Source of the DNA: Williamsia sp. DF01-3
GTDB lineage: Bacteria > Actinomycetota > Actinomycetes > Mycobacteriales > Mycobacteriaceae
Direction: 5' to 3'
Assembly: GCF_023051145.1 (NCBI RefSeq)
Contig: NZ_JALKFS010000005.1
Coordinates: forward strand, 806,001-870,000
DNA: 64,000 bases
In this document: positions 1 through 64,000 of the stretch, in pieces
Position numbering within the stretch: position 1 is the first letter of the stretch
Layout of the letters: each line of letters starts with the position of its first letter
Made by a program: the position numbers and the translations under genes
Notes under the pieces: model-generated
What the model saw: only the letters and a program-made list of their open reading frames with translations
What the model was told of the DNA's origin: nothing
Database searches by the model: none

Positions 1-404
1 GCACCGAACCCGGCGCCGGCGCCGGTGGTGGTGCGCACCGTGATCGGCACAGGTGTTCTGCCGCCGGACATGTAGCGCAATTTGGCGGCATGGTTGATCA
101 ACTGATCCGATGCCACGGTCAGGAAGTTCATCAGCATGATCTCGGCGACCGGTCGCATCCCTGCGATGGCTGCCCCGATGGCGGCGCCCATGATCGCCTG
201 CTCGGTGATGGGTGTGCGGCGAACACGGTCGGACCCGTATTTGGTCTCGAGGCCTTTGTGGATACCGAATCCACCGCCTTTCGGATCTTGGATGTCCTCG
301 CCGAGCTCGAACACCGAGCTGTCCAGACCCAAGGCCACGTCCAGCGCATCGTTGATCGCCGCGGCCATCATCAGTTTTCGGTCGGTGACGGTATCGACAC
401 TCAT
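1..404 (-). CDS. 2-oxoacid dehydrogenase E1 component, beta subunit (partial, runs off left edge)
   Basis: Beta subunit of a thiamine-diphosphate-dependent 2-oxoacid dehydrogenase (pyruvate, acetoin or branched-chain type). The first 134 residues are visible; the rest lies beyond base 1. The N-terminus reads MSVDTVTDRKLMMAAAINDA, followed by FELGEDIQDPKGG and later RTPITEQAIMGAAIGAA, TVASDQLINHAAK and RTTTGAG, all typical of the transketolase-like pyrimidine-binding domain. The ATG overlaps the stop of the upstream alpha-subunit gene in an ATGA (401-404), so the subunits are translationally coupled and form the alpha2beta2 E1. The substrate cannot be decided; acetoin/pyruvate-like annotation is most common for such stand-alone pairs. 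No E2 or E3 is visible in the window. Confidence 0.9.
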   Translation of the reverse strand, partial: MSVDTVTDRKLMMAAAINDALDVALGLDSSVFELGEDIQDPKGGGFGIHKGLETKYGSDRVRRTPITEQAIMGAAIGAAIAGMRPVAEIMLMNFLTVASDQLINHAAKLRYMSGGRTPVPITVRTTTGAGAGFG

Positions 405-1396
405 CGGGCGATCTCCTCTGCGTAAACATCCGTGGTCAGTTCGGAAATGTCGGGAAGGGGCTGTTCGAGTGCCCAGCCGGCAGCATCATCGACCTCGTCG
501 CGAGCGGCCTGGTCGATTGCATCGAGTTCTGCTGCGCTGGCGATGGATTCGGCGATCAGCCGGGATCGGTACAGGGGTACTGGGTCGGCTTCGAGCGCCG
601 CGGCGAACTCGTCTTCGGGAATGTACTCACCGTTGTCACCGAAGTTGTGCCCGCAGAACCGGTAGGTCACAGCTTCGAGCAGGGTAGGGCCCTCGCCGCG
701 GCGTGCGCGATCGATGGCGTCCGCGGAGGCCTTGTACAGCGCGATCGGATCGTTTCCGTCCACTGTCACCCCGGGCATCGAGTACGCGACCGCGCGGTCG
801 GCGACGTCGGTCACGGATGTCCCGCCGGCAAGGGGCGTGTATTCGGCCCACTTGTTGTTCTGACAGACGAACACCACCGGGAGTTTCCAGATGGTCGCCA
901 GGTTCAGGCTCTCGTGGAATGCGCCGATGTTGCTGGCACCGTCACCGAAGTTGACCACTGTGACCTGGTCTGTTCCGCGCATCTGTGATGCCAGGGCCAA
1001 CCCGTTTGCGATGGGCAGGCCCGATCCGACCACTCCGGTGGTCACCATCAGCCCGTGCTGAGGCGAGGTGACGTGCATCGGCCCGCCCTTGCCCCTGCAG
1101 GTACCGGTGGCCCGGCCGAGGTATTCGGCCCAGAGATCGCGCAGCGGAATGCCTTTGGCGACCTGATCGTGCAGGCCGCGGTAGGTGGTGACGACGTAAT
1201 CGTCGGCACGCAGGTGTGCGGCGACGGACGCGGCCGCGAACTCTTGCCCGCGCGGCGAGTAGTACATGCCGCTGATCTCGCCGCTCAACATCAGCGAGCG
1301 ATACTTCTCGTCGAACGCCAGGATCCGTACCGCCGTTCGGTACAGACCGATGGCCGTGTCGACGTCGACATCGACGCCGGATTCGGTCGTGGTCAT
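401..1396 (-). CDS. 2-oxoacid dehydrogenase E1 component, alpha subunit (TPP-dependent)
   Basis: A 331-aa alpha subunit of a TPP-dependent E1 (PDH/acetoin dehydrogenase/BCKDH superfamily), which decarboxylates a 2-oxoacid or cleaves acetoin. The Mg-TPP motif is clear: GDGASNIGAF starts at residue 151 and ends in QNN at 179-181. GKGGPMH at 102-108 is the conserved loop before the active site. Length is standard for the family. It is the first gene of a minus-strand pair, with a 4-nt overlap to the beta subunit. Palindromic sites at 1537-1565, about 140 nt upstream, are candidate control elements. The specific substrate is unresolved; an acetoin or short-chain 2-oxoacid is likely. Confidence 0.9.
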   Translation of the reverse strand: MTTTESGVDVDVDTAIGLYRTAVRILAFDEKYRSLMLSGEISGMYYSPRGQEFAAASVAAHLRADDYVVTTYRGLHDQVAKGIPLRDLWAEYLGRATGTCRGKGGPMHVTSPQHGLMVTTGVVGSGLPIANGLALASQMRGTDQVTVVNFGDGASNIGAFHESLNLATIWKLPVVFVCQNNKWAEYTPLAGGTSVTDVADRAVAYSMPGVTVDGNDPIALYKASADAIDRARRGEGPTLLEAVTYRFCGHNFGDNGEYIPEDEFAAALEADPVPLYRSRLIAESIASAAELDAIDQAARDEVDDAAGWALEQPLPDISELTTDVYAEEIAR

Positions 1397-1536
1397 AGTG
1401 CCTCCTGCTCAGATGGGCTGGGAACCACCGAGGCTCGGTCATGACCGAGCGGCCTTCGACGGGGTCTCACCGCGCCGAGAGCGCGGTTACCGGTCGGGAT
1501 GCCGGCGGATCCAAGCAATCAATCAATCGATCGATT

Positions 1537-1565
1537 ACATAGTGGAATCTATGTGACCCGGGTCA
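1537..1565. promoter_or_regulatory. Adjacent palindromes upstream of the E1 alpha gene
   Basis: ACATAG (1537-1542) and CTATGT (1549-1554) form a 6-bp inverted repeat with a 6-nt spacer. Immediately after it, TGACCCGGGTCA (1554-1565) is a perfect 12-bp palindrome. Just upstream, AATCGATCGATT (1525-1536) is also self-complementary. The cluster sits about 140-170 nt upstream of the E1 alpha start on its strand. Candidate operator; the cognate regulator is unknown. Confidence 0.4.
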
Positions 1566-1845
1566 TAGAAGTCAAGTACTCGTGACCGGCTCACTTGTCG
1601 CGGCCGGGCGAGTCCCATCGGTGATCGCGGTTGCGAAAGCGCGACGGGTTCGTGGGAGGCGCGGCGTGCCGGGCTCGCGCGATGGCCGGGCGCTCATCGG
1701 CAACCACTGTCGCTCAATGGTTCTACCCGAGCGCCGATCGCCTGGTGTTGATCGATCGTGGGCACACGTGTTGGACGGAAAGGGTCCCCAAGGTGCAATC
1801 ATCTGATTCTTTGCCCTGTATTGCTGTCGTGCGCAGCGGGTCTTC

Positions 1846-1890
1846 TTTTTGACACTTTCGACAAAAAAATTTGACGAAAGTGTTTAAATC
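1846..1890. promoter_or_regulatory. Candidate TetR operator: two inverted copies of a (A/T)CGAAAGTGT element
   Basis: ACACTTTCG (1852-1860) and CGAAAGTGT (1875-1883) form a 9-bp inverted repeat with a 14-nt AT-rich spacer, about 45-75 nt upstream of the Rieske gene. Read on the minus strand the left copy is TTTGTCGAAAGTGTCAAAA; on the plus strand the right copy is TTTGACGAAAGTGTTTAAA. Both resemble CTTGACGAAACTGTCAAAA at 30717-30735, in front of a synthetase/isochorismatase pair. Because a TetR gene lies just downstream (2959), autoregulated control of the Rieske-TetR unit is a reasonable inference. Confidence 0.5.
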
Positions 1891-1927
1891 GATGATCAGT
1901 ACACCGACTCAATGAAGGGCGTCCGCG

Positions 1928-2929
1928 ATGGGACAGATACCGAGCATGCAACCGACTGGCTGGTTCCAGGTCGGCTGGAGTACTGACCTCGCTCCTGGCG
2001 AGGTGAAACCGCTGAACTACTTTGCCAGCGAATTGGTGGCGTTTCGCGACCTCGACGGGGTTGTGCACGTGTTGAACGCGCACTGCCAGCACCTCGGTGC
2101 GAACCTGGCGTTCGGCGGATGTGTTGTCGAAGACGGGATCCAGTGCCCATTCCACGGCTGGGTGTGGAACGGCAAGGGGCGTAACGTCCGAATCCCCTAC
2201 GAGACGAAGCCCAACCGTGCACGAAAGGTTCGGTCGTGGCCGGTCACGGAGAAGAACGACTCGATCTACATCTGGCACGATGCGGCCGCCCGCCCGCCGA
2301 TGTGGGAGCTACCGGAGTGGAAAGATGTGCTCGGAGACCACGTGAGAGAACGTTCCTACCATCCGCTCGACGACGCCGGCCGAACCCGATTCGAACGCGT
2401 TCGTGTCCATCCTCAGGTCATCGCCGAGAACGCGGTCGACCCCCATCACTTCCGCTTTGTCCACCACACACCGATCAGCCCGGTCGTACTGCGTGAAGAA
2501 ACCGACGAGAGCACCTGGGCGGCCAAGGTCGGGTTCGGGCGACGGTGGGTTGTCGGCGAAGACCGTCCGGAGGACACCCTCAACACCATCGAGATCTACT
2601 GGTCGGGCATCGGTGTCAGCTTCAACGGCGAAGAGACCAAGGAAGGTGTCCGCGTCATCTCGATCTGCTCTACTCCGGTCGACGCATCCACCTCCGACAT
2701 CTTCGCCACGTACTGGATCGACCGCGGAGGCGACTACGCCGAGCGAGTCGCCGTAGCCAAGATGGCCCTGCCGGACGACATCGCGATCTGGAATCACCAG
2801 GTCTACATGGATCCACCCGGGCTCGCACCGTCCGAAGCCGCCGGGTTCCGGCAGTTGCGCAGGTGGGCGAGTAGCTTCTACCCGGAACATGACGAGGTGG
2901 CGGACATGTCGGTGGCAGGCTCTTCCTGA
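1928..2929 (+). CDS. Rieske [2Fe-2S] non-heme iron oxygenase, oxygenase component (KshA-like)
   Basis: A 333-aa terminal oxygenase of the Rieske family. The Rieske centre is C53-x-H55 (HCQHLGAN) and C73-x2-H76 (CPFHGW). The mononuclear iron motif D-x2-H-x4-H is seen in NAVDPHHFRFVHH (D171, H174, H179). This short layout resembles 3-ketosteroid 9-alpha-hydroxylase oxygenase (KshA) and its relatives, which hydroxylate steroid rings or related alicyclic compounds. A separate ferredoxin reductase (KshB type) is needed and is not present in the window. The next gene is a TetR regulator on the same strand. The substrate is not determinable; steroid-like is an inference from the family and the neighbouring acyl-CoA genes. 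Confidence 0.88.
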   Translation: MGQIPSMQPTGWFQVGWSTDLAPGEVKPLNYFASELVAFRDLDGVVHVLNAHCQHLGANLAFGGCVVEDGIQCPFHGWVWNGKGRNVRIPYETKPNRARKVRSWPVTEKNDSIYIWHDAAARPPMWELPEWKDVLGDHVRERSYHPLDDAGRTRFERVRVHPQVIAENAVDPHHFRFVHHTPISPVVLREETDESTWAAKVGFGRRWVVGEDRPEDTLNTIEIYWSGIGVSFNGEETKEGVRVISICSTPVDASTSDIFATYWIDRGGDYAERVAVAKMALPDDIAIWNHQVYMDPPGLAPSEAAGFRQLRRWASSFYPEHDEVADMSVAGSS

Positions 2930-2958
2930 CCGGCACACCGCGAGTACAGGGGGTGAGA

Positions 2959-3540
2959 ATGCGACAGGACAACGTGCGGGTTCGTAAATCAGACCTCACG
3001 CGGGAGGCCATCCTGAATGCGGGCCGCGCGTCTTTTGCGCGTAAAGGTTTCTCGGGCAGCAGTATCCGGGACATCACCACTCTCGCCGAGGTCACCCGCG
3101 GCAACTTCTACTACTACTTCCCCGACAAACAATCCTTGTTCATCGAACTCGGAACGGTGACGTACAAGGAGGGGATGACGATCGCCGAGTCGTTCGGTGA
3201 CGGCGTGCCTGTTCGCGAGTGGGTGGTCCGCTACTTCGAGTACCTGGACCGCCATGGCGCGTTTGTGATCCGTTCGGTGGAGGATGCGCCCGCAGATCCG
3301 TCCTTTCGCCGGTCTGTGGCAAAACTTCAGCGACGCACCGCGGCAGCCCTCGGCGATCGAATGGCCAAAGATGCGCTCAGGCCGTTCCGGTCGTCTTCGG
3401 CGAGCATCGGGATGACAACGATGGCGATGTTGGAACGTTCGTGGTTGCTCATGCACAGCACCGACGCCCCGGTGGCCTCGGACGACGTGACCGTCGATGC
3501 GGTCGCCGAACTGATCGAGCGAATGCTGGGTGTGGAGTAG
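2959..3540 (+). CDS. TetR/AcrR family transcriptional regulator
   Basis: About 193 aa. The N-terminal helix-turn-helix is typical: REAILNAGRASFARKGFSGS, then IRDITTLAEVTRGNFYYYF and PDKQSLF. The C-terminal ligand domain contains WVVRYFEYLDRHGAF and TTMAMLERSW, both with close counterparts in the TetR at 36022-36675 (WVRQYFSFMDQHGAF, MMAMLDQSY), so the two are paralogues. I chose ATG 2959 because AGGGGG (2948-2953) is well spaced for it; a GTG at 2953 is also in frame. It follows the Rieske gene by about 30 nt and probably controls that unit through the sites at 1846-1890. The ligand is likely a pathway acyl-CoA or acid (inference). Confidence 0.88.
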   Translation: MRQDNVRVRKSDLTREAILNAGRASFARKGFSGSSIRDITTLAEVTRGNFYYYFPDKQSLFIELGTVTYKEGMTIAESFGDGVPVREWVVRYFEYLDRHGAFVIRSVEDAPADPSFRRSVAKLQRRTAAALGDRMAKDALRPFRSSSASIGMTTMAMLERSWLLMHSTDAPVASDDVTVDAVAELIERMLGVE

Positions 3541-3568
3541 TTGTCGTCGGTGTTGTGCGGGCGAGCGG

Positions 3569-3823
3569 TCACCGATCTCGTTCTGGGACCTTACCTTCGC
3601 TGTTGAGGGCGAAGACCTTGCTCGCTTGATGGGTGTCGTTGAACTCCCACAGGCGCACAATGAGATCCCCGTCGAACTCGAACAGAAAGTGGTACATCTG
3701 AGCGTAGTCGGCGCCCTGCACCGTGGTCGCCGCACCCTCTGAGACGACTGCCACCCGGTTGGACTCCGCCGTGAACATGATCGTCCGCTGCTCGATGGGA
3801 GCGCGCAAGAGGTCGTCGTTCAT
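3569..3823 (-). CDS. Half-length SnoaL/NTF2-like protein
   Basis: An 84-aa product matching only the C-terminal half of SnoaL-like/ketosteroid-isomerase-like proteins: RVAVVSEGAATT, YHFLFEFDGDLIVRLWEFND and a final ASKVFAL are the last beta-strands of that cone fold. The N-terminal helices carrying the usual catalytic Asp are missing; full-length members have about 130 aa. A strong ribosome site (AGGAG, about 7 nt before the ATG at 3823) argues that it is translated. It lies between two plus-strand genes in the opposite orientation. It may be a truncated remnant or a minimal dimerising domain. A full-length relative is at 33317-33790. Confidence 0.6.
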   Translation of the reverse strand: MNDDLLRAPIEQRTIMFTAESNRVAVVSEGAATTVQGADYAQMYHFLFEFDGDLIVRLWEFNDTHQASKVFALNSEGKVPERDR

Positions 3824-3988
3824 GCGCTTCTCCTACAGTGAGATTTTCCTCTATTCTAACGAATGATCAAGTGATTCAATCGAAATCGAAGTGTTTGACA
3901 ACTGTGCCGAATCCGGGTGTACGGTCGAATCGCCGACGTTCCGGGGCTGACTCGCCGGGAGCCGGGGAATTCAGAAAGGGCTGATCAC

Positions 3989-4609
3989 ATGTCGCAATTG
4001 CCGGCGATCGATCCACGTACCTCGGCGGTGGTGTGTATCGAATGCCAGCAGGGAATCTTGGGCGAGGGCTCGATACTGCCGGACTTGCAACGTGATTCGG
4101 CACATCTGATACCGGCGATCGGGCTGTTGCTCGATACCGCGAGACGGGCCGGCGCCACCGTGGTGCATGCCACCTTCGAAGGTCCACTGGGCGGGGAGCC
4201 GTCGGGCACGGCAGGGGTGTGGCGCAGCATGGGACCGGCAACGCGCGACTGGACACCAGGGGCGGAGCCCACTGTCGTCATCCCGGAACTGCACGGTGCC
4301 GGCGACCTCGTGATCCCGCGCCACCACGGGCTGTTCCCGACATCGGACTCCGAACTGATCCCGGTCCTGCGCGGGCGCGGTGTGCGGACCGTCGTCCTCG
4401 CCGGGGTGTCGCTGAACCTGGCGATTCCGCACACCGTCGGCGACCTGTCGCAGGCCGGCTTCGGCATCGTCGTGCCTCGCGACGCGGTGGCGGGGACCCC
4501 GCCGGAGTACGGAGAGCAGGTCTTGCGCAACACCGTTGCCCTGATGGGCAGGATCACCACCACCGGCGAGTTGATCGGACAGTGGGCCGGGACCGGCGCG
4601 CGCCTGTGA
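3989..4609 (+). CDS. Isochorismatase-fold protein lacking the canonical Asp-Lys-Cys triad (copy 1)
   Basis: A 206-aa isochorismatase/cysteine-hydrolase-fold protein. The three family signature segments are present but altered in the same way as in its paralogue at 30860-31474. The usual D-x-Q-N start segment is VCIECQQGIL (Asp to Glu). The usual catalytic Lys segment is IPRHHGLF (Lys to Arg). The nucleophile loop is AGVSLNLAIPHTV, with Ala where cysteine hydrolases have Cys. Standard hydrolase chemistry is therefore doubtful. ATG 3989 follows an AAAGGG site; the upstream in-frame extension looks untranslated. It converges on the acyl-CoA synthetase at 4632. Function is unknown; a role in handling an acyl or steroid intermediate is a guess from context. 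Confidence 0.75.
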   Translation: MSQLPAIDPRTSAVVCIECQQGILGEGSILPDLQRDSAHLIPAIGLLLDTARRAGATVVHATFEGPLGGEPSGTAGVWRSMGPATRDWTPGAEPTVVIPELHGAGDLVIPRHHGLFPTSDSELIPVLRGRGVRTVVLAGVSLNLAIPHTVGDLSQAGFGIVVPRDAVAGTPPEYGEQVLRNTVALMGRITTTGELIGQWAGTGARL

Positions 4610-4626
4610 CGGGCTGTGTCGCCCGT
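4609..4626. terminator. Short hairpin between convergent genes
   Basis: ACGGGC (4609-4614) and GCCCGT (4621-4626) form a perfect 6-bp stem with a 6-nt loop in the 22-bp gap between the convergent isochorismatase-fold gene and acyl-CoA synthetase. No U-tract follows. Weak bidirectional terminator candidate. Confidence 0.35.
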
Positions 4627-4631
4627 GTGCG

Positions 4632-6131
4632 TCAGGCGTTCCCGGTGACCGGGCTCAACTCCTGAATCAAGGTGCGACGTAAAATCTTTCCGGTCGCCGT
4701 GGTGGGGAGCGTGTCTCGGAAGATTACCCGGTCGGGGGTGCGGGAACCGCGGAGCGCTTTGCGTGTGAATGCCCGCAGTTCCTCGCCGTCCGGCTCGCTC
4801 CCGGGCTCGGGCACAACAACCGCGACGATGCTCTGACCCCACTGCGGGTCCTCGACGCCGATGACGACCACCTGGTGTACGTGCGGGTGCTCGACGAGCA
4901 CGTCCTCCAATTCGGCAGGCGCGATGTTCTCACCGCCTCGGATGATGGTGTCGTCGGACCGACCGGTGATGAACAGATAGCCGTCGGCGTCGAGAGTTGC
5001 GATGTCCTTGGTGGGAAACCAACCCCGGTCGTCGAGCACCGACCCGATCTCGTCGTACTTGCCCGACACCTGCTCGCCACGGACGAACAACTCGCCCGGT
5101 TCGCCAGGCGCGGCGACCTCGCCGTCGGCGGTGCGGATCTCGAGTTCGATACCGGGTACCGGCCTGCCGACCGAACCCAGTCGCGCGACGACGGCAGGGT
5201 CGGACGATTCTAGGGCCGCTCGGTGGTCGTCCGGGGTCAGGACGGCGATGGTCGAACTCGTCTCGGTGAGACCGTATGCGTTGACGAAACCGACATCGGG
5301 AAGCAGTGAGAGCGCCTTGCGGACCAGTGGCAGGCCGACTTTCGCGCCACCGTAGGCGAGGTTGCGGAGTGTGGGCAGCTCCGCCGGGCGCTGTTCCAAG
5401 GCGCTGATGATCCGGTCGAGCATCGTGGGTACCACCGTGGCGGTGGTGACGCCCTCCTGCCGGACGAGACGAATCCATTCCTGGGGATCGAACCGGCGCA
5501 GGTACACCATCTTGCGTCCGCTGTAGATGTTCGACAGTGCCGCCCCGACCCCGGCGATGTGATAGGGCGGAACGGCGATCAGAACAGCGTCGTTCGGTGC
5601 AGCACTGTCGAACTCGACTGTCTGCATGACGTAGCTGGTGAGGTTGCTGTGAGAGAGCTGAACCGCTTTGGGACGCGATGTGGTGCCGGAGGTGAACAGC
5701 ACCACCGCGAGGTCGTCCGGGTCGACAAACGTGCTGAACTGCTCGGCTGTGTGAGCACGGTCGAGCAACTCCTCGGAATCGAGCAGGCGTCCTGCGGGGA
5801 CATCGACCATGTCTCGGTATTCGAGGTCCACCACGACCAGCGGGTCGGTCAGGCGCGCGATGAGGCTGTTGATGCCCTCGGCGCTCAACCGGTAGTTGAG
5901 CGGCGTGAACGGAATGCCGGCCTGCGCGGACGCGAACAGGAGAAACGGTAGGTGGGCGCCGCCGGTGCCCACGTACACGACATGCTGGGCGCCGGACTCC
6001 GTGATCACGCCGGCGCCACCGGCGGCGACCGTCGCCAGTTCGGACACGGTCAACCTCAACTCGTCGGCGACCACCGCGGTCCGATCCGGATTCGCGGACG
6101 TGGCCATTTCCAACAGGAGTGAGATCGACAC
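4632..6131 (-). CDS. Acyl-CoA synthetase (AMP-dependent, FadD-like)
   Basis: A 499-aa adenylate-forming enzyme that activates a carboxylic acid to acyl-AMP and then acyl-CoA. The P-loop is LFTSGTTSRPK (about residues 146-155). The A5 motif is YGLTETSS. The hinge segment is RSDDTIIRGGENI, and the C-terminal catalytic Lys lies in TTATGKILRR. GTG 6131 is preceded by AAAGGG at good spacing. It is on the minus strand, after the thiolase/HMGCS-like pair, with a 100-nt gap. The window has three more such enzymes (22583, 29065, 40657), so substrate ranges probably differ (ring versus side-chain acid, or chain length). Ligand specificity cannot be read. Confidence 0.9.
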   Translation of the reverse strand: MSISLLLEMATSANPDRTAVVADELRLTVSELATVAAGGAGVITESGAQHVVYVGTGGAHLPFLLFASAQAGIPFTPLNYRLSAEGINSLIARLTDPLVVVDLEYRDMVDVPAGRLLDSEELLDRAHTAEQFSTFVDPDDLAVVLFTSGTTSRPKAVQLSHSNLTSYVMQTVEFDSAAPNDAVLIAVPPYHIAGVGAALSNIYSGRKMVYLRRFDPQEWIRLVRQEGVTTATVVPTMLDRIISALEQRPAELPTLRNLAYGGAKVGLPLVRKALSLLPDVGFVNAYGLTETSSTIAVLTPDDHRAALESSDPAVVARLGSVGRPVPGIELEIRTADGEVAAPGEPGELFVRGEQVSGKYDEIGSVLDDRGWFPTKDIATLDADGYLFITGRSDDTIIRGGENIAPAELEDVLVEHPHVHQVVVIGVEDPQWGQSIVAVVVPEPGSEPDGEELRAFTRKALRGSRTPDRVIFRDTLPTTATGKILRRTLIQELSPVTGNA

Positions 6132-6239
6132 GCTTGACCCTTTCGATGGCCCTTCGGATGTGCAGAGTCCGACGCTACACCAAAGAGCTAGACGATTAAA
6201 CTGTTTGTCGCGAACCTGATACCGGACCGAAAGCCGGGG

Positions 6240-7400
6240 TCAGCCTCGTTCGTTGGACAAGATGGTCACGGCCGACACCGCGGTCGGTCCTCCGATGTTG
6301 TGGGCAAGTGCAATTCGAGCACCGTCGACCTGATTCTCCGATTCGCCACGCAGCTGGTTGAACAGCTCGTAGCACTGCGCCACACCGGTGGCGCCAGGCG
6401 GATGGCCCTTCGCCTTCAGTCCGCCGCTCGGGTTGATCGGGATCAATCCGCCCACATAGTGCTCGCGTGACTCGACCAGCTTGTACGCCTCGAAGCGGTT
6501 CGCGAAGCCGAGGTCCTCGTAACTGATCAACTCCACGCCGGTGAAGCAGTCGTGGACTTCGGCGACATCGATGTCGGCGGGGGTCACACCGGCCATCGTC
6601 ATGGCGGCCTTGGCAGCCTTGACGGTGGGCGGGAAGGTGGTCATGTCCTTCTTGTGCTGGTGCATCACCCGGTCCATCCCCAGGCCGACGCCACGTACCC
6701 ATACGGGGCGATCGGTGAACCGGTCCACGGCATCCTCGGAGGCCAGGATGACCGCCGCTGCGCCGTCGCTCTGCGGTGTGCAGTCGTAGAGCCCGAACGG
6801 CGCCACAACCGTGGGAGCCGCCAACGCTTGCTCGACCGTGATCTCGTAGCGCAGCTGAGCCTTCGGGTTGTTCACGGCGTGGAAATGGTTCTTGACCGCG
6901 ACCATCGCCATGTGTTCTTTCGTGGCCGGTGATTCGTGGAGATACCGCGTCACGTGCAATGCGAAATTCGCCGGCGCCACCAGGCCGAGGGGGTAGTCCC
7001 ACGCATTGTCGCGGGTCATGGCGGCCCATTCCCAGAACGTGGTGTTCGACGCCGTCTCGCGCACCTTGTCCGCGCCGACGACAAGCGCCACATCGTAGAG
7101 CCCTGACGCGATGGCGAGCGTGGCGTTGCGGATGGCGTCGTTTCCGGTGGCGCACGCGTTCTCCACGCGGGTCACCGGGATGTCGGTCAGGTCGAGGGTG
7201 TCGGCGAGGATGCCCGACGGGAAGCCGTCGGTGGTGGCGAGCTCACCGAACCAGGCAGCCTCGATGTCAGACTTGCTGAGCCCTTTGTCGACGTTGGACG
7301 CGGCCTCGGCGTACGCCATCGGGATGAGGTCTTTGATGCCGAGGTCGAAATGCTCGGCGAATGGCGTCATCCCGGCGCCGACGATCGCAACTTTCCTCAT
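6240..7400 (-). CDS. SCP-x type thiolase / lipid-transfer protein with active-site Cys
   Basis: A 386-aa protein of the SCP-x/Ltp thiolase family. It keeps the nucleophilic cysteine segment ENACATGNDAIRNA and the histidine segment EVHDCFTGVELI; the C-terminal GGLKAKGHPPGATG is the family loop. With Cys and His retained, thiolytic cleavage is plausible, unlike the aldolase-like homologues at 25667 and 37379. The ATG (7400) overlaps the stop of the upstream HMGCS-like/OB-fold gene (ATGA, 7397-7400), so the two products probably form a complex. Thiolase/DUF35 pairing is known from steroid aldolases and archaeal acetoacetyl-CoA thiolase/HMG-CoA synthase complexes. The substrate is unknown. Confidence 0.87.
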   Translation of the reverse strand: MRKVAIVGAGMTPFAEHFDLGIKDLIPMAYAEAASNVDKGLSKSDIEAAWFGELATTDGFPSGILADTLDLTDIPVTRVENACATGNDAIRNATLAIASGLYDVALVVGADKVRETASNTTFWEWAAMTRDNAWDYPLGLVAPANFALHVTRYLHESPATKEHMAMVAVKNHFHAVNNPKAQLRYEITVEQALAAPTVVAPFGLYDCTPQSDGAAAVILASEDAVDRFTDRPVWVRGVGLGMDRVMHQHKKDMTTFPPTVKAAKAAMTMAGVTPADIDVAEVHDCFTGVELISYEDLGFANRFEAYKLVESREHYVGGLIPINPSGGLKAKGHPPGATGVAQCYELFNQLRGESENQVDGARIALAHNIGGPTAVSAVTILSNERG

Positions 7401-8662
7401 TGACGTGCTCCTTCGGTCGCGGCAGCCAGAGCCGCGGTTGTGGGTTCGGCGGACCTGCCGGGCCAGAAGGCGTATCCGTAGTCGGGGACGCCGCTGCGCA
7501 TGGCGACGCGGCGCAGCACCACCGCGCCGGACTGGCCGATCTCGATGTCACCGGCGACTGCTGCGGTGACCTTCAGGAGCACGCGCACCGGACTGTCCGT
7601 GAGCTGAACCAATGCGATCGTGTACGGACTGGGCAGATCGGGCACCGGGATCTCGATGGTCGTGTGGGTGTACACCTCGCCCGTGCGGGGAAGTGGCTGC
7701 AGGGTGTACTCGGTCTGCAGCGTTCCCGCATCGTCGACCCGGTGACGCGGCGGGAAGACAGGTTCGTCGTCGCCGGGGAAGATCGCTGCTTCCCAACGCA
7801 GCTTCGGCTCGAAGGCACGCGAGTAGGCAGCCAGGGAGATCGGGATCCCGATCCCCGGGGCGACAATCGCCTTGGGCAATTCCCCGGAAAGGGTCTCGTC
7901 GCGCGTGACCACCGCTGTGGTGGCGCCCAGGTGCAGCGTGGCGCTGGCGGCAACCGACTGCTCGGTGGCCAGGATCAGGCCCGGCTGACCGGACTCGACA
8001 GCCTCCGCGAGTACCCGGATGGCAGCGCTCGCCCCGGCACTCGGATCGTTGATCGGGGCCTTCTTGTAGGCACCGCCGACATGTGCGGCCTTGACTCCGG
8101 CGACGGCGGCCACCACCAGGTCCTGTTGCCCGGTTGAGCTGAGCCGAGCGACCGTGGCCTTGACACCGACCTCACGCTGCAATCGCGGGTCTGCGTACTC
8201 GTGGCGTTCGCCTTGGTCGGTGCGGATCACCACCGGAAGGTTGCGGGTTTGCCCACCCACGGCAACCAGTCGGGTGCCCGCGGGTGAGGTCCCGGTCAGT
8301 ACCGCTCCGGCGGCCGCTGTTGTCTGCGAATCGTCGGCGGCGATGATCAGCGTATGCGGATCAGCCGACGTCACCTGGTCGAGGACCGCAGGGGCACCTC
8401 CGAGAACCTCGGTGATCGGCACGTCGGGGTCGAGTGAGAGGCCGGCCAGCAGCACCGCGGCGTTACCGCCCTCGATGAGCGGCATGTTCCGGGACACGAT
8501 GACAACGCGCTGCGCGTGGCGTGCGGGGTCGGCCGCGCGGCCGGCCGCGACGGCCATGGTGACCGCGTCCTCGTCCGGACCGCGAACCCGTTTCCCAGCT
8601 TTGGTCCACGGCGGCAGGTACGTCCCGATCGCTACGATCTCACTCAAGGTTTCGCCATTCAT
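7397..8662 (-). CDS. Cys-free HMG-CoA-synthase-like protein fused to a DUF35 OB-fold
   Basis: A 421-aa two-domain protein. Residues about 1-270 resemble archaeal-type HMG-CoA synthase: EIVAIGTYLPPW, a GPDEDAVTMAV segment and LIIAADDSQ. Residues about 290-400 resemble the DUF35 OB-fold (LPRTGEVYTHTTIEIP, PYTIALVQL, RVLLKV). The protein contains no cysteine at all: the synthase nucleophile segment reads ITEVLGGAPAVLDQV, and the zinc-ribbon cysteines usual in DUF35 are absent. It is therefore probably a non-catalytic scaffold or acyl-CoA-binding partner of the thiolase encoded next (4-nt overlap). ATG 8662 is preferred; a TTG at 8686 is an alternative. Domain assignment is from pattern, not from a search. 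Confidence 0.75.
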   Translation of the reverse strand: MNGETLSEIVAIGTYLPPWTKAGKRVRGPDEDAVTMAVAAGRAADPARHAQRVVIVSRNMPLIEGGNAAVLLAGLSLDPDVPITEVLGGAPAVLDQVTSADPHTLIIAADDSQTTAAAGAVLTGTSPAGTRLVAVGGQTRNLPVVIRTDQGERHEYADPRLQREVGVKATVARLSSTGQQDLVVAAVAGVKAAHVGGAYKKAPINDPSAGASAAIRVLAEAVESGQPGLILATEQSVAASATLHLGATTAVVTRDETLSGELPKAIVAPGIGIPISLAAYSRAFEPKLRWEAAIFPGDDEPVFPPRHRVDDAGTLQTEYTLQPLPRTGEVYTHTTIEIPVPDLPSPYTIALVQLTDSPVRVLLKVTAAVAGDIEIGQSGAVVLRRVAMRSGVPDYGYAFWPGRSAEPTTAALAAATEGARQ

Positions 8663-8702
8663 CCGATGTGCGCCAGTGTGGCCCAACGACTTTCTAATAG
8701 GG

Positions 8703-8724
8703 TATATAGTTAGCTGATTAGGGG
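8703..8724. promoter_or_regulatory. Candidate operator with core TTAGCTGATTA
   Basis: TATATAGTTAGCTGATTAGG lies in the 116-bp divergent gap between the HMGCS-like gene and the acyl-CoA dehydrogenase at 8779. The core TTAGCTGATTA (8710-8720) ends 58 nt before that start. An 18-nt stretch matches 16 positions at 62029-62046, which is also about 57 nt before a start codon. Similar cores occur at 20797-20807 and 48305-48315. Shared regulator binding or a shared promoter element is inferred. Confidence 0.5.
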
Positions 8725-8778
8725 CAACTGTGCGTTTGGTCCGCAGCGTATGGGCGTCGGTGCCCGGGAGGGATCCAC

Positions 8779-9951
8779 ATGAGCGGTTCGTTTGCCCTAC
8801 TGGGTATGCATCACGAGGAGCTCGACGCCGTTCGCGGCCGGATCCGCGAGTTCCTCGCGGCAGACCGTGCGGAGTTCGGCTGGAAGCCCGCCGTCGACTC
8901 GTGGTTGTCGCGCTGGGATCCGGATTTCAGCGTCAGGCTCGGCGAGGCCGGCCTGCTGGGTCTGACGATTCCCGAGAACTACGGTGGCCGCGGCAGTGAA
9001 CATCTGCACCGCTACGTCGTCACCGAAGAGCTGCTTGCCCAGGGCGCGCCGGTGGCGGCGCACTGGGTGGCCGACCGGCAGGTGGCGCCTACCCTGCTCC
9101 GATTCGGCACCGAAGAGCAGAAAACCCGGATCTTGCCCGAGATAGCAAGTGGCCGTTTCTATTCCGCGATCGGGATGAGCGAGCACGGTGCCGGTTCCGA
9201 TCTGGCTGCGGTGAAAACCAAGGCCACCAGGGCCGAGGGTGGCTGGATCATCAACGGCACGAAAGTGTGGACGAGCGGCGCACATCACGCGCACATGGTG
9301 GTTGTCCTCGCCAGGACCACGCCGGTTGATCCCGAGGCGCGGCACAAGGGTTTCAGCCAGTTCCTGGTCCCGACCGACGCCGCGGGCGTCGACATCAGCC
9401 CGATCGAACTGATGTCGGGTGAGCACCACTTCAACGAGGTCGCGCTGACTGACGTGTTCGTTCCCGACTCGGAGGTTCTCGGTGAGGTCGGCAACGGATG
9501 GCACCAGGTGACCGCAGAATTGTCCTACGAGCGCAGCGGCCCGGAGCGATTCCTCTCCACGATGCCTCTCCTGCTGGCGGTGATCGGCTGGCTGAGCGCC
9601 GGGGATTTCTCGCCGTCGCCGTCGATCACCGCAGCAGTCGGAGATCTGGGGTCGCGGGTGATCGCCCTGCGGCAGTTGTCGACAGCTGTTGCGCGGGCGC
9701 TCGAGGCAGGCGACTCACCTGCGAACCAGGCCGCCCTCGTCAAGGATCTCGGTACGAGGTTCGAACAGGATTCGGTTGATCTCGTCTCCCGGCTCCTCGA
9801 CGACGTCGAGGCCGACACCGGTCGTGCGCCGACGCCCGAGATCGCCGAGTTGCTGCGAGACGCGCGGTTGCATCAGGCGCTGTTCACGCTGCGTGGAGGG
9901 ACCAACGAGGTACTGCGCGGTGTCATCGCCCGCGGTTTGGGCCTTCGGTAA
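8779..9951 (+). CDS. Acyl-CoA dehydrogenase, alpha-type (FadE)
   Basis: A 390-aa FAD-dependent acyl-CoA dehydrogenase that forms the 2,3-double bond of an acyl-CoA and passes electrons to ETF. Visible motifs are GLTIPENYGGRG, GMSEHGAGSDLA (substrate/FAD loop), IINGTKVWTSGA and the C-terminal RGGTNEVLRG. SYERSGPER at the helix-G position offers a catalytic Glu as in isovaleryl-CoA-dehydrogenase-like members (inference). ATG 8779 follows GGGAGG. The next gene encodes a beta-type partner that lacks the GAGSD loop; such adjacent pairs form alpha2beta2 heterotetramers in actinobacterial steroid side-chain oxidation. The probable control site is at 8703-8724. Confidence 0.9.
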   Translation: MSGSFALLGMHHEELDAVRGRIREFLAADRAEFGWKPAVDSWLSRWDPDFSVRLGEAGLLGLTIPENYGGRGSEHLHRYVVTEELLAQGAPVAAHWVADRQVAPTLLRFGTEEQKTRILPEIASGRFYSAIGMSEHGAGSDLAAVKTKATRAEGGWIINGTKVWTSGAHHAHMVVVLARTTPVDPEARHKGFSQFLVPTDAAGVDISPIELMSGEHHFNEVALTDVFVPDSEVLGEVGNGWHQVTAELSYERSGPERFLSTMPLLLAVIGWLSAGDFSPSPSITAAVGDLGSRVIALRQLSTAVARALEAGDSPANQAALVKDLGTRFEQDSVDLVSRLLDDVEADTGRAPTPEIAELLRDARLHQALFTLRGGTNEVLRGVIARGLGLR

Positions 9952-9963
9952 AGGAGTGTGGAC

Positions 9964-11097
9964 ATGACCACGGTGGACACTGGAAGGGATGCGATGGCCG
10001 GGCTCGGCGACACATCATCGGAGGAGGCCGACGCAGATCTGAGGGAACTCGTCGCCGATCTCGGTGCCCGCTCGCGCGACCGACTCACCGGTCGGCGTGG
10101 TCGACCGGCCGGCATCGACAAAGTGCTCTGGGCGAACCTCGAAGAAACGGGTCTGAGCCGCTTGACGACCACGGCCGAGCTCGAGGCCGGGCCCGCACAG
10201 GCTGCCGTCGTTCTTCGAGAGCTCGCGGGCTTCGCCTGCCCGGTCCCGGTTGCCGAGACCGATCTGCTGGGGGCGTGGCTTGCGGCCGAGACCGCCCTGA
10301 CGGTTCCCGAAACAGGGGCGTTGACAATCGGTTTCGGTGTTGCGATTGCCGAGGGTGACGTGCTGAGAGCTACCGTGGACGATGTGCCGTGGGCCGGGGA
10401 TTGCGCGGCCGTGCTGGCGGTGCTCGACCACGACGGACGCCGATCGGTCGGGGTGATCGATCCATCCGCGCAACCGCTCACCACCACCGACAACCTGGCC
10501 GGTGAGCCACGCGGGCGCATCGAGGTCGCGATGAGCCGGGACGAAGGCGCAGCGTTGTCCGAATCGGCGTATTGCGAACTGATCCGCCGCGGTGCGTGGG
10601 CCCGGAGCGTACAGACGCTGGGAAGTCTGCAGTCGGCGATGCAACTGACTGTCTCCCACACCCGCGGCCGGGAGCAGTTCGGGCGCAGTCTGAGCAAGTT
10701 CCAATCGGTACAGCACCAACTGGCAGCGATGGCCGGGTCGCTCGACAAGGCCCGAGCCTCGGTGGCACTGGCGGTGGCAGCGGCCACCGATACGGGATTT
10801 GCAAGCGTGGAGACCGATTTCGCCGTCGCCGTCGCCAAGGTGACGCTGGGGCACTGCGTCGATGAGGTCGTCAACTCCGCCCATCAACTCCATGGCGCGA
10901 TCGGGGTGACGGCCGAACACGAACTGTGGTTGCACACCACTCGGGCCCGTAGCGCGATCGCCGAGTTCGGGTCACCCCGCCGATGGTCTCAGAGGCTGGG
11001 GGAACTGCTCCTGGCGTCGGACGATCCGTGGGACGTACTGACCGCATCGGTCGGTCTCGACCCCGATGGCGCGTCGGAAGGCTTGCGCAATGGCTGA
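9964..11097 (+). CDS. Acyl-CoA dehydrogenase, beta-type partner subunit
   Basis: A 377-aa acyl-CoA-dehydrogenase-fold protein. The C-terminal half is recognisable from TLGSLQSAMQLTVSHTRGRE, FGRSLSKFQSVQHQLA and LHGAIGVTAEHELWLHTTRA. The central SEPGAGSD-type loop and a helix-G Glu are missing, as in the non-catalytic or half-site beta subunits of heteromeric actinobacterial dehydrogenases. ATG 9964 is chosen because AAGGAG (9951-9956) is 7 nt away; GTG 9958 would be too close. It is 12 nt downstream of the alpha-type gene and overlaps the crotonase start by 8 nt, so the three genes form one operon. Assignment as partner of the 8779 product is inference from adjacency. Confidence 0.85.
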   Translation: MTTVDTGRDAMAGLGDTSSEEADADLRELVADLGARSRDRLTGRRGRPAGIDKVLWANLEETGLSRLTTTAELEAGPAQAAVVLRELAGFACPVPVAETDLLGAWLAAETALTVPETGALTIGFGVAIAEGDVLRATVDDVPWAGDCAAVLAVLDHDGRRSVGVIDPSAQPLTTTDNLAGEPRGRIEVAMSRDEGAALSESAYCELIRRGAWARSVQTLGSLQSAMQLTVSHTRGREQFGRSLSKFQSVQHQLAAMAGSLDKARASVALAVAAATDTGFASVETDFAVAVAKVTLGHCVDEVVNSAHQLHGAIGVTAEHELWLHTTRARSAIAEFGSPRRWSQRLGELLLASDDPWDVLTASVGLDPDGASEGLRNG

Positions 11098-11875
11098 CCA
11101 CCAGTGGCAGGTCGACGATCACATCGGCACGTTGACGTTGGATCGGCCAGATCGGGGGAACTCCTTCACCTTCGCGATGGTCGATGCGATGACGGAGGTG
11201 ATCCGGCGAGCCGGTACCGATGATGCCGTGCGCGTCATCGTGATCACAGGCAGTGGCGACCGGTCGTTCTGCTCGGGCATGGACACGCGTGAGTTCGCCG
11301 GTCTCGAATTGACCCCGCTGCAGCGCAAACATCAGCTGCACGAACACGTCCACGAGCTGATCAGGGCGATCGATTCGTGCGACAAGCCGATCATCGCGGC
11401 GATCAACGGACATGCCCAGGGTGCCGGACTCGACCTGGCCCTGGCGTGCGACATGCGAGTGATGTCGCGCAGTGCCCGGGTCTCGGAGGTGTACGTCTCG
11501 ATCGGTCTGACCTCCGGTGCCGGGGGCGCCTACTTCCTCCCGCGGATCGTGGGCCGGGGCAAGGCGATGGAGATGCTGCTGACCGGCGCAGCGATCGACG
11601 CCGTCGAGGCAGAGAGGATCGGTCTGGTCAACAGCCTGGCCGACAGTGACAACCTGCCCGCGGCCGCACGTGCGCTGGCCGCGTCGATCGCCAAACACGC
11701 ACCGACCACCGTGCGGGTGATGAAGCGTTCCATCGATCAGGCATCGCGGTCCGACCTCGACACCGCGCTTGATCTGCTGTCGTCGCACTACGCGGTCCTG
11801 GTGAGCACCGATGACGCCGCCGAGGCGATCGCGGCGATGCGGGACAAGCGCACCCCGAACTACACCGGGAACTGA
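11090..11875 (+). CDS. Enoyl-CoA hydratase/isomerase (crotonase) with both catalytic Glu
   Basis: A 261-aa crotonase. The oxyanion-hole segments are FCSGMDTREFA and INGHAQGAGLDLALACD. Both hydratase glutamates appear conserved, in SEVYVSIGL and KAMEMLLTG (equivalents of E144 and E164 of rat mitochondrial hydratase), so water addition to the 2-enoyl-CoA made by the upstream dehydrogenase pair is the natural role. ATG 11090 overlaps the stop of the preceding gene (11090-11097), and a GGAAGG site precedes it. Its 3' end overlaps the convergent CoA-transferase pseudogene by 16 nt. Acyl specificity is unknown. Confidence 0.9.
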   Translation: MADHQWQVDDHIGTLTLDRPDRGNSFTFAMVDAMTEVIRRAGTDDAVRVIVITGSGDRSFCSGMDTREFAGLELTPLQRKHQLHEHVHELIRAIDSCDKPIIAAINGHAQGAGLDLALACDMRVMSRSARVSEVYVSIGLTSGAGGAYFLPRIVGRGKAMEMLLTGAAIDAVEAERIGLVNSLADSDNLPAAARALAASIAKHAPTTVRVMKRSIDQASRSDLDTALDLLSSHYAVLVSTDDAAEAIAAMRDKRTPNYTGN

Positions 11876-13006
11876 CGTCGGCGTCCCGGTCGGTCGGCCG
11901 TGGCCCAGATGGACCGGATCGATTCCTCCGGGACGGGCAGGGCCGGAGGCGGTGTCGGTGTTCGTGAGAAGCGCGGCGCCGCGGCGGCTGGGCCACCCCG
12001 GCGACCTCGACGATCGACTTGCGGTGCCGGAACTGGGGGTCGTCGGGTGCGTCGGCAAAACCGAGTACCGGCGTGACGCAGCAATCCACGGCCGCGAAGA
12101 ACTGTGCCCAGTCGTCCTGTGTCCTGGCCGAGAACCGTTCGGCGATCATCGAGCGCAGAGCCGGCCACGCTGTCCGGTCGTCGTACGGAGGTGCGGTGGC
12201 CTCGTCGATGTCGAGCGCAGCCAGAAACCGTGAATAGAAGTGTGGCTCAAACGCTCCGACCGCCATGTAGCGCCCGTCGGCACACTCGTAGGTGTCCCAG
12301 AACGGGCAGCTGCCATCCACCATGTTGGTTCCCCGGGTATCGGACCAGTAGCCACTCGGACGAAGTGCCCACGCCTGCTGGCTCAGTACCAGCGCGCCTT
12401 CGGCCATTGCGATGTCGACCACCTGTCCCTGCCCCGATGAAGTGCGTTCCCACAGAGCGGACAGGATGCCGGTCACAGCAAACATCGATCCCCCGGCGAA
12501 TCCGGTGATCAGGTTCAGCGGTGGGTCGGACGCGAATCGGCCGGTCCCATCGAGTGCAGTATGCCGGTGGGTGCAACAAAGTTGATGTCATGGCCGGCGG
12601 TCCTGCTGCGCGGTCCATCCTGCCCCCAGCCGGTCAGCCGGGCATAGATCAATTGCGGGTTGCGCGTGAGCAATTCGTCTGGCCCGAGACCAAGCCGTTC
12701 GGCCACCCCGGGCCGAAATCCCTCGATCAGGACGTCGGCCCGGGTGGCCAGTGCGCTGACGTCGTCGATCGCGAGCCGATCCTTGAGATCAGCGGTGAGG
12801 AGCCGGCGACCGCGAAGCATGTGCGTGGGCGTTCCGTCGCCCCCTGGACGCTGCACCCGCACGACGTCGGCACCGAGATCCGCGAGCACCATGGCCGCGT
12901 GCCCGGTGGGGCCGATGTTGGCCAGCTCCACCACTTTCAGGCCGGCGAGCGGACCGGTACCCGCCGCGCCGGTGGCGTGGTCGACGCCCACCGAGGCCGG
13001 TGTCAA
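11860..13006 (-). pseudogene. CaiB/BaiF family CoA-transferase, disrupted by two apparent frameshifts
   Basis: Type III CoA-transferase moving CoA between acids. The N-terminal part is clear ([73 protein letters not shown]). Reading then has to slip by one nt near 12510-12530 to continue [18 protein letters not shown] and GQGQVVDIAMAEGA. A second slip near 11990-12000 is needed to go from SIVEVAGVAQ to APRFSRTPTPPPALPVPEES and the stop at 11860. Both behave as 1-nt deletions in GC-rich runs. The start is TTG 13006 (overlapping the crotonase stop) or GTG 12991. It is the last gene of the 16878-11860 operon. Either it is inactivated or the assembly has two errors; with both corrected it would be about 382 aa. 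Confidence 0.75.
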
Positions 13007-13797
13007 TGCGAATCCTTGCTCTGTGCCGCGGTCTTGTTCTGTGCGCGACCGTGTTCGATCACCGCTCTGGTGCTCTCGGCGAGGGCAAGCGCTTGCGCTG
13101 TCCAAGCCTTGTTGACCTGCGCTTCGCGTTCGACGGCCCGCGCGATCTGGTCCGCTGACACCGCATCGTAGAGTTGCCAGATCTCGGCGAGAGTGGCCGG
13201 GTCGGTGGCGGTGAACGACTCGGCCACAACGAGTCCACGTTCGCGCAAACCGGCCGATTCCACGACCTCGTTGACCAGGCCCCAGTCGAGTGCGGTTGCG
13301 GCGTCGATGTAGCGACCGGTGCCACTCATCTGTCTGGCGCGCCGGACACCGACCGCCTCGACGAGTCGGGCGGTGAGTCCGCCCCCGGGCACGATGCCGA
13401 CCCGCGCATGGGTGTCGGCGAAACGTGCGTTTTCCGAGGCGATCAGCAGATCGCAGGCCAACGCGAGTTCGAAACCGCCGGTCACCGCGGGACCGTCGAC
13501 CAGCCCGATCACCGGTGTGCGGCATCGGGAGACCCCCTCGATGCAATTCTCGACTTCGTCTGGGCCGGCGAACCCGTGTTCGGCCAGCTCCTTGAGGTCC
13601 ATTCCTGCGCAGAACGCCCCTCCCGCGCCCGCCAGCAGGATGACCGCCGTCGAATCATCGGAGTCAGCTGCCGCCAAGGCGTCGACCAGCTCTCGATTCA
13701 GAGCCTGGGACAACGCATTTCGGGCCACAGGGCGATTGAGCGTGATGAGGCGGCTGGTGCCGATCTGCTCGACGAGAACCAGGTTCTCGGATGTCAT
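13003..13797 (-). CDS. Crotonase-family protein without hydratase Glu pair
   Basis: A 264-aa enoyl-CoA hydratase/isomerase homologue. Oxyanion-hole segments are [11 protein letters not shown] and [17 protein letters not shown]. At the positions of the two hydratase glutamates it has [11 protein letters not shown] and [10 protein letters not shown], so neither Glu is evident; isomerase, thioesterase-like or C-C hydrolase activity is possible instead. ATG 13797 has AGGAGA close upstream and overlaps the GntR stop (ATGA, 13794-13797). Within the minus-strand operon it follows a regulator and precedes a CoA-transferase gene. The C-terminus is Lys/Gln-rich ([13 protein letters not shown]). Confidence 0.85.
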
Positions 13798-14510
13798 GAC
13801 TCTCCTGTCGACGAGGTGGATGGGATCCGGTGGGACGAGACCGATTGCCGGCGGCTCATGCCACGCAGGCGTCGACGGACGCTGCGGACCGCTGCGAGGG
13901 TATCGCCGGCTTCGAGGGCCTCGACCAGTTCGACGCTGTGTTGGTGTATCCACTGAAGTTCGCCCTCTGAAGGTCGGACGCCGTGGGTACGTGCCAGGTT
14001 GGTGCCGATGTGGATGAACAGCGACAGTACGGGGTTGCCCGACAGCCGCGCGAGTTCGGTGTAGACGGTCACCGGTTCGAACCGAAGGTCTCCCACGTTG
14101 ACCTCCGCGGCCAGTATCTCCCGCATTCGAGTCAACCCGTCCGCATCAATGATCGCCGAAACCTGTTCGACTGCGGAAACTTCGAGTATCTCCATCATCT
14201 GGAACAGGTCGTCTGCGGCGAACCCGTCGTATTCCAGGAACAGCGAGGCCTGGTCGAGCACGGCCGATCGTTCGGGCGCGGTGACCACCAGCCCACCGCC
14301 GGGACCGCGGCGCGGCTTGGCGACGTGGCGGCTCTCGAGGATCCGGAACGCCTCGCGCACCACCGACCGGCCGACCTCGAATCGTTCCATGAAGGCGGTC
14401 TCGGATCCGAGGGCTGCACCCACCCGCCAACCGTCGGCGATCACCTCGTCTTCGATGCGCCGGGCGATCTCGGCGGCGCGGGTGCGCGATCGCACATTCT
14501 CGACGTTCAT
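13794..14510 (-). CDS. GntR/FadR-type transcriptional regulator (FCD domain)
   Basis: 238 aa. The N-terminal winged helix-turn-helix reads LGSETAFMERFEVGRSVVRE followed by AFRILESRHVAKPRRGPGGG, standard for FadR-like GntR proteins. The remainder is helical (DLFQMMEILEVSAVEQV, LARLSGNPVLSLFIHIGTNLA) and fits an FCD ligand domain. It sits in the middle of the operon: ATG 14510 overlaps the stop of the acyl-CoA dehydrogenase (14507-14510) and its own stop overlaps the crotonase start. A regulator made from within the unit it probably controls suggests feedback by a pathway acid or acyl-CoA (inference). It resembles the two GntR proteins at 46550 and 47335. Confidence 0.9.
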   Translation of the reverse strand: MNVENVRSRTRAAEIARRIEDEVIADGWRVGAALGSETAFMERFEVGRSVVREAFRILESRHVAKPRRGPGGGLVVTAPERSAVLDQASLFLEYDGFAADDLFQMMEILEVSAVEQVSAIIDADGLTRMREILAAEVNVGDLRFEPVTVYTELARLSGNPVLSLFIHIGTNLARTHGVRPSEGELQWIHQHSVELVEALEAGDTLAAVRSVRRRLRGMSRRQSVSSHRIPSTSSTGES

Positions 14511-15688
14511 GATGCGGCGGTAGCGGTAGCGGTACCCGGTTCGGCGAGATCTATCAGGCGGGCGAGTGTGCGCTTGTGCGTCTGGGCATCGCCGAGCAGC
14601 ACGGTGTCCGCGAACGCCCGCTTGAGGTACAGGTGCAGCGGATGGTCCCAGGTGAAACCGATCCCGCCATGCATCTGCAACGCATCCTCGACCAACTGCA
14701 ACGCAATACCGCTGCAATAGGATTCGGCCAGCGCCGCGGCCACCGCATGGTCCGCGGTGGAGTCGGCCGCCGTGGAAGCCGCATAGATCGCCGCCGCCCG
14801 CGCATGATTGATATTGATCCACATCTGCGCGGCGCGATGCCGCAGCGACTGATAGGAACCGATCGGACGACCGAACTGATGGCGGACCGTGAGGTACTCG
14901 GTGACCTGCGAGAGAGCCCACTCGCCGATGCCGACCTGCTCGGACGCCAGGAGCGCCGCGCCGGTCTCCAGTGCGGATGTCACCGCGTCGTCGGCCGTCT
15001 CTCCCGTGGCGACGACCGTGGCGCGAACGCCGCTGAACACCAGGTCACTGGCGGGGCGAGTGCTGTCGATGCCGGTTCGCCGGGTGGTGGCGACGCTCGA
15101 GATGTCGGAGCCGACCACGGTCAGGACTCGCGCGTCACCGAGCCAGGCCGGCACGATGAAGGCACCTGCGCCGGCAATGCCGATGACCTGGGATACGTTG
15201 CCGGACAACTCAACCGGCCCGTCGGGCGACCCGGTTGCCTGCACGGTCGGCTGGGCAATGGCGCCGAACGACCGCGTGGCGGGGACCGCGAGGGCGGCGA
15301 TCGCCCCGTCGGCGAGGTGGGCGGCCTGTTCTGCCGCGGCCGATGACCCCGAGCGTGCGCACCGCACAAGTGCGGTGGTCGCGATCACCGCACTCGAGAG
15401 GTACGGCACCGGTGCCAGCGAGCGACCGAGTTCGAGTAGGACCGCCGCACTCTCGCGAACCGATGCGCCCGCGCCGCCGAGGTCCTCGGGAACGAGCAGA
15501 CCCGCCAAACCGAGATCCTGCGAGATCGCCGTCCACAGCGCCTCATCGAAATCGGCACCGCGGTTGACGAATTCGAGTCGGAACGCGGGTGTGCACCGAG
15601 CGTCCAGCAGCGAGCGGAGCGTGGCCCGGACATCCTGGGCGGTCGAGTCTTCGACCATCGGGACCGGAGGGGGAGTGGTGATGGTCAT
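14507..15688 (-). CDS. Acyl-CoA dehydrogenase, beta-type partner subunit
   Basis: A 393-aa acyl-CoA-dehydrogenase-family protein. Motifs are GLLVPEDLGGAGAS, ASEQVGIGEWALSQVTEYL, FGRPIGSYQSLRHRAAQM and MHGGIGFTWDHPLHLYLKRA. The TEPGAGSD-type central loop is absent, which marks it as the beta-type half of a heteromeric enzyme. Its ATG (15688) overlaps the stop of the alpha-type gene upstream (15685-15688), giving strict translational coupling. In Mycobacterium tuberculosis such pairs (FadE/ChsE) dehydrogenate steroid side-chain acyl-CoAs. The C-terminus ends in an Ala/Thr-rich tail (TATATAAS). Confidence 0.87.
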   Translation of the reverse strand: MTITTPPPVPMVEDSTAQDVRATLRSLLDARCTPAFRLEFVNRGADFDEALWTAISQDLGLAGLLVPEDLGGAGASVRESAAVLLELGRSLAPVPYLSSAVIATTALVRCARSGSSAAAEQAAHLADGAIAALAVPATRSFGAIAQPTVQATGSPDGPVELSGNVSQVIGIAGAGAFIVPAWLGDARVLTVVGSDISSVATTRRTGIDSTRPASDLVFSGVRATVVATGETADDAVTSALETGAALLASEQVGIGEWALSQVTEYLTVRHQFGRPIGSYQSLRHRAAQMWININHARAAAIYAASTAADSTADHAVAAALAESYCSGIALQLVEDALQMHGGIGFTWDHPLHLYLKRAFADTVLLGDAQTHKRTLARLIDLAEPGTATATAAS

Positions 15689-16878
15689 TTCGGGATGTCC
15701 TGCCAAGGGAGGTCTGGATCGAGCTTGAGCTCGCGAGGGAGGTCGAGGATGCGGTCGGCTATCTGACCGAGAAGGATTTCGCTCGTGCCACCCTCGATGG
15801 TGTTGGCCCGCGCCCGCACATAGTGGAAGGTCTCCGGCCGGACGGGAGCGTCGTGGTCGATCGACCAGTCGTCGTAGTCGAGGGCGGCGGACGGATCGAG
15901 CTGTGCGAGCAACCGAGTGACGAGCTGATTGTTGGTGGCGGCGGTGACCTTGGCGCCGGACCCCTCGACGCCGGGTTCGCCGGACACCATCAACTGGCGT
16001 GTCCGTTCGTTCGACAGCCGTGCGACCTCGGCGCGGATCCAGGCGTCGACCACCGCGCCGAATCGTTCGGCGGTCCGCAATTCCGGTCGGCTGCGCCACA
16101 TCTCGGTGAGTCGGCCGATGTGACCGTCCTCGCGCCTGGGCTCGTTGCCGCCGATGATCGCCCGCTCGTTCACAAGAGTGGTGCGAGCGGTGGACCATCC
16201 GGCCCCCGGTTCGCTGATGCGGTAGGCATCGCTGATGCGGACGTCGTCCAGGAAGACCTCGTTGAAGTCGGCTTGCCCGGTCGCCTGGCGAAGGGGCCGC
16301 GCGCGGACGCCCGGGGTCGACATGTCGAGCAAGAAGTAGGTGAGGCCCTTGTGCTTGGGTGCGGCTGGATCGGTGCGCGCGAGCAGCATCGCCCATGCGG
16401 AGATGTGCGCGTACGTGGTCCAGACCTTCTGTCCGTTGATGATCCATTCGTCACCGTCGCGGACGGCCCGGGTTGCCAGACCCGCGAGGTCGGATCCGGC
16501 TCCCGGTTCGGAGAAGAGCTGACACCACATGTCTTCGCCGGTCCACAGCGGGCGCAGGAGCCGCTTTTTCAGTGCAGGTGAGGCGTGTGCCAGCACCGTC
16601 GGGGCCGCCATCCCCAGTCCGATCGGGTTACGCTTGATGTCGGCCGGCTCGGCGCCCGCGTCTTCCATCGCCTGTTCGACGTCGGCCTGCAGCCCGCGGT
16701 CCCAGCCGAGCCCACCAGAACCGACAGGTGCGTGAACCCAGGCCAGCCCCGCGTCGAAGCGGCGGCCGAGGAACTCGACCGGCGACATCGTGGTCGGGTC
16801 GTTGGCCGCGATGAAATCCTGCACGGTCTGTGCCACATCGTCGCGGTGCACCCCCGAAGCCGGTTGTCTTACGGTCAT
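15685..16878 (-). CDS. Acyl-CoA dehydrogenase, alpha-type
   Basis: A 397-aa FAD-dependent acyl-CoA dehydrogenase. Motifs are WCQLFSEPGAGSDLAGL, EWIINGQKVWTTYAH, VNERAIIGGNE (helix-G Glu position), RANTIEGGTSEILLGQIADR and a terminal LPREL. It is the first gene of the minus-strand operon 16878-11860, followed with a 4-nt overlap by its beta-type partner. It shares a 118-bp divergent promoter region with the luciferase-like monooxygenase. The substrate is probably a long or polycyclic acyl-CoA, judged only by family and pairing. Confidence 0.9.
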   Translation of the reverse strand: MTVRQPASGVHRDDVAQTVQDFIAANDPTTMSPVEFLGRRFDAGLAWVHAPVGSGGLGWDRGLQADVEQAMEDAGAEPADIKRNPIGLGMAAPTVLAHASPALKKRLLRPLWTGEDMWCQLFSEPGAGSDLAGLATRAVRDGDEWIINGQKVWTTYAHISAWAMLLARTDPAAPKHKGLTYFLLDMSTPGVRARPLRQATGQADFNEVFLDDVRISDAYRISEPGAGWSTARTTLVNERAIIGGNEPRREDGHIGRLTEMWRSRPELRTAERFGAVVDAWIRAEVARLSNERTRQLMVSGEPGVEGSGAKVTAATNNQLVTRLLAQLDPSAALDYDDWSIDHDAPVRPETFHYVRARANTIEGGTSEILLGQIADRILDLPRELKLDPDLPWQDIPK

Positions 16879-16996
16879 CCGTCAACTCCTCGCAAAGATC
16901 GATACAGGCAGCGAATTAGACTGTATATGCTGTTACATTCTGGGGGAAGAGATGCGAACTGCCCTATTTCGCCGACGTTTTTCCATGGGGAGCGCG

Positions 16997-18052
16997 ATGT
17001 CACACGACGACAACACACCGGCCGCACTCGATGTCGCGGTTGATCCCGGCAGGGGTGCCATCGGGGCGATGGCGGCCGAAGTGGAGAGAAGCGGCTTCGG
17101 GGGGATGTTCCTCGGCGAGACCTCACACGATCCATTGCTGATGCTGGCAGCGGCGTCGCAGACCACGTCGACGTTGCGCCTGGGAACCAGCATCTACGTC
17201 GCCTTCGCCCGGAGTCCGATGGTGGCGGCCATCGCGGCCAACGATGTGCAGACTCTGTCGGCGGGCCGATTGACACTGGGTCTGGGCAGCCAGATCAAAC
17301 CGCACATCACCCGCCGGTTCTCGATGCCGTGGTCGCAGCCGGCGGCCCGGATGCGCGAGTATGTGTCTGCGCTGCGCGCCATCTGGAGCAGTTGGGAGAA
17401 CTCGACCCCGCTGCGATTCGACGGGCAGTTCTACACACACACCTTGATGACCCCGATGTTCGACCCTGGACCGAACCCCTACGGGAACCCACCGGTGATC
17501 GTGGCCGGGGTCGGCGAACAGATGACCCGGGTGGCCGGGGAGGTCGCCGACGGTCTGCTCGTGCATTCGTTTGTCACCGAACGATATCTGCGAGAAGTGC
17601 TGTTACCCAACGTCCACAGCGGACTTGCCGCCTGTGGGCGAAGGCGTGACGACTTCGAGGTGATCGTGTCTCCGATGTTCGCGACGGGTTCCACCGAGGC
17701 CGAGGTCGCCGAGGCGCGTGAGTTCGTCCGCGGCCAGATCGCCTTCTACGGTTCGACTCCGGCGTATCGAGGCGTTCTCGACCTGCACGGCTGGGGAGGC
17801 CTGCACGAGGAGCTCCATCGACTCTCCAAAGACGGTGAATGGAAGCAGATGTCGCAGACCGTGCCCGATGAGGTGGTCGACGAGTTCGCGGTGTCGGCTC
17901 CGGTCGGGCGCGCCGCAGCCGAGATCGGCCGGCGATGGGGTCCGATTGCCGACCGGATCTCGGTCACCGCGGCCACCGATACCGCTCTTTCGGCGTGGCG
18001 CGATGCGCCGAAGATGTACGGTGGCGCGAGATCGGCAGTGCTTGAACAGTAA
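16997..18052 (+). CDS. LLM-class (probably F420-dependent) oxidoreductase
   Basis: A 351-aa luciferase-like monooxygenase-family protein. Conserved segments are VERSGFGGMFLGETSHDPL, AASQTTSTLRLGTSIYVAF, LSAGRLTLGLGSQIKPH, MREYVSALRAIWSSW and PVIVAGVGEQMTRVAGEVADG. This pattern fits the actinobacterial F420-dependent branch of the superfamily, whose members reduce or dehydrogenate alcohols, ketones or enones; an FMN-dependent monooxygenase is possible. ATG 16997 is chosen because GGGGAG (16986-16991) precedes it; ATG 16952 and 16985 are in-frame alternatives. It is followed 29 nt later by a DapB-like dehydrogenase, so the two may act in succession. Confidence 0.82.
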   Translation: MSHDDNTPAALDVAVDPGRGAIGAMAAEVERSGFGGMFLGETSHDPLLMLAAASQTTSTLRLGTSIYVAFARSPMVAAIAANDVQTLSAGRLTLGLGSQIKPHITRRFSMPWSQPAARMREYVSALRAIWSSWENSTPLRFDGQFYTHTLMTPMFDPGPNPYGNPPVIVAGVGEQMTRVAGEVADGLLVHSFVTERYLREVLLPNVHSGLAACGRRRDDFEVIVSPMFATGSTEAEVAEAREFVRGQIAFYGSTPAYRGVLDLHGWGGLHEELHRLSKDGEWKQMSQTVPDEVVDEFAVSAPVGRAAAEIGRRWGPIADRISVTAATDTALSAWRDAPKMYGGARSAVLEQ

Positions 18053-18081
18053 TCCGGCGACAACGATATGCGGAGGACGCA

Positions 18082-19137
18082 ATGATTCGAGTGATCGTCG
18101 GATTCACCGGGGGAGTCGGAAGCGCGCTTGCACGCATGGTGATCTCCAATCCCGGTTACGAACTCGTCGGCGCGCTGGTGCACGCGGAAGACAAGGCGGG
18201 CAAGGACATCGGCGACATCGTCGGGGTCGCGCCGATCGGGGTCACGGCAACCCGGGATATCGATGAACTGGTGGCGCTGAACGCCGATGTGCTCAGTTGG
18301 CACGGCGTGAGGTGGGAGCCGGAGGTGATCGCGACGTTCCTGCGCGCCGGCACCAACGTGTATTCGGGGATCGGCGGCTGGTATCTCCCGAGCGAGCCGG
18401 AATTCGACCTCATCGAGCAGGCCGCTGCAGAAGGAGGTTCTTCGCTCATCGCGGGCGGGAACATCCCGGGTCTGATCAGTGACACTCTTCCCCTGTTCGC
18501 CTCCGGTTTTTCCGCCAACATCACCAAGGTGACCGCCCGGCAGTCGAATCACGTCCCGAACTATCCTTCCGCAGTGCAATTCTCGGCCGGTTTGGGCTTC
18601 GGCGCGCCGATACCCTCCGAGCCCCACGATCCGGATGCCCCATTGTCGGTGGTGGACGAACTGTGGACCTGGGGCATCAGGCAATCGGCACAGATCGTCG
18701 CGCAGGGTCTGGGTCTGCCCTTCCACGAGGTCAAGATCACCCGCAAGGATTATGCTGCCGCGCCGGACGACCTCGTCCTGGCACCGAGTGGTCTCGAGGT
18801 GAAACAGGGGACGGTTGCCGGAGTCAGATGGACGTTCACCGCCTTCTCCGGTGGAACGCCCTACTACGAACTGGTGAACCAACAAACATGCGTCTTGGGA
18901 CTCGGCCCGGACTGGCGTCAGTCGGAGTCCGAACCGAACTGGAGGGTGACGATCGAGGGCACACCGAACATCGAAGTGGTCCTCGGGGTCGGTGATGTGG
19001 AAGGCCCCAGCCACGTCTCGGACCTCAATGCCGCTCGCGCGCTGAGCATGTTCGCCCGGCTGGTGGCGGCCGACCCGGGATGGCGCTCAGTCCTCGATGT
19101 GCCGGCTGCAGTTGGTGCGTGGTCAGCCAACCTGTGA
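18082..19137 (+). CDS. DapB-like NAD(P)-dependent dehydrogenase
   Basis: A 351-aa protein with a Rossmann N-terminus (VIVGFTGGVGSALARM, a GxxGxxG-type loop at residues about 8-16) and the overall plan of dihydrodipicolinate-reductase-like proteins such as 2,4-diaminopentanoate dehydrogenase. Later segments are VLSWHGVRWEPEVIATFLRA, NVYSGIGGWYLPSEPEFD and GGNIPGLISDTLPLF. Actinobacteria carry several such proteins near steroid and lipid genes with unproven function. An amine or keto intermediate is one possibility. It ends before a strong hairpin (19330-19360). Confidence 0.75.
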   Translation: MIRVIVGFTGGVGSALARMVISNPGYELVGALVHAEDKAGKDIGDIVGVAPIGVTATRDIDELVALNADVLSWHGVRWEPEVIATFLRAGTNVYSGIGGWYLPSEPEFDLIEQAAAEGGSSLIAGGNIPGLISDTLPLFASGFSANITKVTARQSNHVPNYPSAVQFSAGLGFGAPIPSEPHDPDAPLSVVDELWTWGIRQSAQIVAQGLGLPFHEVKITRKDYAAAPDDLVLAPSGLEVKQGTVAGVRWTFTAFSGGTPYYELVNQQTCVLGLGPDWRQSESEPNWRVTIEGTPNIEVVLGVGDVEGPSHVSDLNAARALSMFARLVAADPGWRSVLDVPAAVGAWSANL

Positions 19138-19329
19138 TCGGCCATTCGGGCGCGGGCGCATCTGCCGCTGCCTGGAACGAGGGCACACCTTCGGCGCAGC
19201 GCTTGATCGACGAGGTCGACATCTGCGCGAGATTTGCCGATTCCGTCATGAGCGCGTCGCGCGACATCATCACCGATCGGCTGCCGCCGATCGAGATCCG
19301 CCGGCCAGAATCTGTTCCGGACAACAACA

Positions 19330-19360
19330 ACGGCGACCCGCACAGTGTGCGGATCGCCGT
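19330..19360. terminator. Bidirectional hairpin terminator
   Basis: ACGGCGACCCGCAC (19330-19343) pairs with GTGCGGATCGCCGT (19347-19360) with one mismatch and a 3-nt loop. It lies between the convergent DapB-like gene and amidohydrolase and is well placed to stop transcription from both sides. Confidence 0.65.
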
Positions 19361-19395
19361 TCTGCCCGTTGCCGATTCGGGACCGACGTCTGGTG

Positions 19396-20568
19396 TCAGA
19401 CGCGGGGGAAGTTGAGCATCCGCCGAGCGTTTGTCTCGGTGATCATCTCGACCTCGTTGTCGGGAACGTTGGCGAGTACCTCAGCCGCGCGCTTGCGGCT
19501 GTTGGGCCAGTTCGAATCCGAGTGCGGGTAGTCGATCTCGAGCATGATCCGATCGATGCCCGCCTTGTGACGATTCTCCACGCCGAACTCGTCATCGATG
19601 AAGCAGCCCCAGAAGTGCTTGAAGTACAGATCCGAGGGACGCGCGTCGAAGTCGATCGGCTGGTAGTAACGGTGACGTTCCCAGACGAAATCGGCGCGTT
19701 CGAGGATGTAAGGAATCCAGCCGATGCCGCCCTCGGCAAGCGAGAACTGCAGTTTCGGATGTCGCTGGAGCACGCCCGAGAAGATCAGGTCCACCAGCGA
19801 CCACATCAAGTTTGTCGAGAAGACGGTGATCGCGACCGCAAACGGCGCGTCGGGCAGTACCACCTGGCCCGGGATGGCTTTGGTTCCGGAGAAAGAGAAG
19901 CCCGGAACGTAGGAACCGGAACCGAAGTGCAGGGACAAGACCTGGCCGGTCTCCTCGCAGGCGTCCCACACCGGTTCCCAGTAGGTCTTGTCGTGGAAGG
20001 ACGGCAGGCCCAGGGGAACGGGAGCATCGGGGAAGCTGATGGTGCGTGAGCCCATGGCGGCGGTGCGACGGATCTCGGCGGCGGACAATTCGGGGTCCCA
20101 CATCGGGATGAGCGACATCGGGATGAATCGGGTGGGCGCGGTGGCACACCACTCGTCGATGTAGAAGTCGTTCCATGCCTTGACGTTCAGGAGAGCGAGG
20201 TCTTTGTCCTTGGCGCGCTGGAACACGCCGCCGCCGAAGCCCGGGAGCGACGGGAAGCACAGCGCGGCCTCGACTCCGTCGACATCCATGTCCTTCACAC
20301 GTGCCTTGGGGTCGTAGCAGCCAGGGATCATGTCCTCGTAACGCACCGGGTCGATACCCCACTCCTCGGGCGGCTTGCCGGCGACGGCGTTGAGGCCGAC
20401 GGTGGGGAAGATGTCGCCGTCGTAATGCCAGACGTGCTTGTTGTTCTGTTCGATGATCCGCGGGCCGCGCTCTTTGAGTTTTTCGGGAAGGCGGTCTTGC
20501 CAGACCATGGGATGCTCGATGAGGTGGTCGTCGACCGAGACGATCTGGTGGTAGTCCTGCAATGGCAT
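19396..20568 (-). CDS. Amidohydrolase family protein (ACMSD/amidohydrolase-2 type)
   Basis: A 390-aa TIM-barrel metal-dependent hydrolase or decarboxylase. VDDHLIEHP near the N-terminus stands where the first metal ligands are found, LSLHFGSGS near residue 215 and IDYPHSDSNWP near residue 365 are the later conserved His and Asp positions, and FSLAEGGIGWIPYILER is typical of the family. Members related to ACMSD decarboxylate or hydrolyse C-C bonds of ring-derived acids, so a role in ring opening is possible. The gene stands alone on the minus strand, convergent with the DapB-like gene and divergent from the coiled-coil/thioesterase unit. The substrate is unknown. Confidence 0.85.
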   Translation of the reverse strand: MPLQDYHQIVSVDDHLIEHPMVWQDRLPEKLKERGPRIIEQNNKHVWHYDGDIFPTVGLNAVAGKPPEEWGIDPVRYEDMIPGCYDPKARVKDMDVDGVEAALCFPSLPGFGGGVFQRAKDKDLALLNVKAWNDFYIDEWCATAPTRFIPMSLIPMWDPELSAAEIRRTAAMGSRTISFPDAPVPLGLPSFHDKTYWEPVWDACEETGQVLSLHFGSGSYVPGFSFSGTKAIPGQVVLPDAPFAVAITVFSTNLMWSLVDLIFSGVLQRHPKLQFSLAEGGIGWIPYILERADFVWERHRYYQPIDFDARPSDLYFKHFWGCFIDDEFGVENRHKAGIDRIMLEIDYPHSDSNWPNSRKRAAEVLANVPDNEVEMITETNARRMLNFPRV

Positions 20569-20795
20569 GTTACGTCTCCTTTGACGAGGTTCATTTGGCT
20601 GCTCGTCGTAAACCGAAGTGTCTAACTGATTGGCCTGTTTCGACCGCAGTTCAAGTGAACCAGATCACGCCCCGGGATGCGAGCTGTTGGGGGACTTTTC
20701 TTGCCGATTTTTGCCGAGGGCGCGGATGCGTCAGCAGAAAAATACCAGTTCAGCCCTGCGACCGTGTGGTTGCCCAAGTCCTAAAAGGGCATTTA

Positions 20796-20811
20796 TTAAC
20801 CTGATTATGTG
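20796..20811. promoter_or_regulatory. Variant copy of the TTAGCTGATTA motif
   Basis: TTAACCTGATTATGTG matches TTTAGCTGATTAAGTG at 62035-62050 at 13 of 16 positions. It lies about 50-65 nt upstream of ATG 20862, the same spacing as the copies at 8710 and 62036. The 293-bp gap (20569-20861) has no other recognised element and must also contain the amidohydrolase promoter. Confidence 0.4.
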
Positions 20812-20861
20812 CGGCCGAGTAGAGTGCTACCAGATACCCGTTCGAGACGATGGAGGTCGCG

Positions 20862-21143
20862 ATGGCTGAGCAGGGTGAAAACGCCCCACAGCGTGACGAC
20901 AAGGATGATCACGATCTGCTCACCTACAGCGAGGCCGCGGTGCGGCTGCACGAGGAGATCGAAGCTCTCAAGCAGCGGGTGAAGGACCTCGGTGCGGCCG
21001 GCGGATCCGAGGACCTGACGAAGGCGCAGGAGCGGCTCGCCATTCTCGAGAGCGCTCGCGACCGCAACAGCCGCCAGCCCATCAACGACGACAACTTCGA
21101 GAAGTTCTTCGGATACAAGGGCACCGCGAGACGGAACGTCTGA
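20862..21143 (+). CDS. Small coiled-coil protein of unknown function
   Basis: 93 aa, acidic at the N-terminus (EQGENAPQRDDKDDHD). Heptad-like helices follow in SEAAVRLHEEIEALKQRVKD and LTKAQERLAILESARDRN, and the tail INDDNFEKFFGYKG looks conserved. ATG 20862 has GGAGG 5 nt upstream. Its stop is directly followed by the GTG of the hotdog thioesterase, so the two are co-translated; a scaffold or partner role for that thioesterase is possible. I do not recognise the family. Confidence 0.7.
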   Translation: MAEQGENAPQRDDKDDHDLLTYSEAAVRLHEEIEALKQRVKDLGAAGGSEDLTKAQERLAILESARDRNSRQPINDDNFEKFFGYKGTARRNV

Positions 21144-21569
21144 GTGCGGCGGTCCGCGGGGCGGGTCAAGGTCTACAGCGCTCCCATCGTCCACCGCCCC
21201 GAGCGTGACGGCAGCGTCGTCGAGAGTGCGCACGTCCCTTTCTTCCTCGCCATGGAGTATTCGGCGGCCGCGTGGCGTTCGTTGCTGGACGAGGCGTGCG
21301 CAGGTGTGCTGACCGCCGCCGAACTGGGCGTCGTGGACGTCTCCGCGCAGTTCTCGCGCGAGCTGTTCGTCGGCGAGGTGTATGCCGAGGTCGCCCTGGT
21401 TCGGCTCGGCACCAGCAGTCTCGGATTCGAGGTCGTCATACACCAGGACGAGATCGCCTGTGCGGTGATCACGAACGTGCTCGTGCGGCTGGCTCCGGGG
21501 CGTACGAAGTCGTTGCCGTTGACAGCCGAACAGCGAGCGATACTGGGTGCGATTCTCGTAGAGCATTGA
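21144..21569 (+). CDS. Hotdog-fold acyl-CoA thioesterase (4HBT-like)
   Basis: 141 aa. The pattern VYSAPIVHRPERDGSVVESA followed by YSAAAWRSLLDEA, FSRELFVGEVYAEVALVRLG and LGFEVVIHQDEIACAVITN fits the single hotdog fold of YbgC/4-hydroxybenzoyl-CoA-thioesterase-like proteins; the usual catalytic Asp/Glu position is not certain. The GTG start abuts the preceding stop (TGAGTG, 21141-21146) with no spacer. The alpha/beta hydrolase gene starts 71 nt downstream. A role in releasing CoA from dead-end pathway intermediates is likely. Confidence 0.75.
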   Translation: MRRSAGRVKVYSAPIVHRPERDGSVVESAHVPFFLAMEYSAAAWRSLLDEACAGVLTAAELGVVDVSAQFSRELFVGEVYAEVALVRLGTSSLGFEVVIHQDEIACAVITNVLVRLAPGRTKSLPLTAEQRAILGAILVEH

Positions 21570-21640
21570 CATGCTGCCGGGACGCCGGCCGCCGCGGCGT
21601 GATCGGCAGAACAACCGAGTGTGAATCTCCAGGAGGACCG

Positions 21641-22549
21641 TTGGATACCGAAACAACCGGACATGCCCGTGTCGACCTACCCGGTTCGGGACTGACGCTG
21701 GCCGCCGACCGCTGGGCCGCTGAGGCCGGCCCGTACAAGGGGGTCGTGGTTCTCCTGCACGGCGGCGGTCAGACGCGTCACTCGTGGCGGGCGACGGGGG
21801 AGAGATTGGGCCGGCTCGGCTGGATCAGCTACGCCGTGGACCTGCGTGGTCATGGGGACAGCGAATGGTCCGAGCACGGCGAGTATGGTCTGTCGGCGCA
21901 TCTGGGGGATCTCCTCGGTCTCGTCGCCGAGATCCGGCGTCGTGATCCCGGGCTTCCCCTGGCATTGGTCGGGGCGTCACTGGGCGGTGCGGTCTCGCTG
22001 CTCGCCACGGGTGAGAACCCGGACTTCGCGCAGGCTCTTGTGCTCGTCGACGTGGTGGTGAAAGTCGAGGAGACCGGGAGCGCTCGGGTCCGGGATTTCA
22101 TGATGAGCGCCCCGGAAGGGTTCGAGAGTCTGGAAGAGGCGTCGGCCGCCATCGCGGCCTACAACCCGCACCGGCGGCGCAGTGGCAACCTCGAAGGGCT
22201 GAAGAAGAATCTACGGCTTCGCGGGGACCGCTGGCACTGGCACTGGGACCCTCGCAGCATGCAGCTCGAATACACACCATCCAATCCCGAGCTGCCCAAT
22301 GGTGTGGTGGCATACGAGCGATCCAAGAAGGCCGCGCGCGCCATCGGCTGCCCGGTGCTGCTGGTCCGCGGCAAGATGTCCGATGTCGTGTCCGACGAAG
22401 GCGTCGCCGAGATGCGCGACCTGGTTCCTCAGACCCGCGTGGTGGACGTTCGAGAAGCCGGTCACATGGTTGCCGGAGACGACAACGACGTCTTCACCGC
22501 CGGATTGGTCGACTTCCTCGACAGCTCGATCGCCGGCACATCTCGCTAG
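21641..22549 (+). CDS. Alpha/beta hydrolase
   Basis: A 302-aa alpha/beta-hydrolase-fold enzyme. VVVLLHGGGQTRHSW is the oxyanion-hole strand-turn, LVGASLGGAVSLL carries the nucleophile Ser (GxSxG), and EAGHMVAGDDND holds the catalytic His near the C-terminus. TTG 21641 is selected because AGGAGG (21631-21636) precedes it at 4 nt, although the open frame extends much further upstream through the thioesterase gene. Possible activities are an ester, lactone or C-C hydrolase on a pathway intermediate. It converges with the synthetase at 22583. Confidence 0.85.
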   Translation: MDTETTGHARVDLPGSGLTLAADRWAAEAGPYKGVVVLLHGGGQTRHSWRATGERLGRLGWISYAVDLRGHGDSEWSEHGEYGLSAHLGDLLGLVAEIRRRDPGLPLALVGASLGGAVSLLATGENPDFAQALVLVDVVVKVEETGSARVRDFMMSAPEGFESLEEASAAIAAYNPHRRRSGNLEGLKKNLRLRGDRWHWHWDPRSMQLEYTPSNPELPNGVVAYERSKKAARAIGCPVLLVRGKMSDVVSDEGVAEMRDLVPQTRVVDVREAGHMVAGDDNDVFTAGLVDFLDSSIAGTSR

Positions 22550-22582
22550 AGGTCATCGTCTCCACATCGAGCCGGCCGCCGG

Positions 22583-24046
22583 TCAGACGAGAAGGCGCCG
22601 CGTGAGTTCCTCGACCTCGGCCAGACGGCGACGCTGTACCTTGCCGACACCGAGATCGCGGGGCAGTGCGTCGGTCTGGATCATCCACGTGGGTCGCATG
22701 AACTTGGGTAAGCCCTCGATGAGTCCCGACACCGCCGACAGGTCGGGGTCGCCCACGACGTACACGGCCAGCTCGGCGGTGTCCTGGGTTGTCCACGTCG
22801 AAGCTTCCTGAACGCCTTCGAGTTCGGCGAACACACCGTCGAGATACGACAGTGGCACGTACTCACCGCGCATTCGTACCGATTCCCCCATCCGCTCGAT
22901 GAACACGAGCTCGTCACCCTCGGCGCGGCCGCGATCACCGGTACGGATCCACCCGTTGTCGTCGGACGGGGTGGGGTCCACCACGCCCGCCCGCAGGTAG
23001 CCGCTGAGGAAGAGACCGTCACGCTGTGCGCGCAGCTCGATCTCTCCGTCGGAGCCCAGGCGCCACTCGACACCGGGCCGGGCTCTGCCGGCCAGCGCGG
23101 TCATCCCCTCCGCGATGTCCACCCGCTCACCGTGCCGCCACAATCTGGTGTGCGTCAACCCACCGAACTCGGTCGAGCCGTAGCCGGTGACCCCGACGGG
23201 GATGCGGTAGCGGCGCAGGAATTCCTCGTTGGCAAAGAATGCGGCACGTACGGCGTGCGCACCGGACGGCCTCGGGTTCTTGAGCAGGATCTGAACCGGT
23301 GGTCCGTGCAGGATCAGCACCGTCACACGGTGATCGGTCACCGTGGGCCAGAACCGGGATGCCGAGAACCTGGGTGAGGTGACGAAGTCCGACAGCCCGC
23401 ACAGCGCCCCCATGAGCCCGTAACCGAGGGGGTTGATGTGGAACAGCGGCAGCGGTGCGTAGACGACGTCGGCGGGCGACAGGCAGAACGTGTCGGCCAC
23501 GTACTGACCCAGTTCGAGAAGATAACGGTGCGATTGCGCGCACAGCTTCGGTCGCCCCGACGTGCCCGAGGTGTACATCAGGGTGGCGATGTCGAGCGGA
23601 TCGCGATCGGTGCCTGCGGCGGACCGGAGATCACCTGCGTGTGGCACCCCGTCGACGGTCATCGCGCCGGACAGCACGTCGGCGTAGTCGATGCGGTACC
23701 CGTCGCCGGGCGTGACCCACCCCTTGTCTGACGCCACGGCCCCGGCTCGCACCTCGCCGATGAGATCGGCCATCAGATCGGCCGGGTACTCGGGATTCAT
23801 CACAACGGTCTGCAGACCGGCGAGCTGGGTGGCAAACCAGAACACCGTGTACTCGAGAGAATTGGTTCCGATCAGCACAAGGGTGGAGCCCGGGCGCAGG
23901 CCGAGGTCGGTCAGGATTGCCGAAATCTGCTGTGCAGCATCGATTGCGCCTGCGAGGGTGGTGGATGACTCGCCCACCTCGATCCTGAGATCGGGGCGTT
24001 CGGCGGCGGTGCGTAGCAGGCGCTCGGCCAGGTTCGACGCACTCAT
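22583..24046 (-). CDS. Acyl-CoA synthetase / AMP-binding enzyme
   Basis: A 487-aa adenylate-forming ligase. The P-loop is LMYTSGTSGRPKLCAQ, the A5 region is GVTGYGSTEFGG and the hinge is WIRTGDRGRAEGDELVFIER. The C-terminal lid is shorter than average, with LPRDLGVGKVQRRRLAEVEE carrying the likely catalytic Lys. ATG 24046 overlaps the stop of the acyl-CoA dehydrogenase upstream (24043-24046). It is the last gene of the minus-strand cluster starting at 28019. It activates an unidentified carboxylic acid. Confidence 0.88.
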   Translation of the reverse strand: MSASNLAERLLRTAAERPDLRIEVGESSTTLAGAIDAAQQISAILTDLGLRPGSTLVLIGTNSLEYTVFWFATQLAGLQTVVMNPEYPADLMADLIGEVRAGAVASDKGWVTPGDGYRIDYADVLSGAMTVDGVPHAGDLRSAAGTDRDPLDIATLMYTSGTSGRPKLCAQSHRYLLELGQYVADTFCLSPADVVYAPLPLFHINPLGYGLMGALCGLSDFVTSPRFSASRFWPTVTDHRVTVLILHGPPVQILLKNPRPSGAHAVRAAFFANEEFLRRYRIPVGVTGYGSTEFGGLTHTRLWRHGERVDIAEGMTALAGRARPGVEWRLGSDGEIELRAQRDGLFLSGYLRAGVVDPTPSDDNGWIRTGDRGRAEGDELVFIERMGESVRMRGEYVPLSYLDGVFAELEGVQEASTWTTQDTAELAVYVVGDPDLSAVSGLIEGLPKFMRPTWMIQTDALPRDLGVGKVQRRRLAEVEELTRRLLV

Positions 24047-25218
24047 CGCAAGCCTCCGAGGTCATCGGACCGCAAGATCTGTTTGGCGATGAAGTTACGA
24101 AGTACCTCCCGGGATCCGCCGGCAGTCCGGAGAACCTTGATGTCGGCGAGCGTGCGCCAGAAGGGCTGGTCGTTGTAGAGGCCGTGGCCACCGACCAGAC
24201 CGAACATTACCTTGCCGGTCAGTTCCGCGGCATCGATGGCGGCGGACTTCGCGAGTGAGGTGGCGAATGAAGGGTCCTCGCCGGATGCGATCACCGCGGC
24301 CGCTTCGTCCCGGAACCGCATCGCGGCCGAAATCGCCTGGTAGCAGTCGGTCAACTCCCATTGCAGCCCTTGAAAGTCGGTGACGACGTTCGCGCCGACC
24401 TCACGGGCGCTCGCGTAGTCGACCGCCTCGATGAATCCGCGGCGCGCCAATCCGATGAGTTCGCTGGCATTTCCGAGCCGGCTGGTGTTGAAGGTGCTCA
24501 AGAACGTCTTGAGGCCTTGCCCCGGGGAGCCGAGTACCGCGGACGACGGCACTCTCACATCGTCGAAATCGACGTCGGCCGTGGGGATCAGCCGCAGACC
24601 GATCGGATCGGTGCCCCGGGTGTGGACCCCGGCTGTGTCCATCGGCACCAGGAACGCGGTGAGGCCTTCGTCGGCGACCGCGTACACCACGGTGAGGCTG
24701 CTCTCGGCGCCCAGGTTGACGTGTGTCTTGCGCCCGTTGATGATCCACGCATCACCGTCGCGGGTGGCCGTTGTGGTCACCGAGCGCAACGCCGAGCCGA
24801 CACCGGGTTCGGAGATCGATTCACTGAAGACGATCTCTCCGCTGGCCAGACCCGGAAGCAGATCGGCCTTCTGTAAGTCTGTACCCCAGTCGAGGAGCCA
24901 GAGTTCGCCCTGGATGGCCGTCTGTGGCGAGACGATGCCGAGCCGGCCGACCTCTTCGGCGATGACGCAGTACTCCCACACACCGCCTCCGCTGCCCCCG
25001 AACTCCGGCGGTGTCACCGAGCCGACCCAGCCCCGGCGACCCATCTCCCGATAGAGGTCGACCGGGAACCGGCCCCGGCGTTCGGCCTCGTCGAAGGTCT
25101 GGCGGTGCTCGGCGGCAAACGCGGCCAAATCCTTACGGAGAGCCGCGGTTCCGGTCTTGTCTGCGGGGTCGATCGTGTTCTGGGTGTCGACGTTGGACAA
25201 CGGTGTACCGGATGTCAT
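24043..25218 (-). CDS. Acyl-CoA dehydrogenase
   Basis: A 391-aa FAD-dependent dehydrogenase. Motifs are GSVTPPEFGGSGGG, SESISEPGVGSALRSV, AWIINGRKTHVNLGAES and RTAGGSREVLRNFIAKQIL. At the helix-G position it reads STFNTSRLGNASELIG, so the Glu seen there in most of its neighbours is not obvious; the catalytic base needs a structure-guided check. No beta-type partner is adjacent. Its ATG overlaps the DUF35 stop (25215-25218), so it is coupled to the DUF35/aldolase-like pair, which suggests that it produces the enoyl-CoA that is later hydrated and cleaved. Confidence 0.85.
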   Translation of the reverse strand: MTSGTPLSNVDTQNTIDPADKTGTAALRKDLAAFAAEHRQTFDEAERRGRFPVDLYREMGRRGWVGSVTPPEFGGSGGGVWEYCVIAEEVGRLGIVSPQTAIQGELWLLDWGTDLQKADLLPGLASGEIVFSESISEPGVGSALRSVTTTATRDGDAWIINGRKTHVNLGAESSLTVVYAVADEGLTAFLVPMDTAGVHTRGTDPIGLRLIPTADVDFDDVRVPSSAVLGSPGQGLKTFLSTFNTSRLGNASELIGLARRGFIEAVDYASAREVGANVVTDFQGLQWELTDCYQAISAAMRFRDEAAAVIASGEDPSFATSLAKSAAIDAAELTGKVMFGLVGGHGLYNDQPFWRTLADIKVLRTAGGSREVLRNFIAKQILRSDDLGGLR

Positions 25219-25670
25219 CTCTGATCGTTCCTCACTCTTCGAACCAGGCGGAATTGGGGGAGTGTGACTCCGTCGAGCGTGTCGTCGAAGTGGACTTCGA
25301 CGCGTGCGCCGACGGTCACGTCGGCCGGTTCGCAATCGGATACGTTCGTGATGACGAACAACCTCGGCTGCTCGGCCAGCTCGATCATCGCCACCACGTG
25401 GGGCGCTCCGTTTCGGAAGCCTGGCAGCCTATTGCCGTGCACCGTGATGCTGCTGTAGATCGTTCCCCGCCCGGACACCTCACACCATCCGAGCGCGTCA
25501 CCGCGGTGGCAGCGCGGACAGCGAACCATCGGCGCGTGGATGAGAAGGTCGCAGCGGCTGCACTTCTGGATGCTCAGTACTCCACGGGCGGCCGATTCCC
25601 AGTAGGGCCGGGTGATGTCGTCGACGACCGGTGTCATCTGGCCGCTGGGGGCCTGGGCGTCGCTCGTCAT
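25215..25670 (-). CDS. DUF35 OB-fold protein with rubredoxin-like zinc ribbon (aldolase/thiolase partner)
   Basis: A 151-aa acyl-CoA-binding-associated protein. The N-terminal zinc ribbon has four cysteines in two C-x2-C pairs (KCSRCDL and RCPRCHRG), followed by an OB-fold (GRGTIYSSITVHGN, HVVAMIELAEQPRLF, GARVEVHFDD). DUF35 proteins pair with SCP-x thiolase-like enzymes; the DUF35 domain of ChsH2 is required by the retro-aldolase Ltp2 in cholesterol side-chain catabolism. Here ATG 25670 overlaps the stop of the thiolase-like gene (25667-25670), which supports a complex with that product. Confidence 0.88.
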   Translation of the reverse strand: MTSDAQAPSGQMTPVVDDITRPYWESAARGVLSIQKCSRCDLLIHAPMVRCPRCHRGDALGWCEVSGRGTIYSSITVHGNRLPGFRNGAPHVVAMIELAEQPRLFVITNVSDCEPADVTVGARVEVHFDDTLDGVTLPQFRLVRRVRNDQR

Positions 25671-26809
25671 GCCGCCGAGCCCAGGATGAGCGCACTGCCG
25701 CGGCTGAAGCTGTACCCCGACACGAGGGCGAGATGGGCATCGGGCACCTGACGGTCCGCGGCGGACCCACGCAACTGGGCCACGGCTTCGGCAACGTTGT
25801 TGAGCCCGTGTATGTATCCCTCTGACAGGAGGCCACCGTTCGGATTGACCGGCAGTGAGCCGCCCGTCGCGATCGCTCCGGAACCGACGAACTCGCCGGC
25901 GAGGCCCTTGTCGCAGAATCCGAAGTCCTCGATCTGGCTCAGGACCGTGTAGGTGAACGCGTCGTACAAGCACGCCACGTCGATGTCGGCAGGTCCGACG
26001 CCGGCACGTTCGAACAGCTGCTCGCGCAACCAGATCGGGAACATCGTGGTGAGGTCCGGGTACTTCTCGTACGGGACCACCGAATGGGGTCCGGCGCCGT
26101 AGGCCCAGGACCGGATCTCGACGGCCGGCCTGGCGGTGGCGTCCGTCGCCGACGTGATGACGATCGCGACCGCGCCGTCGGTCTCGAGACAGCAATCGAG
26201 CAGGTGCAGTGGCTCGGCAATCGGGCGGCACGCGAGATAGTCGTCCATGGTCATCGGTCGTCCGTTCATCACCGCCGCCGGGTTGCGCTGGGCGTTCTCA
26301 CGCATCGTCACCGCGATCGCACCGAGGTGCTCCCGGGTGGTCCCGTACTGCGCCATGTGGCGGGCGGCGGCCATCGCGGCCACCTCCACCGGCGTCGCGT
26401 AACCGTACGGGGCCATGAACTGCCGGTATCCGGCGGCCGAGCCGGTGCCGTAGTCGCCCATCCGGATCCCGCTGGCGCCGTTCATGGCGCGGTAGATCAG
26501 CACGTGCGAGGCGCGTCCGTCGGCCACGACGTCCGCTGCCGTGCCGATGAGGGCACACAACTCGGAGCCTCCGCCGACCACCGACTGCGACCAGGTCAAC
26601 GGCCCGGTACCGAGATCGGAGGCCACCTCGGACGGAGAGGCCGTGTCGTTGTCGTGATAGGTGGCGATGGCATCGATGTCGTCTACCGCGATGGCGGCAT
26701 CGGCGATCGCGCCCAGTGCTGCCTCCGTGGCCAGTTCCAGCACCGTACGGCCGGACCGGCGTGAGAACGCGGTCCGGCCGACACCGGCGATGACCGGTGT
26801 CACGGTCAC
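25667..26809 (-). CDS. Thiolase-fold Ltp-type protein, probable aldolase (no nucleophilic Cys)
   Basis: A 380-aa SCP-x/Ltp-family protein. The segment aligned to the thiolase nucleophile reads SVVGGGSELCALIG, with Gly at the Cys position. Where thiolases have His it has Tyr (VACLYDAFTYTV). Ltp2-type retro-aldolases likewise lack thiolase chemistry and use tyrosines. Together with the DUF35 partner (4-nt overlap), this supports C-C cleavage of a beta-hydroxyacyl-CoA by retro-aldol reaction, a route used when a tertiary carbon blocks thiolysis. GTG 26809 is used; GTG 26803 is an alternative. The exact substrate is unknown. Confidence 0.8.
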   Translation of the reverse strand: MTVTPVIAGVGRTAFSRRSGRTVLELATEAALGAIADAAIAVDDIDAIATYHDNDTASPSEVASDLGTGPLTWSQSVVGGGSELCALIGTAADVVADGRASHVLIYRAMNGASGIRMGDYGTGSAAGYRQFMAPYGYATPVEVAAMAAARHMAQYGTTREHLGAIAVTMRENAQRNPAAVMNGRPMTMDDYLACRPIAEPLHLLDCCLETDGAVAIVITSATDATARPAVEIRSWAYGAGPHSVVPYEKYPDLTTMFPIWLREQLFERAGVGPADIDVACLYDAFTYTVLSQIEDFGFCDKGLAGEFVGSGAIATGGSLPVNPNGGLLSEGYIHGLNNVAEAVAQLRGSAADRQVPDAHLALVSGYSFSRGSALILGSAA

Positions 26810-26849
26810 CGCGTCGCCGCCGCGGCGAAGGACGCCGCGCTGGTTTGCA

Positions 26850-28019
26850 CTAGAGACGCTCGAAAATGGTGGCGTTGGCGGTTCCTCCGCCCTCACACAT
26901 CGACTGCAGGCCGTACCGACCCCCGGTGCGCTGCAGGTACGCCAGCAATGTTGTGGCCAACCGCGTGCCCGAGGCCCCGAGGGGGTGGCCGAGCGCGATG
27001 GCACCGCCGACGGGGTTGAGTTTGGCGTCGCGCGCGCCGGTCTCGATCTGCCATGCCAGCGGAACGGGTGCAAACGCCTCGTTGATCTCGAAGGCGTCGA
27101 TCTCGTCGATGGTGAGGCCGGAGCGCTTGAGTGCCAGCGCGGTCGCTGGGATCGGTCCGGTGAGCATCTTGACCGGATCATCGCCGGTCACCACAGCGGT
27201 GTGCACGCGCGCGATCGGCGTCAGACCGAGCGAGGCGGCCTTCTCCGAGGTCATCACCAACACGGCCGAGGCCCCGTCGGAGATCTGCGACGCGTTGCCC
27301 GCGCTGATCACGCCGCCCTCGAGGAACGGGGTCTTGAGCGTTCCGAGCTTGTCGACGGTGGATCCGGGCCGGATGCCCTCGTCACGGCTCACCACGTCGT
27401 CGTCCACGGTGATCGGGACGATCTCCGTGTCGAACTCGCCGTTCTTCTGCGCGGCCGCAGCCCGTTCGTGGGAGCGCACCGAGTACTCGTCGACCTGCTG
27501 GCGGGACAGGTCCCAATCGCGGGCGATCTTCTCCGCGCCTGCACCTTGGTTGAACGAGCCGAAGAACCCGGGTGCGGTGAGTTCGTCGGCGTAGCGATCC
27601 ACCGCCGGACCACCGGACTTGCCGGTACCTTCCACCGCGGTGGCGCCCATCGGGATCGATGACATCATCTCCACACCACCTGCGACGATGATGTCCGCCT
27701 GACCTGAGACGATTGTGGCGGCGGCAGTCGAGATCGCCTGCTGGGACGACCCACACTGGCGATCGATCGTGAATCCGGGAACGTGTTCGGGCCAGCCGGC
27801 CGCCAGTACGGCCATCCGGCCGACGTTGCCGGACTGCTGGCCCACGCTCAGCACGTTGCCCCAATGCACATCGTCCACCAGGTCCGCCGAGATGCCGGCG
27901 CGCTCGATCAGCGCGTTGAGGATCTGTGCCGACAACTCCACGGCATGAACACTCGACAGGCCGCCATTGCGTTTGCCGATGGGGGTACGTGCGGTCTCGA
28001 CGATGACGGCATCACGCAT
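26850..28019 (-). CDS. Acetyl-CoA C-acyltransferase (thiolase)
   Basis: A 389-aa classical degradative thiolase. MRDAVIVETARTPIGKRNGG is the family start, DRQCGSSQQAIS contains the nucleophilic Cys (about residue 90), FEINEAFAPV and GGAIALGHPLGASG hold the catalytic His region, and CEGGGTANATIFERL the second catalytic Cys. It cleaves 3-ketoacyl-CoA to acetyl- or propionyl-CoA plus the shortened acyl-CoA. It is the promoter-proximal gene of the minus-strand cluster 28019-22583 and has a perfect 31-bp palindrome 40 nt upstream (28060-28090). Confidence 0.92.
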   Translation of the reverse strand: MRDAVIVETARTPIGKRNGGLSSVHAVELSAQILNALIERAGISADLVDDVHWGNVLSVGQQSGNVGRMAVLAAGWPEHVPGFTIDRQCGSSQQAISTAAATIVSGQADIIVAGGVEMMSSIPMGATAVEGTGKSGGPAVDRYADELTAPGFFGSFNQGAGAEKIARDWDLSRQQVDEYSVRSHERAAAAQKNGEFDTEIVPITVDDDVVSRDEGIRPGSTVDKLGTLKTPFLEGGVISAGNASQISDGASAVLVMTSEKAASLGLTPIARVHTAVVTGDDPVKMLTGPIPATALALKRSGLTIDEIDAFEINEAFAPVPLAWQIETGARDAKLNPVGGAIALGHPLGASGTRLATTLLAYLQRTGGRYGLQSMCEGGGTANATIFERL

Positions 28020-28059
28020 GGTGGTTCCAATCTCTTGATCAGGGGTGCTTGCATTCGAG

Positions 28060-28090
28060 GCTATACCGCTAACTAAATTAGCGGTATAGC
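28060..28090. promoter_or_regulatory. Perfect 31-bp palindromic operator candidate
   Basis: Arms of 13 bp, GCTATACCGCTAA (28060-28072) and TTAGCGGTATAGC (28078-28090), are exact inverted repeats around CTAAA. It lies in the divergent 179-bp gap between the thiolase (28019, minus) and TesB (28199, plus), 41 nt from the thiolase start. Its centre (CTAACTAAATTAG) resembles CTAGCTTAAGTTAG at 30740-30753. This is the strongest single operator candidate in the window, probably for a dimeric TetR- or GntR-type repressor. Confidence 0.7.
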
Positions 28091-28198
28091 TTTGGAGAAG
28101 GTTACGGGTCGACAGTTACATCGGTCACTCGGTGCACGTGGTCCGAGGACGATGTGGTCCCGAAAGTTATTGACAACGACTATTATTGGAGCCGACAC

Positions 28199-29068
28199 AT
28201 GTCAGAGCAGCACGGAGACGGCACTACCGATCCACCGGCGGCCACTACTGACGGTACAGACGAACTGTCGAGATTGATCACTCTGATCGAGCTCGAGCCT
28301 CTCGATGTCGACCGCTTTCGAGCGGTCAACGACTCCGAGCTGACCCCGGTGCGGCTGTTCGGCGGCCTGATCGCCGCACAGGCTTTGCGTGCCGCGCAAC
28401 GAACCGTGTCGGCAGAATTCGGCGTGCATTCGCTGCACACCGAGTTCCTCCGGTCCGGTCCGCCCGATGTTCCACTGACGTTGGTGGTGCACCGGTCCCG
28501 CGACGGCCGGTCGTTCGCCTCGAGGACGGTGACGGTGATCCAGTCCGACCAGGTGATCTGCACGTTGACGGCCTCATTTCACGTCGAGGAACCGAGCCCG
28601 GTCCACGAGGCTTTGATGCCGATCGTGCCGGGTCCCGACGAGGGCGAGTGGTCTCCGCCGCTCGATGCGGACTGGGGTCCCCAGCTGGCCTTCGAACACC
28701 GGGGACGACTGGAGAAGGTCGACGGCGCCGTCGTCCGGCGTTACTGGACCCGCCCGGTCGGTCCGGTACCCGACGATCCGGCGTTGCGCGCGTGTCTCTT
28801 CACCGTCTTGACCGACTTCTGGGCCATGCTGCCCGCAGTCGAATCAATCGGCCTCGATCCCATGGGCCCCACCCAGCACATCTCGCTGGACCACTCGATC
28901 TGGTTTCACCGGGACATCCCTCTCGACGAGTGGATTCTGGTCGAGCAGAGATCTGTCGCGACCGTCAACTCTCGCGGTCTGGTCTTCGGCTCGGTGTTCA
29001 GCGGCGACGGAGCGACGATCGCCAGCGTGGCCCAGGAAGCGCTGATTCGCGGCCCGCGGGGCAGCTAG
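28199..29068 (+). CDS. Acyl-CoA thioesterase II (TesB-like, double hotdog)
   Basis: A 289-aa TesB-family thioesterase. Segments are LFGGLIAAQALRAAQRTV, SLHTEFLRSGPPDVPLTL, RDGRSFASRTVTVIQSDQVI, and in the second hotdog HISLDHSIWFHRDIPLDEW and SRGLVFGSVFSGDGATIASV. The catalytic Asp of the family would be in LDHSIWFHR. ATG 28199 has TTGGAG upstream. It hydrolyses acyl-CoAs and may relieve CoA sequestration. It converges with the synthetase at 29065, with the stops overlapping. Confidence 0.9.
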   Translation: MSEQHGDGTTDPPAATTDGTDELSRLITLIELEPLDVDRFRAVNDSELTPVRLFGGLIAAQALRAAQRTVSAEFGVHSLHTEFLRSGPPDVPLTLVVHRSRDGRSFASRTVTVIQSDQVICTLTASFHVEEPSPVHEALMPIVPGPDEGEWSPPLDADWGPQLAFEHRGRLEKVDGAVVRRYWTRPVGPVPDDPALRACLFTVLTDFWAMLPAVESIGLDPMGPTQHISLDHSIWFHRDIPLDEWILVEQRSVATVNSRGLVFGSVFSGDGATIASVAQEALIRGPRGS

Positions 29069-30621
29069 TCGATGTCGGAGTAGGCGGCTCGAAGCGCCTT
29101 CTTGTCGATCTTCCCGTTGCTCAAGGTGGGAAGCTCCGACACGAAGAACACCTTGCGTGGGCTCTTGTACCCGGCCAGCCGGGTCCTGACGAAGTCCCGG
29201 ATCTCGTCGGCGTCGATCTGCGAATCCGGTGCCCGGACGATCACCGCGGTCACCGCTTCTCCCCAGCGCGCATCAGGCGTTCCGATCACCGCGCACCGGT
29301 CGATCTCCGGGTGCCCGGTGAGGGCGTCCTCGACCTCGAGCGAATACACGTTCTCGCCACCCGAGATCACCACGTCCTTCTTGCGGTCGACCAGAAAGAG
29401 GAGCCCCTCGTCGATCAGGCCGATGTCACCGGTGTGACACCAACCGTCCCGCAGCACCTCGGCGGTGCGGACACCGTCGTTCCAGTAGCCACGGAACATG
29501 GCCTCACAGCGCACCGCGATCTCCCCGGGCCGGCCGGGCTCGGCGTCGTCTCCGTCGTCGGTCACGATCCGGACGCGGGTGCCCGGGAACGGATATCCGA
29601 CCGACCGCAGACGCCGCGCATCGGTTTCGGTACCCGCGGACCGGTGCAGCTCTGGCGGCAGACCCGAGGTGATGACCTCGGTTTGGCCGTACAAGTTCAT
29701 GAAGTTGACGTTGGGCATGGTCGCGAGGGCGTCGGCCAATCCGCTACTGGTGATCGGTGCGGCCGAATAGACCACGGTACGAACAGATTTCAGTGTGGTG
29801 CCGGTGTTTCGTGCGGCGCCGACGACGTCGGCCAGCATGGTCGGTGCGAGATGTAGGACGGTGATCTGCTCGTCGGCAACCGTCGCCAGGATCCGTGCGG
29901 GATCAAACGCCTCGTGCAGAACCGCGGTGCCGCCACGAGCATGGATTCCGAGCGCCATCGCCATCGCTCCGACGTGGAACAGCGGCATGCACAAGAGGAT
30001 CCTGTCCGTCGACCCCGATCGCATCTCGCCGTTCATGGTCAGTGCCAGGCCGGCCATCTCGTGCTGACCAAGGATGCAGCCCTTGGGCTTCCCGGTTGTA
30101 CCGCTGGTGTAGATGAGGCACGCGATGTCGTCGCCGCGCGCCTCGAAGGGCGGTGCGTCGGTGGGCTCGGCCAGGAAGGCATCGAGGTTCTCGACGCCCG
30201 CCGACGGCGAGCGGTCCGACGAACCCATCCGGACGAACAACTCCACGCTGGTCAGTTCGTCCCGGATGGTTGCGATGAGGTCGTCGTACTCGGCGCCGAA
30301 GAACAGCACCCGGGGTGCGGCATCGCCGATGATGGTCACGATCTCCGGTGGGGCGAGACGGAAATTGACGGTGGCCACCACGATCCCGGAGAGGTTGCCC
30401 GCGGCCAGCACCCGGGTGAAGTCGAGAGTGTTGCGATCGAGGAGCGCGATCCGATCCTGACGGCGGATGCCGCGGGCGGCCAGTGCGGTGGCGATGGTGG
30501 CGGCGTCGGTGCGGAGTCCGCCATGCGTGAGTACCGCATCGCCCGCGACGTATGCAGGTTCGCCGGGAAATCGGATTGCGTTGTCGCAGATGGTTTGTGC
30601 GAGTGTCAGATCGGGTGGCAT
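29065..30621 (-). CDS. Acyl-CoA synthetase (FadD-like)
   Basis: A 518-aa adenylate-forming enzyme. Motifs are LIYTSGTTGKPKGCILG (P-loop), MNLYGQTEVITSG (A5), WCHTGDIGLIDEGLLFLVDR and KKDVVISGGENVYSLEVED (hinge), and LPTLSNGKIDKKALR with the catalytic Lys. It resembles FadD3/FadD17/FadD19-type and cyclohexanecarboxylate or medium-chain ligases in length, but specificity is not readable. ATG 30621 has GAAGGAAG upstream. It is transcribed divergently from the isochorismatase-fold gene at 30860, with a TTGAC-N6-GTCAA site between them. Confidence 0.9.
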   Translation of the reverse strand: MPPDLTLAQTICDNAIRFPGEPAYVAGDAVLTHGGLRTDAATIATALAARGIRRQDRIALLDRNTLDFTRVLAAGNLSGIVVATVNFRLAPPEIVTIIGDAAPRVLFFGAEYDDLIATIRDELTSVELFVRMGSSDRSPSAGVENLDAFLAEPTDAPPFEARGDDIACLIYTSGTTGKPKGCILGQHEMAGLALTMNGEMRSGSTDRILLCMPLFHVGAMAMALGIHARGGTAVLHEAFDPARILATVADEQITVLHLAPTMLADVVGAARNTGTTLKSVRTVVYSAAPITSSGLADALATMPNVNFMNLYGQTEVITSGLPPELHRSAGTETDARRLRSVGYPFPGTRVRIVTDDGDDAEPGRPGEIAVRCEAMFRGYWNDGVRTAEVLRDGWCHTGDIGLIDEGLLFLVDRKKDVVISGGENVYSLEVEDALTGHPEIDRCAVIGTPDARWGEAVTAVIVRAPDSQIDADEIRDFVRTRLAGYKSPRKVFFVSELPTLSNGKIDKKALRAAYSDID

Positions 30622-30717
30622 GATGCTTCCTTCGTCGTTCCGCGCCCAGGAGGTCAGATGCGGTGTCGGTGGGCGGCGTGATCGGGAGAACACCCCGGTC
30701 GACGTGATGAGAGTTCC

Positions 30718-30733
30718 TTGACGAAACTGTCAA
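30718..30733. promoter_or_regulatory. TTGAC-N6-GTCAA operator candidate
   Basis: TTGACGAAACTGTCAA is an inverted repeat in the divergent gap between the synthetase (30621) and the isochorismatase-fold gene (30860). Extended on both sides it matches the minus-strand reading of 1847-1865 at 16 of 18 positions, and the TTGAC-N6-GTCA layout recurs at 36757 and 36846. Probable target of one of the two paralogous TetR proteins (2959, 36022). Confidence 0.55.
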
Positions 30734-30739
30734 AAACCC

Positions 30740-30753
30740 CTAGCTTAAGTTAG
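30740..30753. promoter_or_regulatory. Near-palindrome CTAGCTTAAGTTAG
   Basis: A 14-bp near-perfect palindrome centred on CTTAAG, with one mismatched pair. It resembles the centre of the perfect palindrome at 28060-28090. It sits 107 nt upstream of ATG 30860 and beside the site at 30718-30733. Confidence 0.35.
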
Positions 30754-30859
30754 CGCCGGGTATTGCTTCAGTCAACGGCGTGTGCCGGGCGCACGTGATC
30801 GCGGTTCACCAGCTGGTGGAGGCGAGTGGGTCGCCGGCACCGACCGTGGAGGAACAACC

Positions 30860-31474
30860 ATGAGTTCGCGCAACGACTGGGATCTGTCGGGAACCGCAGT
30901 GGTCGCCATCGAATGCCAGAACGGGACGCTCGGCCAGGACGTGGCCATTCCGGCCTTGCGCGACGCCGCCGGAGACCTGGTCGATCGTGTCGATGACGTG
31001 CTGCGCGCGGCCCGGTCCCATGGCGTGCGGGTCGTGCACGCCGTGTACGAAGGAGCCCTTGGCGCAGGCAATCTCGGTACCGAGCCGTTGTGGCGGTTCA
31101 TCGGTCCCGCCTCGGCGCAGTGGGGGCCCGGAACCGTACCGACGCAGGTCCTGCCCCGATTGCTCGACCCCACCGACATCGTCTCGCCCCGCCACCACGG
31201 TCTGTCGCCGGTGCAGGGCACCGAATTGCTCTCGCTGCTCAGGAATTTCGGCATCCACACGGTCGTACTGGTCGGCGTATCGGTCAACGTTGCGGTCCTG
31301 GTGACCGCAGCGGCGGCCGCAGGCGAAGGCTTCCACGTCGTGGTTGTCCGCGACGCGGTCCGTGGCGTGCCACCGGAGTACGGCGAGATGGTGCTCGAGA
31401 ACTCGATCAGGCAGGTCGCGCGGTTGGCCCTGTCCGCCGATCTGGCCGCGCAGTGGCAGTCCGCCGCCGGGTGA
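30860..31474 (+). CDS. Isochorismatase-fold protein lacking the canonical triad (copy 2)
   Basis: 204 aa, a close paralogue of 3989-4609. Diagnostic segments are VVAIECQNGTLGQD (Glu instead of the catalytic Asp), VSPRHHGLSP (Arg instead of Lys) and VGVSVNVAVLVTA (Ala instead of Cys). The sharing of the same three substitutions with copy 1 suggests a conserved, altered function rather than random decay. Both copies also share PPEYGE. ATG 30860 has GGAGG (30848-30852). It starts a plus-strand run with the SDR, VOC and SnoaL genes. Function is unknown. Confidence 0.75.
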   Translation: MSSRNDWDLSGTAVVAIECQNGTLGQDVAIPALRDAAGDLVDRVDDVLRAARSHGVRVVHAVYEGALGAGNLGTEPLWRFIGPASAQWGPGTVPTQVLPRLLDPTDIVSPRHHGLSPVQGTELLSLLRNFGIHTVVLVGVSVNVAVLVTAAAAAGEGFHVVVVRDAVRGVPPEYGEMVLENSIRQVARLALSADLAAQWQSAAG

Positions 31475-31527
31475 GAACTCCCGCCCGGTCCCGAACATCA
31501 ACAACGTCGAACTGAGGATGGCCGCAC

Positions 31528-32385
31528 ATGGCTTTGGATAGTCCCGTAGACCTGAGCGGCAAGACCGCCTTCATCACCGGCGCCAGCCGCGGAATCGGTG
31601 CCGCGATCGGGCGTGCCTTCGCCGAATCCGGTGCCGCGGTGGTCCTGTTCGCGAAATCCGGCTCAGCGCACGCGAGTCTGCCCGGCACGGTGTACAGCGT
31701 TGCCGAGGGCATCGAGAACACCGGTGGCCGGGCCCTGGCCATCCCGGGGGACCTGCGCAACGATACGGACGTCGAATCGGCGATCGCCAAGACGGTCGAG
31801 GTCTTCGGCGGCCTCGACATCGTTGTCAACAACGCAGCTGCTTTCGACACCACGCCCACCTCACGGGTGACGATGAAACGCTACGACCTCCTGCAGGCGA
31901 TCAACGCCCGGGGCAGCTTCTCGGTGTCGCGTGCTGCCATTCCCCACCTCACGGCATCGTCGGCCGGGCACATCCTCTCGATATCCCCGCCTCTCGATCT
32001 CGACCCGAAATGGCTTGGCGCACATCTGGCTTACACGACGTCGAAGTATGCCGTCAGCCTTGCCACGCTCGGACTCGCGGCCGAACTCGCCGATTCCGGG
32101 GTCGCGGCGAACTCGCTGTGGCCGGCAACTGCGATCGCGACGGAGGCCATACGCTCGATCCTCGGCGAGGAGGTTGCCGAGCAACAGTCGCGATCGGTCG
32201 ACATCATGGCGGATGCGGCGCTGGCCATCGTCGGTCGGAAGCCGGGGGACTGTTCTGGCAATCTGTTCACCGACGAACAGGCACTGGCCGCCGTGGGCGT
32301 GACCGATCTGACGCAGTACCGCATCGGCGCCGGCAACTTGTCCCGCAGCTATTTCGTGCCCGAAGATGTCGAGGTCGGCTCGTGA
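31528..32385 (+). CDS. Short-chain dehydrogenase/reductase (HSDL2-like)
   Basis: A 285-aa classical SDR. The NAD(P) loop is ITGASRGIG (residues about 16-24), VVNNAAAF is the NNAG variant, SISPPLDLDPKW occupies the catalytic Ser strand, and AYTTSKYAVS provides YxxxK. The SPPL...W...AYTxSKY arrangement is characteristic of the hydroxysteroid-dehydrogenase-like-2 branch. It probably oxidises a hydroxyacyl-CoA or ring hydroxyl. Its stop (TGA 32383-32385) overlaps the GTG of the VOC gene. Confidence 0.87.
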   Translation: MALDSPVDLSGKTAFITGASRGIGAAIGRAFAESGAAVVLFAKSGSAHASLPGTVYSVAEGIENTGGRALAIPGDLRNDTDVESAIAKTVEVFGGLDIVVNNAAAFDTTPTSRVTMKRYDLLQAINARGSFSVSRAAIPHLTASSAGHILSISPPLDLDPKWLGAHLAYTTSKYAVSLATLGLAAELADSGVAANSLWPATAIATEAIRSILGEEVAEQQSRSVDIMADAALAIVGRKPGDCSGNLFTDEQALAAVGVTDLTQYRIGAGNLSRSYFVPEDVEVGS

Positions 32386-33300
32386 GCGCCGCTGCGAGCA
32401 CCGCGGGGACGCCACGTGCCGAGCACGCCCATTCGGTGATGCACTGCAATCTCAACAGCGCCGACGTGGCCCGCTCGGAGAAATTCTATGGCGATCTGTT
32501 CAACGTGCGCGACCGGATGCGTTCACTGAGCCAGGACACCGACGGCCGGTTCATGGGTCTGTCCGAACACACCGCGAGCGAAACCGTGTTCATGTACGAC
32601 GAGCGCGGTCCGCGGTCCGCGCCGGCTTTGGAACTGGTTCAGTGGCATGACCCTGCGCTGATCGCGCGGTCGGATCTCGATGCCGACGCACCGAGCTTCC
32701 GGGTGATCGGCTTCCGCATGGACTCCCTGACAGCCTTTCCCGGTTCGGGCAACGTGGAGTCGGTGGTGGTGCGTGGACGGTCTCGCAAGGCAATTCGGAC
32801 CATCGATCCAGATGGGGTGACCGTCGAGACAGTGGAGATCGCGTCGGCGGACACCGATCCGGGATCGCCGATGCTGAGCCACGAGCGACTGGTGGTGAGC
32901 GACCTGGAGCGTTCGGTGGCGTGGTACTCGACCATCGGGTTCGTCGTTCGGCCCGACGACGACGACCTCACACGGTCGGTCCCGGGGGTTTCGCTGTACC
33001 TGCCCGAAGACCCCACGTTCTCGTTCGAACTCGAGTGCCCGCCGAACCAGGTGGAGATAGACCCCATTCGCCAATACGCAAGGGCTCTACCGGGTCGCCA
33101 TTGCGGTCGAAGACGTCAAGGACGCCCGCGCCGCGTTGGTGCGGGACGAGCCTGCGACGCCAGAGCCGGGATTCGTGCCGATGCCCGACGTGCCGACCGG
33201 AGGCTTCACCGTTCTGTTCCTGTCCGATCCCGACGGGCTTGTCGTCGAGTTGGTCGACCGCCCGCGGACGACCGTCCGGCGGCCCCTGCAACCGGTGTGA
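32382..33300 (+). pseudogene. VOC (glyoxalase/dioxygenase-fold) protein with one apparent frameshift
   Basis: Two VOC modules. Module 1 begins VMHCNLNSADVARSEKFYGD; module 2 begins LSHERLVVSDLERSVAWYS. After EIDPIR (near 33070) the reading frame runs into an unlike sequence, while the +1 frame continues NTQGLYRVAIAVEDVKDA, GFTVLFLSDPDGLVVELVDR and stops at 33300. One surplus base near 33062-33072 (CCCC or GCC) would explain this. If corrected, the protein has about 305 aa and a metal ligand in VVELVDR. GTG 32382 overlaps the SDR stop. VOC enzymes include extradiol dioxygenases, isomerases and epimerases; which applies is unclear. Confidence 0.75.
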
Positions 33301-33316
33301 TGGTCAGGGGTACAAG

Positions 33317-33790
33317 ATGATCGACATGTCGATCTCGGATCAGGTCGACCTCGAGTTGCTGCTGTCGCGATACACGGGGTTGGGTGACAGCGGGCGCGTG
33401 GACGAGTTCGCGGCCCTGTTCACCGGAGACGGTGTGCTCGATGTCGGCGGACGGCAGTTCGTCGGCCCCGCTGCCATCGCCGACTTCGCGAGACGGTCCG
33501 CAGTGGCGATGGGTGCGATCGAGGGCCTGCTGCCCGGCAACCACCATGTTTCGTCGCGGATGACCGATCGGGTCTCGGAGGACACCGCGCGTTCGCAGAG
33601 CGTGTTCTTGTTCATCGGTACAACCGGGCCCGATCATTGGGGTACCTACCGGGACCGCCTCGTGCGAACCGGCGATGGTTGGCGATTTGTCTCTCGCAGT
33701 GTGCGTTTCAGCGGATTCGCCGAGGCGTCGGGTGCGCGTGACTACGTCGAGTCGCTGACCCGGTCGGGCCCGGGGTCCGCTGGTGGGTGA
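33317..33790 (+). CDS. SnoaL-like/NTF2 family protein
   Basis: A 157-aa cone-fold protein. The N-terminal helices contain LLLSRYTGLGDSGRVDEFAA and LFTGDGVLDVGG; later strands include GNHHVSSRMTD, SQSVFLFIGTTGP and YRDRLVRTGDGWRFVSRSV. Relatives act as isomerases, dehydratases, or small subunits of ring-hydroxylating dioxygenases. ATG 33317 has AGGGG 6 nt upstream and lies 16 nt after the VOC stop, so it is the last gene of the isochorismatase-SDR-VOC-SnoaL unit. A strong hairpin follows (33829-33859). Confidence 0.85.
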   Translation: MIDMSISDQVDLELLLSRYTGLGDSGRVDEFAALFTGDGVLDVGGRQFVGPAAIADFARRSAVAMGAIEGLLPGNHHVSSRMTDRVSEDTARSQSVFLFIGTTGPDHWGTYRDRLVRTGDGWRFVSRSVRFSGFAEASGARDYVESLTRSGPGSAGG

Positions 33791-33828
33791 TCTGGGTCCG
33801 TTCAGGCGAATGGCCGCCACGGTCGCTC

Positions 33829-33859
33829 CGGTGCGGGCGCGTCCCGCGCGCCCGCACCG
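33829..33859. terminator. Perfect 13-bp hairpin, bidirectional terminator
   Basis: CGGTGCGGGCGCG (33829-33841) and CGCGCCCGCACCG (33847-33859) form a perfect stem with a 5-nt loop. It separates the SnoaL gene (plus, ends 33790) and the 53-aa acidic protein gene (minus, ends 33869). Confidence 0.75.
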
Positions 33860-33868
33860 AAGGCGTTG

Positions 33869-34030
33869 CTACCGGGGTCCGGGTGTGGCGTCGTCCACGA
33901 GTTCGGGATCGTCGTCGTCATCCTCGGGTTCCGGATTTGTTGCGTCTGTCGCGGTCTTCTCGTCACCGAGTCCGGCCTCTTCGAGACTGCTGACGTCGGT
34001 CACCGGCTGACTGTTGTCCAAACCTGACAT
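33869..34030 (-). CDS. 53-aa acidic small protein of unknown function
   Basis: A short gene with a good ribosome site (AGGAG, 5 nt before ATG 34030) and an intrinsically disordered, acidic product. It begins MSGLDNSQPVTDVSSLEEAG and contains EPEDDDDDPELVDDA. There is no Cys and no hydrophobic segment, so it is probably cytosolic. It is flanked by a terminator at its 3' end and an AT-rich promoter-like stretch (34045-34075, ATAGCTAACTATTTACA) at its 5' end, both consistent with an independently expressed gene. I do not recognise the family. A peptide modification precursor or a small regulator or chaperone are open possibilities. Confidence 0.6.
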   Translation of the reverse strand: MSGLDNSQPVTDVSSLEEAGLGDEKTATDATNPEPEDDDDDPELVDDATPGPR

Positions 34031-34373
34031 ATCGACTCCTGTCGTGTTATGAATAGCTAACTATTTACACTCTATAGGTCCGCGCGCGGCAGTGGTCGTG
34101 GTTGGGCTTTCCGATCACGGCGAGCACTGTCCGCGAACTGGTCGACGATATCGTCAAGGGCATGGCCGTAGCATCGAAGTGCGCTTTGAAGTGCGAAGAT
34201 GTTTGCAGCCATACGAGGTCGATCAGTCGATCGGCCAACATTTTGGGCGTCATTTGACGGTTTCGTTGACAATGCCGTCTCCGGGCTCTTACCGTGTACC
34301 CAGGCGGGATTTGCGGCGGGACCGCGGTGGCGCGTGTCGCGCGATCACTCTGCGAGGGAAAGGGACAGAACAC
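34031..34373. other. Divergent intergenic region upstream of DUF35-thiolase pair
   Basis: 343 bp without a convincing gene. AT-rich near 34045-34075, where AATAGCTAA (34052-34060) is the reverse of a TTAGCTATT element similar to the TTAGCTGATTA motif. A copy of the TTTGACG/CGAAAC element lies at 34254-34273. The rest has no feature I can name. Confidence 0.5.
34254..34273. promoter_or_regulatory. Variant TetR-type operator candidate
   Basis: Read on the minus strand this stretch contains AACGAAACCGTCAAA, close to GACGAAACTGTCAAA at 30721-30735. It lies 100 nt upstream of the DUF35 gene at 34374. The left half-site carries extra bases compared with the other copies, so it is weaker evidence. 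Confidence 0.35.
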
Positions 34374-34826
34374 ATGACCGAACAAGTACCGCTGGCGGAG
34401 GGGCTGTTCACCTGGCCCGCCGAGGAGCCGGCACTGCTCGCAGGCAGATCATCAGACGGCAGGCTCGTGTTCCCGTACCGACGGCACAAGATCGTCGGCA
34501 AGGTTCGTGAAGAACTGGAGCAGGTCGAGCTCCCCAGGCGCGGAACCCTCTGGACATTCACCACGCAGAAGTTCCGGCCACCTCAGCCGCCCTACAACGG
34601 CAACGACGACGCGAAAACCTTTGCGCCCTTTGCTGTGGGGTACGTGGAACTCGAAGGCGCGTTGCGGGTCGAAGCCCGGTTGACCGAGGCAGATCCGGAC
34701 AAGCTCACCATCGGCCAGGAGATGGAACTCAAGATCGTGCCCTTCGGCGTCGATGCCGAGGGCCGCGAAACAATGATCTACGCATTTGCGCCGGTCGAGA
34801 AAGGTCAGGACGATGTCGTCGAGTGA
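34374..34826 (+). CDS. DUF35 OB-fold protein without zinc ribbon
   Basis: A 150-aa protein in the position and size of a DUF35 thiolase partner. The OB-fold part is visible (RGTLWTFTTQKFRPPQPPYN, FAVGYVELEGALRVEARL, IGQEMELKIVPFG). There is no cysteine in the whole protein, so the usual N-terminal C-x2-C...C-x2-C ribbon is lost and replaced by LLAGRSSDGRLVFPYRRHK. Its stop overlaps the following thiolase-like gene by 14 nt (34813-34826). ATG 34374 is preceded by AAAGGGA. A complex with the 34813 product is likely. Confidence 0.8.
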   Translation: MTEQVPLAEGLFTWPAEEPALLAGRSSDGRLVFPYRRHKIVGKVREELEQVELPRRGTLWTFTTQKFRPPQPPYNGNDDAKTFAPFAVGYVELEGALRVEARLTEADPDKLTIGQEMELKIVPFGVDAEGRETMIYAFAPVEKGQDDVVE

Positions 34827-35961
34827 CGTAGCGATCATCGGTGTCGGGTTGCACCCGTTCGGCCGGTATCCCGGGAAGTCCGCGCTGGAGATGGGTGAGG
34901 ACGCCGTCTACGACGCGCTCACCGACGCGGGCATCGAATGGTCCGACGTGCAGGCGCTGTATGCGGGAAGCATGGAGGTCAAGAACCCGGAGGCGATCGT
35001 CGGTCTCCTGGGCCTGACCGGGGTCCCCGGGCGGGCGGTCTTCACCGGTTGCGCCACCGGAGCGACGTCGCTGGCGATGGCTGCCAACTCGATCAAGCTC
35101 GGTGAACACGACATCACCATCGCAGTCGGTCTGGACAAGCACGAGCGAGGTGCCTTCGCGGCACATCCTTCGGTGTCCGGACTGCCGGATTGGTACGGCG
35201 AGGCCGGCCTGTTCCTCACCACGCACTTCTTCGGCATGAAGATCAACCGGTACATGCACGATTTCGGGATCACCCCCGAGACACTGGCCAAGGTGTCGGC
35301 GAAGGCGATGCGCAACGGTGCGGGCAACCCGTTGGCCTGGCGCCGCAAAGCGTTGTCGGAGGAAGAGATCCTGAACTCTCAGATCCTCAACTACCCACTG
35401 ACCCAGTACATGTACTGCGGTCCGGACGAGGGCGCTGCTGCCGTTGTGCTGTGCCGTGCCGACAAGGCGCATTTCTACACCGACAAGCCGGTGTACCTGA
35501 GGGCCAGCACCCTGCGCAGCCGACGTGAGGGAGCGTTCGAACTGCTCAGCCCGTCCCTGCCCCTGGACACCGTGCCAAGCCCGACCGTCGACGCCTCCAA
35601 GGAGGCGTACGAGATCGCCGGGATCGGGCCGTCGGACGTGGATGTCATCCAGCTGCAGGACACCGACGCCGGGTCGGAGATCATCCACATGGCGGAGAAC
35701 GGCTTCTGCGCCGACGGTGAGCAGGAGAAGCTCATCGCCGCGGGTGAGACCGAGATCTCCGGACGATTGCCGATCAACACCGACGGCGGCTTGTTGGCCA
35801 ACGGGGAGCCGGTCGGCGCCTCCGGCCTGCGTCAGATCTTCGAACTCGTCAATCAGCTGCGTGGGCGAGCGGGTGACCGCCAGATCAACGATGCCAAGGT
35901 TGGATATGCCCAGCTCTACGGCGCGCCCGGAACGGCAGCGGTCACCATACTGTCAACCTGA
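34813..35961 (+). CDS. Thiolase-like Ltp/SCP-x family protein
   Basis: 382 aa. VIIGVGLHPFGR-like start (VAIIGVGLHPFGRYPG), nucleophile segment VFTGCATGATSLAMAA with Cys retained, and C-terminal INTDGGLLANGEPVGASGLR. Where SCP-x thiolases have His and Ltp2-type aldolases have Tyr, it reads VIQLQDTDAGSE (Gln), so the catalytic type is ambiguous. It pairs with the zinc-less DUF35 protein (14-nt overlap). Thiolysis, aldol chemistry or a structural role are all open. It converges with the TetR at 36022 with a strong hairpin between. Confidence 0.82.
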   Translation: MSSSDVAIIGVGLHPFGRYPGKSALEMGEDAVYDALTDAGIEWSDVQALYAGSMEVKNPEAIVGLLGLTGVPGRAVFTGCATGATSLAMAANSIKLGEHDITIAVGLDKHERGAFAAHPSVSGLPDWYGEAGLFLTTHFFGMKINRYMHDFGITPETLAKVSAKAMRNGAGNPLAWRRKALSEEEILNSQILNYPLTQYMYCGPDEGAAAVVLCRADKAHFYTDKPVYLRASTLRSRREGAFELLSPSLPLDTVPSPTVDASKEAYEIAGIGPSDVDVIQLQDTDAGSEIIHMAENGFCADGEQEKLIAAGETEISGRLPINTDGGLLANGEPVGASGLRQIFELVNQLRGRAGDRQINDAKVGYAQLYGAPGTAAVTILST

Positions 35962-36000
35962 TCGATCCGATCGTCCCTCGTCGACAAGAGCAGATCACAG

Positions 36001-36047
36001 ACGATTCGCTCGTCGCGGCAGTCATCTGCCGTTGGCGAGCGAATCGT
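36001..36047. terminator. Nested long hairpin overlapping the TetR stop codon
   Basis: ACGATTCGCTCG (36001-36012) pairs perfectly with CGAGCGAATCGT (36036-36047), and inside it CGGCAG (36016-36021) pairs with CTGCCG (36026-36031) around a 4-nt loop. The structure spans the 3' end of the TetR gene, whose stop codon (36022-36024) lies in the apical loop, and serves as a terminator between convergent genes. Confidence 0.6.
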
Positions 36048-36675
36048 GTATCTGCTCCCCGAGCGTCCGGATCATGTCGTCGTCGTCCACCGGCAACCGC
36101 CACACGCGGCTGTAGAAGTACGACTGGTCGAGCATGGCCATCATCGTCAACCCGAGCGCCTCGGGTGCTTCATAACGCCGCTGCTGGCGGGCGACGAGAT
36201 TGGTACCGAGGAGCCAGGCCACCCGCATCTGTGTCCGTTGCGAATTGCGGCGGAACTCGTCGTCGGTCGGCGCGGATTGGGTGGACGAGAAGATGAACGC
36301 GCCGTGCTGATCCATGAAGCTGAAGTACTGACGCACCCACGAGGTGACGTCGCCCAGCGAGGCCGGCGACGGCATGTCCGACCACAGCGACACCACCGCG
36401 ACGATCTCCTTGTAGGTCTCTTCGCCGATCGTGTTGAAGACTTCTCGCTTGTCACGGAAGTACGTGTAGAAGCCCGCGCGGGAGATTCCGCACGCGTCGG
36501 TGATGTTGTTGATCCGAGTGCCTGCGTAACCACGCTCGAGGAACAGCCGCCGGGACGCGTCGATGATCGCTTCGCGCGTGCGGACCGCTCGTTCACCGAG
36601 TGCGATGCCGTTCTCCGGCGCTGCGAGTGAACTGCCGGTTGCGCTCGTGCTGCGAGGTGCGTCGTGTGATGTCAT
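36022..36675 (-). CDS. TetR/AcrR family transcriptional regulator (paralogue of 2959)
   Basis: 217 aa with a disordered N-terminal arm (SHDAPRSTSATGSSLAAPEN). The HTH is REAIIDASRRLFLERGYAGT followed by RINNITDACGISRAGFYTYF and RDKREVF. The ligand domain shares WVRQYFSFMDQHGAF and LTMMAMLDQSYFYS with the regulator at 2959. ATG 36675 is chosen; ATG 36711 is in frame and neither has a strong ribosome site. It is divergent from the DUF35/aldolase/MaoC unit, with two TTGAC-N6-GTCA sites in the gap (36757, 36846). It probably represses that unit and itself. Confidence 0.87.
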   Translation of the reverse strand: MTSHDAPRSTSATGSSLAAPENGIALGERAVRTREAIIDASRRLFLERGYAGTRINNITDACGISRAGFYTYFRDKREVFNTIGEETYKEIVAVVSLWSDMPSPASLGDVTSWVRQYFSFMDQHGAFIFSSTQSAPTDDEFRRNSQRTQMRVAWLLGTNLVARQQRRYEAPEALGLTMMAMLDQSYFYSRVWRLPVDDDDMIRTLGEQIHDSLANGR

Positions 36676-36756
36676 GTGTAGTGGTGCCCCGTGGTTCCTC
36701 CGGCGACCCATGTTCCGCCGGTTGACGTGCGAAGTCGACGGACCTGGTATTCCTCC

Positions 36757-36772
36757 TTGACGTGTGGGTCAA
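36757..36772. promoter_or_regulatory. TTGAC-N6-GTCAA operator candidate (site 1)
   Basis: TTGACGTGTGGGTCAA is a perfect 5-bp inverted repeat with a 6-nt spacer in the divergent TetR/DUF35 gap. Another TTGACGT half-site lies at 36722-36728. It has the same architecture as 30718-30733. Confidence 0.5.
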
Positions 36773-36845
36773 CTATACGTGCCTCGCCGTCGAATACGGC
36801 AGCACAAACCCCCGATGTGGTGGCAGAAGACCACTGTGCAGTTAC

Positions 36846-36861
36846 TTGACGTTGTTGTCAG
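36846..36861. promoter_or_regulatory. TTGAC-N6-GTCA operator candidate (site 2)
   Basis: TTGACGTTGTTGTCAG repeats the layout of site 1, 89 nt further on and about 90 nt upstream of the GTG start of the DUF35 gene. Two sites in one gap suggest control of both divergent promoters. Confidence 0.45.
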
Positions 36862-36947
36862 CGGAGGCATAACGTGAGGCTTGAATCACAATCGGTGCAA
36901 TCAGTTGTCCAATCTCCGTGCCGACTTCGGAACTCCAGGAGCCAGAT

Positions 36948-37379
36948 GTGACCATCCCATACGTACGACCGGAGTTCCGGATGCTTCCGGCTCCGACGCC
37001 GCAATCGCAGGAGTACTGGACGGGAGGACGCAACGGAGAGTTGCTTGTCCACCGTTGTCATTCCTGCACCAACTTCTTTCTCCCCGGGGCGCCCGCGTGC
37101 TGGCGGTGCCAGAGCACGGATGTGGCACCGGAGCCGGTGTCCGGCCGCGGAACCGTGGCGGCGTTCACGGTGAACCGACAGACCTGGATCCCGGCGTTCC
37201 CGCCCCCGTACACCGTTGCGTTCATCGAATTGGCCGAGCAACCGGACACTCGCGTGGTCAGCAACGTGGTCGACATCGATCCGGAGGACGTGACGATCGG
37301 CCTCGAGGTCGAGGTCTTCTTCGAAGAGTGGGAAGACGTCTGGATTCCCCTGTTCCGCCCGGTGAAGGAGTCGAACTGA
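36948..37379 (+). CDS. DUF35 OB-fold protein with zinc ribbon (aldolase partner)
   Basis: A 143-aa DUF35 protein. The zinc ribbon is HRCHSCTNFFL plus ACWRCQS (two C-x2-C pairs). The OB-fold follows with GRGTVAAFTVNRQTWIPAF, VAFIELAEQPDTRVVSNV and LEVEVFFEEW. GTG 36948 has AGGAG 6 nt upstream; an earlier in-frame ATG lacks one. The stop and the next ATG share one base (37379). By analogy with the ChsH2 DUF35 domain, it should bind and stabilise the thiolase-fold aldolase encoded next. Confidence 0.88.
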   Translation: MTIPYVRPEFRMLPAPTPQSQEYWTGGRNGELLVHRCHSCTNFFLPGAPACWRCQSTDVAPEPVSGRGTVAAFTVNRQTWIPAFPPPYTVAFIELAEQPDTRVVSNVVDIDPEDVTIGLEVEVFFEEWEDVWIPLFRPVKESN

Positions 37380-38571
37380 TGGGTGAGCGCGGAGGCCCTT
37401 TCGAGGGCAAGGCCGTTGTGACGGGTGCCGGCAAGTCGCAGGTGGGACGGCGGCTCGGGCGAACCGGCCTCGACCTCACAATCGAGGCGTCGTTGCGCGC
37501 CATAGCCGACGCCGGGCTCTCGCCCGCCGACATCGACGGGGTGGCCAGCTATCCCGGTCCGGGCGTGCCCGATCCGGGCTTTTCCGGTGCCACCGTTCAC
37601 GATCTGCGCAATGCACTGGGTCTGCGGAGCAACTGGTACATCAGCAGTTCGGAGACCGCGGGGCAGATCGGTCCGGTCATCGAGGCATGTATGGCGGTGG
37701 CCACCGGGCTGGCCGATCACGTACTCTGCTACCGGTCGGTCTGGGAGTCCACTGCGCAGGCATCCAAAGGTCGCGGTTCGGTGTTGATCGGTGAGGGACG
37801 GGCGAACCCGCATCACGAGTTCTTCGGGCCGTACGGTGCCATCTCGGCCGCGAACTGGCTGGCCATGCCCGCGCAGCGGTACATGCACGAGTTCGGTCTG
37901 ACCCGTGAGCAGCTCGGCGCGATCGCCGTCAATGCGAGAACAAACGCCGCACTCAATCCGGACGCAATCTACCGCGATCCGATGTCGCTGCAGGACTATC
38001 TCGATTCGCGGATGATTTCTGACCCGTTCTGCCTCTACGACTGCGACGTGCCGTGTGACGGCGCCACCGCGGTCGTCATCTCGCGCCGGGATGCGGCGAA
38101 AGGGCTTCCGAGACAACCACTCACCGTGGAATCGGTCGGAACGGGGATGTTCGAGCGGGCCACCTGGGACCAGCGCAAAGACCTGACAACGATGGCCGCA
38201 CACGACACTGCTGCCACCTTGTGGAACCGCACCGACCTGACCGTAGCGGACGTCGACTTCGCGCAGCTCTACGACGGTTTCAGCTTTCTGACGGTGCAGT
38301 GGCTCGAAGCGCTCGGCTTCTGTGAGCATGGCAAGGTGGGCCAGTACATCGAAGGCGGCGAACGCATCGCGCTGGACGGAGAACTCCCGGTCAACACCAG
38401 CGGGGGCAGCTCTCGGGTGGCCGCCTGCACGGCATGGGGTTCTTGCACGAGGCCTGTGTCCAGCTCTGGGGCGAGGGTGGCGAACGACAGATCCGTGCCG
38501 ATACCGATGTCGCCGTCGTCGCCGTGGGCGGTGGCCCCGTGGCCGGGGCGATGTTGCTCAGTTCCAGGTGA
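37379..38571 (+). pseudogene. Thiolase-fold Ltp-type aldolase homologue with an apparent 3' frameshift
   Basis: About 397 aa if corrected. It reads ITIEAS-like family segments (TIEASLRAIADAGLSPADID) through LPVNTSGG at 38400. The frame is then lost at a run of five G (38402-38406); adding one base restores LSGGRLHGMGFLHEACVQLW, GERQIRADTDVAVVAVGG and a stop at 38571. The Cys nucleophile is missing (SSSETAGQIGPVIEAC aligned to the thiolase motif), and Tyr replaces the thiolase His (FAQLYDGFSFLTV), as in Ltp2-type retro-aldolases. The intact DUF35 partner and MaoC neighbour favour a functional gene and a homopolymer error, but real decay is possible. Confidence 0.75.
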
Positions 38572-38637
38572 TCCGGGCCCATCGGCGTCGGCACCGTCCG
38601 GCATCAATCACATCCACAACGGAAAGGTAAGTTGCAC

Positions 38638-39093
38638 ATGGAGATCTACCGCGGAATCGCGGATCTCGAGGCGGCCGTCGGCAAAGAGCTGGGGCCGACC
38701 GAGTGGTTTGCAGTCGAACAGGACCGCGTCGACGGTTTCGCCGATGTCACCGAAGACCATCAGTGGATTCACGTCGACACCGAGAAGGCCGCGGGCGGGC
38801 CGTTCGGTGCGACGATTGCGCACGGGTTCCTGTCGCTGTCTCTGGTGCCGTATTTCGTGAGCCAGCTGCGCCGTATCGAGGGCGCCAAGATGGGAGTCAA
38901 CTACGGACTCGACCGCGTCAGGTTTCCCTCGCCGGTCCGCGTCGGCAGCAGGATCCGCGCCCGCACCGTCGTCAAAACCGCCGACCGTATCGACGACAAT
39001 TCGGTGCAGTTGGTCATGCGCACCACGATCGAGGTCGAAGGAAGCGAAAAGCCGGGCTGTGTGGCCGATTTAGTGAGCCGGCACTACTTCTGA
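38638..39093 (+). CDS. MaoC-like enoyl-CoA hydratase
   Basis: A 151-aa single hotdog (R)-specific hydratase. FADVTEDHQWIHVDTEKA contains the catalytic Asp and His of hydratase motif 2; PFGATIAHGFLSLSL and YGLDRVRFPSPVRVGSRIRA follow as usual. ATG 38638 is used; a TTG at 38632 is in frame after GGAAAGG. It sits directly after the DUF35 and aldolase-like genes; in cholesterol side-chain degradation a MaoC hydratase (ChsH1/H2) feeds the Ltp2 aldolase, so hydration of an enoyl-CoA before retro-aldol cleavage is the likely role. It ends before a strong terminator. Confidence 0.9.
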   Translation: MEIYRGIADLEAAVGKELGPTEWFAVEQDRVDGFADVTEDHQWIHVDTEKAAGGPFGATIAHGFLSLSLVPYFVSQLRRIEGAKMGVNYGLDRVRFPSPVRVGSRIRARTVVKTADRIDDNSVQLVMRTTIEVEGSEKPGCVADLVSRHYF

Positions 39094-39122
39094 CCCATCG
39101 CCGGTCGGCCGGACACATGACG

Positions 39123-39153
39123 AGGCCCGCAGGTCATCGAGACCTGCGGGCCT
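39123..39153. terminator. Perfect 13-bp hairpin terminator
   Basis: AGGCCCGCAGGTC (39123-39135) and GACCTGCGGGCCT (39141-39153) pair without mismatch around a 5-nt loop, followed by TGTCC. It lies between the convergent MaoC gene and thiolase gene. Confidence 0.8.
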
Positions 39154-39191
39154 TGTCCGGTTCGTGTGGCGATCAGCCCTCGATGACCCGA

Positions 39192-40390
39192 TCAGACCTC
39201 GATGACCATGGCCGCACCCATACCGCCGCCGGCACACATCGCGATGACCCCGATTCCGCCGCCGATTCGGCGCAGTTCGTAGACCATGGTGGTGGCCATG
39301 CGGGCACCGGTGGCGGCAATGGGATGCCCGAGGCTGATACCCGAGCCGGACACATTGACCTTGTCCTCCTCCAATTCGAGCACCTTGGTGCAGGCGATGG
39401 CCTGCGCCGCGAACGCTTCGTTGATGTCGAAGAGACGAACGTCCTTGAGCGACAGGCCCGCTCGGGCGAGCGCCCGCGGGATGGCGATCGTCGGCCCGAT
39501 GGCCGTCTTGTTCGGTTCGACACCCACCGCCGCCCACGAGCGGATGACACCGAGCGTCTCCAGTCCCTCTGCCTTCGCGAGTCCGTCCGAGACGACCGTG
39601 AGCGCGGCGGCCGCGTCGTTGATGCCCGAGGAATTGCCCGCGGTCACCGAGAAGCCCTCGATCTCCGGATGGATCACACGAAGATTCGACAGGACCTCGA
39701 GGCTCGTTCCGCGTCGTGGGTGTTCGTCGACGGCGAACTCCACGGTCTCGCCGGCCTTGTTCGTCACCGAGATCGGCACGATCTCGGAATCAAGCGGCCC
39801 TCGTCGATGGCTGCGATCGCGCGTTCGTGCGATCGTGCCGCCCACTCGTCCTGTTGCACGCGGCTCACGTCATACTGCACGGCTGCGTTCCAGCCCACGG
39901 TGATCGACATGTCCATGGACGGTGCGTCGGGAGTTCCGGGATGAGATGGGGAGTACCACGGGTCCGTCCAGTCGTCGGCGCTCTTGCCGGACGTTCCGGG
40001 AGTGCGGCGCCGTCCGACCGGTGCCAGGGACGCGGCCTCGGTTCCGCCTGCGATCACTGCGTCGCCCATGCCGGACATGATGGTCGCAGCGGCCGATGCG
40101 ACGGCCGACAGGCCGGTGGCGCATTGCCGGTTGACGGCCAACCCGGGCACCGAGGTCAGGCCGTTTGCGGCCGCGACGTAGCGGGCGATGTCCCCGCCGC
40201 CCTGATAGACCTCGCCGAGTACCAGATCGTCGAAGACCTCCGGCGACAGTCCCGACCGTTTGACGACATTGGTGACCACATGACCGGCGAGATCCTCGGC
40301 AGTCGTCTCTGTCAGCGTGCCCTTGCGTGCGGTACCGATCGGCGTGCGGCAGGCCGCCGTGATCACCGCCCGGGGTTGTTCTGTTCCCAC
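39192..40390 (-). pseudogene. Acetyl-CoA C-acyltransferase (thiolase) with one apparent frameshift
   Basis: A classical thiolase of about 400 aa if corrected. The N-terminal part is AVITAACRTPIGTARKG with nucleophile segment VNRQCATGLSAVASAA. After SHERAIAAIDEGR (near 39795) the frame must gain one base to continue LDSEIVPISVTNKAG and reach NEAFAAQAIACTKV, SLGHPIAATGARMA and MCAGGGMGAAM, so all three catalytic segments exist. The lost base is probably in a GGG/CCC run. GTG 40390 has AGGAGG upstream. It resembles FadA5-type thiolases acting on steroid side chains, though this is not certain. It is divergent from the synthetase at 40657. Confidence 0.78.
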
Positions 40391-40656
40391 TGGTCCTCCT
40401 CGATGTTGCGGCCGACGTCGAGCGCCTGCCGGAGTGAGAGAGACTGCCGCGACCAAGGGCGACAATCAGTTATAAGATAAGTCCAATTTAACATGGAGTA
40501 GTGGCCGATCGGCCCGAATGCCGAGTCTGTCCGGATTGCCCGAACAGCCTTGCCTATTCTCCAAATCATTGTACTGTATGGCCTGTATCTCAGCCTCGGC
40601 GCTGCCGCGACGGTCGCGCGCGTGCGGATGGATCAACAGCCAGGAAAGGACGGTCT

Positions 40657-42270
40657 GTGGTGGCAACGACGTCGACCAGCGCCGAATACGGGTCTTTGGA
40701 AGATTTTGCGATGCGGCTGCAACCGGCCCGCACCTTCTCCGAACTCGTCGACGGGCGCGCGGAGGCTACGCCGGACGGAGTGCTGCTCATCGCCGAGGAC
40801 GGGACGAAGGTCACCTTCGCCGAGTACCGTGATCGGTCGGAGCGGATTGCGGCGTGGCTGATCGAACAGGGGATCACCTCCGGTTCGAAGGTGGCCTGGC
40901 AACTTCCGACACGCATCGGGAGTGCGTTGCTGATCGCGGCGCTCGCGCGCATCGGAGCAGTGCAGGCGCCTGTCATACCGCTGTTCGGAGAACGCGAGAC
41001 CGTTGCCGCGCTCGCAACGGGCGACGTCGACTTTGTCCTGGTTCCCGAACAGTGGCCAGGGTTCGCCTACGACAGTCTGCGCCAGTTGCGCCAGGATCGG
41101 CAGGGAGCGCCCGAGATCATCGTCGTCGAGCGCGATCCCGCCGAGTCCGACGCCGTGGATCAGTTGCCGCCGCGTCCAGAGGACCCTGAGGACATACGGT
41201 GGATCCATTTCACCTCGGGCACCAGCGGAACGCCGAAGGGGGTTCAGCACACGGATTCGTCGATCCTGGCCGCCGCCCGGGGTTTTGTGCTGAACGGCCG
41301 CCTTGGTGAGTCGCCCGACGAGGTGGGATCCATCCCGTTCCCGATCACCCACGTCGGCGGTGTCGTCTACCTCTCGTCGATGCTCCTGTCCGGTTTCGCC
41401 TCAGTTCTCATCGAGGCGTTTCGCCCGGACACTGCAACGGAGGCGTTCCGGCGCCACCGTGTGACGTTGTCCGGCGGCAGCACCGTCTTCTACACGATGC
41501 TGGTCGCGCAGCAGCGGGCCGCCCCGGCCGGTACCCGCGTGCTTCCCGACCTGCGATTGCTCAAAGGTGGTGGTGCGCCCTGTCCGCCGGCGGTGTTCGC
41601 CTCGGTCCGTGCTGAGCTCGGTGTCCCGGTCGCCCACGACTACGGGATGACCGAGTGCCCCATGATCTGTGTGGCGTCCCCACTCGATTCCGACGAGGAT
41701 CTCGCCGAATCCGATGGCCGCCCGGTCCCCGGTGTCGAAGTGCGGATCGTCGAGAAGGGCACGCCCGTGCCGCCCGGGGCGGAGGGGGACGTCGAGGTCC
41801 GCGGCGCGACGGTCTGTCGCGGGTACACCGATCCCGAGTTGAACGCCGAGGTGTTCACGACCGACGGCTGGTACCGCACCGGTGATCGTGGCCGACTGCG
41901 GCCCAGCGGCTGCATCGAGGTCACCGGGCGACTCAAGGACGTCATCATCCGTAAGGGCGAGAACATCTCTCCGCTCGAGATCGAATCACTGCTGTCTCAG
42001 CACCAGGCCGTCGAGGAGGTCGCCGTGATCGGTCTGCCCGACGCTGAGCGGGGTGAACGCGTCTGCGCGGTCTTCACCGTGCGGGCGGGTGAGCAGCCCC
42101 CGACACTGTCGGACGTCGCCGAGTTCCTCACCGCGGCGGGAATCATGAGACAAAAGATCCCCGAACAAGTGGAGATCGTCGCCAGTATGCCTCGGTCAGG
42201 TGTCGGCAAACTCGCCAAACCCGCCCTGCGGCAGCAAATCCTCGCGCACATGGAAACCTCGAAGAGCTAG
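40657..42270 (+). CDS. Acyl-CoA synthetase (FadD-like, AMP-binding)
   Basis: A 537-aa adenylate-forming ligase. Motifs are IHFTSGTSGTPKGVQHT (P-loop), HDYGMTECPMIC (A5), WYRTGDRGRLRPSGCIEVTG and RLKDVIIRKGENISPLEIES (hinge), and MPRSGVGKLAKPALRQ with the catalytic Lys. GTG 40657 is preferred with AGGAAAGGA upstream; GTG 40660 is adjacent. It heads a plus-strand run with the fused dehydrogenase (10 nt downstream), crotonase and SDR, a complete beta-oxidation set. The substrate class is unresolved. Confidence 0.9.
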   Translation: MVATTSTSAEYGSLEDFAMRLQPARTFSELVDGRAEATPDGVLLIAEDGTKVTFAEYRDRSERIAAWLIEQGITSGSKVAWQLPTRIGSALLIAALARIGAVQAPVIPLFGERETVAALATGDVDFVLVPEQWPGFAYDSLRQLRQDRQGAPEIIVVERDPAESDAVDQLPPRPEDPEDIRWIHFTSGTSGTPKGVQHTDSSILAAARGFVLNGRLGESPDEVGSIPFPITHVGGVVYLSSMLLSGFASVLIEAFRPDTATEAFRRHRVTLSGGSTVFYTMLVAQQRAAPAGTRVLPDLRLLKGGGAPCPPAVFASVRAELGVPVAHDYGMTECPMICVASPLDSDEDLAESDGRPVPGVEVRIVEKGTPVPPGAEGDVEVRGATVCRGYTDPELNAEVFTTDGWYRTGDRGRLRPSGCIEVTGRLKDVIIRKGENISPLEIESLLSQHQAVEEVAVIGLPDAERGERVCAVFTVRAGEQPPTLSDVAEFLTAAGIMRQKIPEQVEIVASMPRSGVGKLAKPALRQQILAHMETSKS

Positions 42271-42280
42271 GAGTCCCAGC

Positions 42281-44413
42281 ATGGGATTGCCCATCAGCAC
42301 CGAACACATCGAACTCGCCGACTCGGTGCGCAAGGTCTTGTCCGAACGAGACGCCATCGGCGCGGCGAGGGCAACGACCAACACCGGCGACGTCACGGTG
42401 CCGTTCTGGAAAGATGTTGTCTCGCTCGGCTGGCTGGGTCTGCACCTCCCCGAGGAGCACGGCGGCCAGGGGTTCGGCACCGCGGAGATCGCGGTTGTCC
42501 TCGAAGAACTCGGCCGGGTTGTCGCGCCAGGTGACATTCTCCCGACGGTGATCGCATCCGAGGTGATCCGGCTCGCCGGCACCGACGATCAGCGCAGCAC
42601 ATTGCTCCCGGAACTCTCCGCGGGCGAGGTGACCGCCGCCGTCGGTCTCGGCGGAGATGTTTTCGTGGACTCGAACGGTGTGGTCACCGGTGTCGCCGGA
42701 GCGTTGCTCGGTGGTGGGTCGGCGGAGGTGTTCGTCCTGCGGTCCGGGGCCGACGTGGTGGTTGTCCGGCGGGGACAAGGCGTCGACGTCACGGTCGAGG
42801 TCGGGATCGACGGCACACGTCCGTCAGCGCGTTTGTCGATCGCGAACGCCTCTGCCATTGCTGTCCTGCCCGGGGCCTTCTCCACTCTGCGTGCTGTCGC
42901 GCAAGCCCTTGCCGCCGCCGAGGCGGCGGGAGGAGCTCGCGCCTGCACGGAGGCGGCGGTCGACTACGCCAAGACCAGGTCGCAGTTCGGGCGGACCATC
43001 GGGAGCTTCCAGGCTGTCAAGCATCTGTGCGCCAACATGTTCGTCGACACCGAGATCGCGACGGCCGCAGCCTGGGACGCCTCGCGCGCGGACCTCGGCA
43101 CCGCTGAGGGCAGGTTCGCCGCCGCGGTCGCCGCGGACCAGGCGGTCGGCGCCTTCGTGCGGTCGGCCCAGCGCAACATCCAGGTGCACGGCGGTATCGG
43201 ATTCACGTGGGAACACGACGCGCACCTGTTTCTCCGTCGGGCCTATCTGCTGCAGTCGGTCTTCGGTCACGATGCCGCCGCTCAGCTGGCCCGTCTGGCG
43301 ATCGACGGGGTGGCACGCCCACCGAGCCTGGAGCTCCCGGAGGATGCAGACACGTTCCGGCGCTCCGCGCGGGCGTTCCGCGACCAATATCTGATCACCC
43401 CCTCGGACGAGCGCGCGGCGTTGCTCGCGCACTCGGGGTACGCATTCCCGCATTGGCCGACGCCGTATGGGCGTTCGGCGGGCCCGGTCGAGCAGCTTGT
43501 CATCGAGGAGGAGCTGGCGGTCATCCCGAAGCTCGATCTCGGCATCGGTAACTGGATCGTGCCGACGCTGTTGCAGCAGGGAACCGACCAACAGATCGAC
43601 CGGTGGGTGTGGGCGTCGCTCGATGGTGCCATCAGGTGGTGCCAGCTGTTCAGCGAGCCGGGCGCGGGATCGGATGCGGCCGCGATCAGCACCCGTGGAG
43701 TCCGTACCGATGGCGGCTGGCTGGTCACCGGCCAGAAGGTCTGGACCAGTGACGCGCAGAACTGCAACCGCGGACTCGCGACGGTCCGGACCAACAAGGA
43801 CGCTCCCAAGCATGCCGGCGTCTCGATGCTCGTCATCGACCTCGAGTCCGACGGCGTCGAGATCCGGCCGCTGCGAGACATCACCGGTGAGGCCACCTTC
43901 AACGAGGTCTTCCTCGACAACGTCTTCGTCCCGGACTCCGACGTGGTCGGCGCCGTCGACGAAGGCTGGAAGGTCGCCCGGGCCACGCTGGGGAACGAGC
44001 GTGTGACCATCGGTGGGGGCGTGGCGGAGTTCGTCGAACTCGACATAGCCGTGCGTGCCGCCGCCGACCCGGAAAAGGCCACTGACACCGATCTTCTGGG
44101 CAAGGTCGGACACCTGGTCGCCGAACGTCAGGCGATGCGCATGTTGGCCCTTCGTTTGGCTGCCCGAGCGGTATCGGGTGCTGGTCCCGGACCGGAGGGC
44201 AATGTGACCAAGTTGCTGTCGGGCGAACATCAGCAACGGGTTGCCGATCTGCTGGTGCAGGTGGGGGGCCCCGAATGGGGTCTTGCCGGCACCGCGGATC
44301 TGCATCACGGCGTGCTGTTCGTCCGTGGACTGACGATCGCCGGTGGTACGTCGGAGGTGGTCAGGAACCAGATCGCCGAACGGGTTCTCGGTCTGCCGCG
44401 CGAAAAGTTGTGA
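42281..44413 (+). CDS. Fused two-domain acyl-CoA dehydrogenase (FadE34/ChsE3-like)
   Basis: 710 aa containing two acyl-CoA dehydrogenase domains in one chain. Domain 1 (residues about 1-360) is beta-type: HLPEEHGGQGFG, FGRTIGSFQAVKHLCANM and VHGGIGFTWEHDAHLFLRRA, but no EPGAGSD loop. Domain 2 (about 390-710) is alpha-type: WCQLFSEPGAGSDAAAIS, WLVTGQKVWTSDAQ, LGNERVTIGGG and GGTSEVVRNQIAERVLGLPR. Size and order match FadE34 (ChsE3) of Mycobacterium tuberculosis, which works as a homodimer mimicking the alpha2beta2 enzymes and acts on steroid side-chain acyl-CoAs. ATG 42281 follows AGGAG. This is the clearest pointer to steroid- or bile-acid-like substrates. Confidence 0.88.
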   Translation: MGLPISTEHIELADSVRKVLSERDAIGAARATTNTGDVTVPFWKDVVSLGWLGLHLPEEHGGQGFGTAEIAVVLEELGRVVAPGDILPTVIASEVIRLAGTDDQRSTLLPELSAGEVTAAVGLGGDVFVDSNGVVTGVAGALLGGGSAEVFVLRSGADVVVVRRGQGVDVTVEVGIDGTRPSARLSIANASAIAVLPGAFSTLRAVAQALAAAEAAGGARACTEAAVDYAKTRSQFGRTIGSFQAVKHLCANMFVDTEIATAAAWDASRADLGTAEGRFAAAVAADQAVGAFVRSAQRNIQVHGGIGFTWEHDAHLFLRRAYLLQSVFGHDAAAQLARLAIDGVARPPSLELPEDADTFRRSARAFRDQYLITPSDERAALLAHSGYAFPHWPTPYGRSAGPVEQLVIEEELAVIPKLDLGIGNWIVPTLLQQGTDQQIDRWVWASLDGAIRWCQLFSEPGAGSDAAAISTRGVRTDGGWLVTGQKVWTSDAQNCNRGLATVRTNKDAPKHAGVSMLVIDLESDGVEIRPLRDITGEATFNEVFLDNVFVPDSDVVGAVDEGWKVARATLGNERVTIGGGVAEFVELDIAVRAAADPEKATDTDLLGKVGHLVAERQAMRMLALRLAARAVSGAGPGPEGNVTKLLSGEHQQRVADLLVQVGGPEWGLAGTADLHHGVLFVRGLTIAGGTSEVVRNQIAERVLGLPREKL

Positions 44414-44480
44414 TGTCGCCGGGGCGGCTTCTCCGCTCCGGTCCGAGAAGAAGGAAACTATCAACGATGGAGTGCCGGCA

Positions 44481-45233
44481 GTGAGTGTTCTGATCGACCA
44501 GCGTGACGCCGTCCTGGTGATCACGATCAACCGTCCCGAAGTGCGCAACGCCCTCGACGCCGAGACGATGGCCGGCATCGGGGAGGCACTCGTCGCGGCC
44601 GAGACCGACGACTCGGTGGGGGCGGTGGTCCTCACCGGTGCTGGAGATCGATCCTTCTGTGCTGGAATGGATTTGCGTGCGTTCGCCGCCGGCGGGGAGA
44701 TGATCGACAAGTCAAGGCCGGGGTTGGAGGTCTTCACCGATCGGGTGTACCCCAAGCCGATAATCTGCGCCGCTGCGGGCACCGCGGTCGCCGGCGGATT
44801 CGAACTGCTGCTGGCCTGCGATCTCGCCGTCGTCGCCGACCATGCGAATTTCGGTCTACCCGAGGTGAAGCGAGGGTTGGTGGCCGCCGGTGGCGGCACC
44901 CGACTGCCACGCAGGATCCCGTTGGCGCTCGCGCTGGAACTCGCGCTCACAGGCGAGATCGTCTCCGCGCAACGGGTGTTCGAACTGGGACTGGTCAATC
45001 GGGTGGTGCCCGGACCCGAAGTGCTCGATCAGGCGGTCGCCCTCGCCGCCACCATTGCCGAAAACGGCCCGCTCGCGCTTCGGATCACCAAGCAGCTCAT
45101 GGTCGCCGAGGCCGCGGGGATGTCGGCAGCGCAGATCGCCGAGGCATCGGCACCCGCCTTCACCAGTGCCGACGCCAAAGAAGGTGCGACGGCGTTCGCC
45201 GAGAAGCGCAAGCCCCGCTGGACCGGGAAGTAA
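44481..45233 (+). CDS. Enoyl-CoA hydratase (crotonase) with both catalytic Glu
   Basis: A 250-aa crotonase. Oxyanion segments are FCAGMDLRAFAAGG and AGTAVAGGFELLLACD. Both hydratase glutamates appear present (FGLPEVKRGLV and ALELALTG), so syn-hydration of 2-enoyl-CoA is likely. GTG 44481 is chosen because GGAG (44469-44472) precedes it at 8 nt; GTG 44472 is an in-frame alternative. It lies between the fused dehydrogenase and an HSD10-like SDR and completes the enoyl to hydroxyacyl to ketoacyl sequence. Confidence 0.9.
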   Translation: MSVLIDQRDAVLVITINRPEVRNALDAETMAGIGEALVAAETDDSVGAVVLTGAGDRSFCAGMDLRAFAAGGEMIDKSRPGLEVFTDRVYPKPIICAAAGTAVAGGFELLLACDLAVVADHANFGLPEVKRGLVAAGGGTRLPRRIPLALALELALTGEIVSAQRVFELGLVNRVVPGPEVLDQAVALAATIAENGPLALRITKQLMVAEAAGMSAAQIAEASAPAFTSADAKEGATAFAEKRKPRWTGK

Positions 45234-45308
45234 ACCCGAGTCCGTCGTCGGGCGGACGCGCGCAACACAGATTGTCAACAGACATAACGATTATCGCCGG
45301 AGGATGAA

Positions 45309-46079
45309 ATGAAGCTCGAAGACAACGTAGCCATCGTGACCGGAGGAGCCGGAGGTCTCGGTGAGGCCACCGTGCGAGAGCTGGTGGGCGCCGGTGCCTC
45401 GGTGGTCATCGCGGACCTGGCCGACGACAAGGCGGAGAAGCTCGCCGAGGATCTGGGCCCCAAAGTCAAGTACGTACGCACCGACGTCACCTCCGAGGAG
45501 AGCGTTCTCGCGACCGTCGAGGCGGCGCAGGCACTCGGGACGCTGCGCTACGCAGTGGTCGCGCACGGCGGGTTCGGCGTCGCGGAGAAGGTCGTCCAGC
45601 GCGACGGCAGCCCCGCTGCTCTCGCGGGATTCACCAAGACGGTTGATCTCTATCTGACCGGTACATACAACGTTCTGCGGCTGGCCGCCGCCGCCATCGG
45701 ACAGACCGAACCAGATTCCGACGGGCAACGCGGGGCGATCGTCACCACGGCCAGTATCGCGGCCTACGAAGGGCAGATCGGGCAATCTGCGTATGCGGCC
45801 GCGAAGGCCGGCGTTGTCGGTCTGACGCTTGTCGCCGCCCGCGACCTGAGCTCACTGGGGATCCGGGTTGTCACCGTCGCCCCAGGAACGATGCGCACAC
45901 CGATCATGGAATCGGTCGGCGAAGAGGCGCTCGCGAAGTTCGCCGCGAACATTCCGAATCCTAAGCGTCTGGGGCTGCCTGCCGAGTTCGCCTCACTCGT
46001 GCACCACATCCTCGAGAACCCGTACCTCAACGGCGAGACCATTCGGCTCGACGGCGCTCAGCGGTTCACTCCGCGATAG
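45309..46079 (+). CDS. SDR family 3-hydroxyacyl-CoA dehydrogenase (HSD17B10-like)
   Basis: A 256-aa SDR. The NAD loop is VTGGAGGLGE (residues about 10-19), TTASIAAYEGQIGQSAYAAA supplies the catalytic Ser and Tyr with Lys in YAAAK, and TVAPGTMRTPIM is the usual PG motif. Similarity to type-10 17-beta-hydroxysteroid/3-hydroxyacyl-CoA dehydrogenase is strong (VVQRDGSPA-type insert, RLGLPAEFASLV, NGETIRLDGA). It oxidises 3-hydroxyacyl-CoA or a ring hydroxyl with NAD. GGAGG precedes ATG 45309. Confidence 0.88.
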   Translation: MKLEDNVAIVTGGAGGLGEATVRELVGAGASVVIADLADDKAEKLAEDLGPKVKYVRTDVTSEESVLATVEAAQALGTLRYAVVAHGGFGVAEKVVQRDGSPAALAGFTKTVDLYLTGTYNVLRLAAAAIGQTEPDSDGQRGAIVTTASIAAYEGQIGQSAYAAAKAGVVGLTLVAARDLSSLGIRVVTVAPGTMRTPIMESVGEEALAKFAANIPNPKRLGLPAEFASLVHHILENPYLNGETIRLDGAQRFTPR

Positions 46080-46168
46080 CGGCGCCGGTTTTCGTGTTAG
46101 GTGAACAATCAGGAAATCATTGCTCTACTTGAGTAACCAGACATCACCGATTAATTAAGGAGAACATC

Positions 46169-46474
46169 ATGGCACTGAAGGCCGGCGTGCGGCTGCGCAG
46201 TCAGGTGGACAGCACAGAGGTCATTGTCGTCAAACCGCCGACGGGTGAAGACGGGCTCGGCTGTGGTGGCCACCCGATGATCGAGGTGTCCCAGACCCCG
46301 GCCGAGGGGCTGATGCCCGAACCCGGTGAGGGAACTCAAATCGGCAAGCGTTACACCTCCGCGAGCGATGACCAACTCGAGGTTCTTGTCACCAAGGCCG
46401 GTACCGCCGACCTGAGCCTCGGTTCCACCACGCTGGCGAAAAAGGAGGCCAAACCGCTTCCGGCCAGTGACTGA
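46169..46474 (+). CDS. 101-aa protein of unknown function with a GCGGHPM motif
   Basis: A small, probably cytosolic protein; no signal peptide or membrane segment. It reads MALKAGVRLRSQVDSTEVIV, then VKPPTGEDGLGCGGHPMIEV, and later GTQIGKRYTSASDDQLEVLV and ADLSLGSTTLAKK. The single Cys in G-C-G-G-H-P-M could bind metal or be redox-active, but with only one Cys a zinc ribbon is excluded. AAGGAG precedes the ATG at good spacing, within TTAATTAAGGAG. It stands between an SDR and a GntR regulator. I do not recognise the family. Confidence 0.72.
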   Translation: MALKAGVRLRSQVDSTEVIVVKPPTGEDGLGCGGHPMIEVSQTPAEGLMPEPGEGTQIGKRYTSASDDQLEVLVTKAGTADLSLGSTTLAKKEAKPLPASD

Positions 46475-46549
46475 ATAACCGATCATCCGCCGGACGGCGT
46501 TCGCGCCGTCGACGGGTGGTCCCAATGACAATCGAGCGAGGGGCGGCAC

Positions 46550-47338
46550 GTGGCGTCGACGAATGGACATATCGCCAGAAGCGCGGGTGCGGGTTCTGCC
46601 GTGACGGTCCGTGTACCGAAGATGGCGGAATTGGTTGTCGCGCAACTGCGTCGGCAGATCATCCGCGGCGAACTACAAGAAGGTGACGCCTTGCCGTCCG
46701 AATCGGAACTCATGGAACGGTACGGTGTCTCGCGACCCACCCTGCGAGAAGCGTTCCGGGTACTGGAATCGGAGTCGTTGATCAACATCCGGCGAGGTGC
46801 ACACGGCGGCGCCCGGGTACAGACACCGACCCGCCGGGTTGCCGCAAAGTACGCGAGCTTCATGCTCGAATACCGCGGCGTCACCCTCCGGGATGTCTAC
46901 GAGGCCCGTGTCGCCCTCGAGGTGCCGGCGGTAGGGGAGTTGACGCGCAACAGAACTCGCGCAGACCTCGCACGTCTTCGAGACAGCCTGGATCGACACA
47001 CTACGGCGGAGAAACAGGATCAGGGTCTGGCGATCGGGCTGCATGGCGAGTTCCACATGCTGGTCATTCAACTCGCCGGGAACGGCACTCTACTGCTGCT
47101 CAGCGAGATGCTGCAGGACATCATCGATCTCGGCAACACGTCGCTCCACGCCGATACCGAGATCAGCGAAGAGCAGGCCAGCTCCGCCGCGGTGCGGACA
47201 CACAAGCGGTTGTTCGAGCACATCGTGGACCGCAATGGCGTCGCAGCCGAATCACTGTGGAAGCGACACCTCGACGAATCGATGGTCTACCTGTTAGGTG
47301 ACAACGCCGCGATGACGGTGTCAGACCTATTCGACTAG
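46550..47338 (+). CDS. GntR/FadR-type regulator (FCD domain)
   Basis: 262 aa. The segment VRVPKMAELVVAQLRRQIIR leads into the winged HTH LPSESELMERYGVSRPTLRE with AFRVLESESLINIRRGAHGG. The FCD part includes VYEARVALEVPAVGELTRNR, HGEFHMLVIQLAGNGTLLLL and RTHKRLFEHIVDRNG. GTG 46550 has AGGGG upstream. It is highly similar in layout to the convergent regulator at 47335 (VRVPKAGEMVATQLRRQIV), and their 3' ends overlap by 4 nt. It probably senses a pathway acid or acyl-CoA. Confidence 0.9.
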   Translation: MASTNGHIARSAGAGSAVTVRVPKMAELVVAQLRRQIIRGELQEGDALPSESELMERYGVSRPTLREAFRVLESESLINIRRGAHGGARVQTPTRRVAAKYASFMLEYRGVTLRDVYEARVALEVPAVGELTRNRTRADLARLRDSLDRHTTAEKQDQGLAIGLHGEFHMLVIQLAGNGTLLLLSEMLQDIIDLGNTSLHADTEISEEQASSAAVRTHKRLFEHIVDRNGVAAESLWKRHLDESMVYLLGDNAAMTVSDLFD

Positions 47339-48114
47339 GACAGGACGTCCAACACCGCCTCGGTCGGATCAGTGATCATCAGTTCGCTGATCCGGTTGAC
47401 GTGTTTGCGCCAGTGAATAATCGCTTTTTCGCTCTGCCTGTCGCGGATCAGCGCAGCCACCTTCTGATGCGACCGGAACGTGGTGCGAATTCCGGAATCG
47501 ACACCGGCGTCGTCGCGATGTTGCTTGATGTAACTGGTGTTGTGGCTCTCGACAATCGAGAAGAGCATCTCGGACAACACTGCCATCGTCTGGTTTCCGG
47601 CGAGTTCCATCAGCAGCTGCGGGAATGCGAGGAGGTGACGTTCGGCGAACTCAACCGGATCGTTCAGCGACTGAGCACCCTCGGCCAGCGATGCGTCGAT
47701 GCGCCGAAGGTCTGCGGCGGTGCGTTTGGTGGCGAGGATCCCGACACCGGCGGACTCCAGGCGCGCCCGCGCCTCGTAGACATCGGCGAGCGTGGTGCCG
47801 CGGTATTGCAGAAGGGTGCCGGCGTACCGGGCCGCCGCCGCGGGGTCGGGGACGAGGACATAGGCGCCGCCACGTGCGCCACGCCTGATCCGAATGATCT
47901 GCTCTGACTCCAGGATCCGGAAGGCTTCGCGCAACGTCGGCCGTGACACGCCGAACTGTTCCATCAGCGCGGTCTCCGGTGGGAGGCTCGCGCCCTCGGC
48001 AAGCTCGCCGGTGACTATCTGGCGACGGAGCTGAGTGGCCACCATCTCTCCGGCCTTCGGTACGCGGACCGTTTGTTGCGTGCCTACAAGCCTGGCTCTC
48101 TGCGTCGCGGCCAT
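47335..48114 (-). CDS. GntR/FadR-type regulator (FCD domain), paralogue of 46550
   Basis: 259 aa. HTH LPPETALMEQFGVSRPTLRE with AFRILESEQIIRIRRGARGG; the FCD part has VYEARARLESAGVGILATKR, HLLAFPQLLMELAGNQTMAV and FRSHQKVAALIRDRQSEKAI. It converges with the sister gene (overlap 47335-47338) and diverges from the crotonase at 48423 across a 308-bp gap containing a TTATCTGATTG element. It probably controls the 48423-57210 dehydrogenase cluster and/or itself (inference). Confidence 0.9.
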   Translation of the reverse strand: MAATQRARLVGTQQTVRVPKAGEMVATQLRRQIVTGELAEGASLPPETALMEQFGVSRPTLREAFRILESEQIIRIRRGARGGAYVLVPDPAAAARYAGTLLQYRGTTLADVYEARARLESAGVGILATKRTAADLRRIDASLAEGAQSLNDPVEFAERHLLAFPQLLMELAGNQTMAVLSEMLFSIVESHNTSYIKQHRDDAGVDSGIRTTFRSHQKVAALIRDRQSEKAIIHWRKHVNRISELMITDPTEAVLDVLS

Positions 48115-48422
48115 CGCTCCTCTTTGTTCGGTGTTCGGGTTAGCTCATAATACCTATTCGCAGCATTGTCGCCGACTGGCACTGGTTGTGTCCGGTTAAC
48201 GACACATCTTTGTGCTAAGAAGAGTGACGACCGTCACCCGATGTCCGATTGTTGGTCCGCGACAGCAGAATCCCACAGAATGAAGTCATTACTAGTTAAA
48301 TCAGTTATCTGATTGATAGTGTGTACTCACATGCCGACAGCGGGTTGGTGATGCAACGCAGGGCGTGTACGACATGCCATGGCCCGTGCCATGGCGAACT
48401 GACGAAACAGATAAGAGGCCAA
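48115..48422. other. Divergent intergenic region GntR / crotonase
   Basis: 308 bp without a convincing gene; an in-frame ATG at 48321 upstream of the crotonase lacks a ribosome site and encodes a Cys/His-rich stretch with no family resemblance. The section 48285-48320 is AT-rich and holds a variant of the TTAGCTGATTA motif (48305-48315). Confidence 0.5.
48301..48319. promoter_or_regulatory. Variant TTAGCTGATTA element
   Basis: TCAGTTATCTGATTGATAG contains TTATCTGATTG (48305-48315), 9 of 11 identical to the core at 8710 and 62036. It lies about 108 nt upstream of ATG 48423, further than the other copies. Confidence 0.35.
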
Positions 48423-49223
48423 ATGTATTCGGACCTGGGACCAGAACTCCTGGTCGAGAGCGACGGCGGCGTACGTAAAGTGACGCTTAACAGGCCGGAG
48501 GCTCTCAATTCCGCCAACAAGGCACTGCACGGAGCATTGATTGCCGTGTGGGGTCGCATCGCACAAGATCCCGATGCCCGCTCGGTACTCCTGACCGGAG
48601 CCGGACGCGCGTTCAGCGCCGGCGGTGACATGCACCACCTCAAGTCGTTGCAGACCGACCCGGCCAAGCGGCGCGGTGAGATCGACGGTGCTCGTGCGTT
48701 GGTCACGGCCATGGTCGATTTCCCTCTTCCGGTGGTCGCTGCCGTCAACGGCCCCGCAGTCGGTCTCGGATGTAACCTCGCCGTGTGCAGTGACATCGTG
48801 CTGATCGGCAGCAGTGCCTTCCTCGCCGACCCGCACGTGGGCATCGGCCTGACCGCGGCAGACGGTGGAGCACCAACCTGGCCGCTGTTGATGGGGATGC
48901 TTCGGGCGAAGGAGTACCTGTACACGAGCGCCCGCATCCCCGCCGAGCAGGCCGTGTCGCTGGGTCTGGCGAATCGTGTGGTCGATGACGAAGATCTCCA
49001 GGTCGAGGCACTCGCGTTGGCCAAACAGTTGGCGGCGCAACCGCCCCAAGCCATCCAGTCGACCAAACGTGCCCTCAATCTGCACATCAAACGGGCTATC
49101 GCCGGGGTGCTCGACTACGCCCTGACCGAGGAGTACGTGTCCTTCGACCAGCCCGAACACCAGGCGATCGTCAACAAGTTCGTCGAGCGTAGTTCCGCGG
49201 CACCGGCCGAGAGCCGCGGCTGA
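48423..49223 (+). CDS. Enoyl-CoA hydratase/isomerase family protein
   Basis: A 266-aa crotonase. Oxyanion segments are FSAGGDMHHLKS and VNGPAVGLGCNLAVCSD. At the first hydratase Glu position it has LADPHVGIGLT (His), while RAKEYLYTSARI keeps a Glu at the second, so it may be an isomerase or atypical hydratase. ATG 48423 has AGAGG shortly upstream. It opens a plus-strand pair with the beta-type dehydrogenase at 49294. Confidence 0.87.
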   Translation: MYSDLGPELLVESDGGVRKVTLNRPEALNSANKALHGALIAVWGRIAQDPDARSVLLTGAGRAFSAGGDMHHLKSLQTDPAKRRGEIDGARALVTAMVDFPLPVVAAVNGPAVGLGCNLAVCSDIVLIGSSAFLADPHVGIGLTAADGGAPTWPLLMGMLRAKEYLYTSARIPAEQAVSLGLANRVVDDEDLQVEALALAKQLAAQPPQAIQSTKRALNLHIKRAIAGVLDYALTEEYVSFDQPEHQAIVNKFVERSSAAPAESRG

Positions 49224-49293
49224 CCATCCTGCGGTCGGCTCGACCACCTCACCCACCATTGATCGACCTGCCGTCGCCATCAGAAGGAGCCAC

Positions 49294-50421
49294 ATGCGCG
49301 GGGTATTGACCGAGGAGCAGGAACAACTGGGAGCGGCAGTGCGCGCGCTGCTCGCCGAGAAGTCGTCCGAAGCCGCGGTACGCAAGAGTATCGAAACGGC
49401 CGAGGGTTACGACCGCGAGCTGTGGGCCATGATGGCTGACCAGATGGGGTTGCTGTCACTGGCAATCCCCGAACAGTTCGGTGGGGACGGCTACGGCAGC
49501 GAAGAGATCGGTGTGGTCATGCACGAGATGGGCCGTGCGCTCTACTGCGGCCCCTATCTCAGCAGCGTTGTCATGTTCGCGACCGCGTTGGCGGCCGCCG
49601 GTGACGACGACGCCAGTGCTCGGTACCTACCGGCGATCGCGTCCGGCAGCACGATCGGGACTGTGGCACTGACCGAGGACAAGGAGAGCTGGGGGCCCGA
49701 GGGCGTCACGTTGACCGCGCGCGCCGACGGATCCACATACACCCTGACCGGTTCCAAGACCCACGTCATCGACGGCCACATCGCCGAGATGGTCCTGGTT
49801 GTCGGCCGCACCGACGCCGGGGTCAGCCTTTTCCTCGTGGATGCGGGAGATCCCGGATTGACCAGGACGCCGTTGCCGACACTCGATCGCACGCGCCGCC
49901 AGGCGACTCTGGTGTTCGACGGCGCCCGCGGTCGGTTGGTCGGTTCGGACGGCGACGGTTGGGCGGCGGTCGCCCGCACGCTCGACGTGGCCACGATCGC
50001 GTTGGCGAACGAGCAGGTCGGCGGCATCGAGCGCGTGCTCGACATGACGGTGCAGTACGCCAAGGAACGTACCCAGTTCGGCCGTCCGATCGGCTCGTTC
50101 CAAGCGGTCAAGCACAAGTGCGCGGACATGCTGGTGGCGCTCGAATCGGCCAAGTCCACCGCACGGCTCGCCGCGGCGGCCGATGCGGGCGGCGATCCCG
50201 GGGTCTCTGCCCTGGCCGACCTCAGCAAAGCCGTGTGCTCCGAGGCGTACAGCAAAGCGACGAGCGAGACGATTCAGCTGCACGGCGGTATCGGTTTCAC
50301 GTGGGAACACCCGGCGCACCTGTATTTCAAACGGGCGCGCAGCAGTGAGGTGCTGTTCGGCGGGCCATCGCATCACCGGCGTCTGCTCGGTGAAAGGGTC
50401 GGATTGTTGCCCGTCCGCTAG
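49294..50421 (+). CDS. Acyl-CoA dehydrogenase, beta-type
   Basis: 375 aa. Motifs are LAIPEQFGGDGYGSEEIGVV, ANEQVGGIERVLDMTVQYAK, FGRPIGSFQAVKHKCADM and LHGGIGFTWEHPAHLYFKRA. The SEPGAGSD loop is replaced by TEDKESWGPEG, as in other beta-type subunits. No alpha-type gene overlaps it; the candidates for partner are 52751 or 53943. It ends before a clear terminator hairpin (50442-50480). Confidence 0.86.
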   Translation: MRGVLTEEQEQLGAAVRALLAEKSSEAAVRKSIETAEGYDRELWAMMADQMGLLSLAIPEQFGGDGYGSEEIGVVMHEMGRALYCGPYLSSVVMFATALAAAGDDDASARYLPAIASGSTIGTVALTEDKESWGPEGVTLTARADGSTYTLTGSKTHVIDGHIAEMVLVVGRTDAGVSLFLVDAGDPGLTRTPLPTLDRTRRQATLVFDGARGRLVGSDGDGWAAVARTLDVATIALANEQVGGIERVLDMTVQYAKERTQFGRPIGSFQAVKHKCADMLVALESAKSTARLAAAADAGGDPGVSALADLSKAVCSEAYSKATSETIQLHGGIGFTWEHPAHLYFKRARSSEVLFGGPSHHRRLLGERVGLLPVR

Positions 50422-50441
50422 CGGACAGGCGAAGAAAGCCG

Positions 50442-50480
50442 AACAGGGCCGGAAGACTCGTTTGTCTTCCGGCCCTTGTT
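50442..50480. terminator. Hairpin terminator between convergent dehydrogenase genes
   Basis: AGGGCCGGAAGAC (50445-50457) pairs with GTCTTCCGGCCCT (50464-50476) with no mismatch and a 6-nt loop TCGTTT, followed by TGTTCGTT. It is well positioned for both directions. Confidence 0.75.
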
Positions 50481-50517
50481 CGTTGCCCGGCGGGTTGCCG
50501 GGCACGTTGATCGTTTG

Positions 50518-51477
50518 CTAGCCAGTGCTGATCTCGGTCAGATGAGCGATGGGGTCGCCGGCCAGCACCGAGGAACCCAACTGCTCCACCAGGATCAAGT
50601 GCGGTGTGAGCAGCGCGTCCAGAACGGCTGCCCTCTCGACAAAACGGTGCATCGGGTGTTCGGCGGAGATCCCGACCGCCCCGCAGACCTGCAGCACCGT
50701 CCGCGTGGTGATCGCCTGTCCTCGGCCCGCCAATGCTTTGGCGACTGTCGCGGTGTCGGCGTCCAGGCTTGTCCAGGCCGCATCCAGCATTCCTTGAGCA
50801 GCAGCAATCGCCACGTGTGCCTCTGACAGACGATGGCGGACGGCCTGAAAACCGGAGATCGGCTGACCGAACTGATTGCGGGAGCTGGTGTGTTCGATGG
50901 CGAGTTGCAGCGCCGCGCCGCAGGCGCCGATGATCTCGGCGGCCAGCGCGCGCCGTCCCGCGGCCACCGCCCGATCCCAGGCAGCGGTTGCATCGGCGGT
51001 GACCGCGGGGACCCGGGTGCCCCGCACCCGCACCCAGGTGCTGTCGGATTCGATGCTGCCGACCGGCTCGGACTCCACGTCGGAGACTGCCACCAGGACG
51101 ATGCCGGTGCCATTCGCGGTCGAGACCGGCACCACCAGTTCTTCGATATCCGTGACGCTGGTCAGCACCACTGCGTCGACGTGCTCCTCGCTGCTCGTCA
51201 GGCCCGCTGAAGGGGAGGGCAACGGGTAGGCGACGGCACGCGGGCCCTTCGGAGCCGGCAGGAGATCGGTCAGCTCGTGAAGGATGACCGCATCCAGCGA
51301 GCGCGAATGTGCCAGCGCGCGTCCGTGTTCGGCGAACAAGAGCTCGGTGGCGTCGGGGTACGAATCGATGACGTCGTCCCAGCCGAGTTCGGCGAGGGAG
51401 GCCTCGATGTCGGTCGACCCACCTTCGAACATCTCTTTGAGCGAGCCGGCGAGCAGCGTTCTTGTCTCGTTGTCCAT
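50518..51477 (-). CDS. Acyl-CoA dehydrogenase, short beta-type
   Basis: 319 aa, shorter than the 370-400 aa norm. The N-terminal and middle domains are abbreviated (SLAELGWDDVIDSYPD, then a variable region), and the C-terminal helical domain is recognisable: GACGAALQLAIEHTSSRNQF, GQPISGFQAVRHRLSEAHVA and GAVGISAEHPMHRFVERA. No EPGAGSD loop or helix-G Glu. The upstream alpha-type gene (51489) ends 11 nt before its start, so it is the probable partner. ATG 51477 has AAAGGGAA upstream. Confidence 0.83.
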   Translation of the reverse strand: MDNETRTLLAGSLKEMFEGGSTDIEASLAELGWDDVIDSYPDATELLFAEHGRALAHSRSLDAVILHELTDLLPAPKGPRAVAYPLPSPSAGLTSSEEHVDAVVLTSVTDIEELVVPVSTANGTGIVLVAVSDVESEPVGSIESDSTWVRVRGTRVPAVTADATAAWDRAVAAGRRALAAEIIGACGAALQLAIEHTSSRNQFGQPISGFQAVRHRLSEAHVAIAAAQGMLDAAWTSLDADTATVAKALAGRGQAITTRTVLQVCGAVGISAEHPMHRFVERAAVLDALLTPHLILVEQLGSSVLAGDPIAHLTEISTG

Positions 51478-51488
51478 CTGATTCCCTT

Positions 51489-52655
51489 TCACGGCAGCTT
51501 CAGCACACGGTCGGCGATGATCCCGCGCTGTACCTCTGCCGAACCGCCGAGGATCGTGGCAGCGCGGCTGTACCACCACTCGTCGCGCCAGGCGTCGAGG
51601 TCGGGGCCGGCGCCGACGTCGACGAGTGGACCGAGTAGGTCGCGGGCGGCGTCGTAGAGGGCTTGTTCGGCGGTGGCCAGCAGGATCTTGTCGGTACTGG
51701 CCTCGGGGCCGATCGTCTCGCCGGCGGCCAACCGCTGCACCGTGAGCGCGCTGCGCGACCGCAACGCGACGATGTCGAGGTACACGTTGCCCAGCCGGAC
51801 CGCCGCACCATCGCGGTGAATTCCACGGTCGCGCAATTGGGTACGCAGATTGTCCAGGCCCTGGAGGAGCACCGTGGACGTGAGCCAGGCGTACATGCCG
51901 CGCTCGAACTGCAGCAGGTACATGGCCACTGCCCAGCCCTGGTCGTGTTCTCCGATGAGCCGGCTGGCCGGAACGCGTACGGAATCGAAGAAGACCTCGG
52001 CGAGCTCTTCACGCCCGCTCGCCAGTGCGATCGGCCTGACCTGCAGACCCGGAGTGTCCACGTCGATCAGGATCATGCTCAGGCCGCGGTGTCGGCTCTC
52101 GGCGGTGCCCGTGCGGACCAGGCACACGAGTCGGCGCGCAGTGGCCCCGTAGCTGGTCCACAGCTTCTGGCCGTTGATGATGTAGTCGTCGCCCTCTCGG
52201 GTGGCCCGGCAACGCAGAGACGCGAGGTCGCTGCCTGCCTCCGGTTCGGAGAACCCCTGACCCCACCACTCGCTCCCGTTCAGGAAGTTCACGAAAAGGG
52301 TGCTTGCGATCTCGGGAGCGAACCGGACGGTTGGCGGCCCGAGGGTCTCCATCACCAGGTGCTGCCCGGGGACCGGCAAGCCGTGCGCACTGAGCTCGTC
52401 GTAGAGGACTGCCCGATGTCGTTCGTCGCCGCCGAGACCGCCTGCCGATTCAGGCCAGCCATATCGGTTCCATCCGCCCGCGTAGAGCAGGTGCATCAAC
52501 TCGGCATGGTGCTCGAGTTGTGCCGGTACGGTCGGATAATGGCGATCCCGCCACTCGTTGAGCGCGGTTTCGGATTCGAGGAATTCCCGCAGCGCTGCGC
52601 GATAGGCGGAGAGACTTTTCAGGTTGTCGCTCCGGGGTGCCGTTGTGCTAGTCAT
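51489..52655 (-). CDS. Acyl-CoA dehydrogenase, alpha-type
   Basis: 388 aa. Motifs are WWGQGFSEPEAGSDLASLRC, YIINGQKLWTSYGA, LLQFERGMYAWLT (helix-G Glu position) and ILGGSAEVQRGIIADRVLKL. It pairs with the short beta-type gene just downstream on the same strand. It is divergent from 52751, with a very AT-rich 95-bp gap (52656-52750) that must hold both promoters (for example GGTTAATAGTTGTATTATTG). The likely substrate is a polycyclic or branched acyl-CoA by family. Confidence 0.89.
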   Translation of the reverse strand: MTSTTAPRSDNLKSLSAYRAALREFLESETALNEWRDRHYPTVPAQLEHHAELMHLLYAGGWNRYGWPESAGGLGGDERHRAVLYDELSAHGLPVPGQHLVMETLGPPTVRFAPEIASTLFVNFLNGSEWWGQGFSEPEAGSDLASLRCRATREGDDYIINGQKLWTSYGATARRLVCLVRTGTAESRHRGLSMILIDVDTPGLQVRPIALASGREELAEVFFDSVRVPASRLIGEHDQGWAVAMYLLQFERGMYAWLTSTVLLQGLDNLRTQLRDRGIHRDGAAVRLGNVYLDIVALRSRSALTVQRLAAGETIGPEASTDKILLATAEQALYDAARDLLGPLVDVGAGPDLDAWRDEWWYSRAATILGGSAEVQRGIIADRVLKLP

Positions 52656-52750
52656 CTGTCCTCACCTGTCGGGGCAATCGGTCGTAGGCAATAGGGTTAA
52701 TAGTTGTATTATTGTAGTATATTTGCAACACCCGATCTGGAGGACCACCG

Positions 52751-53893
52751 ATGCGCCGCCAACATCTCGAAGACGAGCATGAACAGTTTCGCGCCACTGC
52801 GAGAACCTTTTTCGAAAAAGAATGCGTTCCGTACAGCGATCAGTGGGAACGCGAGGGGCGTGTCAGTCGCGAAGCCTGGCTGCGGGCGGGCGAACAGGGT
52901 CTGATCGGCTGGGAGGCGCCCGAGGAATACGGCGGTCTCGGCATCAAGGACTACCGGTACAACCAGATCCTCAGCGAGGAGATGTTCGGAACCGGCGCGG
53001 TGGGCATCGGCCTCGGCGTGCAGAACGACATCATGGCGTCCTACCTCGTCGGCCTGACCAATGACGAGCAGAAGCAGCGGTGGCTCCCGAAATACGTCTC
53101 CGGCGAGTACATCACGTCCATCGCGATGTCCGAACCTGCAGCCGGATCGGATGTCGCCGGTATCAAGACCACGGCCAAGCGGGTCGGGGACAGCTACATC
53201 ATCAACGGCTCGAAGACGTTCATCAGCAACGGCCTGTCGTCCGACCTGATCATGGTGGCGTGTAAGACCGATCCCTCGGCCGGCCGTAAGGGGCTGAGCC
53301 TGATTGTCGTCGAGGCGACGCGAGAAGGGTTCTCGCGCGGGCGCAAACTCGACAAGATCGGTCAGCATTCGGCGGACACCGCGGAACTGTTCTTCGACAA
53401 CGTCGAGGTTCCGGTGGAAAACCTGCTGGGTGAAGAGAATCGTGGCTTCTACCACCTGATGGGCAATCTGCCCGCCGAGCGGGTGGGCATAGCCACCTAT
53501 GCCGTGCCGATGGCGCGGCGGGCGTTCGACCTGACCGTCGAATACGTGACGAACCGCAAGGCTTTCGGAACCGAGATCGGTAAATTCCAGGTCAATCGCC
53601 ACTTCCTTGCCGAAATGAAGACGAAACTCAATGTGGCACAGAGCTATCTCGATCAGTGCGTGCTGGCGGCAAACGCCGGCGAGCTGACGGCCGAGGAAGC
53701 AGCGGGCCTCAAGTGGTGGAGCACCGAACTCCAGTGGGAGATCCTGGACCGATGCCTGCAGCTGCACGGCGGATACGGATACATCAACGAGTACGAGGTA
53801 GCGCGTCTGTGGCGCGACTCGCGCGTGCAGCGCCTCTACGGCGGCACCACCGAGATCATGAAGGACCTCATCGGCCGATCGATGGGCTTTTGA
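52751..53893 (+). CDS. Acyl-CoA dehydrogenase (long-chain/isovaleryl-like)
   Basis: A 380-aa homomeric-type dehydrogenase. Motifs are WEAPEEYGGLGIKDYRYNQ, IAMSEPAAGSDVAGIKT, YIINGSKTFISNGL, LPAERVGIATYAVPMARRAF (helix-G Glu as in isovaleryl- and long-chain enzymes), FGTEIGKFQVNRHFLAEM and LYGGTTEIMKDLIGRSMG. Complete by all features, so it can act alone. ATG 52751 has TGGAGGA upstream. It is followed 49 nt later by another alpha-type gene. Confidence 0.91.
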   Translation: MRRQHLEDEHEQFRATARTFFEKECVPYSDQWEREGRVSREAWLRAGEQGLIGWEAPEEYGGLGIKDYRYNQILSEEMFGTGAVGIGLGVQNDIMASYLVGLTNDEQKQRWLPKYVSGEYITSIAMSEPAAGSDVAGIKTTAKRVGDSYIINGSKTFISNGLSSDLIMVACKTDPSAGRKGLSLIVVEATREGFSRGRKLDKIGQHSADTAELFFDNVEVPVENLLGEENRGFYHLMGNLPAERVGIATYAVPMARRAFDLTVEYVTNRKAFGTEIGKFQVNRHFLAEMKTKLNVAQSYLDQCVLAANAGELTAEEAAGLKWWSTELQWEILDRCLQLHGGYGYINEYEVARLWRDSRVQRLYGGTTEIMKDLIGRSMGF

Positions 53894-53942
53894 GAAACCG
53901 GCTCTCGAGACAACGGCAAGTCGAGTGGACAAGGGGATGGTC

Positions 53943-55103
53943 ATGAGTTCGAAGTCGCCGCTGGGTCAGGACGGCGGAGAAGGCGAGGACTTTCGGCAGG
54001 AGGTGCAGTCCTGGCTCGCCTCGGCTCCGCGCCCCGACGGTTTGCGGGCATACGGGGGAACCCCGGACGCTGCCGACGTCGAACCGGGTCGGCAGTGGCA
54101 TCGGACCCTCGCCGAAGCGGGTTATGCCTGCCTGCATTGGCCCACCGAGTTCGGGGGGCGTGCGGCCACGGCAATGGAACAGGCCATCTTCGCCGAGGAA
54201 GCCGCGAAAGCGGGTGTGCCAACACAACTCGGGATGGTCGGGCCAAACCTCGCCGGTCCGGTGATCATGCAGTTCGGCACGGCGGAACAGAAGGCGAAAT
54301 ACCTGCCGCCCATCATCTCCGGCGAGCATCTGTGGTGCCAGCTGTTCTCCGAGCCGGGAGCCGGGTCCGACCTCGCCTCGGTCAGGACACGGGTACGTCC
54401 CCTCGATGACGGCTGGGTCGTCGACGGTCAGAAGGTCTGGACCAGTGCCGCCAAGGCCGCGCAGTTCGGCTTGCTGCTCGCGCGTACCGGCGACGAGCGC
54501 TACAAGGGCCTCACCGCGTTCATCGTCCCGATGGACCTTCCCGGCATCTTGGTGCGGCCACTCGAACAGATGGACGGCGAGAAGAAGTTCAACGAAGTCT
54601 TCTTGTCGGACGTGGAGCTCGGTCCGGAACATCTTCTCGGGGAGGTCGGCGAAGGTTGGCGCGTCGCCACCGCAACCCTCGGCCGGGAGCGGCTGAGTCT
54701 GGGGTCGCAGGCTGTCGGCATGTTCGCCGCTCTAGACGACCTGATCGACGCAGCGACCGACAAGGGCCGACTCGACGACGTCTTGGCGGACAAGATCGTC
54801 GGGCTGTGGAGTCGTGTCTGGATTCTGCGTGCCACCTGGCTGCGGGCGATCTCCACCGGCGACGGAGCGAACTCACCGACGATGTCGGTTCTGAAACTGA
54901 TGGCGTCCGAAGTCCATCGCGACCTCGGCGATGTGGCGACCGACGTTCTCGGCATGGATTCGACGGTCGACCCGGAATTGTCACCGATCGTTCATCGGAT
55001 GCTGGTCGGGCGGGCGCAGACCATCCTGGGCGGAACCAGCGAGATCCAGCGAAACATATTGTCGGAGCGAGTACTAGGGCTGCCCCGAGAGCCCGCACGG
55101 TGA
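53943..55103 (+). CDS. Acyl-CoA dehydrogenase, alpha-type
   Basis: 386 aa. Motifs are HWPTEFGGRAATAMEQAIF, LWCQLFSEPGAGSDLASV, WVVDGQKVWTSAAKA, LGRERLSLGSQAVG (helix-G Glu position) and ILGGTSEIQRNILSERVLGL. ATG 53943 is chosen with AAGGGG (53931-53936) at 6 nt; ATG 53937 and GTG 53925 are alternatives. Its stop overlaps the GTG of the CoA-transferase (55100-55103), so the two are coupled. The beta-type partner is not adjacent. Confidence 0.9.
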   Translation: MSSKSPLGQDGGEGEDFRQEVQSWLASAPRPDGLRAYGGTPDAADVEPGRQWHRTLAEAGYACLHWPTEFGGRAATAMEQAIFAEEAAKAGVPTQLGMVGPNLAGPVIMQFGTAEQKAKYLPPIISGEHLWCQLFSEPGAGSDLASVRTRVRPLDDGWVVDGQKVWTSAAKAAQFGLLLARTGDERYKGLTAFIVPMDLPGILVRPLEQMDGEKKFNEVFLSDVELGPEHLLGEVGEGWRVATATLGRERLSLGSQAVGMFAALDDLIDAATDKGRLDDVLADKIVGLWSRVWILRATWLRAISTGDGANSPTMSVLKLMASEVHRDLGDVATDVLGMDSTVDPELSPIVHRMLVGRAQTILGGTSEIQRNILSERVLGLPREPAR

Positions 55104-56293
55104 CGCACTCACCCGGGGGCAACGGTGTCCTCGGGACGCTCGTACACGGCGGGTGCACCGTGGCCGTCGGCGACGGTTTCGGTACACCGCACACAGCGTT
55201 CGAAGAACTGTCCGACGCTGCCCGCGCCGTCGGCGGTGTTCGGCTGTTGCTGGGCTGGATGCCGAAAGAACCGGTCGGACTCGACTTCACGGCTTTCGCC
55301 GACGTACGAACTGTGATGCCGGGCTGGGGGCTGCGCAGAGCCGTGGCCGCCGGGCTGGCACACTTCGTCCCCATCCGGCTGTCCCAGGTACCTGCCCTGA
55401 TCCACAACGTGATCCGGCCGGATGTTCTGGTCGCGAGCGTGGTGCCGACCGGCGATGGGTTCACCTTCTCCAACGAGATCTCGTGGCAGCAGGCCGCAGT
55501 GGACGCCGGAGCAGTGGTCGCGGCGGTCACATCGTCGGCGGCACCGACATGCGCTGCCGGCGCCCCGTTGCCCACCGATCAGGTGGTTGTCATCGGCAGT
55601 ACCGACCAGCCGCCCGTAGACATGCCGGCCGCACGCATCGATCCGACCACCGAGCGACTGGCAGCGGGGGTGCTCCCGCAGATCCGGGAGGGCACCCGTC
55701 TGCAGGTTGGCCCCGGGGCGCTGGGTTCGTATCTGCTAACGAACCTGACGGTGCCGGTACGGATCGATTCCGGTCTGCTGCCGGATGAAGTTGTCGACCT
55801 CGACGGGCGGGGCCTGCTGCTCGGAGAACCCGTCACCACGTATCTGGCCGGTGGACAACGACTGCGGGACTGGGCAGATGGCCGTCCTGTCCTTCATCCG
55901 GTCGAATACACCCACGACGTCAGTCGCTTGTCCGCCGATCCTTTTGTCGCGGTCAACACCGCAGTCGAGATCGACGTGCACGGTCAGATCAACGTCGAGG
56001 GCACGGCGACCGCCGTCTTTGGTGGCATCGGTGGGCACGGGGACTACGCCGCGGCGGCGGCGAGCACAGCCGGCGGCGTCAGCATCATCGCGGTGGCGAC
56101 CACCCACAACGACACCTCGACTCTTGTCTCCTCACTGTCGCGTCCGGTCAGCACTCCGGCGCATGACGTGGGAATCGTTGTCACCGAACGCGGTTCGGTT
56201 GATCTACGGGGGCTCGACCGGACCGAACGTACCGCGGCGCTGACACGGTTGTGGGGCGAGGCCGGCATTCGTCAACAGAAAATCGAAAGGTAG
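55100..56293 (+). CDS. Acetyl-CoA hydrolase/transferase family CoA-transferase
   Basis: A 397-aa protein resembling 4-hydroxybutyrate/acetate CoA-transferases. Segments are GWMPKEPVGLDFTAFADVRT, GWGLRRAVAAGLAHFVPIRL, RPDVLVASVVPTGDGFTFSN, RIDSGLLPDEVVDLDGRG, VEYTHDVSRLSADPFVAVNT and GHGDYAAAAASTAGGVSI. It moves CoA between acyl groups or hydrolyses acyl-CoA. GTG 55100 overlaps the preceding dehydrogenase stop; the open frame extends much further upstream within that gene but with shadow-type sequence. The SDR gene starts 5 nt after its stop. Confidence 0.85.
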   Translation: MTHSPGGNGVLGTLVHGGCTVAVGDGFGTPHTAFEELSDAARAVGGVRLLLGWMPKEPVGLDFTAFADVRTVMPGWGLRRAVAAGLAHFVPIRLSQVPALIHNVIRPDVLVASVVPTGDGFTFSNEISWQQAAVDAGAVVAAVTSSAAPTCAAGAPLPTDQVVVIGSTDQPPVDMPAARIDPTTERLAAGVLPQIREGTRLQVGPGALGSYLLTNLTVPVRIDSGLLPDEVVDLDGRGLLLGEPVTTYLAGGQRLRDWADGRPVLHPVEYTHDVSRLSADPFVAVNTAVEIDVHGQINVEGTATAVFGGIGGHGDYAAAAASTAGGVSIIAVATTHNDTSTLVSSLSRPVSTPAHDVGIVVTERGSVDLRGLDRTERTAALTRLWGEAGIRQQKIER

Positions 56294-56298
56294 AACTC

Positions 56299-57210
56299 AT
56301 GGGAGAAGTACACCTCGACGGCAAAGTCGCCATCGTCACCGGCGGTGGCCGCGGAATCGGACGGGCACACTGCCTGGAACTGGCCAGACACGGCGCCGCG
56401 ATTGTCGTCAACGACCCCGGCGTCTCCCGCGACGGCACGGACTCGGGTGAGAGCCCCGCCGAGCAGGTCGCCCGGGAGATCGTCGAGGCCGGCGGAAAGG
56501 CGGTGGCCAACAAGGGCTCGGTCACCAGCTGGAGCGACGGCGCCGATCTGATCGCCCAGGCCATCGAGGAGTTCGGCCGCCTCGACATCGTGGTCAACAA
56601 CGCGGGCATCGTTCGCGACAAGCTGATCACCAGGATGACCGAGGAGGACTGGGATGCTGTCATCGCGGTCCACCTCAAGGGCACGTTCTCGGTGACCAAA
56701 CATGCGTGCGACCACTTCCGGAACGAATCGAAGGCCGGCGCCGACGTCCGCGGCCGGATCATCAACACCACATCGGGTGCAGGACTCAAAGGCAATGCGG
56801 GACAAGCGGCGTACAGCGCGGCAAAGGCTGCGATCGCCGGCCTGACGCTCACGACGGCATTGGAGATGGAGCGGTACAACGTCACGGCGAACGCGATCTC
56901 GCCGGTCGCGGCAACCCGGTTGTCCGCCGATGTCTTCACCGGCGACAAGGCCAACGATCCGAGCCTCGATCCCGGTCAGAGTTCACCTGTGGTGGCCTGG
57001 CTGGCCTCCGACGAGGCCGCCTGGCTGACCGGACAGGTCTTGCGGGTCGACGGGGATCTGTTGATCCGGATGATCGGCTGGACACAGAAGCCCGAGAGGT
57101 ATCGCGCACGCGCGGATGGCAAGCTCGATGTCGCCGAACTGAGCCATGCAGCCCGCCTGCTATACGGCACGGCACCGGACGGCTTTGTCGCACAACTGGT
57201 CACCAACTGA
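56299..57210 (+). CDS. Short-chain dehydrogenase/reductase
   Basis: A 303-aa SDR. IVTGGGRGIGRAHCLELARH is the NAD(P) loop, VVNDPGVSRDGTDSGESPAE an insertion typical of multifunctional-protein-type 3-hydroxyacyl-CoA dehydrogenases, VVNNAGIVRDKLITRMTEED the NNAG region, and AAYSAAKAAIAG the catalytic YxxxK. It resembles the dehydrogenase part of peroxisomal MFE-2, so (3R)-hydroxyacyl-CoA oxidation is plausible. ATG 56299 has GAAAGG upstream. It ends a dehydrogenase-transferase-SDR unit. Confidence 0.88.
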   Translation: MGEVHLDGKVAIVTGGGRGIGRAHCLELARHGAAIVVNDPGVSRDGTDSGESPAEQVAREIVEAGGKAVANKGSVTSWSDGADLIAQAIEEFGRLDIVVNNAGIVRDKLITRMTEEDWDAVIAVHLKGTFSVTKHACDHFRNESKAGADVRGRIINTTSGAGLKGNAGQAAYSAAKAAIAGLTLTTALEMERYNVTANAISPVAATRLSADVFTGDKANDPSLDPGQSSPVVAWLASDEAAWLTGQVLRVDGDLLIRMIGWTQKPERYRARADGKLDVAELSHAARLLYGTAPDGFVAQLVTN

Positions 57211-57223
57211 CACAGATCGATGT

Positions 57224-57250
57224 ACCCGGCCGTTGGCCTCGGCCCCGGGT
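57224..57250. terminator. GC-rich hairpin after the SDR gene
   Basis: ACCCGGCCG (57224-57232) pairs with CGGCCCCGGGT (57240-57250) with a 2-nt bulge around a 7-nt loop. No U-tract follows. Probable terminator separating the SDR unit from the transporter. Confidence 0.45.
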
Positions 57251-57273
57251 CAGAAGGGTTCAGCTCACACCGG

Positions 57274-57378
57274 TCACATCACCGCGGTCGAGGTCTTCAC
57301 CGCGATGATCTGATCCCAGTCGTATCCCAGCTCGGGCCCGGAGGAGGAACGGGCAGTGTGGCTCCCGTGGGACGGAAC
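57274..57378 (-). pseudogene. C-terminal remnant of a CaiB/BaiF CoA-transferase
   Basis: The minus-strand frame ending at 57274 reads SHTARSSSGPELGYDWDQII followed by AVKTSTAVM and a stop. The GYDWDQIIAVK tail is the usual C-terminus of CaiB-family transferases (HT..iL.eLGYdwd.I..Lk). Upstream of about 57380 no further CaiB sequence is visible and the frame has no start with a ribosome site. It is therefore a short relic of a deleted gene in a 365-bp gap (57211-57575) otherwise holding a hairpin and an AT-rich promoter-like stretch at 57480-57515. Confidence 0.45.
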
Positions 57379-57575
57379 ACCGTGTCTGTTTCTCTCGCCA
57401 TCGCCCGACGGTGATGGACGCATATCTGCAGTTCGCGGCCGTTGCACGGGCCTGCAGGCCAACGATGGCCATCCGGACTCTAAACAGTTAGATGAAATAG
57501 AGGTTCGTACTTTTTTAAAACACATGCACCGAGAGGATCCCTGACCTATCGTCAAGCGGTACTCGACCGATTTCG

Positions 57576-60356
57576 ATGACAAGGATCGTCACCCAGATGA
57601 CGCAACACCTCGTATTCCTCCTGCTCGGTCTCGGCAACGGGGCTGTGTTCGGTGCACTCGCCCTTGCTGTTGTGATGACCTACCGGAGCTCCGGCGTCCT
57701 CAACTTCGCCACCGGCTCGATCGCCCTCTACACCGCCTACGCCTACGCGTACCTGCGGCAGGGCGAACTGCTCATCCTGGTCCCGGGATTCCCCGTCACG
57801 GTCGAGGTCAGCGACCCGATGGGTCTGTGGCCGGCGATGCTGATTGCCCTCGTGATGGCGGCGATCCTCGGACTACTCCTCTACCTACTCGTCTTCCGGC
57901 CACTACGGACCGCGCCGCCGGTCGCCAAGGCTGTTGCAGCGCTCGGTATCTCGTTGCTGATCAGCGGACTGGTGGCCCAGATGATCGGTACCACGCCGAT
58001 CGCTGTCGACCCGATCTTCCCCACCGAGGTGTGGTCGGCGGGCGACCTCCGTGTGTCGTCGGACCGCATCTACTTCGCCATCACCGTCGTGGTGGTTGCC
58101 GTGGTGCTGGCAGCGATCTTCCGGTTCACCAAGTTCGGTCTGGCGACCCGCGCGGCCGCCGAGAGCGAGCGGGGCGCGTATATCAGCGGAATCTCTCCGG
58201 ACCGGGTCGCGGTGTACAACTGGATGATCAGCTCGGCCGTTGCCGGACTGGCGGGCATCCTGATCGCACCCATCGTCCCGCTGGTGCCGGTGGCCTACAC
58301 ACTGTTCATCGTCCCCGCTCTTGCCGCGGCGATCGCTGCCCGTTTTCAGTGGGTCGTCGTTGCTGCGGTGGGTGGTCTCGTCATCGGAATGCTGCAGTCC
58401 GAAGCCCAGAACCTGGCCACGAAGTTCGACTGGCTGCCGTCGGCGGGGCTGCCGGAACTGGTGCCACTGATCATCATCCTGCTGTTGCTCGTGGTACGGG
58501 CACAACCACTTCCCTCTCGCGGTGCTGTCATCGAACGCAACCTCGGCAGAGCTCCACGACCCGAACACGTGGTGTGGACCACCATCGCATTCGGGATCAT
58601 CGCATTGCTGGGACTCATCCTCCTGGACGACCGGTTCCGGACCGGGTTGATCGTCAGTCTGATCATGGCGATCGTCGCTCTGTCCACGGTGGTAGTCACC
58701 GGATACGCCGGTCAGGTGTCGTTGGCGCAGTTGACCATCGCGGGAGTTGCGGGGTTCGCGGTCGGGCCGCTCACCTCCGATCTGCACATACCGTTCCCGA
58801 TCGCGCCGCTGGTCGCGGCCCTGATCGCAGCTGTCCTCGGCGTGATCATCGGTCTGCCCGCCCTCCGGATACGAGGTCTCACCGTCGCTGTGGTGACACT
58901 GGCCATGGCCTACGCGGTCGAGGCGGTGTGGTTTCGCAACAGTGACTTCGTCGGTTCGGCCGGCCAGGCGGTGCCTTCGCCGAAGCTGTTCGGGTGGGAC
59001 CTGGGAATCGGTGCGGGCCTGGAGTATCCGCGGCTGCGGTTCGGCGTTCTGTGCCTGATCGTTCTCATCGCGGTGGGCGTCGGGGTCGCCCTGCTCCGGC
59101 GCAGCAAACTCGGTGCCCAGATGTTGGCCGTACGCGCCAACGAGCGATCCGCTGCCGCTGCCGGCGTCAATGTCACGGTCATCAAGATCGCGGCGTTTGC
59201 GATCGCGGCATTCATCGCGGGGCTCGGCGGCTCGCTGCTGGCCTACCAGCAGCAGGCGGTGACCTTTGATTCGTTCTCCGCGCTCAACGGGCTGATCCTC
59301 TTCGGTGCGGTGTATCTCGCGGGCGCGACGTCGGTCTCCGGTGGCAACCTCGCCGGGATCACGGCTGCGGGCGGATTGCTGATCATCGTGATCGACGAGG
59401 CATTCACCGTCAGCGGCTGGTACCCGGTGGTTGCGAGTCTGCTGCTCGTCCTCACCGTGATTTTCAACCCGGAGGGCGTGGTGGGACCGGTACACACTCT
59501 GATCGCCAGGTGGCGGAGCAGGTCGAAGGCGCCCGACGACACGGCAACCGGTGCCGCTGCGGCAATCGAGGTGGCGGCCGTGAAGCGCCCGGCGCTCGAT
59601 CCGGACGCGCCGCCGGTACTCGAACTGCGGAACGTGTCAGTGCGTTACGGCGGTGTTGTCGCCGTCGACGATGTGTCGTTCTCGGTCGCCAAGGGAACGG
59701 TGGTCGGACTGATCGGACCCAACGGTGCGGGCAAGACCACGCTGATCGACGCGATCAGCGGATTCGCCCCGCACACCGGAGACGTGGTGCTCGGTGGCAA
59801 GTCCATCGACAAACTGCTGCCACACAAACGAATCCGCGCCGGCCTCGGCCGGACATTCCAGGCCATCGAGTTGTACGACGACCTGAGTGTCATCGAGAAC
59901 ATCAAGGTCGGGCTCACGGCAGCGAGTTCGCCCGAGGGGCGGGTCTCGGACATGACCGACGAGGCGAGAGTCGACGCCATCTTCGGGCTGCTCGGCCTGG
60001 AACCGGTTCGAGACCGGCCCGCTTCCGAATTGTCCCAGGGCCAGCGTCAACTCGTCTCGATCGCACGGGCACTGGTCGGGTCACCGACCGCGCTGTTGCT
60101 GGACGAACCAGCCGGTGGTCTGGACACGTCGGAAAGTCGCTGGCTGGCAGAACAATTGCGGGCAGTACGTGACAGTGGCGTCAGCATCCTGCTCGTCGAT
60201 CACGACATGGGATTTGTCCTGGGCCTGTGTGACCGCATCCACGTACTCAACTTCGGCAAGGTGATCGTGTCCGGGACGCCGGACGAGGTGCGCAACGACC
60301 GCACGGTCGCCGAGGCCTATCTGGGCAACGCCCACGCAGAGGAGATCACATCATGA
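57576..60356 (+). CDS. Branched-chain-amino-acid-type ABC importer: LivH-LivM-LivG fusion
   Basis: 926 aa combining two inner-membrane permease domains and an ATPase. Residues about 1-310: LivH-like permease (GLGNGAVFGALALAVVMTYR, VLNFATGSIALY, FRFTKFGLATRAAAES). Residues about 330-655: LivM-like permease (TGYAGQVSLAQLTIAGVAGF, GLPALRIRGLTVAVVTLAMA, AVRANERSAAAAGVN). Residues about 680-925: LivG-like ATPase with Walker A GPNGAGKTT, signature LSQGQRQ and Walker B ALLLDEP. These are usually three separate genes. The next gene supplies LivF. No periplasmic binding protein gene is in the window. An imported acid or aromatic compound is as likely as amino acids, given the setting. Confidence 0.9.
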   Translation: MTRIVTQMTQHLVFLLLGLGNGAVFGALALAVVMTYRSSGVLNFATGSIALYTAYAYAYLRQGELLILVPGFPVTVEVSDPMGLWPAMLIALVMAAILGLLLYLLVFRPLRTAPPVAKAVAALGISLLISGLVAQMIGTTPIAVDPIFPTEVWSAGDLRVSSDRIYFAITVVVVAVVLAAIFRFTKFGLATRAAAESERGAYISGISPDRVAVYNWMISSAVAGLAGILIAPIVPLVPVAYTLFIVPALAAAIAARFQWVVVAAVGGLVIGMLQSEAQNLATKFDWLPSAGLPELVPLIIILLLLVVRAQPLPSRGAVIERNLGRAPRPEHVVWTTIAFGIIALLGLILLDDRFRTGLIVSLIMAIVALSTVVVTGYAGQVSLAQLTIAGVAGFAVGPLTSDLHIPFPIAPLVAALIAAVLGVIIGLPALRIRGLTVAVVTLAMAYAVEAVWFRNSDFVGSAGQAVPSPKLFGWDLGIGAGLEYPRLRFGVLCLIVLIAVGVGVALLRRSKLGAQMLAVRANERSAAAAGVNVTVIKIAAFAIAAFIAGLGGSLLAYQQQAVTFDSFSALNGLILFGAVYLAGATSVSGGNLAGITAAGGLLIIVIDEAFTVSGWYPVVASLLLVLTVIFNPEGVVGPVHTLIARWRSRSKAPDDTATGAAAAIEVAAVKRPALDPDAPPVLELRNVSVRYGGVVAVDDVSFSVAKGTVVGLIGPNGAGKTTLIDAISGFAPHTGDVVLGGKSIDKLLPHKRIRAGLGRTFQAIELYDDLSVIENIKVGLTAASSPEGRVSDMTDEARVDAIFGLLGLEPVRDRPASELSQGQRQLVSIARALVGSPTALLLDEPAGGLDTSESRWLAEQLRAVRDSGVSILLVDHDMGFVLGLCDRIHVLNFGKVIVSGTPDEVRNDRTVAEAYLGNAHAEEITS

Positions 60357-61090
60357 CCGACGCCATCACAGCCACATCGGACTACGCCCTGGAGTGCAAG
60401 GATCTGACCGTCGGTCACGGGTCGGTGGCCGTGCTCCGCGGTTTCGATCTGGCCTTGCGGCAAGGAGAGGTGCTGGCGTTGCTCGGCCCGAACGGCGCCG
60501 GCAAGACAACCTTGCTGGGGACGCTGGCCGGTCTGCTGCCTCGGCTCTCCGGCGGGGTGTCGGTGGCCGGTCGAGCGCTGCCGAACGGCAGGCCGGCCGC
60601 GGCCAACAAGTCGGGGCTGGTGTTGGTTCCGGACGATCGTGCACTGTTCACCACGTTGACGGTCAGAGAGAACATCACCATCGCCAACAAGTCAGGCGGC
60701 CTCGACCTCGACGGCGCCATGGAGTTGTTCCCGGCTCTGACAAAGAGACTCAAGGTCACTGCCGGTTCTCTGTCCGGCGGTGAGCAGCAGATGCTCGCGG
60801 TGGCGCGGGCGCTCGTCCAGAATCCCAGAGTCCTGTTGATCGACGAGATGAGCATGGGGTTGGCTCCGGTCATCGTCGAGAATCTGCTGCCGGTGGTTCG
60901 GCGCATCGCGGATGAGACGAACGCTGTGGTGGTGCTGGTCGAGCAACATGTCAGCCTGGCGCTCAGCGTTGCCGACGAGGCCATCGTCGTGGTGCACGGA
61001 GATGTGCATCTGCGAGGTAAAGCCGCCGAACTCGCGGCCGACCCGAACCGCTTGGAGGCGGCATATCTGGGGGAGACAGCCGCGGTCTGA
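60353..61090 (+). CDS. livF: ABC transporter ATP-binding protein, LivF-like
   Basis: 245 aa. Walker A is LGPNGAGKTT, the signature is LSGGEQQMLAVARAL, Walker B is VLLIDEMSMGLAP, and the switch His is in VVLVEQHVSLAL. This is the second ATPase of a branched-chain-amino-acid-type importer, pairing with the LivG domain of the fused protein. The ATG overlaps the preceding stop (60353-60356), so the two proteins are made together. Confidence 0.91.
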   Translation: MTDAITATSDYALECKDLTVGHGSVAVLRGFDLALRQGEVLALLGPNGAGKTTLLGTLAGLLPRLSGGVSVAGRALPNGRPAAANKSGLVLVPDDRALFTTLTVRENITIANKSGGLDLDGAMELFPALTKRLKVTAGSLSGGEQQMLAVARALVQNPRVLLIDEMSMGLAPVIVENLLPVVRRIADETNAVVVLVEQHVSLALSVADEAIVVVHGDVHLRGKAAELAADPNRLEAAYLGETAAV

Positions 61091-61152
61091 AGCGGTCCGG
61101 CGCTTCACACCCGGTGAGTGCCGTGGTGACGGCTCGGTCTCGGGTGATGCGC

Positions 61153-61722
61153 TCAGGGTCGCGGGTCCAGCGCCGAATCGATGACCTGGTCGATGAACGA
61201 GCGATCGACGGACCGCCGCAGCACCGACACCTGCAGGACGATCGGACCGACGAGCTGGAGCAGCAGGGTTGACGGGTCGACCGCGTCGATCAGATCGCGC
61301 TGCTTCGAATGCTCCAATTTGGTCGCCAGAGTCTGGGTCATCCGTCGGTTGAGGTCACGGCAGAGGTCGGCGATTCGCTGATCACTGCCACCGCTCGCGA
61401 CGATCGCGGCCAGGAATTGCCGCGACACAGGCTCACTCAGCACGTAGGCCATCCGGGTCAGTTCACGGCGCAACCATGGACGCAACGGTCCGGAGCCCAG
61501 ACGCAGGAGCGGGTCGTCCACCGTTGTGAGTGCTTCCGACAGCAGATCCGTCGTGTCGGGCCAATGGCGGTAGATCGTGGCACGCCCCACTCCGGAATGT
61601 TTGGCGACGCGGTGATGGGTAAGGGACGCAGCGCCCTCCGCTTCGAACAACTCCCTGATCGTCTCGCGGACCGCGGCTCGAGTTCTGGACACTCTGGGAT
61701 CCGGAGTCTTTGCCGCGTTCAT
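61153..61722 (-). CDS. TetR family transcriptional regulator
   Basis: 189 aa. HTH: RETIRELFEAEGAASLTHHR, VAKHSGVGRATIYRHWPDT, TDLLSEAL. The C-terminal domain includes LLRLGSGPLRPWLRRELTRM and DAVDPSTLLLQLVGPIVLQV. It is unlike the two paralogous TetR proteins at 2959 and 36022. It is convergent with the ABC transporter and divergent from the Mce-associated genes, and may regulate the latter through the site at 62035-62050. Confidence 0.87.
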   Translation of the reverse strand: MNAAKTPDPRVSRTRAAVRETIRELFEAEGAASLTHHRVAKHSGVGRATIYRHWPDTTDLLSEALTTVDDPLLRLGSGPLRPWLRRELTRMAYVLSEPVSRQFLAAIVASGGSDQRIADLCRDLNRRMTQTLATKLEHSKQRDLIDAVDPSTLLLQLVGPIVLQVSVLRRSVDRSFIDQVIDSALDPRP

Positions 61723-62102
61723 ATCAGCAGGATATGTAGTCGCATCGGTGCGAGCGACCCACCGACCGACGGACCCCAGCCGGGGCGCACGCCGTCGGTG
61801 GTCATCAGGCAGGAGGCAGTTGACCTCGGAGCAACCCCCACGCGATCAACTTCACCAGGTACTCAAGCGGGTCGACGAGATCGATAATCATTTAACTGTT
61901 TCCTTCCGTTCCGGTCTTGTCAGGCTAGTGGACGGGCTACGCTTGCGAGGCAAAATGCATCGAAGAGTTTGAGACAATCTGCATCAGAGTAAGAAAGTAC
62001 AACCTGTCGAACTAATCGGCGAAATAGCTATACATTTAGCTGATTAAGTGAGTACGATCAGCGTGCCTGAGGTCGGGGATGACCAGCGGGAAGGAGTGCG
62101 CC
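61723..62102. other. Divergent intergenic region TetR / Mce operon
   Basis: 380 bp without a convincing gene. The first 200 bp show nothing I can name. The AT-rich part from 61880 to 62050 should contain the Mce promoter; AATAGCTATACATTTAGC at 62023-62040 leads into the TTAGCTGATTA element. AAGGAG (62091-62096) is the ribosome site of the next gene. Confidence 0.5.
62035..62050. promoter_or_regulatory. TTAGCTGATTA operator/promoter element upstream of the Mce operon
   Basis: TTTAGCTGATTAAGTG contains the exact 11-bp core (62036-62046) also found at 8710-8720 and ends about 56 nt before ATG 62103. The longer stretch from 62029 matches 8703-8720 at 16 of 18 positions. Confidence 0.5.
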
Positions 62103-62978
62103 ATGTCTACGACAGCCAAACCGGACGCCGCCACGGCTCCGACGGAGCGCGTGTCGGACGCCAGGAGGCGCGCGGAGGCGGCGCGTGCCGCGCTAGACCT
62201 TGTAGAAGCGGAAGTGGCCGCGGCTGAAGCCGAAGCTACTGCGGCACAAGCGAGAACGCGGCTGTCCGAATTGCGGAATTCGTCCGCGCAGGGTGACGAA
62301 AAGCAATCCGGCGCAACGGTTGTTGTCGATGAATCGGTCAAAGACAAGGCCGTCAAGCCAGATTCGGACACCGCCCCTTCGCCCCGGCAGATTGTTCACG
62401 AGCCGGTTGACGTGTCTGATGGCGACCGCCCGCGACCGGGACGTCGCCCTGCGCGACTTCTCGCCGTCGGTGTGGGCAAGCTGCGGGCGTGGTGGCGGCC
62501 GTGGGCGGTGAGTGTGATCGTCCTGATCGTCGCGGCCGCGGCACTGGCCGTGGTGAGTATCGAACAGCGGTCCGATCATCGCGGAACGATCGCCACACGA
62601 GACCATGACCTCCAGATCGTCGACACCGCACGCGAAGGCGTGCGGGCCATGCTCAGTGTCGATCAGAATTCCGTTGACGCCGACGTCGAGAAGATCCTCG
62701 ACGGCGCGACAGGTGAGTGGAAGGCCGACTTCAGCCAGCGTTCGGCCGCCTTCGCCACAGTGGTGCGCGACGCAAACGTCACCACCGTCGGAAAGATCGA
62801 CAACGCGGGTATCGAGAAGCGCAACGCCGACGGGTCCTACTCGGTACTCGTTGCCGCGTCATCTCAGGTGACCAACGCTGCCGGCGCACAAGACGAGCCA
62901 CGCAAATGGAGACTGAGAGTCACGGTCAAGCCCACAGCGCAAGGCGACAAGATCGCGAAGATGGAGTTCGTGCCATGA
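62103..62978 (+). CDS. Mce-associated membrane protein
   Basis: 291 aa. The N-terminal part is Ala/Glu-rich and probably coiled-coil (ARRRAEAARAALDLVEAEVA, AAEAEATAAQARTRLSEL), followed by a linker. One transmembrane helix at about residues 136-158 (WAVSVIVLIVAAAALAVVSI) precedes an extracytoplasmic Mce-associated domain (DTAREGVRAMLSVDQNSVDA, VGKIDNAGIEKRNADGSYSV). Such proteins are accessory to Mce lipid/steroid importers. The stop overlaps the next ATG (62975-62978). AAGGAG 6 nt before ATG 62103. Confidence 0.85.
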   Translation: MSTTAKPDAATAPTERVSDARRRAEAARAALDLVEAEVAAAEAEATAAQARTRLSELRNSSAQGDEKQSGATVVVDESVKDKAVKPDSDTAPSPRQIVHEPVDVSDGDRPRPGRRPARLLAVGVGKLRAWWRPWAVSVIVLIVAAAALAVVSIEQRSDHRGTIATRDHDLQIVDTAREGVRAMLSVDQNSVDADVEKILDGATGEWKADFSQRSAAFATVVRDANVTTVGKIDNAGIEKRNADGSYSVLVAASSQVTNAAGAQDEPRKWRLRVTVKPTAQGDKIAKMEFVP

Positions 62979-63850
62979 CGGCGAGCCTGATCAAAGAGTC
63001 CGACGCAGACGCCGATCCGGCCGTCGACACCGCAGATGTGGCTCACACCCAGCCCATCGAGTCCGAGAACACCTCAGGGGTTCCTGCCGGCAGAAGGCGG
63101 CGAGCGGCGGCGCTGGGGGTCGACATCGTTGTACCCGTAGCGCTGATCGCAGCCGTCCTCCTCGGCACGAGGGGCCTCACGGCATCGGAAGGCGCGAGGA
63201 CGGCTGCGATCGCGGCCGCCGGCACGATCGCCGTGTTGTCCCTGCTCAATCTGGTCGGATGGCAGGCGTGGCAGGGGCACACCCTGGGCAACGAGGCACT
63301 CGGATTCGTCACACGCCGGGTGGGTCGCACCTCCTGGCGGACACCCGAACGCGTCACACCTCGAAAGATCGCCCGGACCGTTGTGCTTGTCCTCCTGTGC
63401 ATCTCGGTCATCGGACTCGCTGTGGGTGTGACCGCGCAAAGTGCTGGAGAAACGTCAGATGATCGTGCTGTCGCGCAGATGAGGAACACCGCCGCAGGTG
63501 AGGCCGGTACCATCGTCAAGAACCTGCTGACGTACAAATACGCCACGGTCGATGCCGAGATCGCCAGTGCGCAACAGCGATTGACCGGACAGTTTCTCGA
63601 CTACTACCGCACGTACACCGAGCAGGTGGTGATTCCGACAGCTCGCGAAAAGCAGGTGACGACGGTCGCCGAGGTCACCGGCACGGCAGTCACGGAGGCC
63701 ACTGCCGACGCGGCGTCGGTCCTGGTGTTCCTGAACCAGACGACGACGTCGACCGACGACCAGAATCCGGTCAGCACCGCCTCGACGGTTCTGGTACATC
63801 TCGTCCGATCCGAAGGCGTTCTCAAGGTCGACGAGTTGGTGCCCTCGTGA
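62975..63850 (+). CDS. RDD-like/Mce-associated membrane protein
   Basis: 291 aa. After a disordered acidic N-terminus, residues about 40-115 look like an RDD-type membrane domain (RRAAALGVDIVVPVALIAAV, LVGWQAWQGHTLGNEALGFV with the W..G.TLG pattern). A third helix (IARTVVLVLLCISVIGLAVG) leads to a Mce-associated domain (GEAGTIVKNLLTYKYATVDA, RLTGQFLDYYRTYTEQVVIP, VTTVAEVTGTAV). The RDD plus Mce-associated arrangement is known from Mce operons. The stop overlaps the yrbE ATG (TGATG at 63848-63852). Confidence 0.8.
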   Translation: MTASLIKESDADADPAVDTADVAHTQPIESENTSGVPAGRRRRAAALGVDIVVPVALIAAVLLGTRGLTASEGARTAAIAAAGTIAVLSLLNLVGWQAWQGHTLGNEALGFVTRRVGRTSWRTPERVTPRKIARTVVLVLLCISVIGLAVGVTAQSAGETSDDRAVAQMRNTAAGEAGTIVKNLLTYKYATVDAEIASAQQRLTGQFLDYYRTYTEQVVIPTAREKQVTTVAEVTGTAVTEATADAASVLVFLNQTTTSTDDQNPVSTASTVLVHLVRSEGVLKVDELVPS

Positions 63851-64000
63851 TGGCGGTCCCTCACACCTCTTCGGTGCCCAAGATGCTCGCCAAACCGCTC
63901 TCCGGCGTCGGTCAGTTCTTCGCGATGTGCGGATTGACGGCACGGGCATCGCTCCGCGGACCGATCCAGTGGCGCGAGTTCATCGACCAATCGTGGTTCG
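63850..64000 (+). CDS. YrbE/MlaE-type permease of an Mce importer (partial, runs off right edge)
   Basis: The first 50 residues read MAVPHTSSVPKMLAKPLSGV, GQFFAMCGLTARASLRGPIQ and WREFIDQSWF, which fits the N-terminus of YrbE (MlaE-like) permeases that start mce operons; the first transmembrane helix and the amphipathic segment before it are visible. Continued by sequence beyond 64000, where a second yrbE and six mce genes would be expected. Which Mce class (for example steroid-importing Mce4) cannot be judged from this fragment. Confidence 0.85.
   Translation, partial: MAVPHTSSVPKMLAKPLSGVGQFFAMCGLTARASLRGPIQWREFIDQSWF

Follow-up and report, generated by a model that had tools for sequence, protein, structure and literature searches.

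Overall, the window analysed here, a stretch of 64,000 nucleotides from Williamsia sp. DF01-3, is an acyl-CoA catabolic island conserved in Williamsia, and it carries four different kinds of thiolase-fold/DUF35 module (M1 to M4), two of which, M2 and M4, look from their active-site residues like carbon-chain-cutting aldolases rather than thiolases. Among them, M1, M3 and M4 are the recurring thiolase-fold modules of the island and M2 is an accessory, while M4 appears from its residues to be a member of a widespread family that has a catalytic signature of its own. We regard the whole explanation, that of an acyl-CoA island in which M2 and M4 would be retro-aldolases, M1 a three-part thiolase and M3 a former of an acyl-enzyme, as fairly probable. 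More tentatively, M4 and M3 may represent two catalytic subfamilies not yet described among thiolase-fold proteins with a DUF35 partner, the former a Tyr/Arg retro-aldolase coupled to a separate MaoC and the latter a Cys-Gln-Glu protein with non-thiolysis acyl-enzyme chemistry; together with M1 they would form a route by which actinobacteria cleave C-C bonds of a bulky branched or cyclic acid in several steps.

The four modules and their island

The four pairs of the original prediction are all found at their coordinates and on their strands, with overlaps of 4, 4, 14 and 1 nt for M1 to M4 respectively. All four large proteins are above the Pfam cut-off for Thiolase_C_1 (M4 with the frame as printed), and all four partners, predicted to be DUF35 proteins, are above that for OB_ChsH2_C (DUF35). 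On the whole genome, the profile search gives 13 DUF35 matches, and for Thiolase_C_1 there are 12 strong matches and two weak ones. When 12 modules are placed uniformly, four fall inside 32.3 kb in 666 of 2,000,000 trials, which is a rough yardstick only, because catabolic genes cluster anyway. In addition, a fifth pair is located to the left of the window, at a distance of about 18 kb, with a thiolase-like gene at C5:786588-787703 and a DUF35 gene at 787910-788095.

Two Williamsia strains have the island in collinear order from about 3.9 to 57 kb. Its conserved core includes M1, M3, M4, an amidohydrolase (19396..20568, minus strand; 99% in two sister strains, 84 and 81% in two G093 copies), MaoC, TetR, AMP ligases, acyl-CoA dehydrogenases, Rieske and a cysteine hydrolase. 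No enzyme diagnostic of the substrate is seen in this core by neighbour conservation, a comparison that wrongly scored two genes as weak or missing, namely one thiolase (thiolase_39192 in G006, cut by the locus boundary) and CaiB with its broken frame.

M2 (25667..26809, minus strand; start approximate, with GTG proposed) stands in a run of minus-strand genes, which begins with an ordinary thiolase (26850..28019), continues after M2 with its DUF35 partner carrying a C4 zinc ribbon (25215..25670) and an acyl-CoA dehydrogenase ORF (24043..25335, true start probably near 25.2 kb), and ends with an AMP-binding, acyl-CoA ligase-like gene (22583..24046). No hydratase gene is found in this run. The M2 pair and the following acyl-CoA dehydrogenase are absent from the otherwise collinear Williamsia sp. 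1138, and M2 at E <= 1e-120 is detected in 2 of 401 genomes of the family, this one included, with at most four candidates scored per genome. With M2 being such an accessory, the earlier idea of several aldolytic cleavages of one substrate is not borne out.

Active sites and phylogeny of M2 and M4

M4 (37379..38571, plus strand) follows its DUF35 partner with CxxC...CxxC (36948..37379, plus strand), and is adjoined by a single-domain MaoC hydratase (38632..39093, plus strand), just as had been proposed for the fourth pair; a TetR-family regulator (36022..36711, minus strand) lies between M3 and M4. Alignment agrees with the original prediction that the thiolase Cys is absent from both M2, with LYDAFT, and M4, with LYDGFS, and no intact Cys/His thiolase site is left in either. 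The Ltp2-type pattern claimed for them holds mostly for M2 and in part for M4: both have the Tyr of YDHF as the putative base, the His of this motif is missing in both (Ala in M2, Gly in M4), and the second Ltp2 Tyr (344), the acid of that enzyme, is present in M2 (GYIHG) and is Arg in M4 (GRLHG). The roles of Tyr294 and Tyr344 in TcLtp2 and of Tyr302 and Cys304 in CtSal are taken from PMC12329534, in which the YDHF His forms the oxyanion hole of TcLtp2 and CtSal loses its activity upon change of its Cys at the YDCY spot. This Cys is replaced by Ala in M2 and by Gly in M4, and the Gly of M4 could therefore mean another reaction.

Among solved structures, the best match is TcLtp2 (6ok1) for both M2 (E 7.5e-76) and the N-terminal part of M4 (E 8.3e-50), followed by 4u4e (E 6.7e-60 and 2e-37, respectively), which was deposited as a thiolase yet is without the Cys; the first Cys-bearing relatives rank behind these two. 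In the trees, M2 and M4 group with TcLtp2, CtSal and 4u4e (100/99, and 100/100 with IpfD added), apart from M1, M3 and the true thiolases, with IpfD, 4u4e and the kin of M2 on long branches. M2 is placed as sister of the Ltp2 clade and not inside it (93/79 and 91/88, below the starred level), and M4 forms its own clade (100/100) outside the Ltp2 clade. None of M1 to M4 groups in the tree with the Ltp3/Ltp4-like pair of this genome, which itself is on long branches. This pair, at 4.75 Mb, is presumed to be Ltp3/Ltp4 from gene order.

The M4 family and the broken frame

The named M4 loci were collected with two peptide patterns taken from M4 itself, and therefore show the conservation inside the close family and not its full breadth; of the 77 obtained, 76 were counted, without the most remote one (L185, 32%). 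In 74 of these 76, the M4 gene is intact and has YDG[FV] and Arg, and YDG and Arg are found in all 29 M4 search loci. A DUF35 gene directly adjoins M4 in 46 of the 76, upstream of it in 31 and downstream in 15, and in 25 further loci it is no more than 3.5 kb away. MaoC adjoins M4 in 43; a MaoC of that kind is not found in the other 33, some of which are short. A TetR homologue (>=45%) is near M4 in 35 of the 56 loci of at least 19 kb, to which this count was confined. The M4 loci come from several families of actinobacteria and from two deltaproteobacterial bins. Proteins of the M4 and M3 families are annotated as 'thiolase family protein', and no publication on the cluster, M4 or M3 was found in the open-access literature by titles and openings of abstracts.

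In strain DF01-3 M4 is not one open frame, since its last ~54 residues are in another frame after ~38.40 kb, and with the frame broken in the assembly it may therefore be inactive there. Decay of M4 into a pseudogene in this strain is nevertheless a rather unlikely explanation. A break is also present in the thiolase 1.4 kb beyond M4, and altogether four of 44 window genes are broken relative to Williamsia sp. 1138 (CaiB-like at ~12.5, VOC at ~33.07, M4 at ~38.4 and the thiolase at ~39.8 kb; the six rows of the comparison include one run-on frame of the relative and one gene counted twice) and three of 45 relative to W. muralis. However, the breaks are spread over 27 kb among otherwise well-kept genes, which sequencing error fits too, and three Williamsia copies of M4 are full-length, with 94% identity between the two aligned.

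M1 and M3

M1 (6240..7400, minus strand) is an SCP2-type thiolase with Cys, HDCF and GHP all intact: it reads NACATG, VHDCFT and GHP, the His of VHDCFT being the one originally pointed out. Its best PDB match is the archaeal acetoacetyl-CoA thiolase 6esq (E 1.8e-62), with which it groups in both trees (98/92, and 96/91 in the tree including IpfD). Its partner (7397..8686, minus strand; start codon uncertain, at 8662 or 8686) is not a plain DUF35 but a 429-aa fusion of a KASIII/HMG-CoA-synthase-fold domain with a C-terminal DUF35. The structure model is moderate (mean pLDDT 73.4, pTM 0.62), and according to it the third partner of the KASIII/HMGCS fold, as in the thiolase/DUF35/HMGCS complex, is probably present at M1. 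In a weak alignment to 3v4n (E 0.17), the HMG-CoA synthase Cys column has Leu here and no Cys in any of 14 members, two of which have a Cys three residues beyond it. In 14 of the 15 genomes that have the M1 partner, an M4-class gene lies on the same contig no more than 40 kb away (coordinates read by eye).

M3 (34813..35961, plus strand) is paired with a DUF35 without the zinc-ribbon cysteines (34374..34826, plus strand). From the SCP2-type set it keeps the Cys only (Cys80), while HDCF is changed to QDTD (Gln282, Thr284) and GHP to GEP (Glu332). This pattern, with the Cys kept and Gln and Glu replacing both thiolase histidines, is found in all 30 loci.

Proposed reactions and alternative explanations

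From the sequences, pairing, residues, phylogeny, neighbourhoods and the predicted fold of the M1 partner, we infer the reactions, complexes and substrates as follows. The best reading of the M2 and M4 sequences is retro-aldol chemistry: each, in complex with its DUF35 partner, would most likely cleave 3-hydroxyacyl-CoAs into a ketone or aldehyde and acetyl- or propionyl-CoA, acting where branching blocks ordinary beta-oxidation. The likely base in both is the Tyr of YDxF; the proton donor would be the second Tyr in M2 and something else in M4, with the conserved Arg as a candidate. The 3-hydroxy group of the M4 substrate may come from the adjoining MaoC hydratase, and MaoC, DUF35 and M4 would therefore be a split form of Shy-Sal and ChsH1/ChsH2-Ltp2. 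M1 would act as an ordinary thiolase within an assembly of three parts, comparable to the archaeal complex except that scaffold and DUF35 are fused. M3 probably makes an acyl-enzyme through its Cys nucleophile, and the loss of both histidines should give it a transfer chemistry other than thiolysis.

It seems unlikely that M2 or M4 performs some other reaction on a CoA ester, such as decarboxylation, IpfDE-like ring-diol deacylation or acyl transfer. M2 shares YDAF and the second Tyr with IpfD, which is assigned a ring diol substrate, and the M4 site (Tyr, Gly, Arg) is unlike that of either characterised aldolase. The IpfDE step, in which acyl-CoA is lost from an OH-bearing carbon, would however itself be retro-aldol in logic, and the frequent MaoC beside M4 fits a 3-hydroxyacyl-CoA substrate.

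Even less probable is a steroid side-chain pathway, in which M2 and M4 would cut the side chains of C24-branched sterols or bile acids, the substrates named in the original prediction. The window has a Rieske oxygenase gene with a KshA_C-like domain (1928..2929, plus strand), a fused acyl-CoA dehydrogenase has Tcur3483 (6wy9) as its best match, and six mce-like genes are seen beyond the window by inspection (L010). For the one paired acyl-CoA dehydrogenase that was searched, the best matches are 4x28 and 6wy8, which we take to be the steroid-type FadE26-27 and Tcur3481/3483. However, the genome has, outside this locus, two Ltp2-clade genes flanked by ChsH1/ChsH2-like genes, with the two strongest KshA matches at distances of 11 and 18 kb, and also a Sal-clade protein and the Ltp3/Ltp4-like set. 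The KshA-like gene of the window reaches 103 bits, compared with 311, 291 and 159 bits for three genes outside the window, and the sterol or bile-acid proposal is not upheld. Two further assignments are ruled out, namely M2 and M4 as intact thiolases, for they have no thiolase Cys, and M1 and M3 as aldolases, both being on the thiolase side of the trees.

With retro-aldol chemistry as the preferred reading of M2 and M4, the modules bear on how a thiolase is turned into an aldolase, for which the residues have been worked out for TcLtp2 and CtSal only, within the open-access literature consulted. The M4 and M3 families, as conserved in the loci above, provide natural series in which the active site is solved in two further ways. 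Should M4 function without the His, Cys or second Tyr of Ltp2 and Sal, the residue rules by which such aldolases are predicted would have to be revised, and an aldolase with a new scope would be at hand.

Comparison with known systems

One of the closest known systems is TcLtp2-ChsH2 (6ok1), a steroid C3 side-chain aldolase, which in complex with its DUF35 partner cleaves 17-hydroxy-C3-side-chain steroid-CoA. M2 and M4 share with it the absent nucleophile Cys, the YDxF Tyr and the DUF35 neighbour, and M2 shares the second Tyr too. They differ from it in the Ala or Gly at the YDHF His, M4 also in the Arg for Tyr344 and its separate clade, and no ChsH1/ChsH2 pair is beside M2 or M4. CtSal-CtShy (9myr), a bile-acid C5 side-chain aldolase, resembles them in the Tyr base and the missing nucleophile Cys, and resembles the M4 unit in having DUF35 and MaoC; unlike in CtSal-CtShy, the catalytic Cys of YDCY is absent from M2 and M4, M4 has its MaoC and DUF35 in separate genes, and the ribbon of the DUF35 reads as C4 from the sequence instead of C3H1.

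For IpfD/IpfE, the likeness is to M2, with YDAF and the second Tyr, a DUF35 neighbour and a CoA ligase-like gene in the run. According to PMC9195938 and PMC6063337, an IpfD insertion mutant does not grow on ibuprofen, and IpfD with IpfE is assigned the removal of the acyl-CoA group. M2 is however only 35% identical to IpfD and not its sister in the tree, its run has no ring dioxygenase, and IpfE is without ribbon cysteines, unlike the C4 partner of M2. M3 is like the SCP2-type thiolase 6hsj in its fold, by homology, and in the nucleophile Cys, but has Gln and Thr for the His and Cys of HDCF and Glu for the His of GHP. Finally, M1 is comparable to the archaeal acetoacetyl-CoA thiolase/DUF35/HMG-CoA synthase complex (6esq) and to PhlABC (5m3k, 9skh) in combining a thiolase, a DUF35 and a KASIII/HMGCS-fold partner, from which it differs in that a single polypeptide holds both scaffold and DUF35 and the nucleophile Cys of the partner is missing.

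Thiolase-fold/DUF35 modules and their active sites

The four thiolase-fold/DUF35 pairs of the original prediction are borne out (M1 to M4, with the large proteins at 6240 and 25667 on the minus strand and at 34813 and 37379 on the plus strand), all eight proteins giving DUF35 or thiolase-like matches in Pfam, with overlaps of 4, 4, 14 and 1 nt. Since the whole 5.59-Mb genome has only 13 DUF35 and 12 strong Thiolase_C_1 matches (two more are weak), the four modules within 32 kb are truly concentrated, a density reached in 666 of 2,000,000 uniform placements. A fifth pair is located some 18 kb before the window's left edge (contig positions 786588-788095; L004:2667-4162), its thiolase-fold protein having YDCF and the second Tyr.

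Residues read from an alignment with solved relatives separate the four modules. M1 has a complete SCP2-type site (NACATG, HDCF, GHP), and M3 keeps Cys80 while HDCF is replaced by QDTD and GHP by GEP. Both M2 and M4 lack the Cys; M2 has YDAF and a Tyr aligned with Tyr344 (GYIHG) of the steroid C3 side-chain aldolase TcLtp2 (6ok1), and M4 has YDGF and an Arg at this position, taken from relatives, the window's frame breaking before it, with GRLHG also legible in the other-frame piece. The available text of PMC12329534 describes Tyr294 of TcLtp2 as base, His296 as oxyanion hole and Tyr344 as acid, and gives catalytic roles to Tyr302 and Cys304 of the bile-acid C5 side-chain aldolase CtSal.

Two trees were built, of 54 and 31 proteins, with long branches for several rows including IpfD and 4u4e. 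M2, M4, TcLtp2, CtSal and 4u4e (deposited as a thiolase, without the Cys) form one group (100/99, 54 proteins), which together with the ibuprofen enzyme IpfD reaches 100/100 in the 31-protein tree; M1, M3, the archaeal thiolase 6esq and the SCP2-type 6hsj split from it (92/84, and 100/100 in the second tree). The Ltp2 clade neighbours M2 at 93/79 and 91/88, both below the starred level, and M4 has a separate clade (100/100; 20 and 9 rows). The best solved matches agree with this placement, being 6ok1 for M2 (7.5e-76) and the M4 N-part (8.3e-50), an SCP2-thiolase for M3 (1.1e-44) and 6esq for M1 (1.8e-62). The proposal that M2 and M4 are Ltp2-type retro-aldolases is partly supported: the missing Cys, the YDxF Tyr and the tree side agree with it, but the YDHF His is absent in both and Tyr344 in M4.

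The island in relatives and its substrate

The region of about 3.9-57 kb is collinear in W. muralis and Williamsia sp. 1138 (the latter without the M2 trio). For the Rieske gene at 1.9 kb they offer just a 65-66% counterpart, which may be a different paralogue. In a distant genome (G093) a core of M1, M3, M4, amidohydrolase, MaoC, SDR, Rieske, cysteine hydrolase and acyl-CoA dehydrogenases occurs twice. As read from coordinates, an M4-class gene is on the same contig, no more than 40 kb away, in 14 of 15 genomes with an M1 partner; 7 also have an M3-class gene. The window also contains branched-chain-amino-acid-type ABC transporter genes (57576-61090) and a CoA-transferase like the butyryl-CoA:acetate type (55100-56293; 56-57% in G093). 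By inspection, a YrbE/Mce-like operon begins right after the window (L010:9-8563), and on its left side there is a gene for a periplasmic-binding-like protein (L009:117-1409).

C24-branched sterols or bile acids had been suggested as substrate. This finds no support, for the steroid-type genes lie elsewhere in the genome: Ltp2-clade proteins are encoded at 0.02 and 1.37 Mb, the KshA matches that score highest fall at 0.038 and 1.381 Mb, a Sal-clade protein with YDCY, an actinobacterial Sal relative, is found together with a DUF35 gene at 2.43 Mb (L002:4131-5342), and a set that we take to be Ltp3/Ltp4-like is at 4.75 Mb. One paired window dehydrogenase best matches 4x28 and 6wy8, presumably the steroid-type FadE26-27 and Tcur3481/3483, and a fused one 6wy9; from these matches, a bulky cyclic or branched acid would be a fair guess, and no more.

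M2 and IpfD

M2 belongs to a minus-strand run of thiolase (26850), M2, DUF35 (25215), acyl-CoA dehydrogenase (24043) and AMP ligase (22583). It occurs in 2 of 401 family genomes at E <= 1e-120, this one and W. muralis (85%), and in 3 of 101 relatives at 1e-90, the third (G003) at 45%. M2, its DUF35 and the dehydrogenase were not found in Williamsia sp. 1138, where the flanking gene order is retained. IpfD of pIBU218 shares YDAF and the second Tyr with M2, although at 35% identity. Removal of the acyl-CoA group is suggested for IpfD with IpfE in the available part of PMC6063337, and an ipfD insertion mutant does not grow on ibuprofen according to that of PMC9195938. Given these residues and this mutant, enzymes on the aldolase side of the family can probably do without the Ltp2 His. 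Near the ipf genes, pIBU218 also encodes an Ltp2-clade protein whose motifs are YDHF and AYIHG; it is accompanied by a DUF35 gene (L186:939-2503) and adjoins CaiB, enoyl-CoA hydratase and hydrolase genes.

M3 and M4

M3 and M4 are the parts of the locus worth pursuing. The Cys/QD/GEP pattern is present in 30/30 M3 loci (counting the window's own and one paralogue from the same genome), 27 of them with an abutting DUF35, and two paralogues at 0.25 and 1.55 Mb have the same residues. A pattern this constant points to a functional enzyme whose chemistry would differ from that of a thiolase; the Cys by itself would suggest acyl-enzyme formation.

For M4, a named-genome scan with two peptide patterns taken from M4 itself gave 77 loci, of which 76 were counted (one distant row was dropped), spanning Mycobacterium, Mycolicibacterium, Nocardia, Frankia, Pseudonocardia, Nocardioides, Knoellia, Janibacter and others. 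In 74 of the 76, M4 reads through in full and has YDG[FV] and the Arg, the others being one truncated and one without a single piece; YDG and Arg are also seen in all 29 loci of the relatives search, the window's copy excluded. A stretch of an M. branderi plasmid (NZ_AP022607.1, 20-69 kb) has M4 (77%) and DUF35, with Rieske, cysteine hydrolase, amidohydrolase, P450 and mycofactocin-type dehydrogenase genes.

The window's own M4 has a frame shift near 38.40 kb, its C-terminal piece retaining 80% identity with the sister copy, and a full-length paralogue (52% over the N-part) is at 1.51 Mb. Broken frames affect 4 of 44 window genes against Williamsia sp. 1138 (CaiB-like at ~12.5, VOC at ~33.07, M4 at ~38.4 and thiolase at ~39.8 kb) and 3 of 45 against W. 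muralis. Because three genes besides M4 are broken likewise, decay and sequencing or assembly error are about equally likely.

In 31 of the 76 loci DUF35 abuts M4 on the upstream side, at up to 80 nt, and in 15 on the downstream side, at up to 330 nt; it lies within 3.5 kb in 25 and further off in two, and was not found at two, one locus having no usable M4 segment; a MaoC homologue directly precedes or follows M4 in 43. Mainly from this composition, which is the same as in Shy-Sal and ChsH1/ChsH2-Ltp2, M4 may be read as part of a system in which MaoC would hydrate the substrate and M4 would then cleave the product, whereas its parts, unlike those of these known systems, are separate genes.
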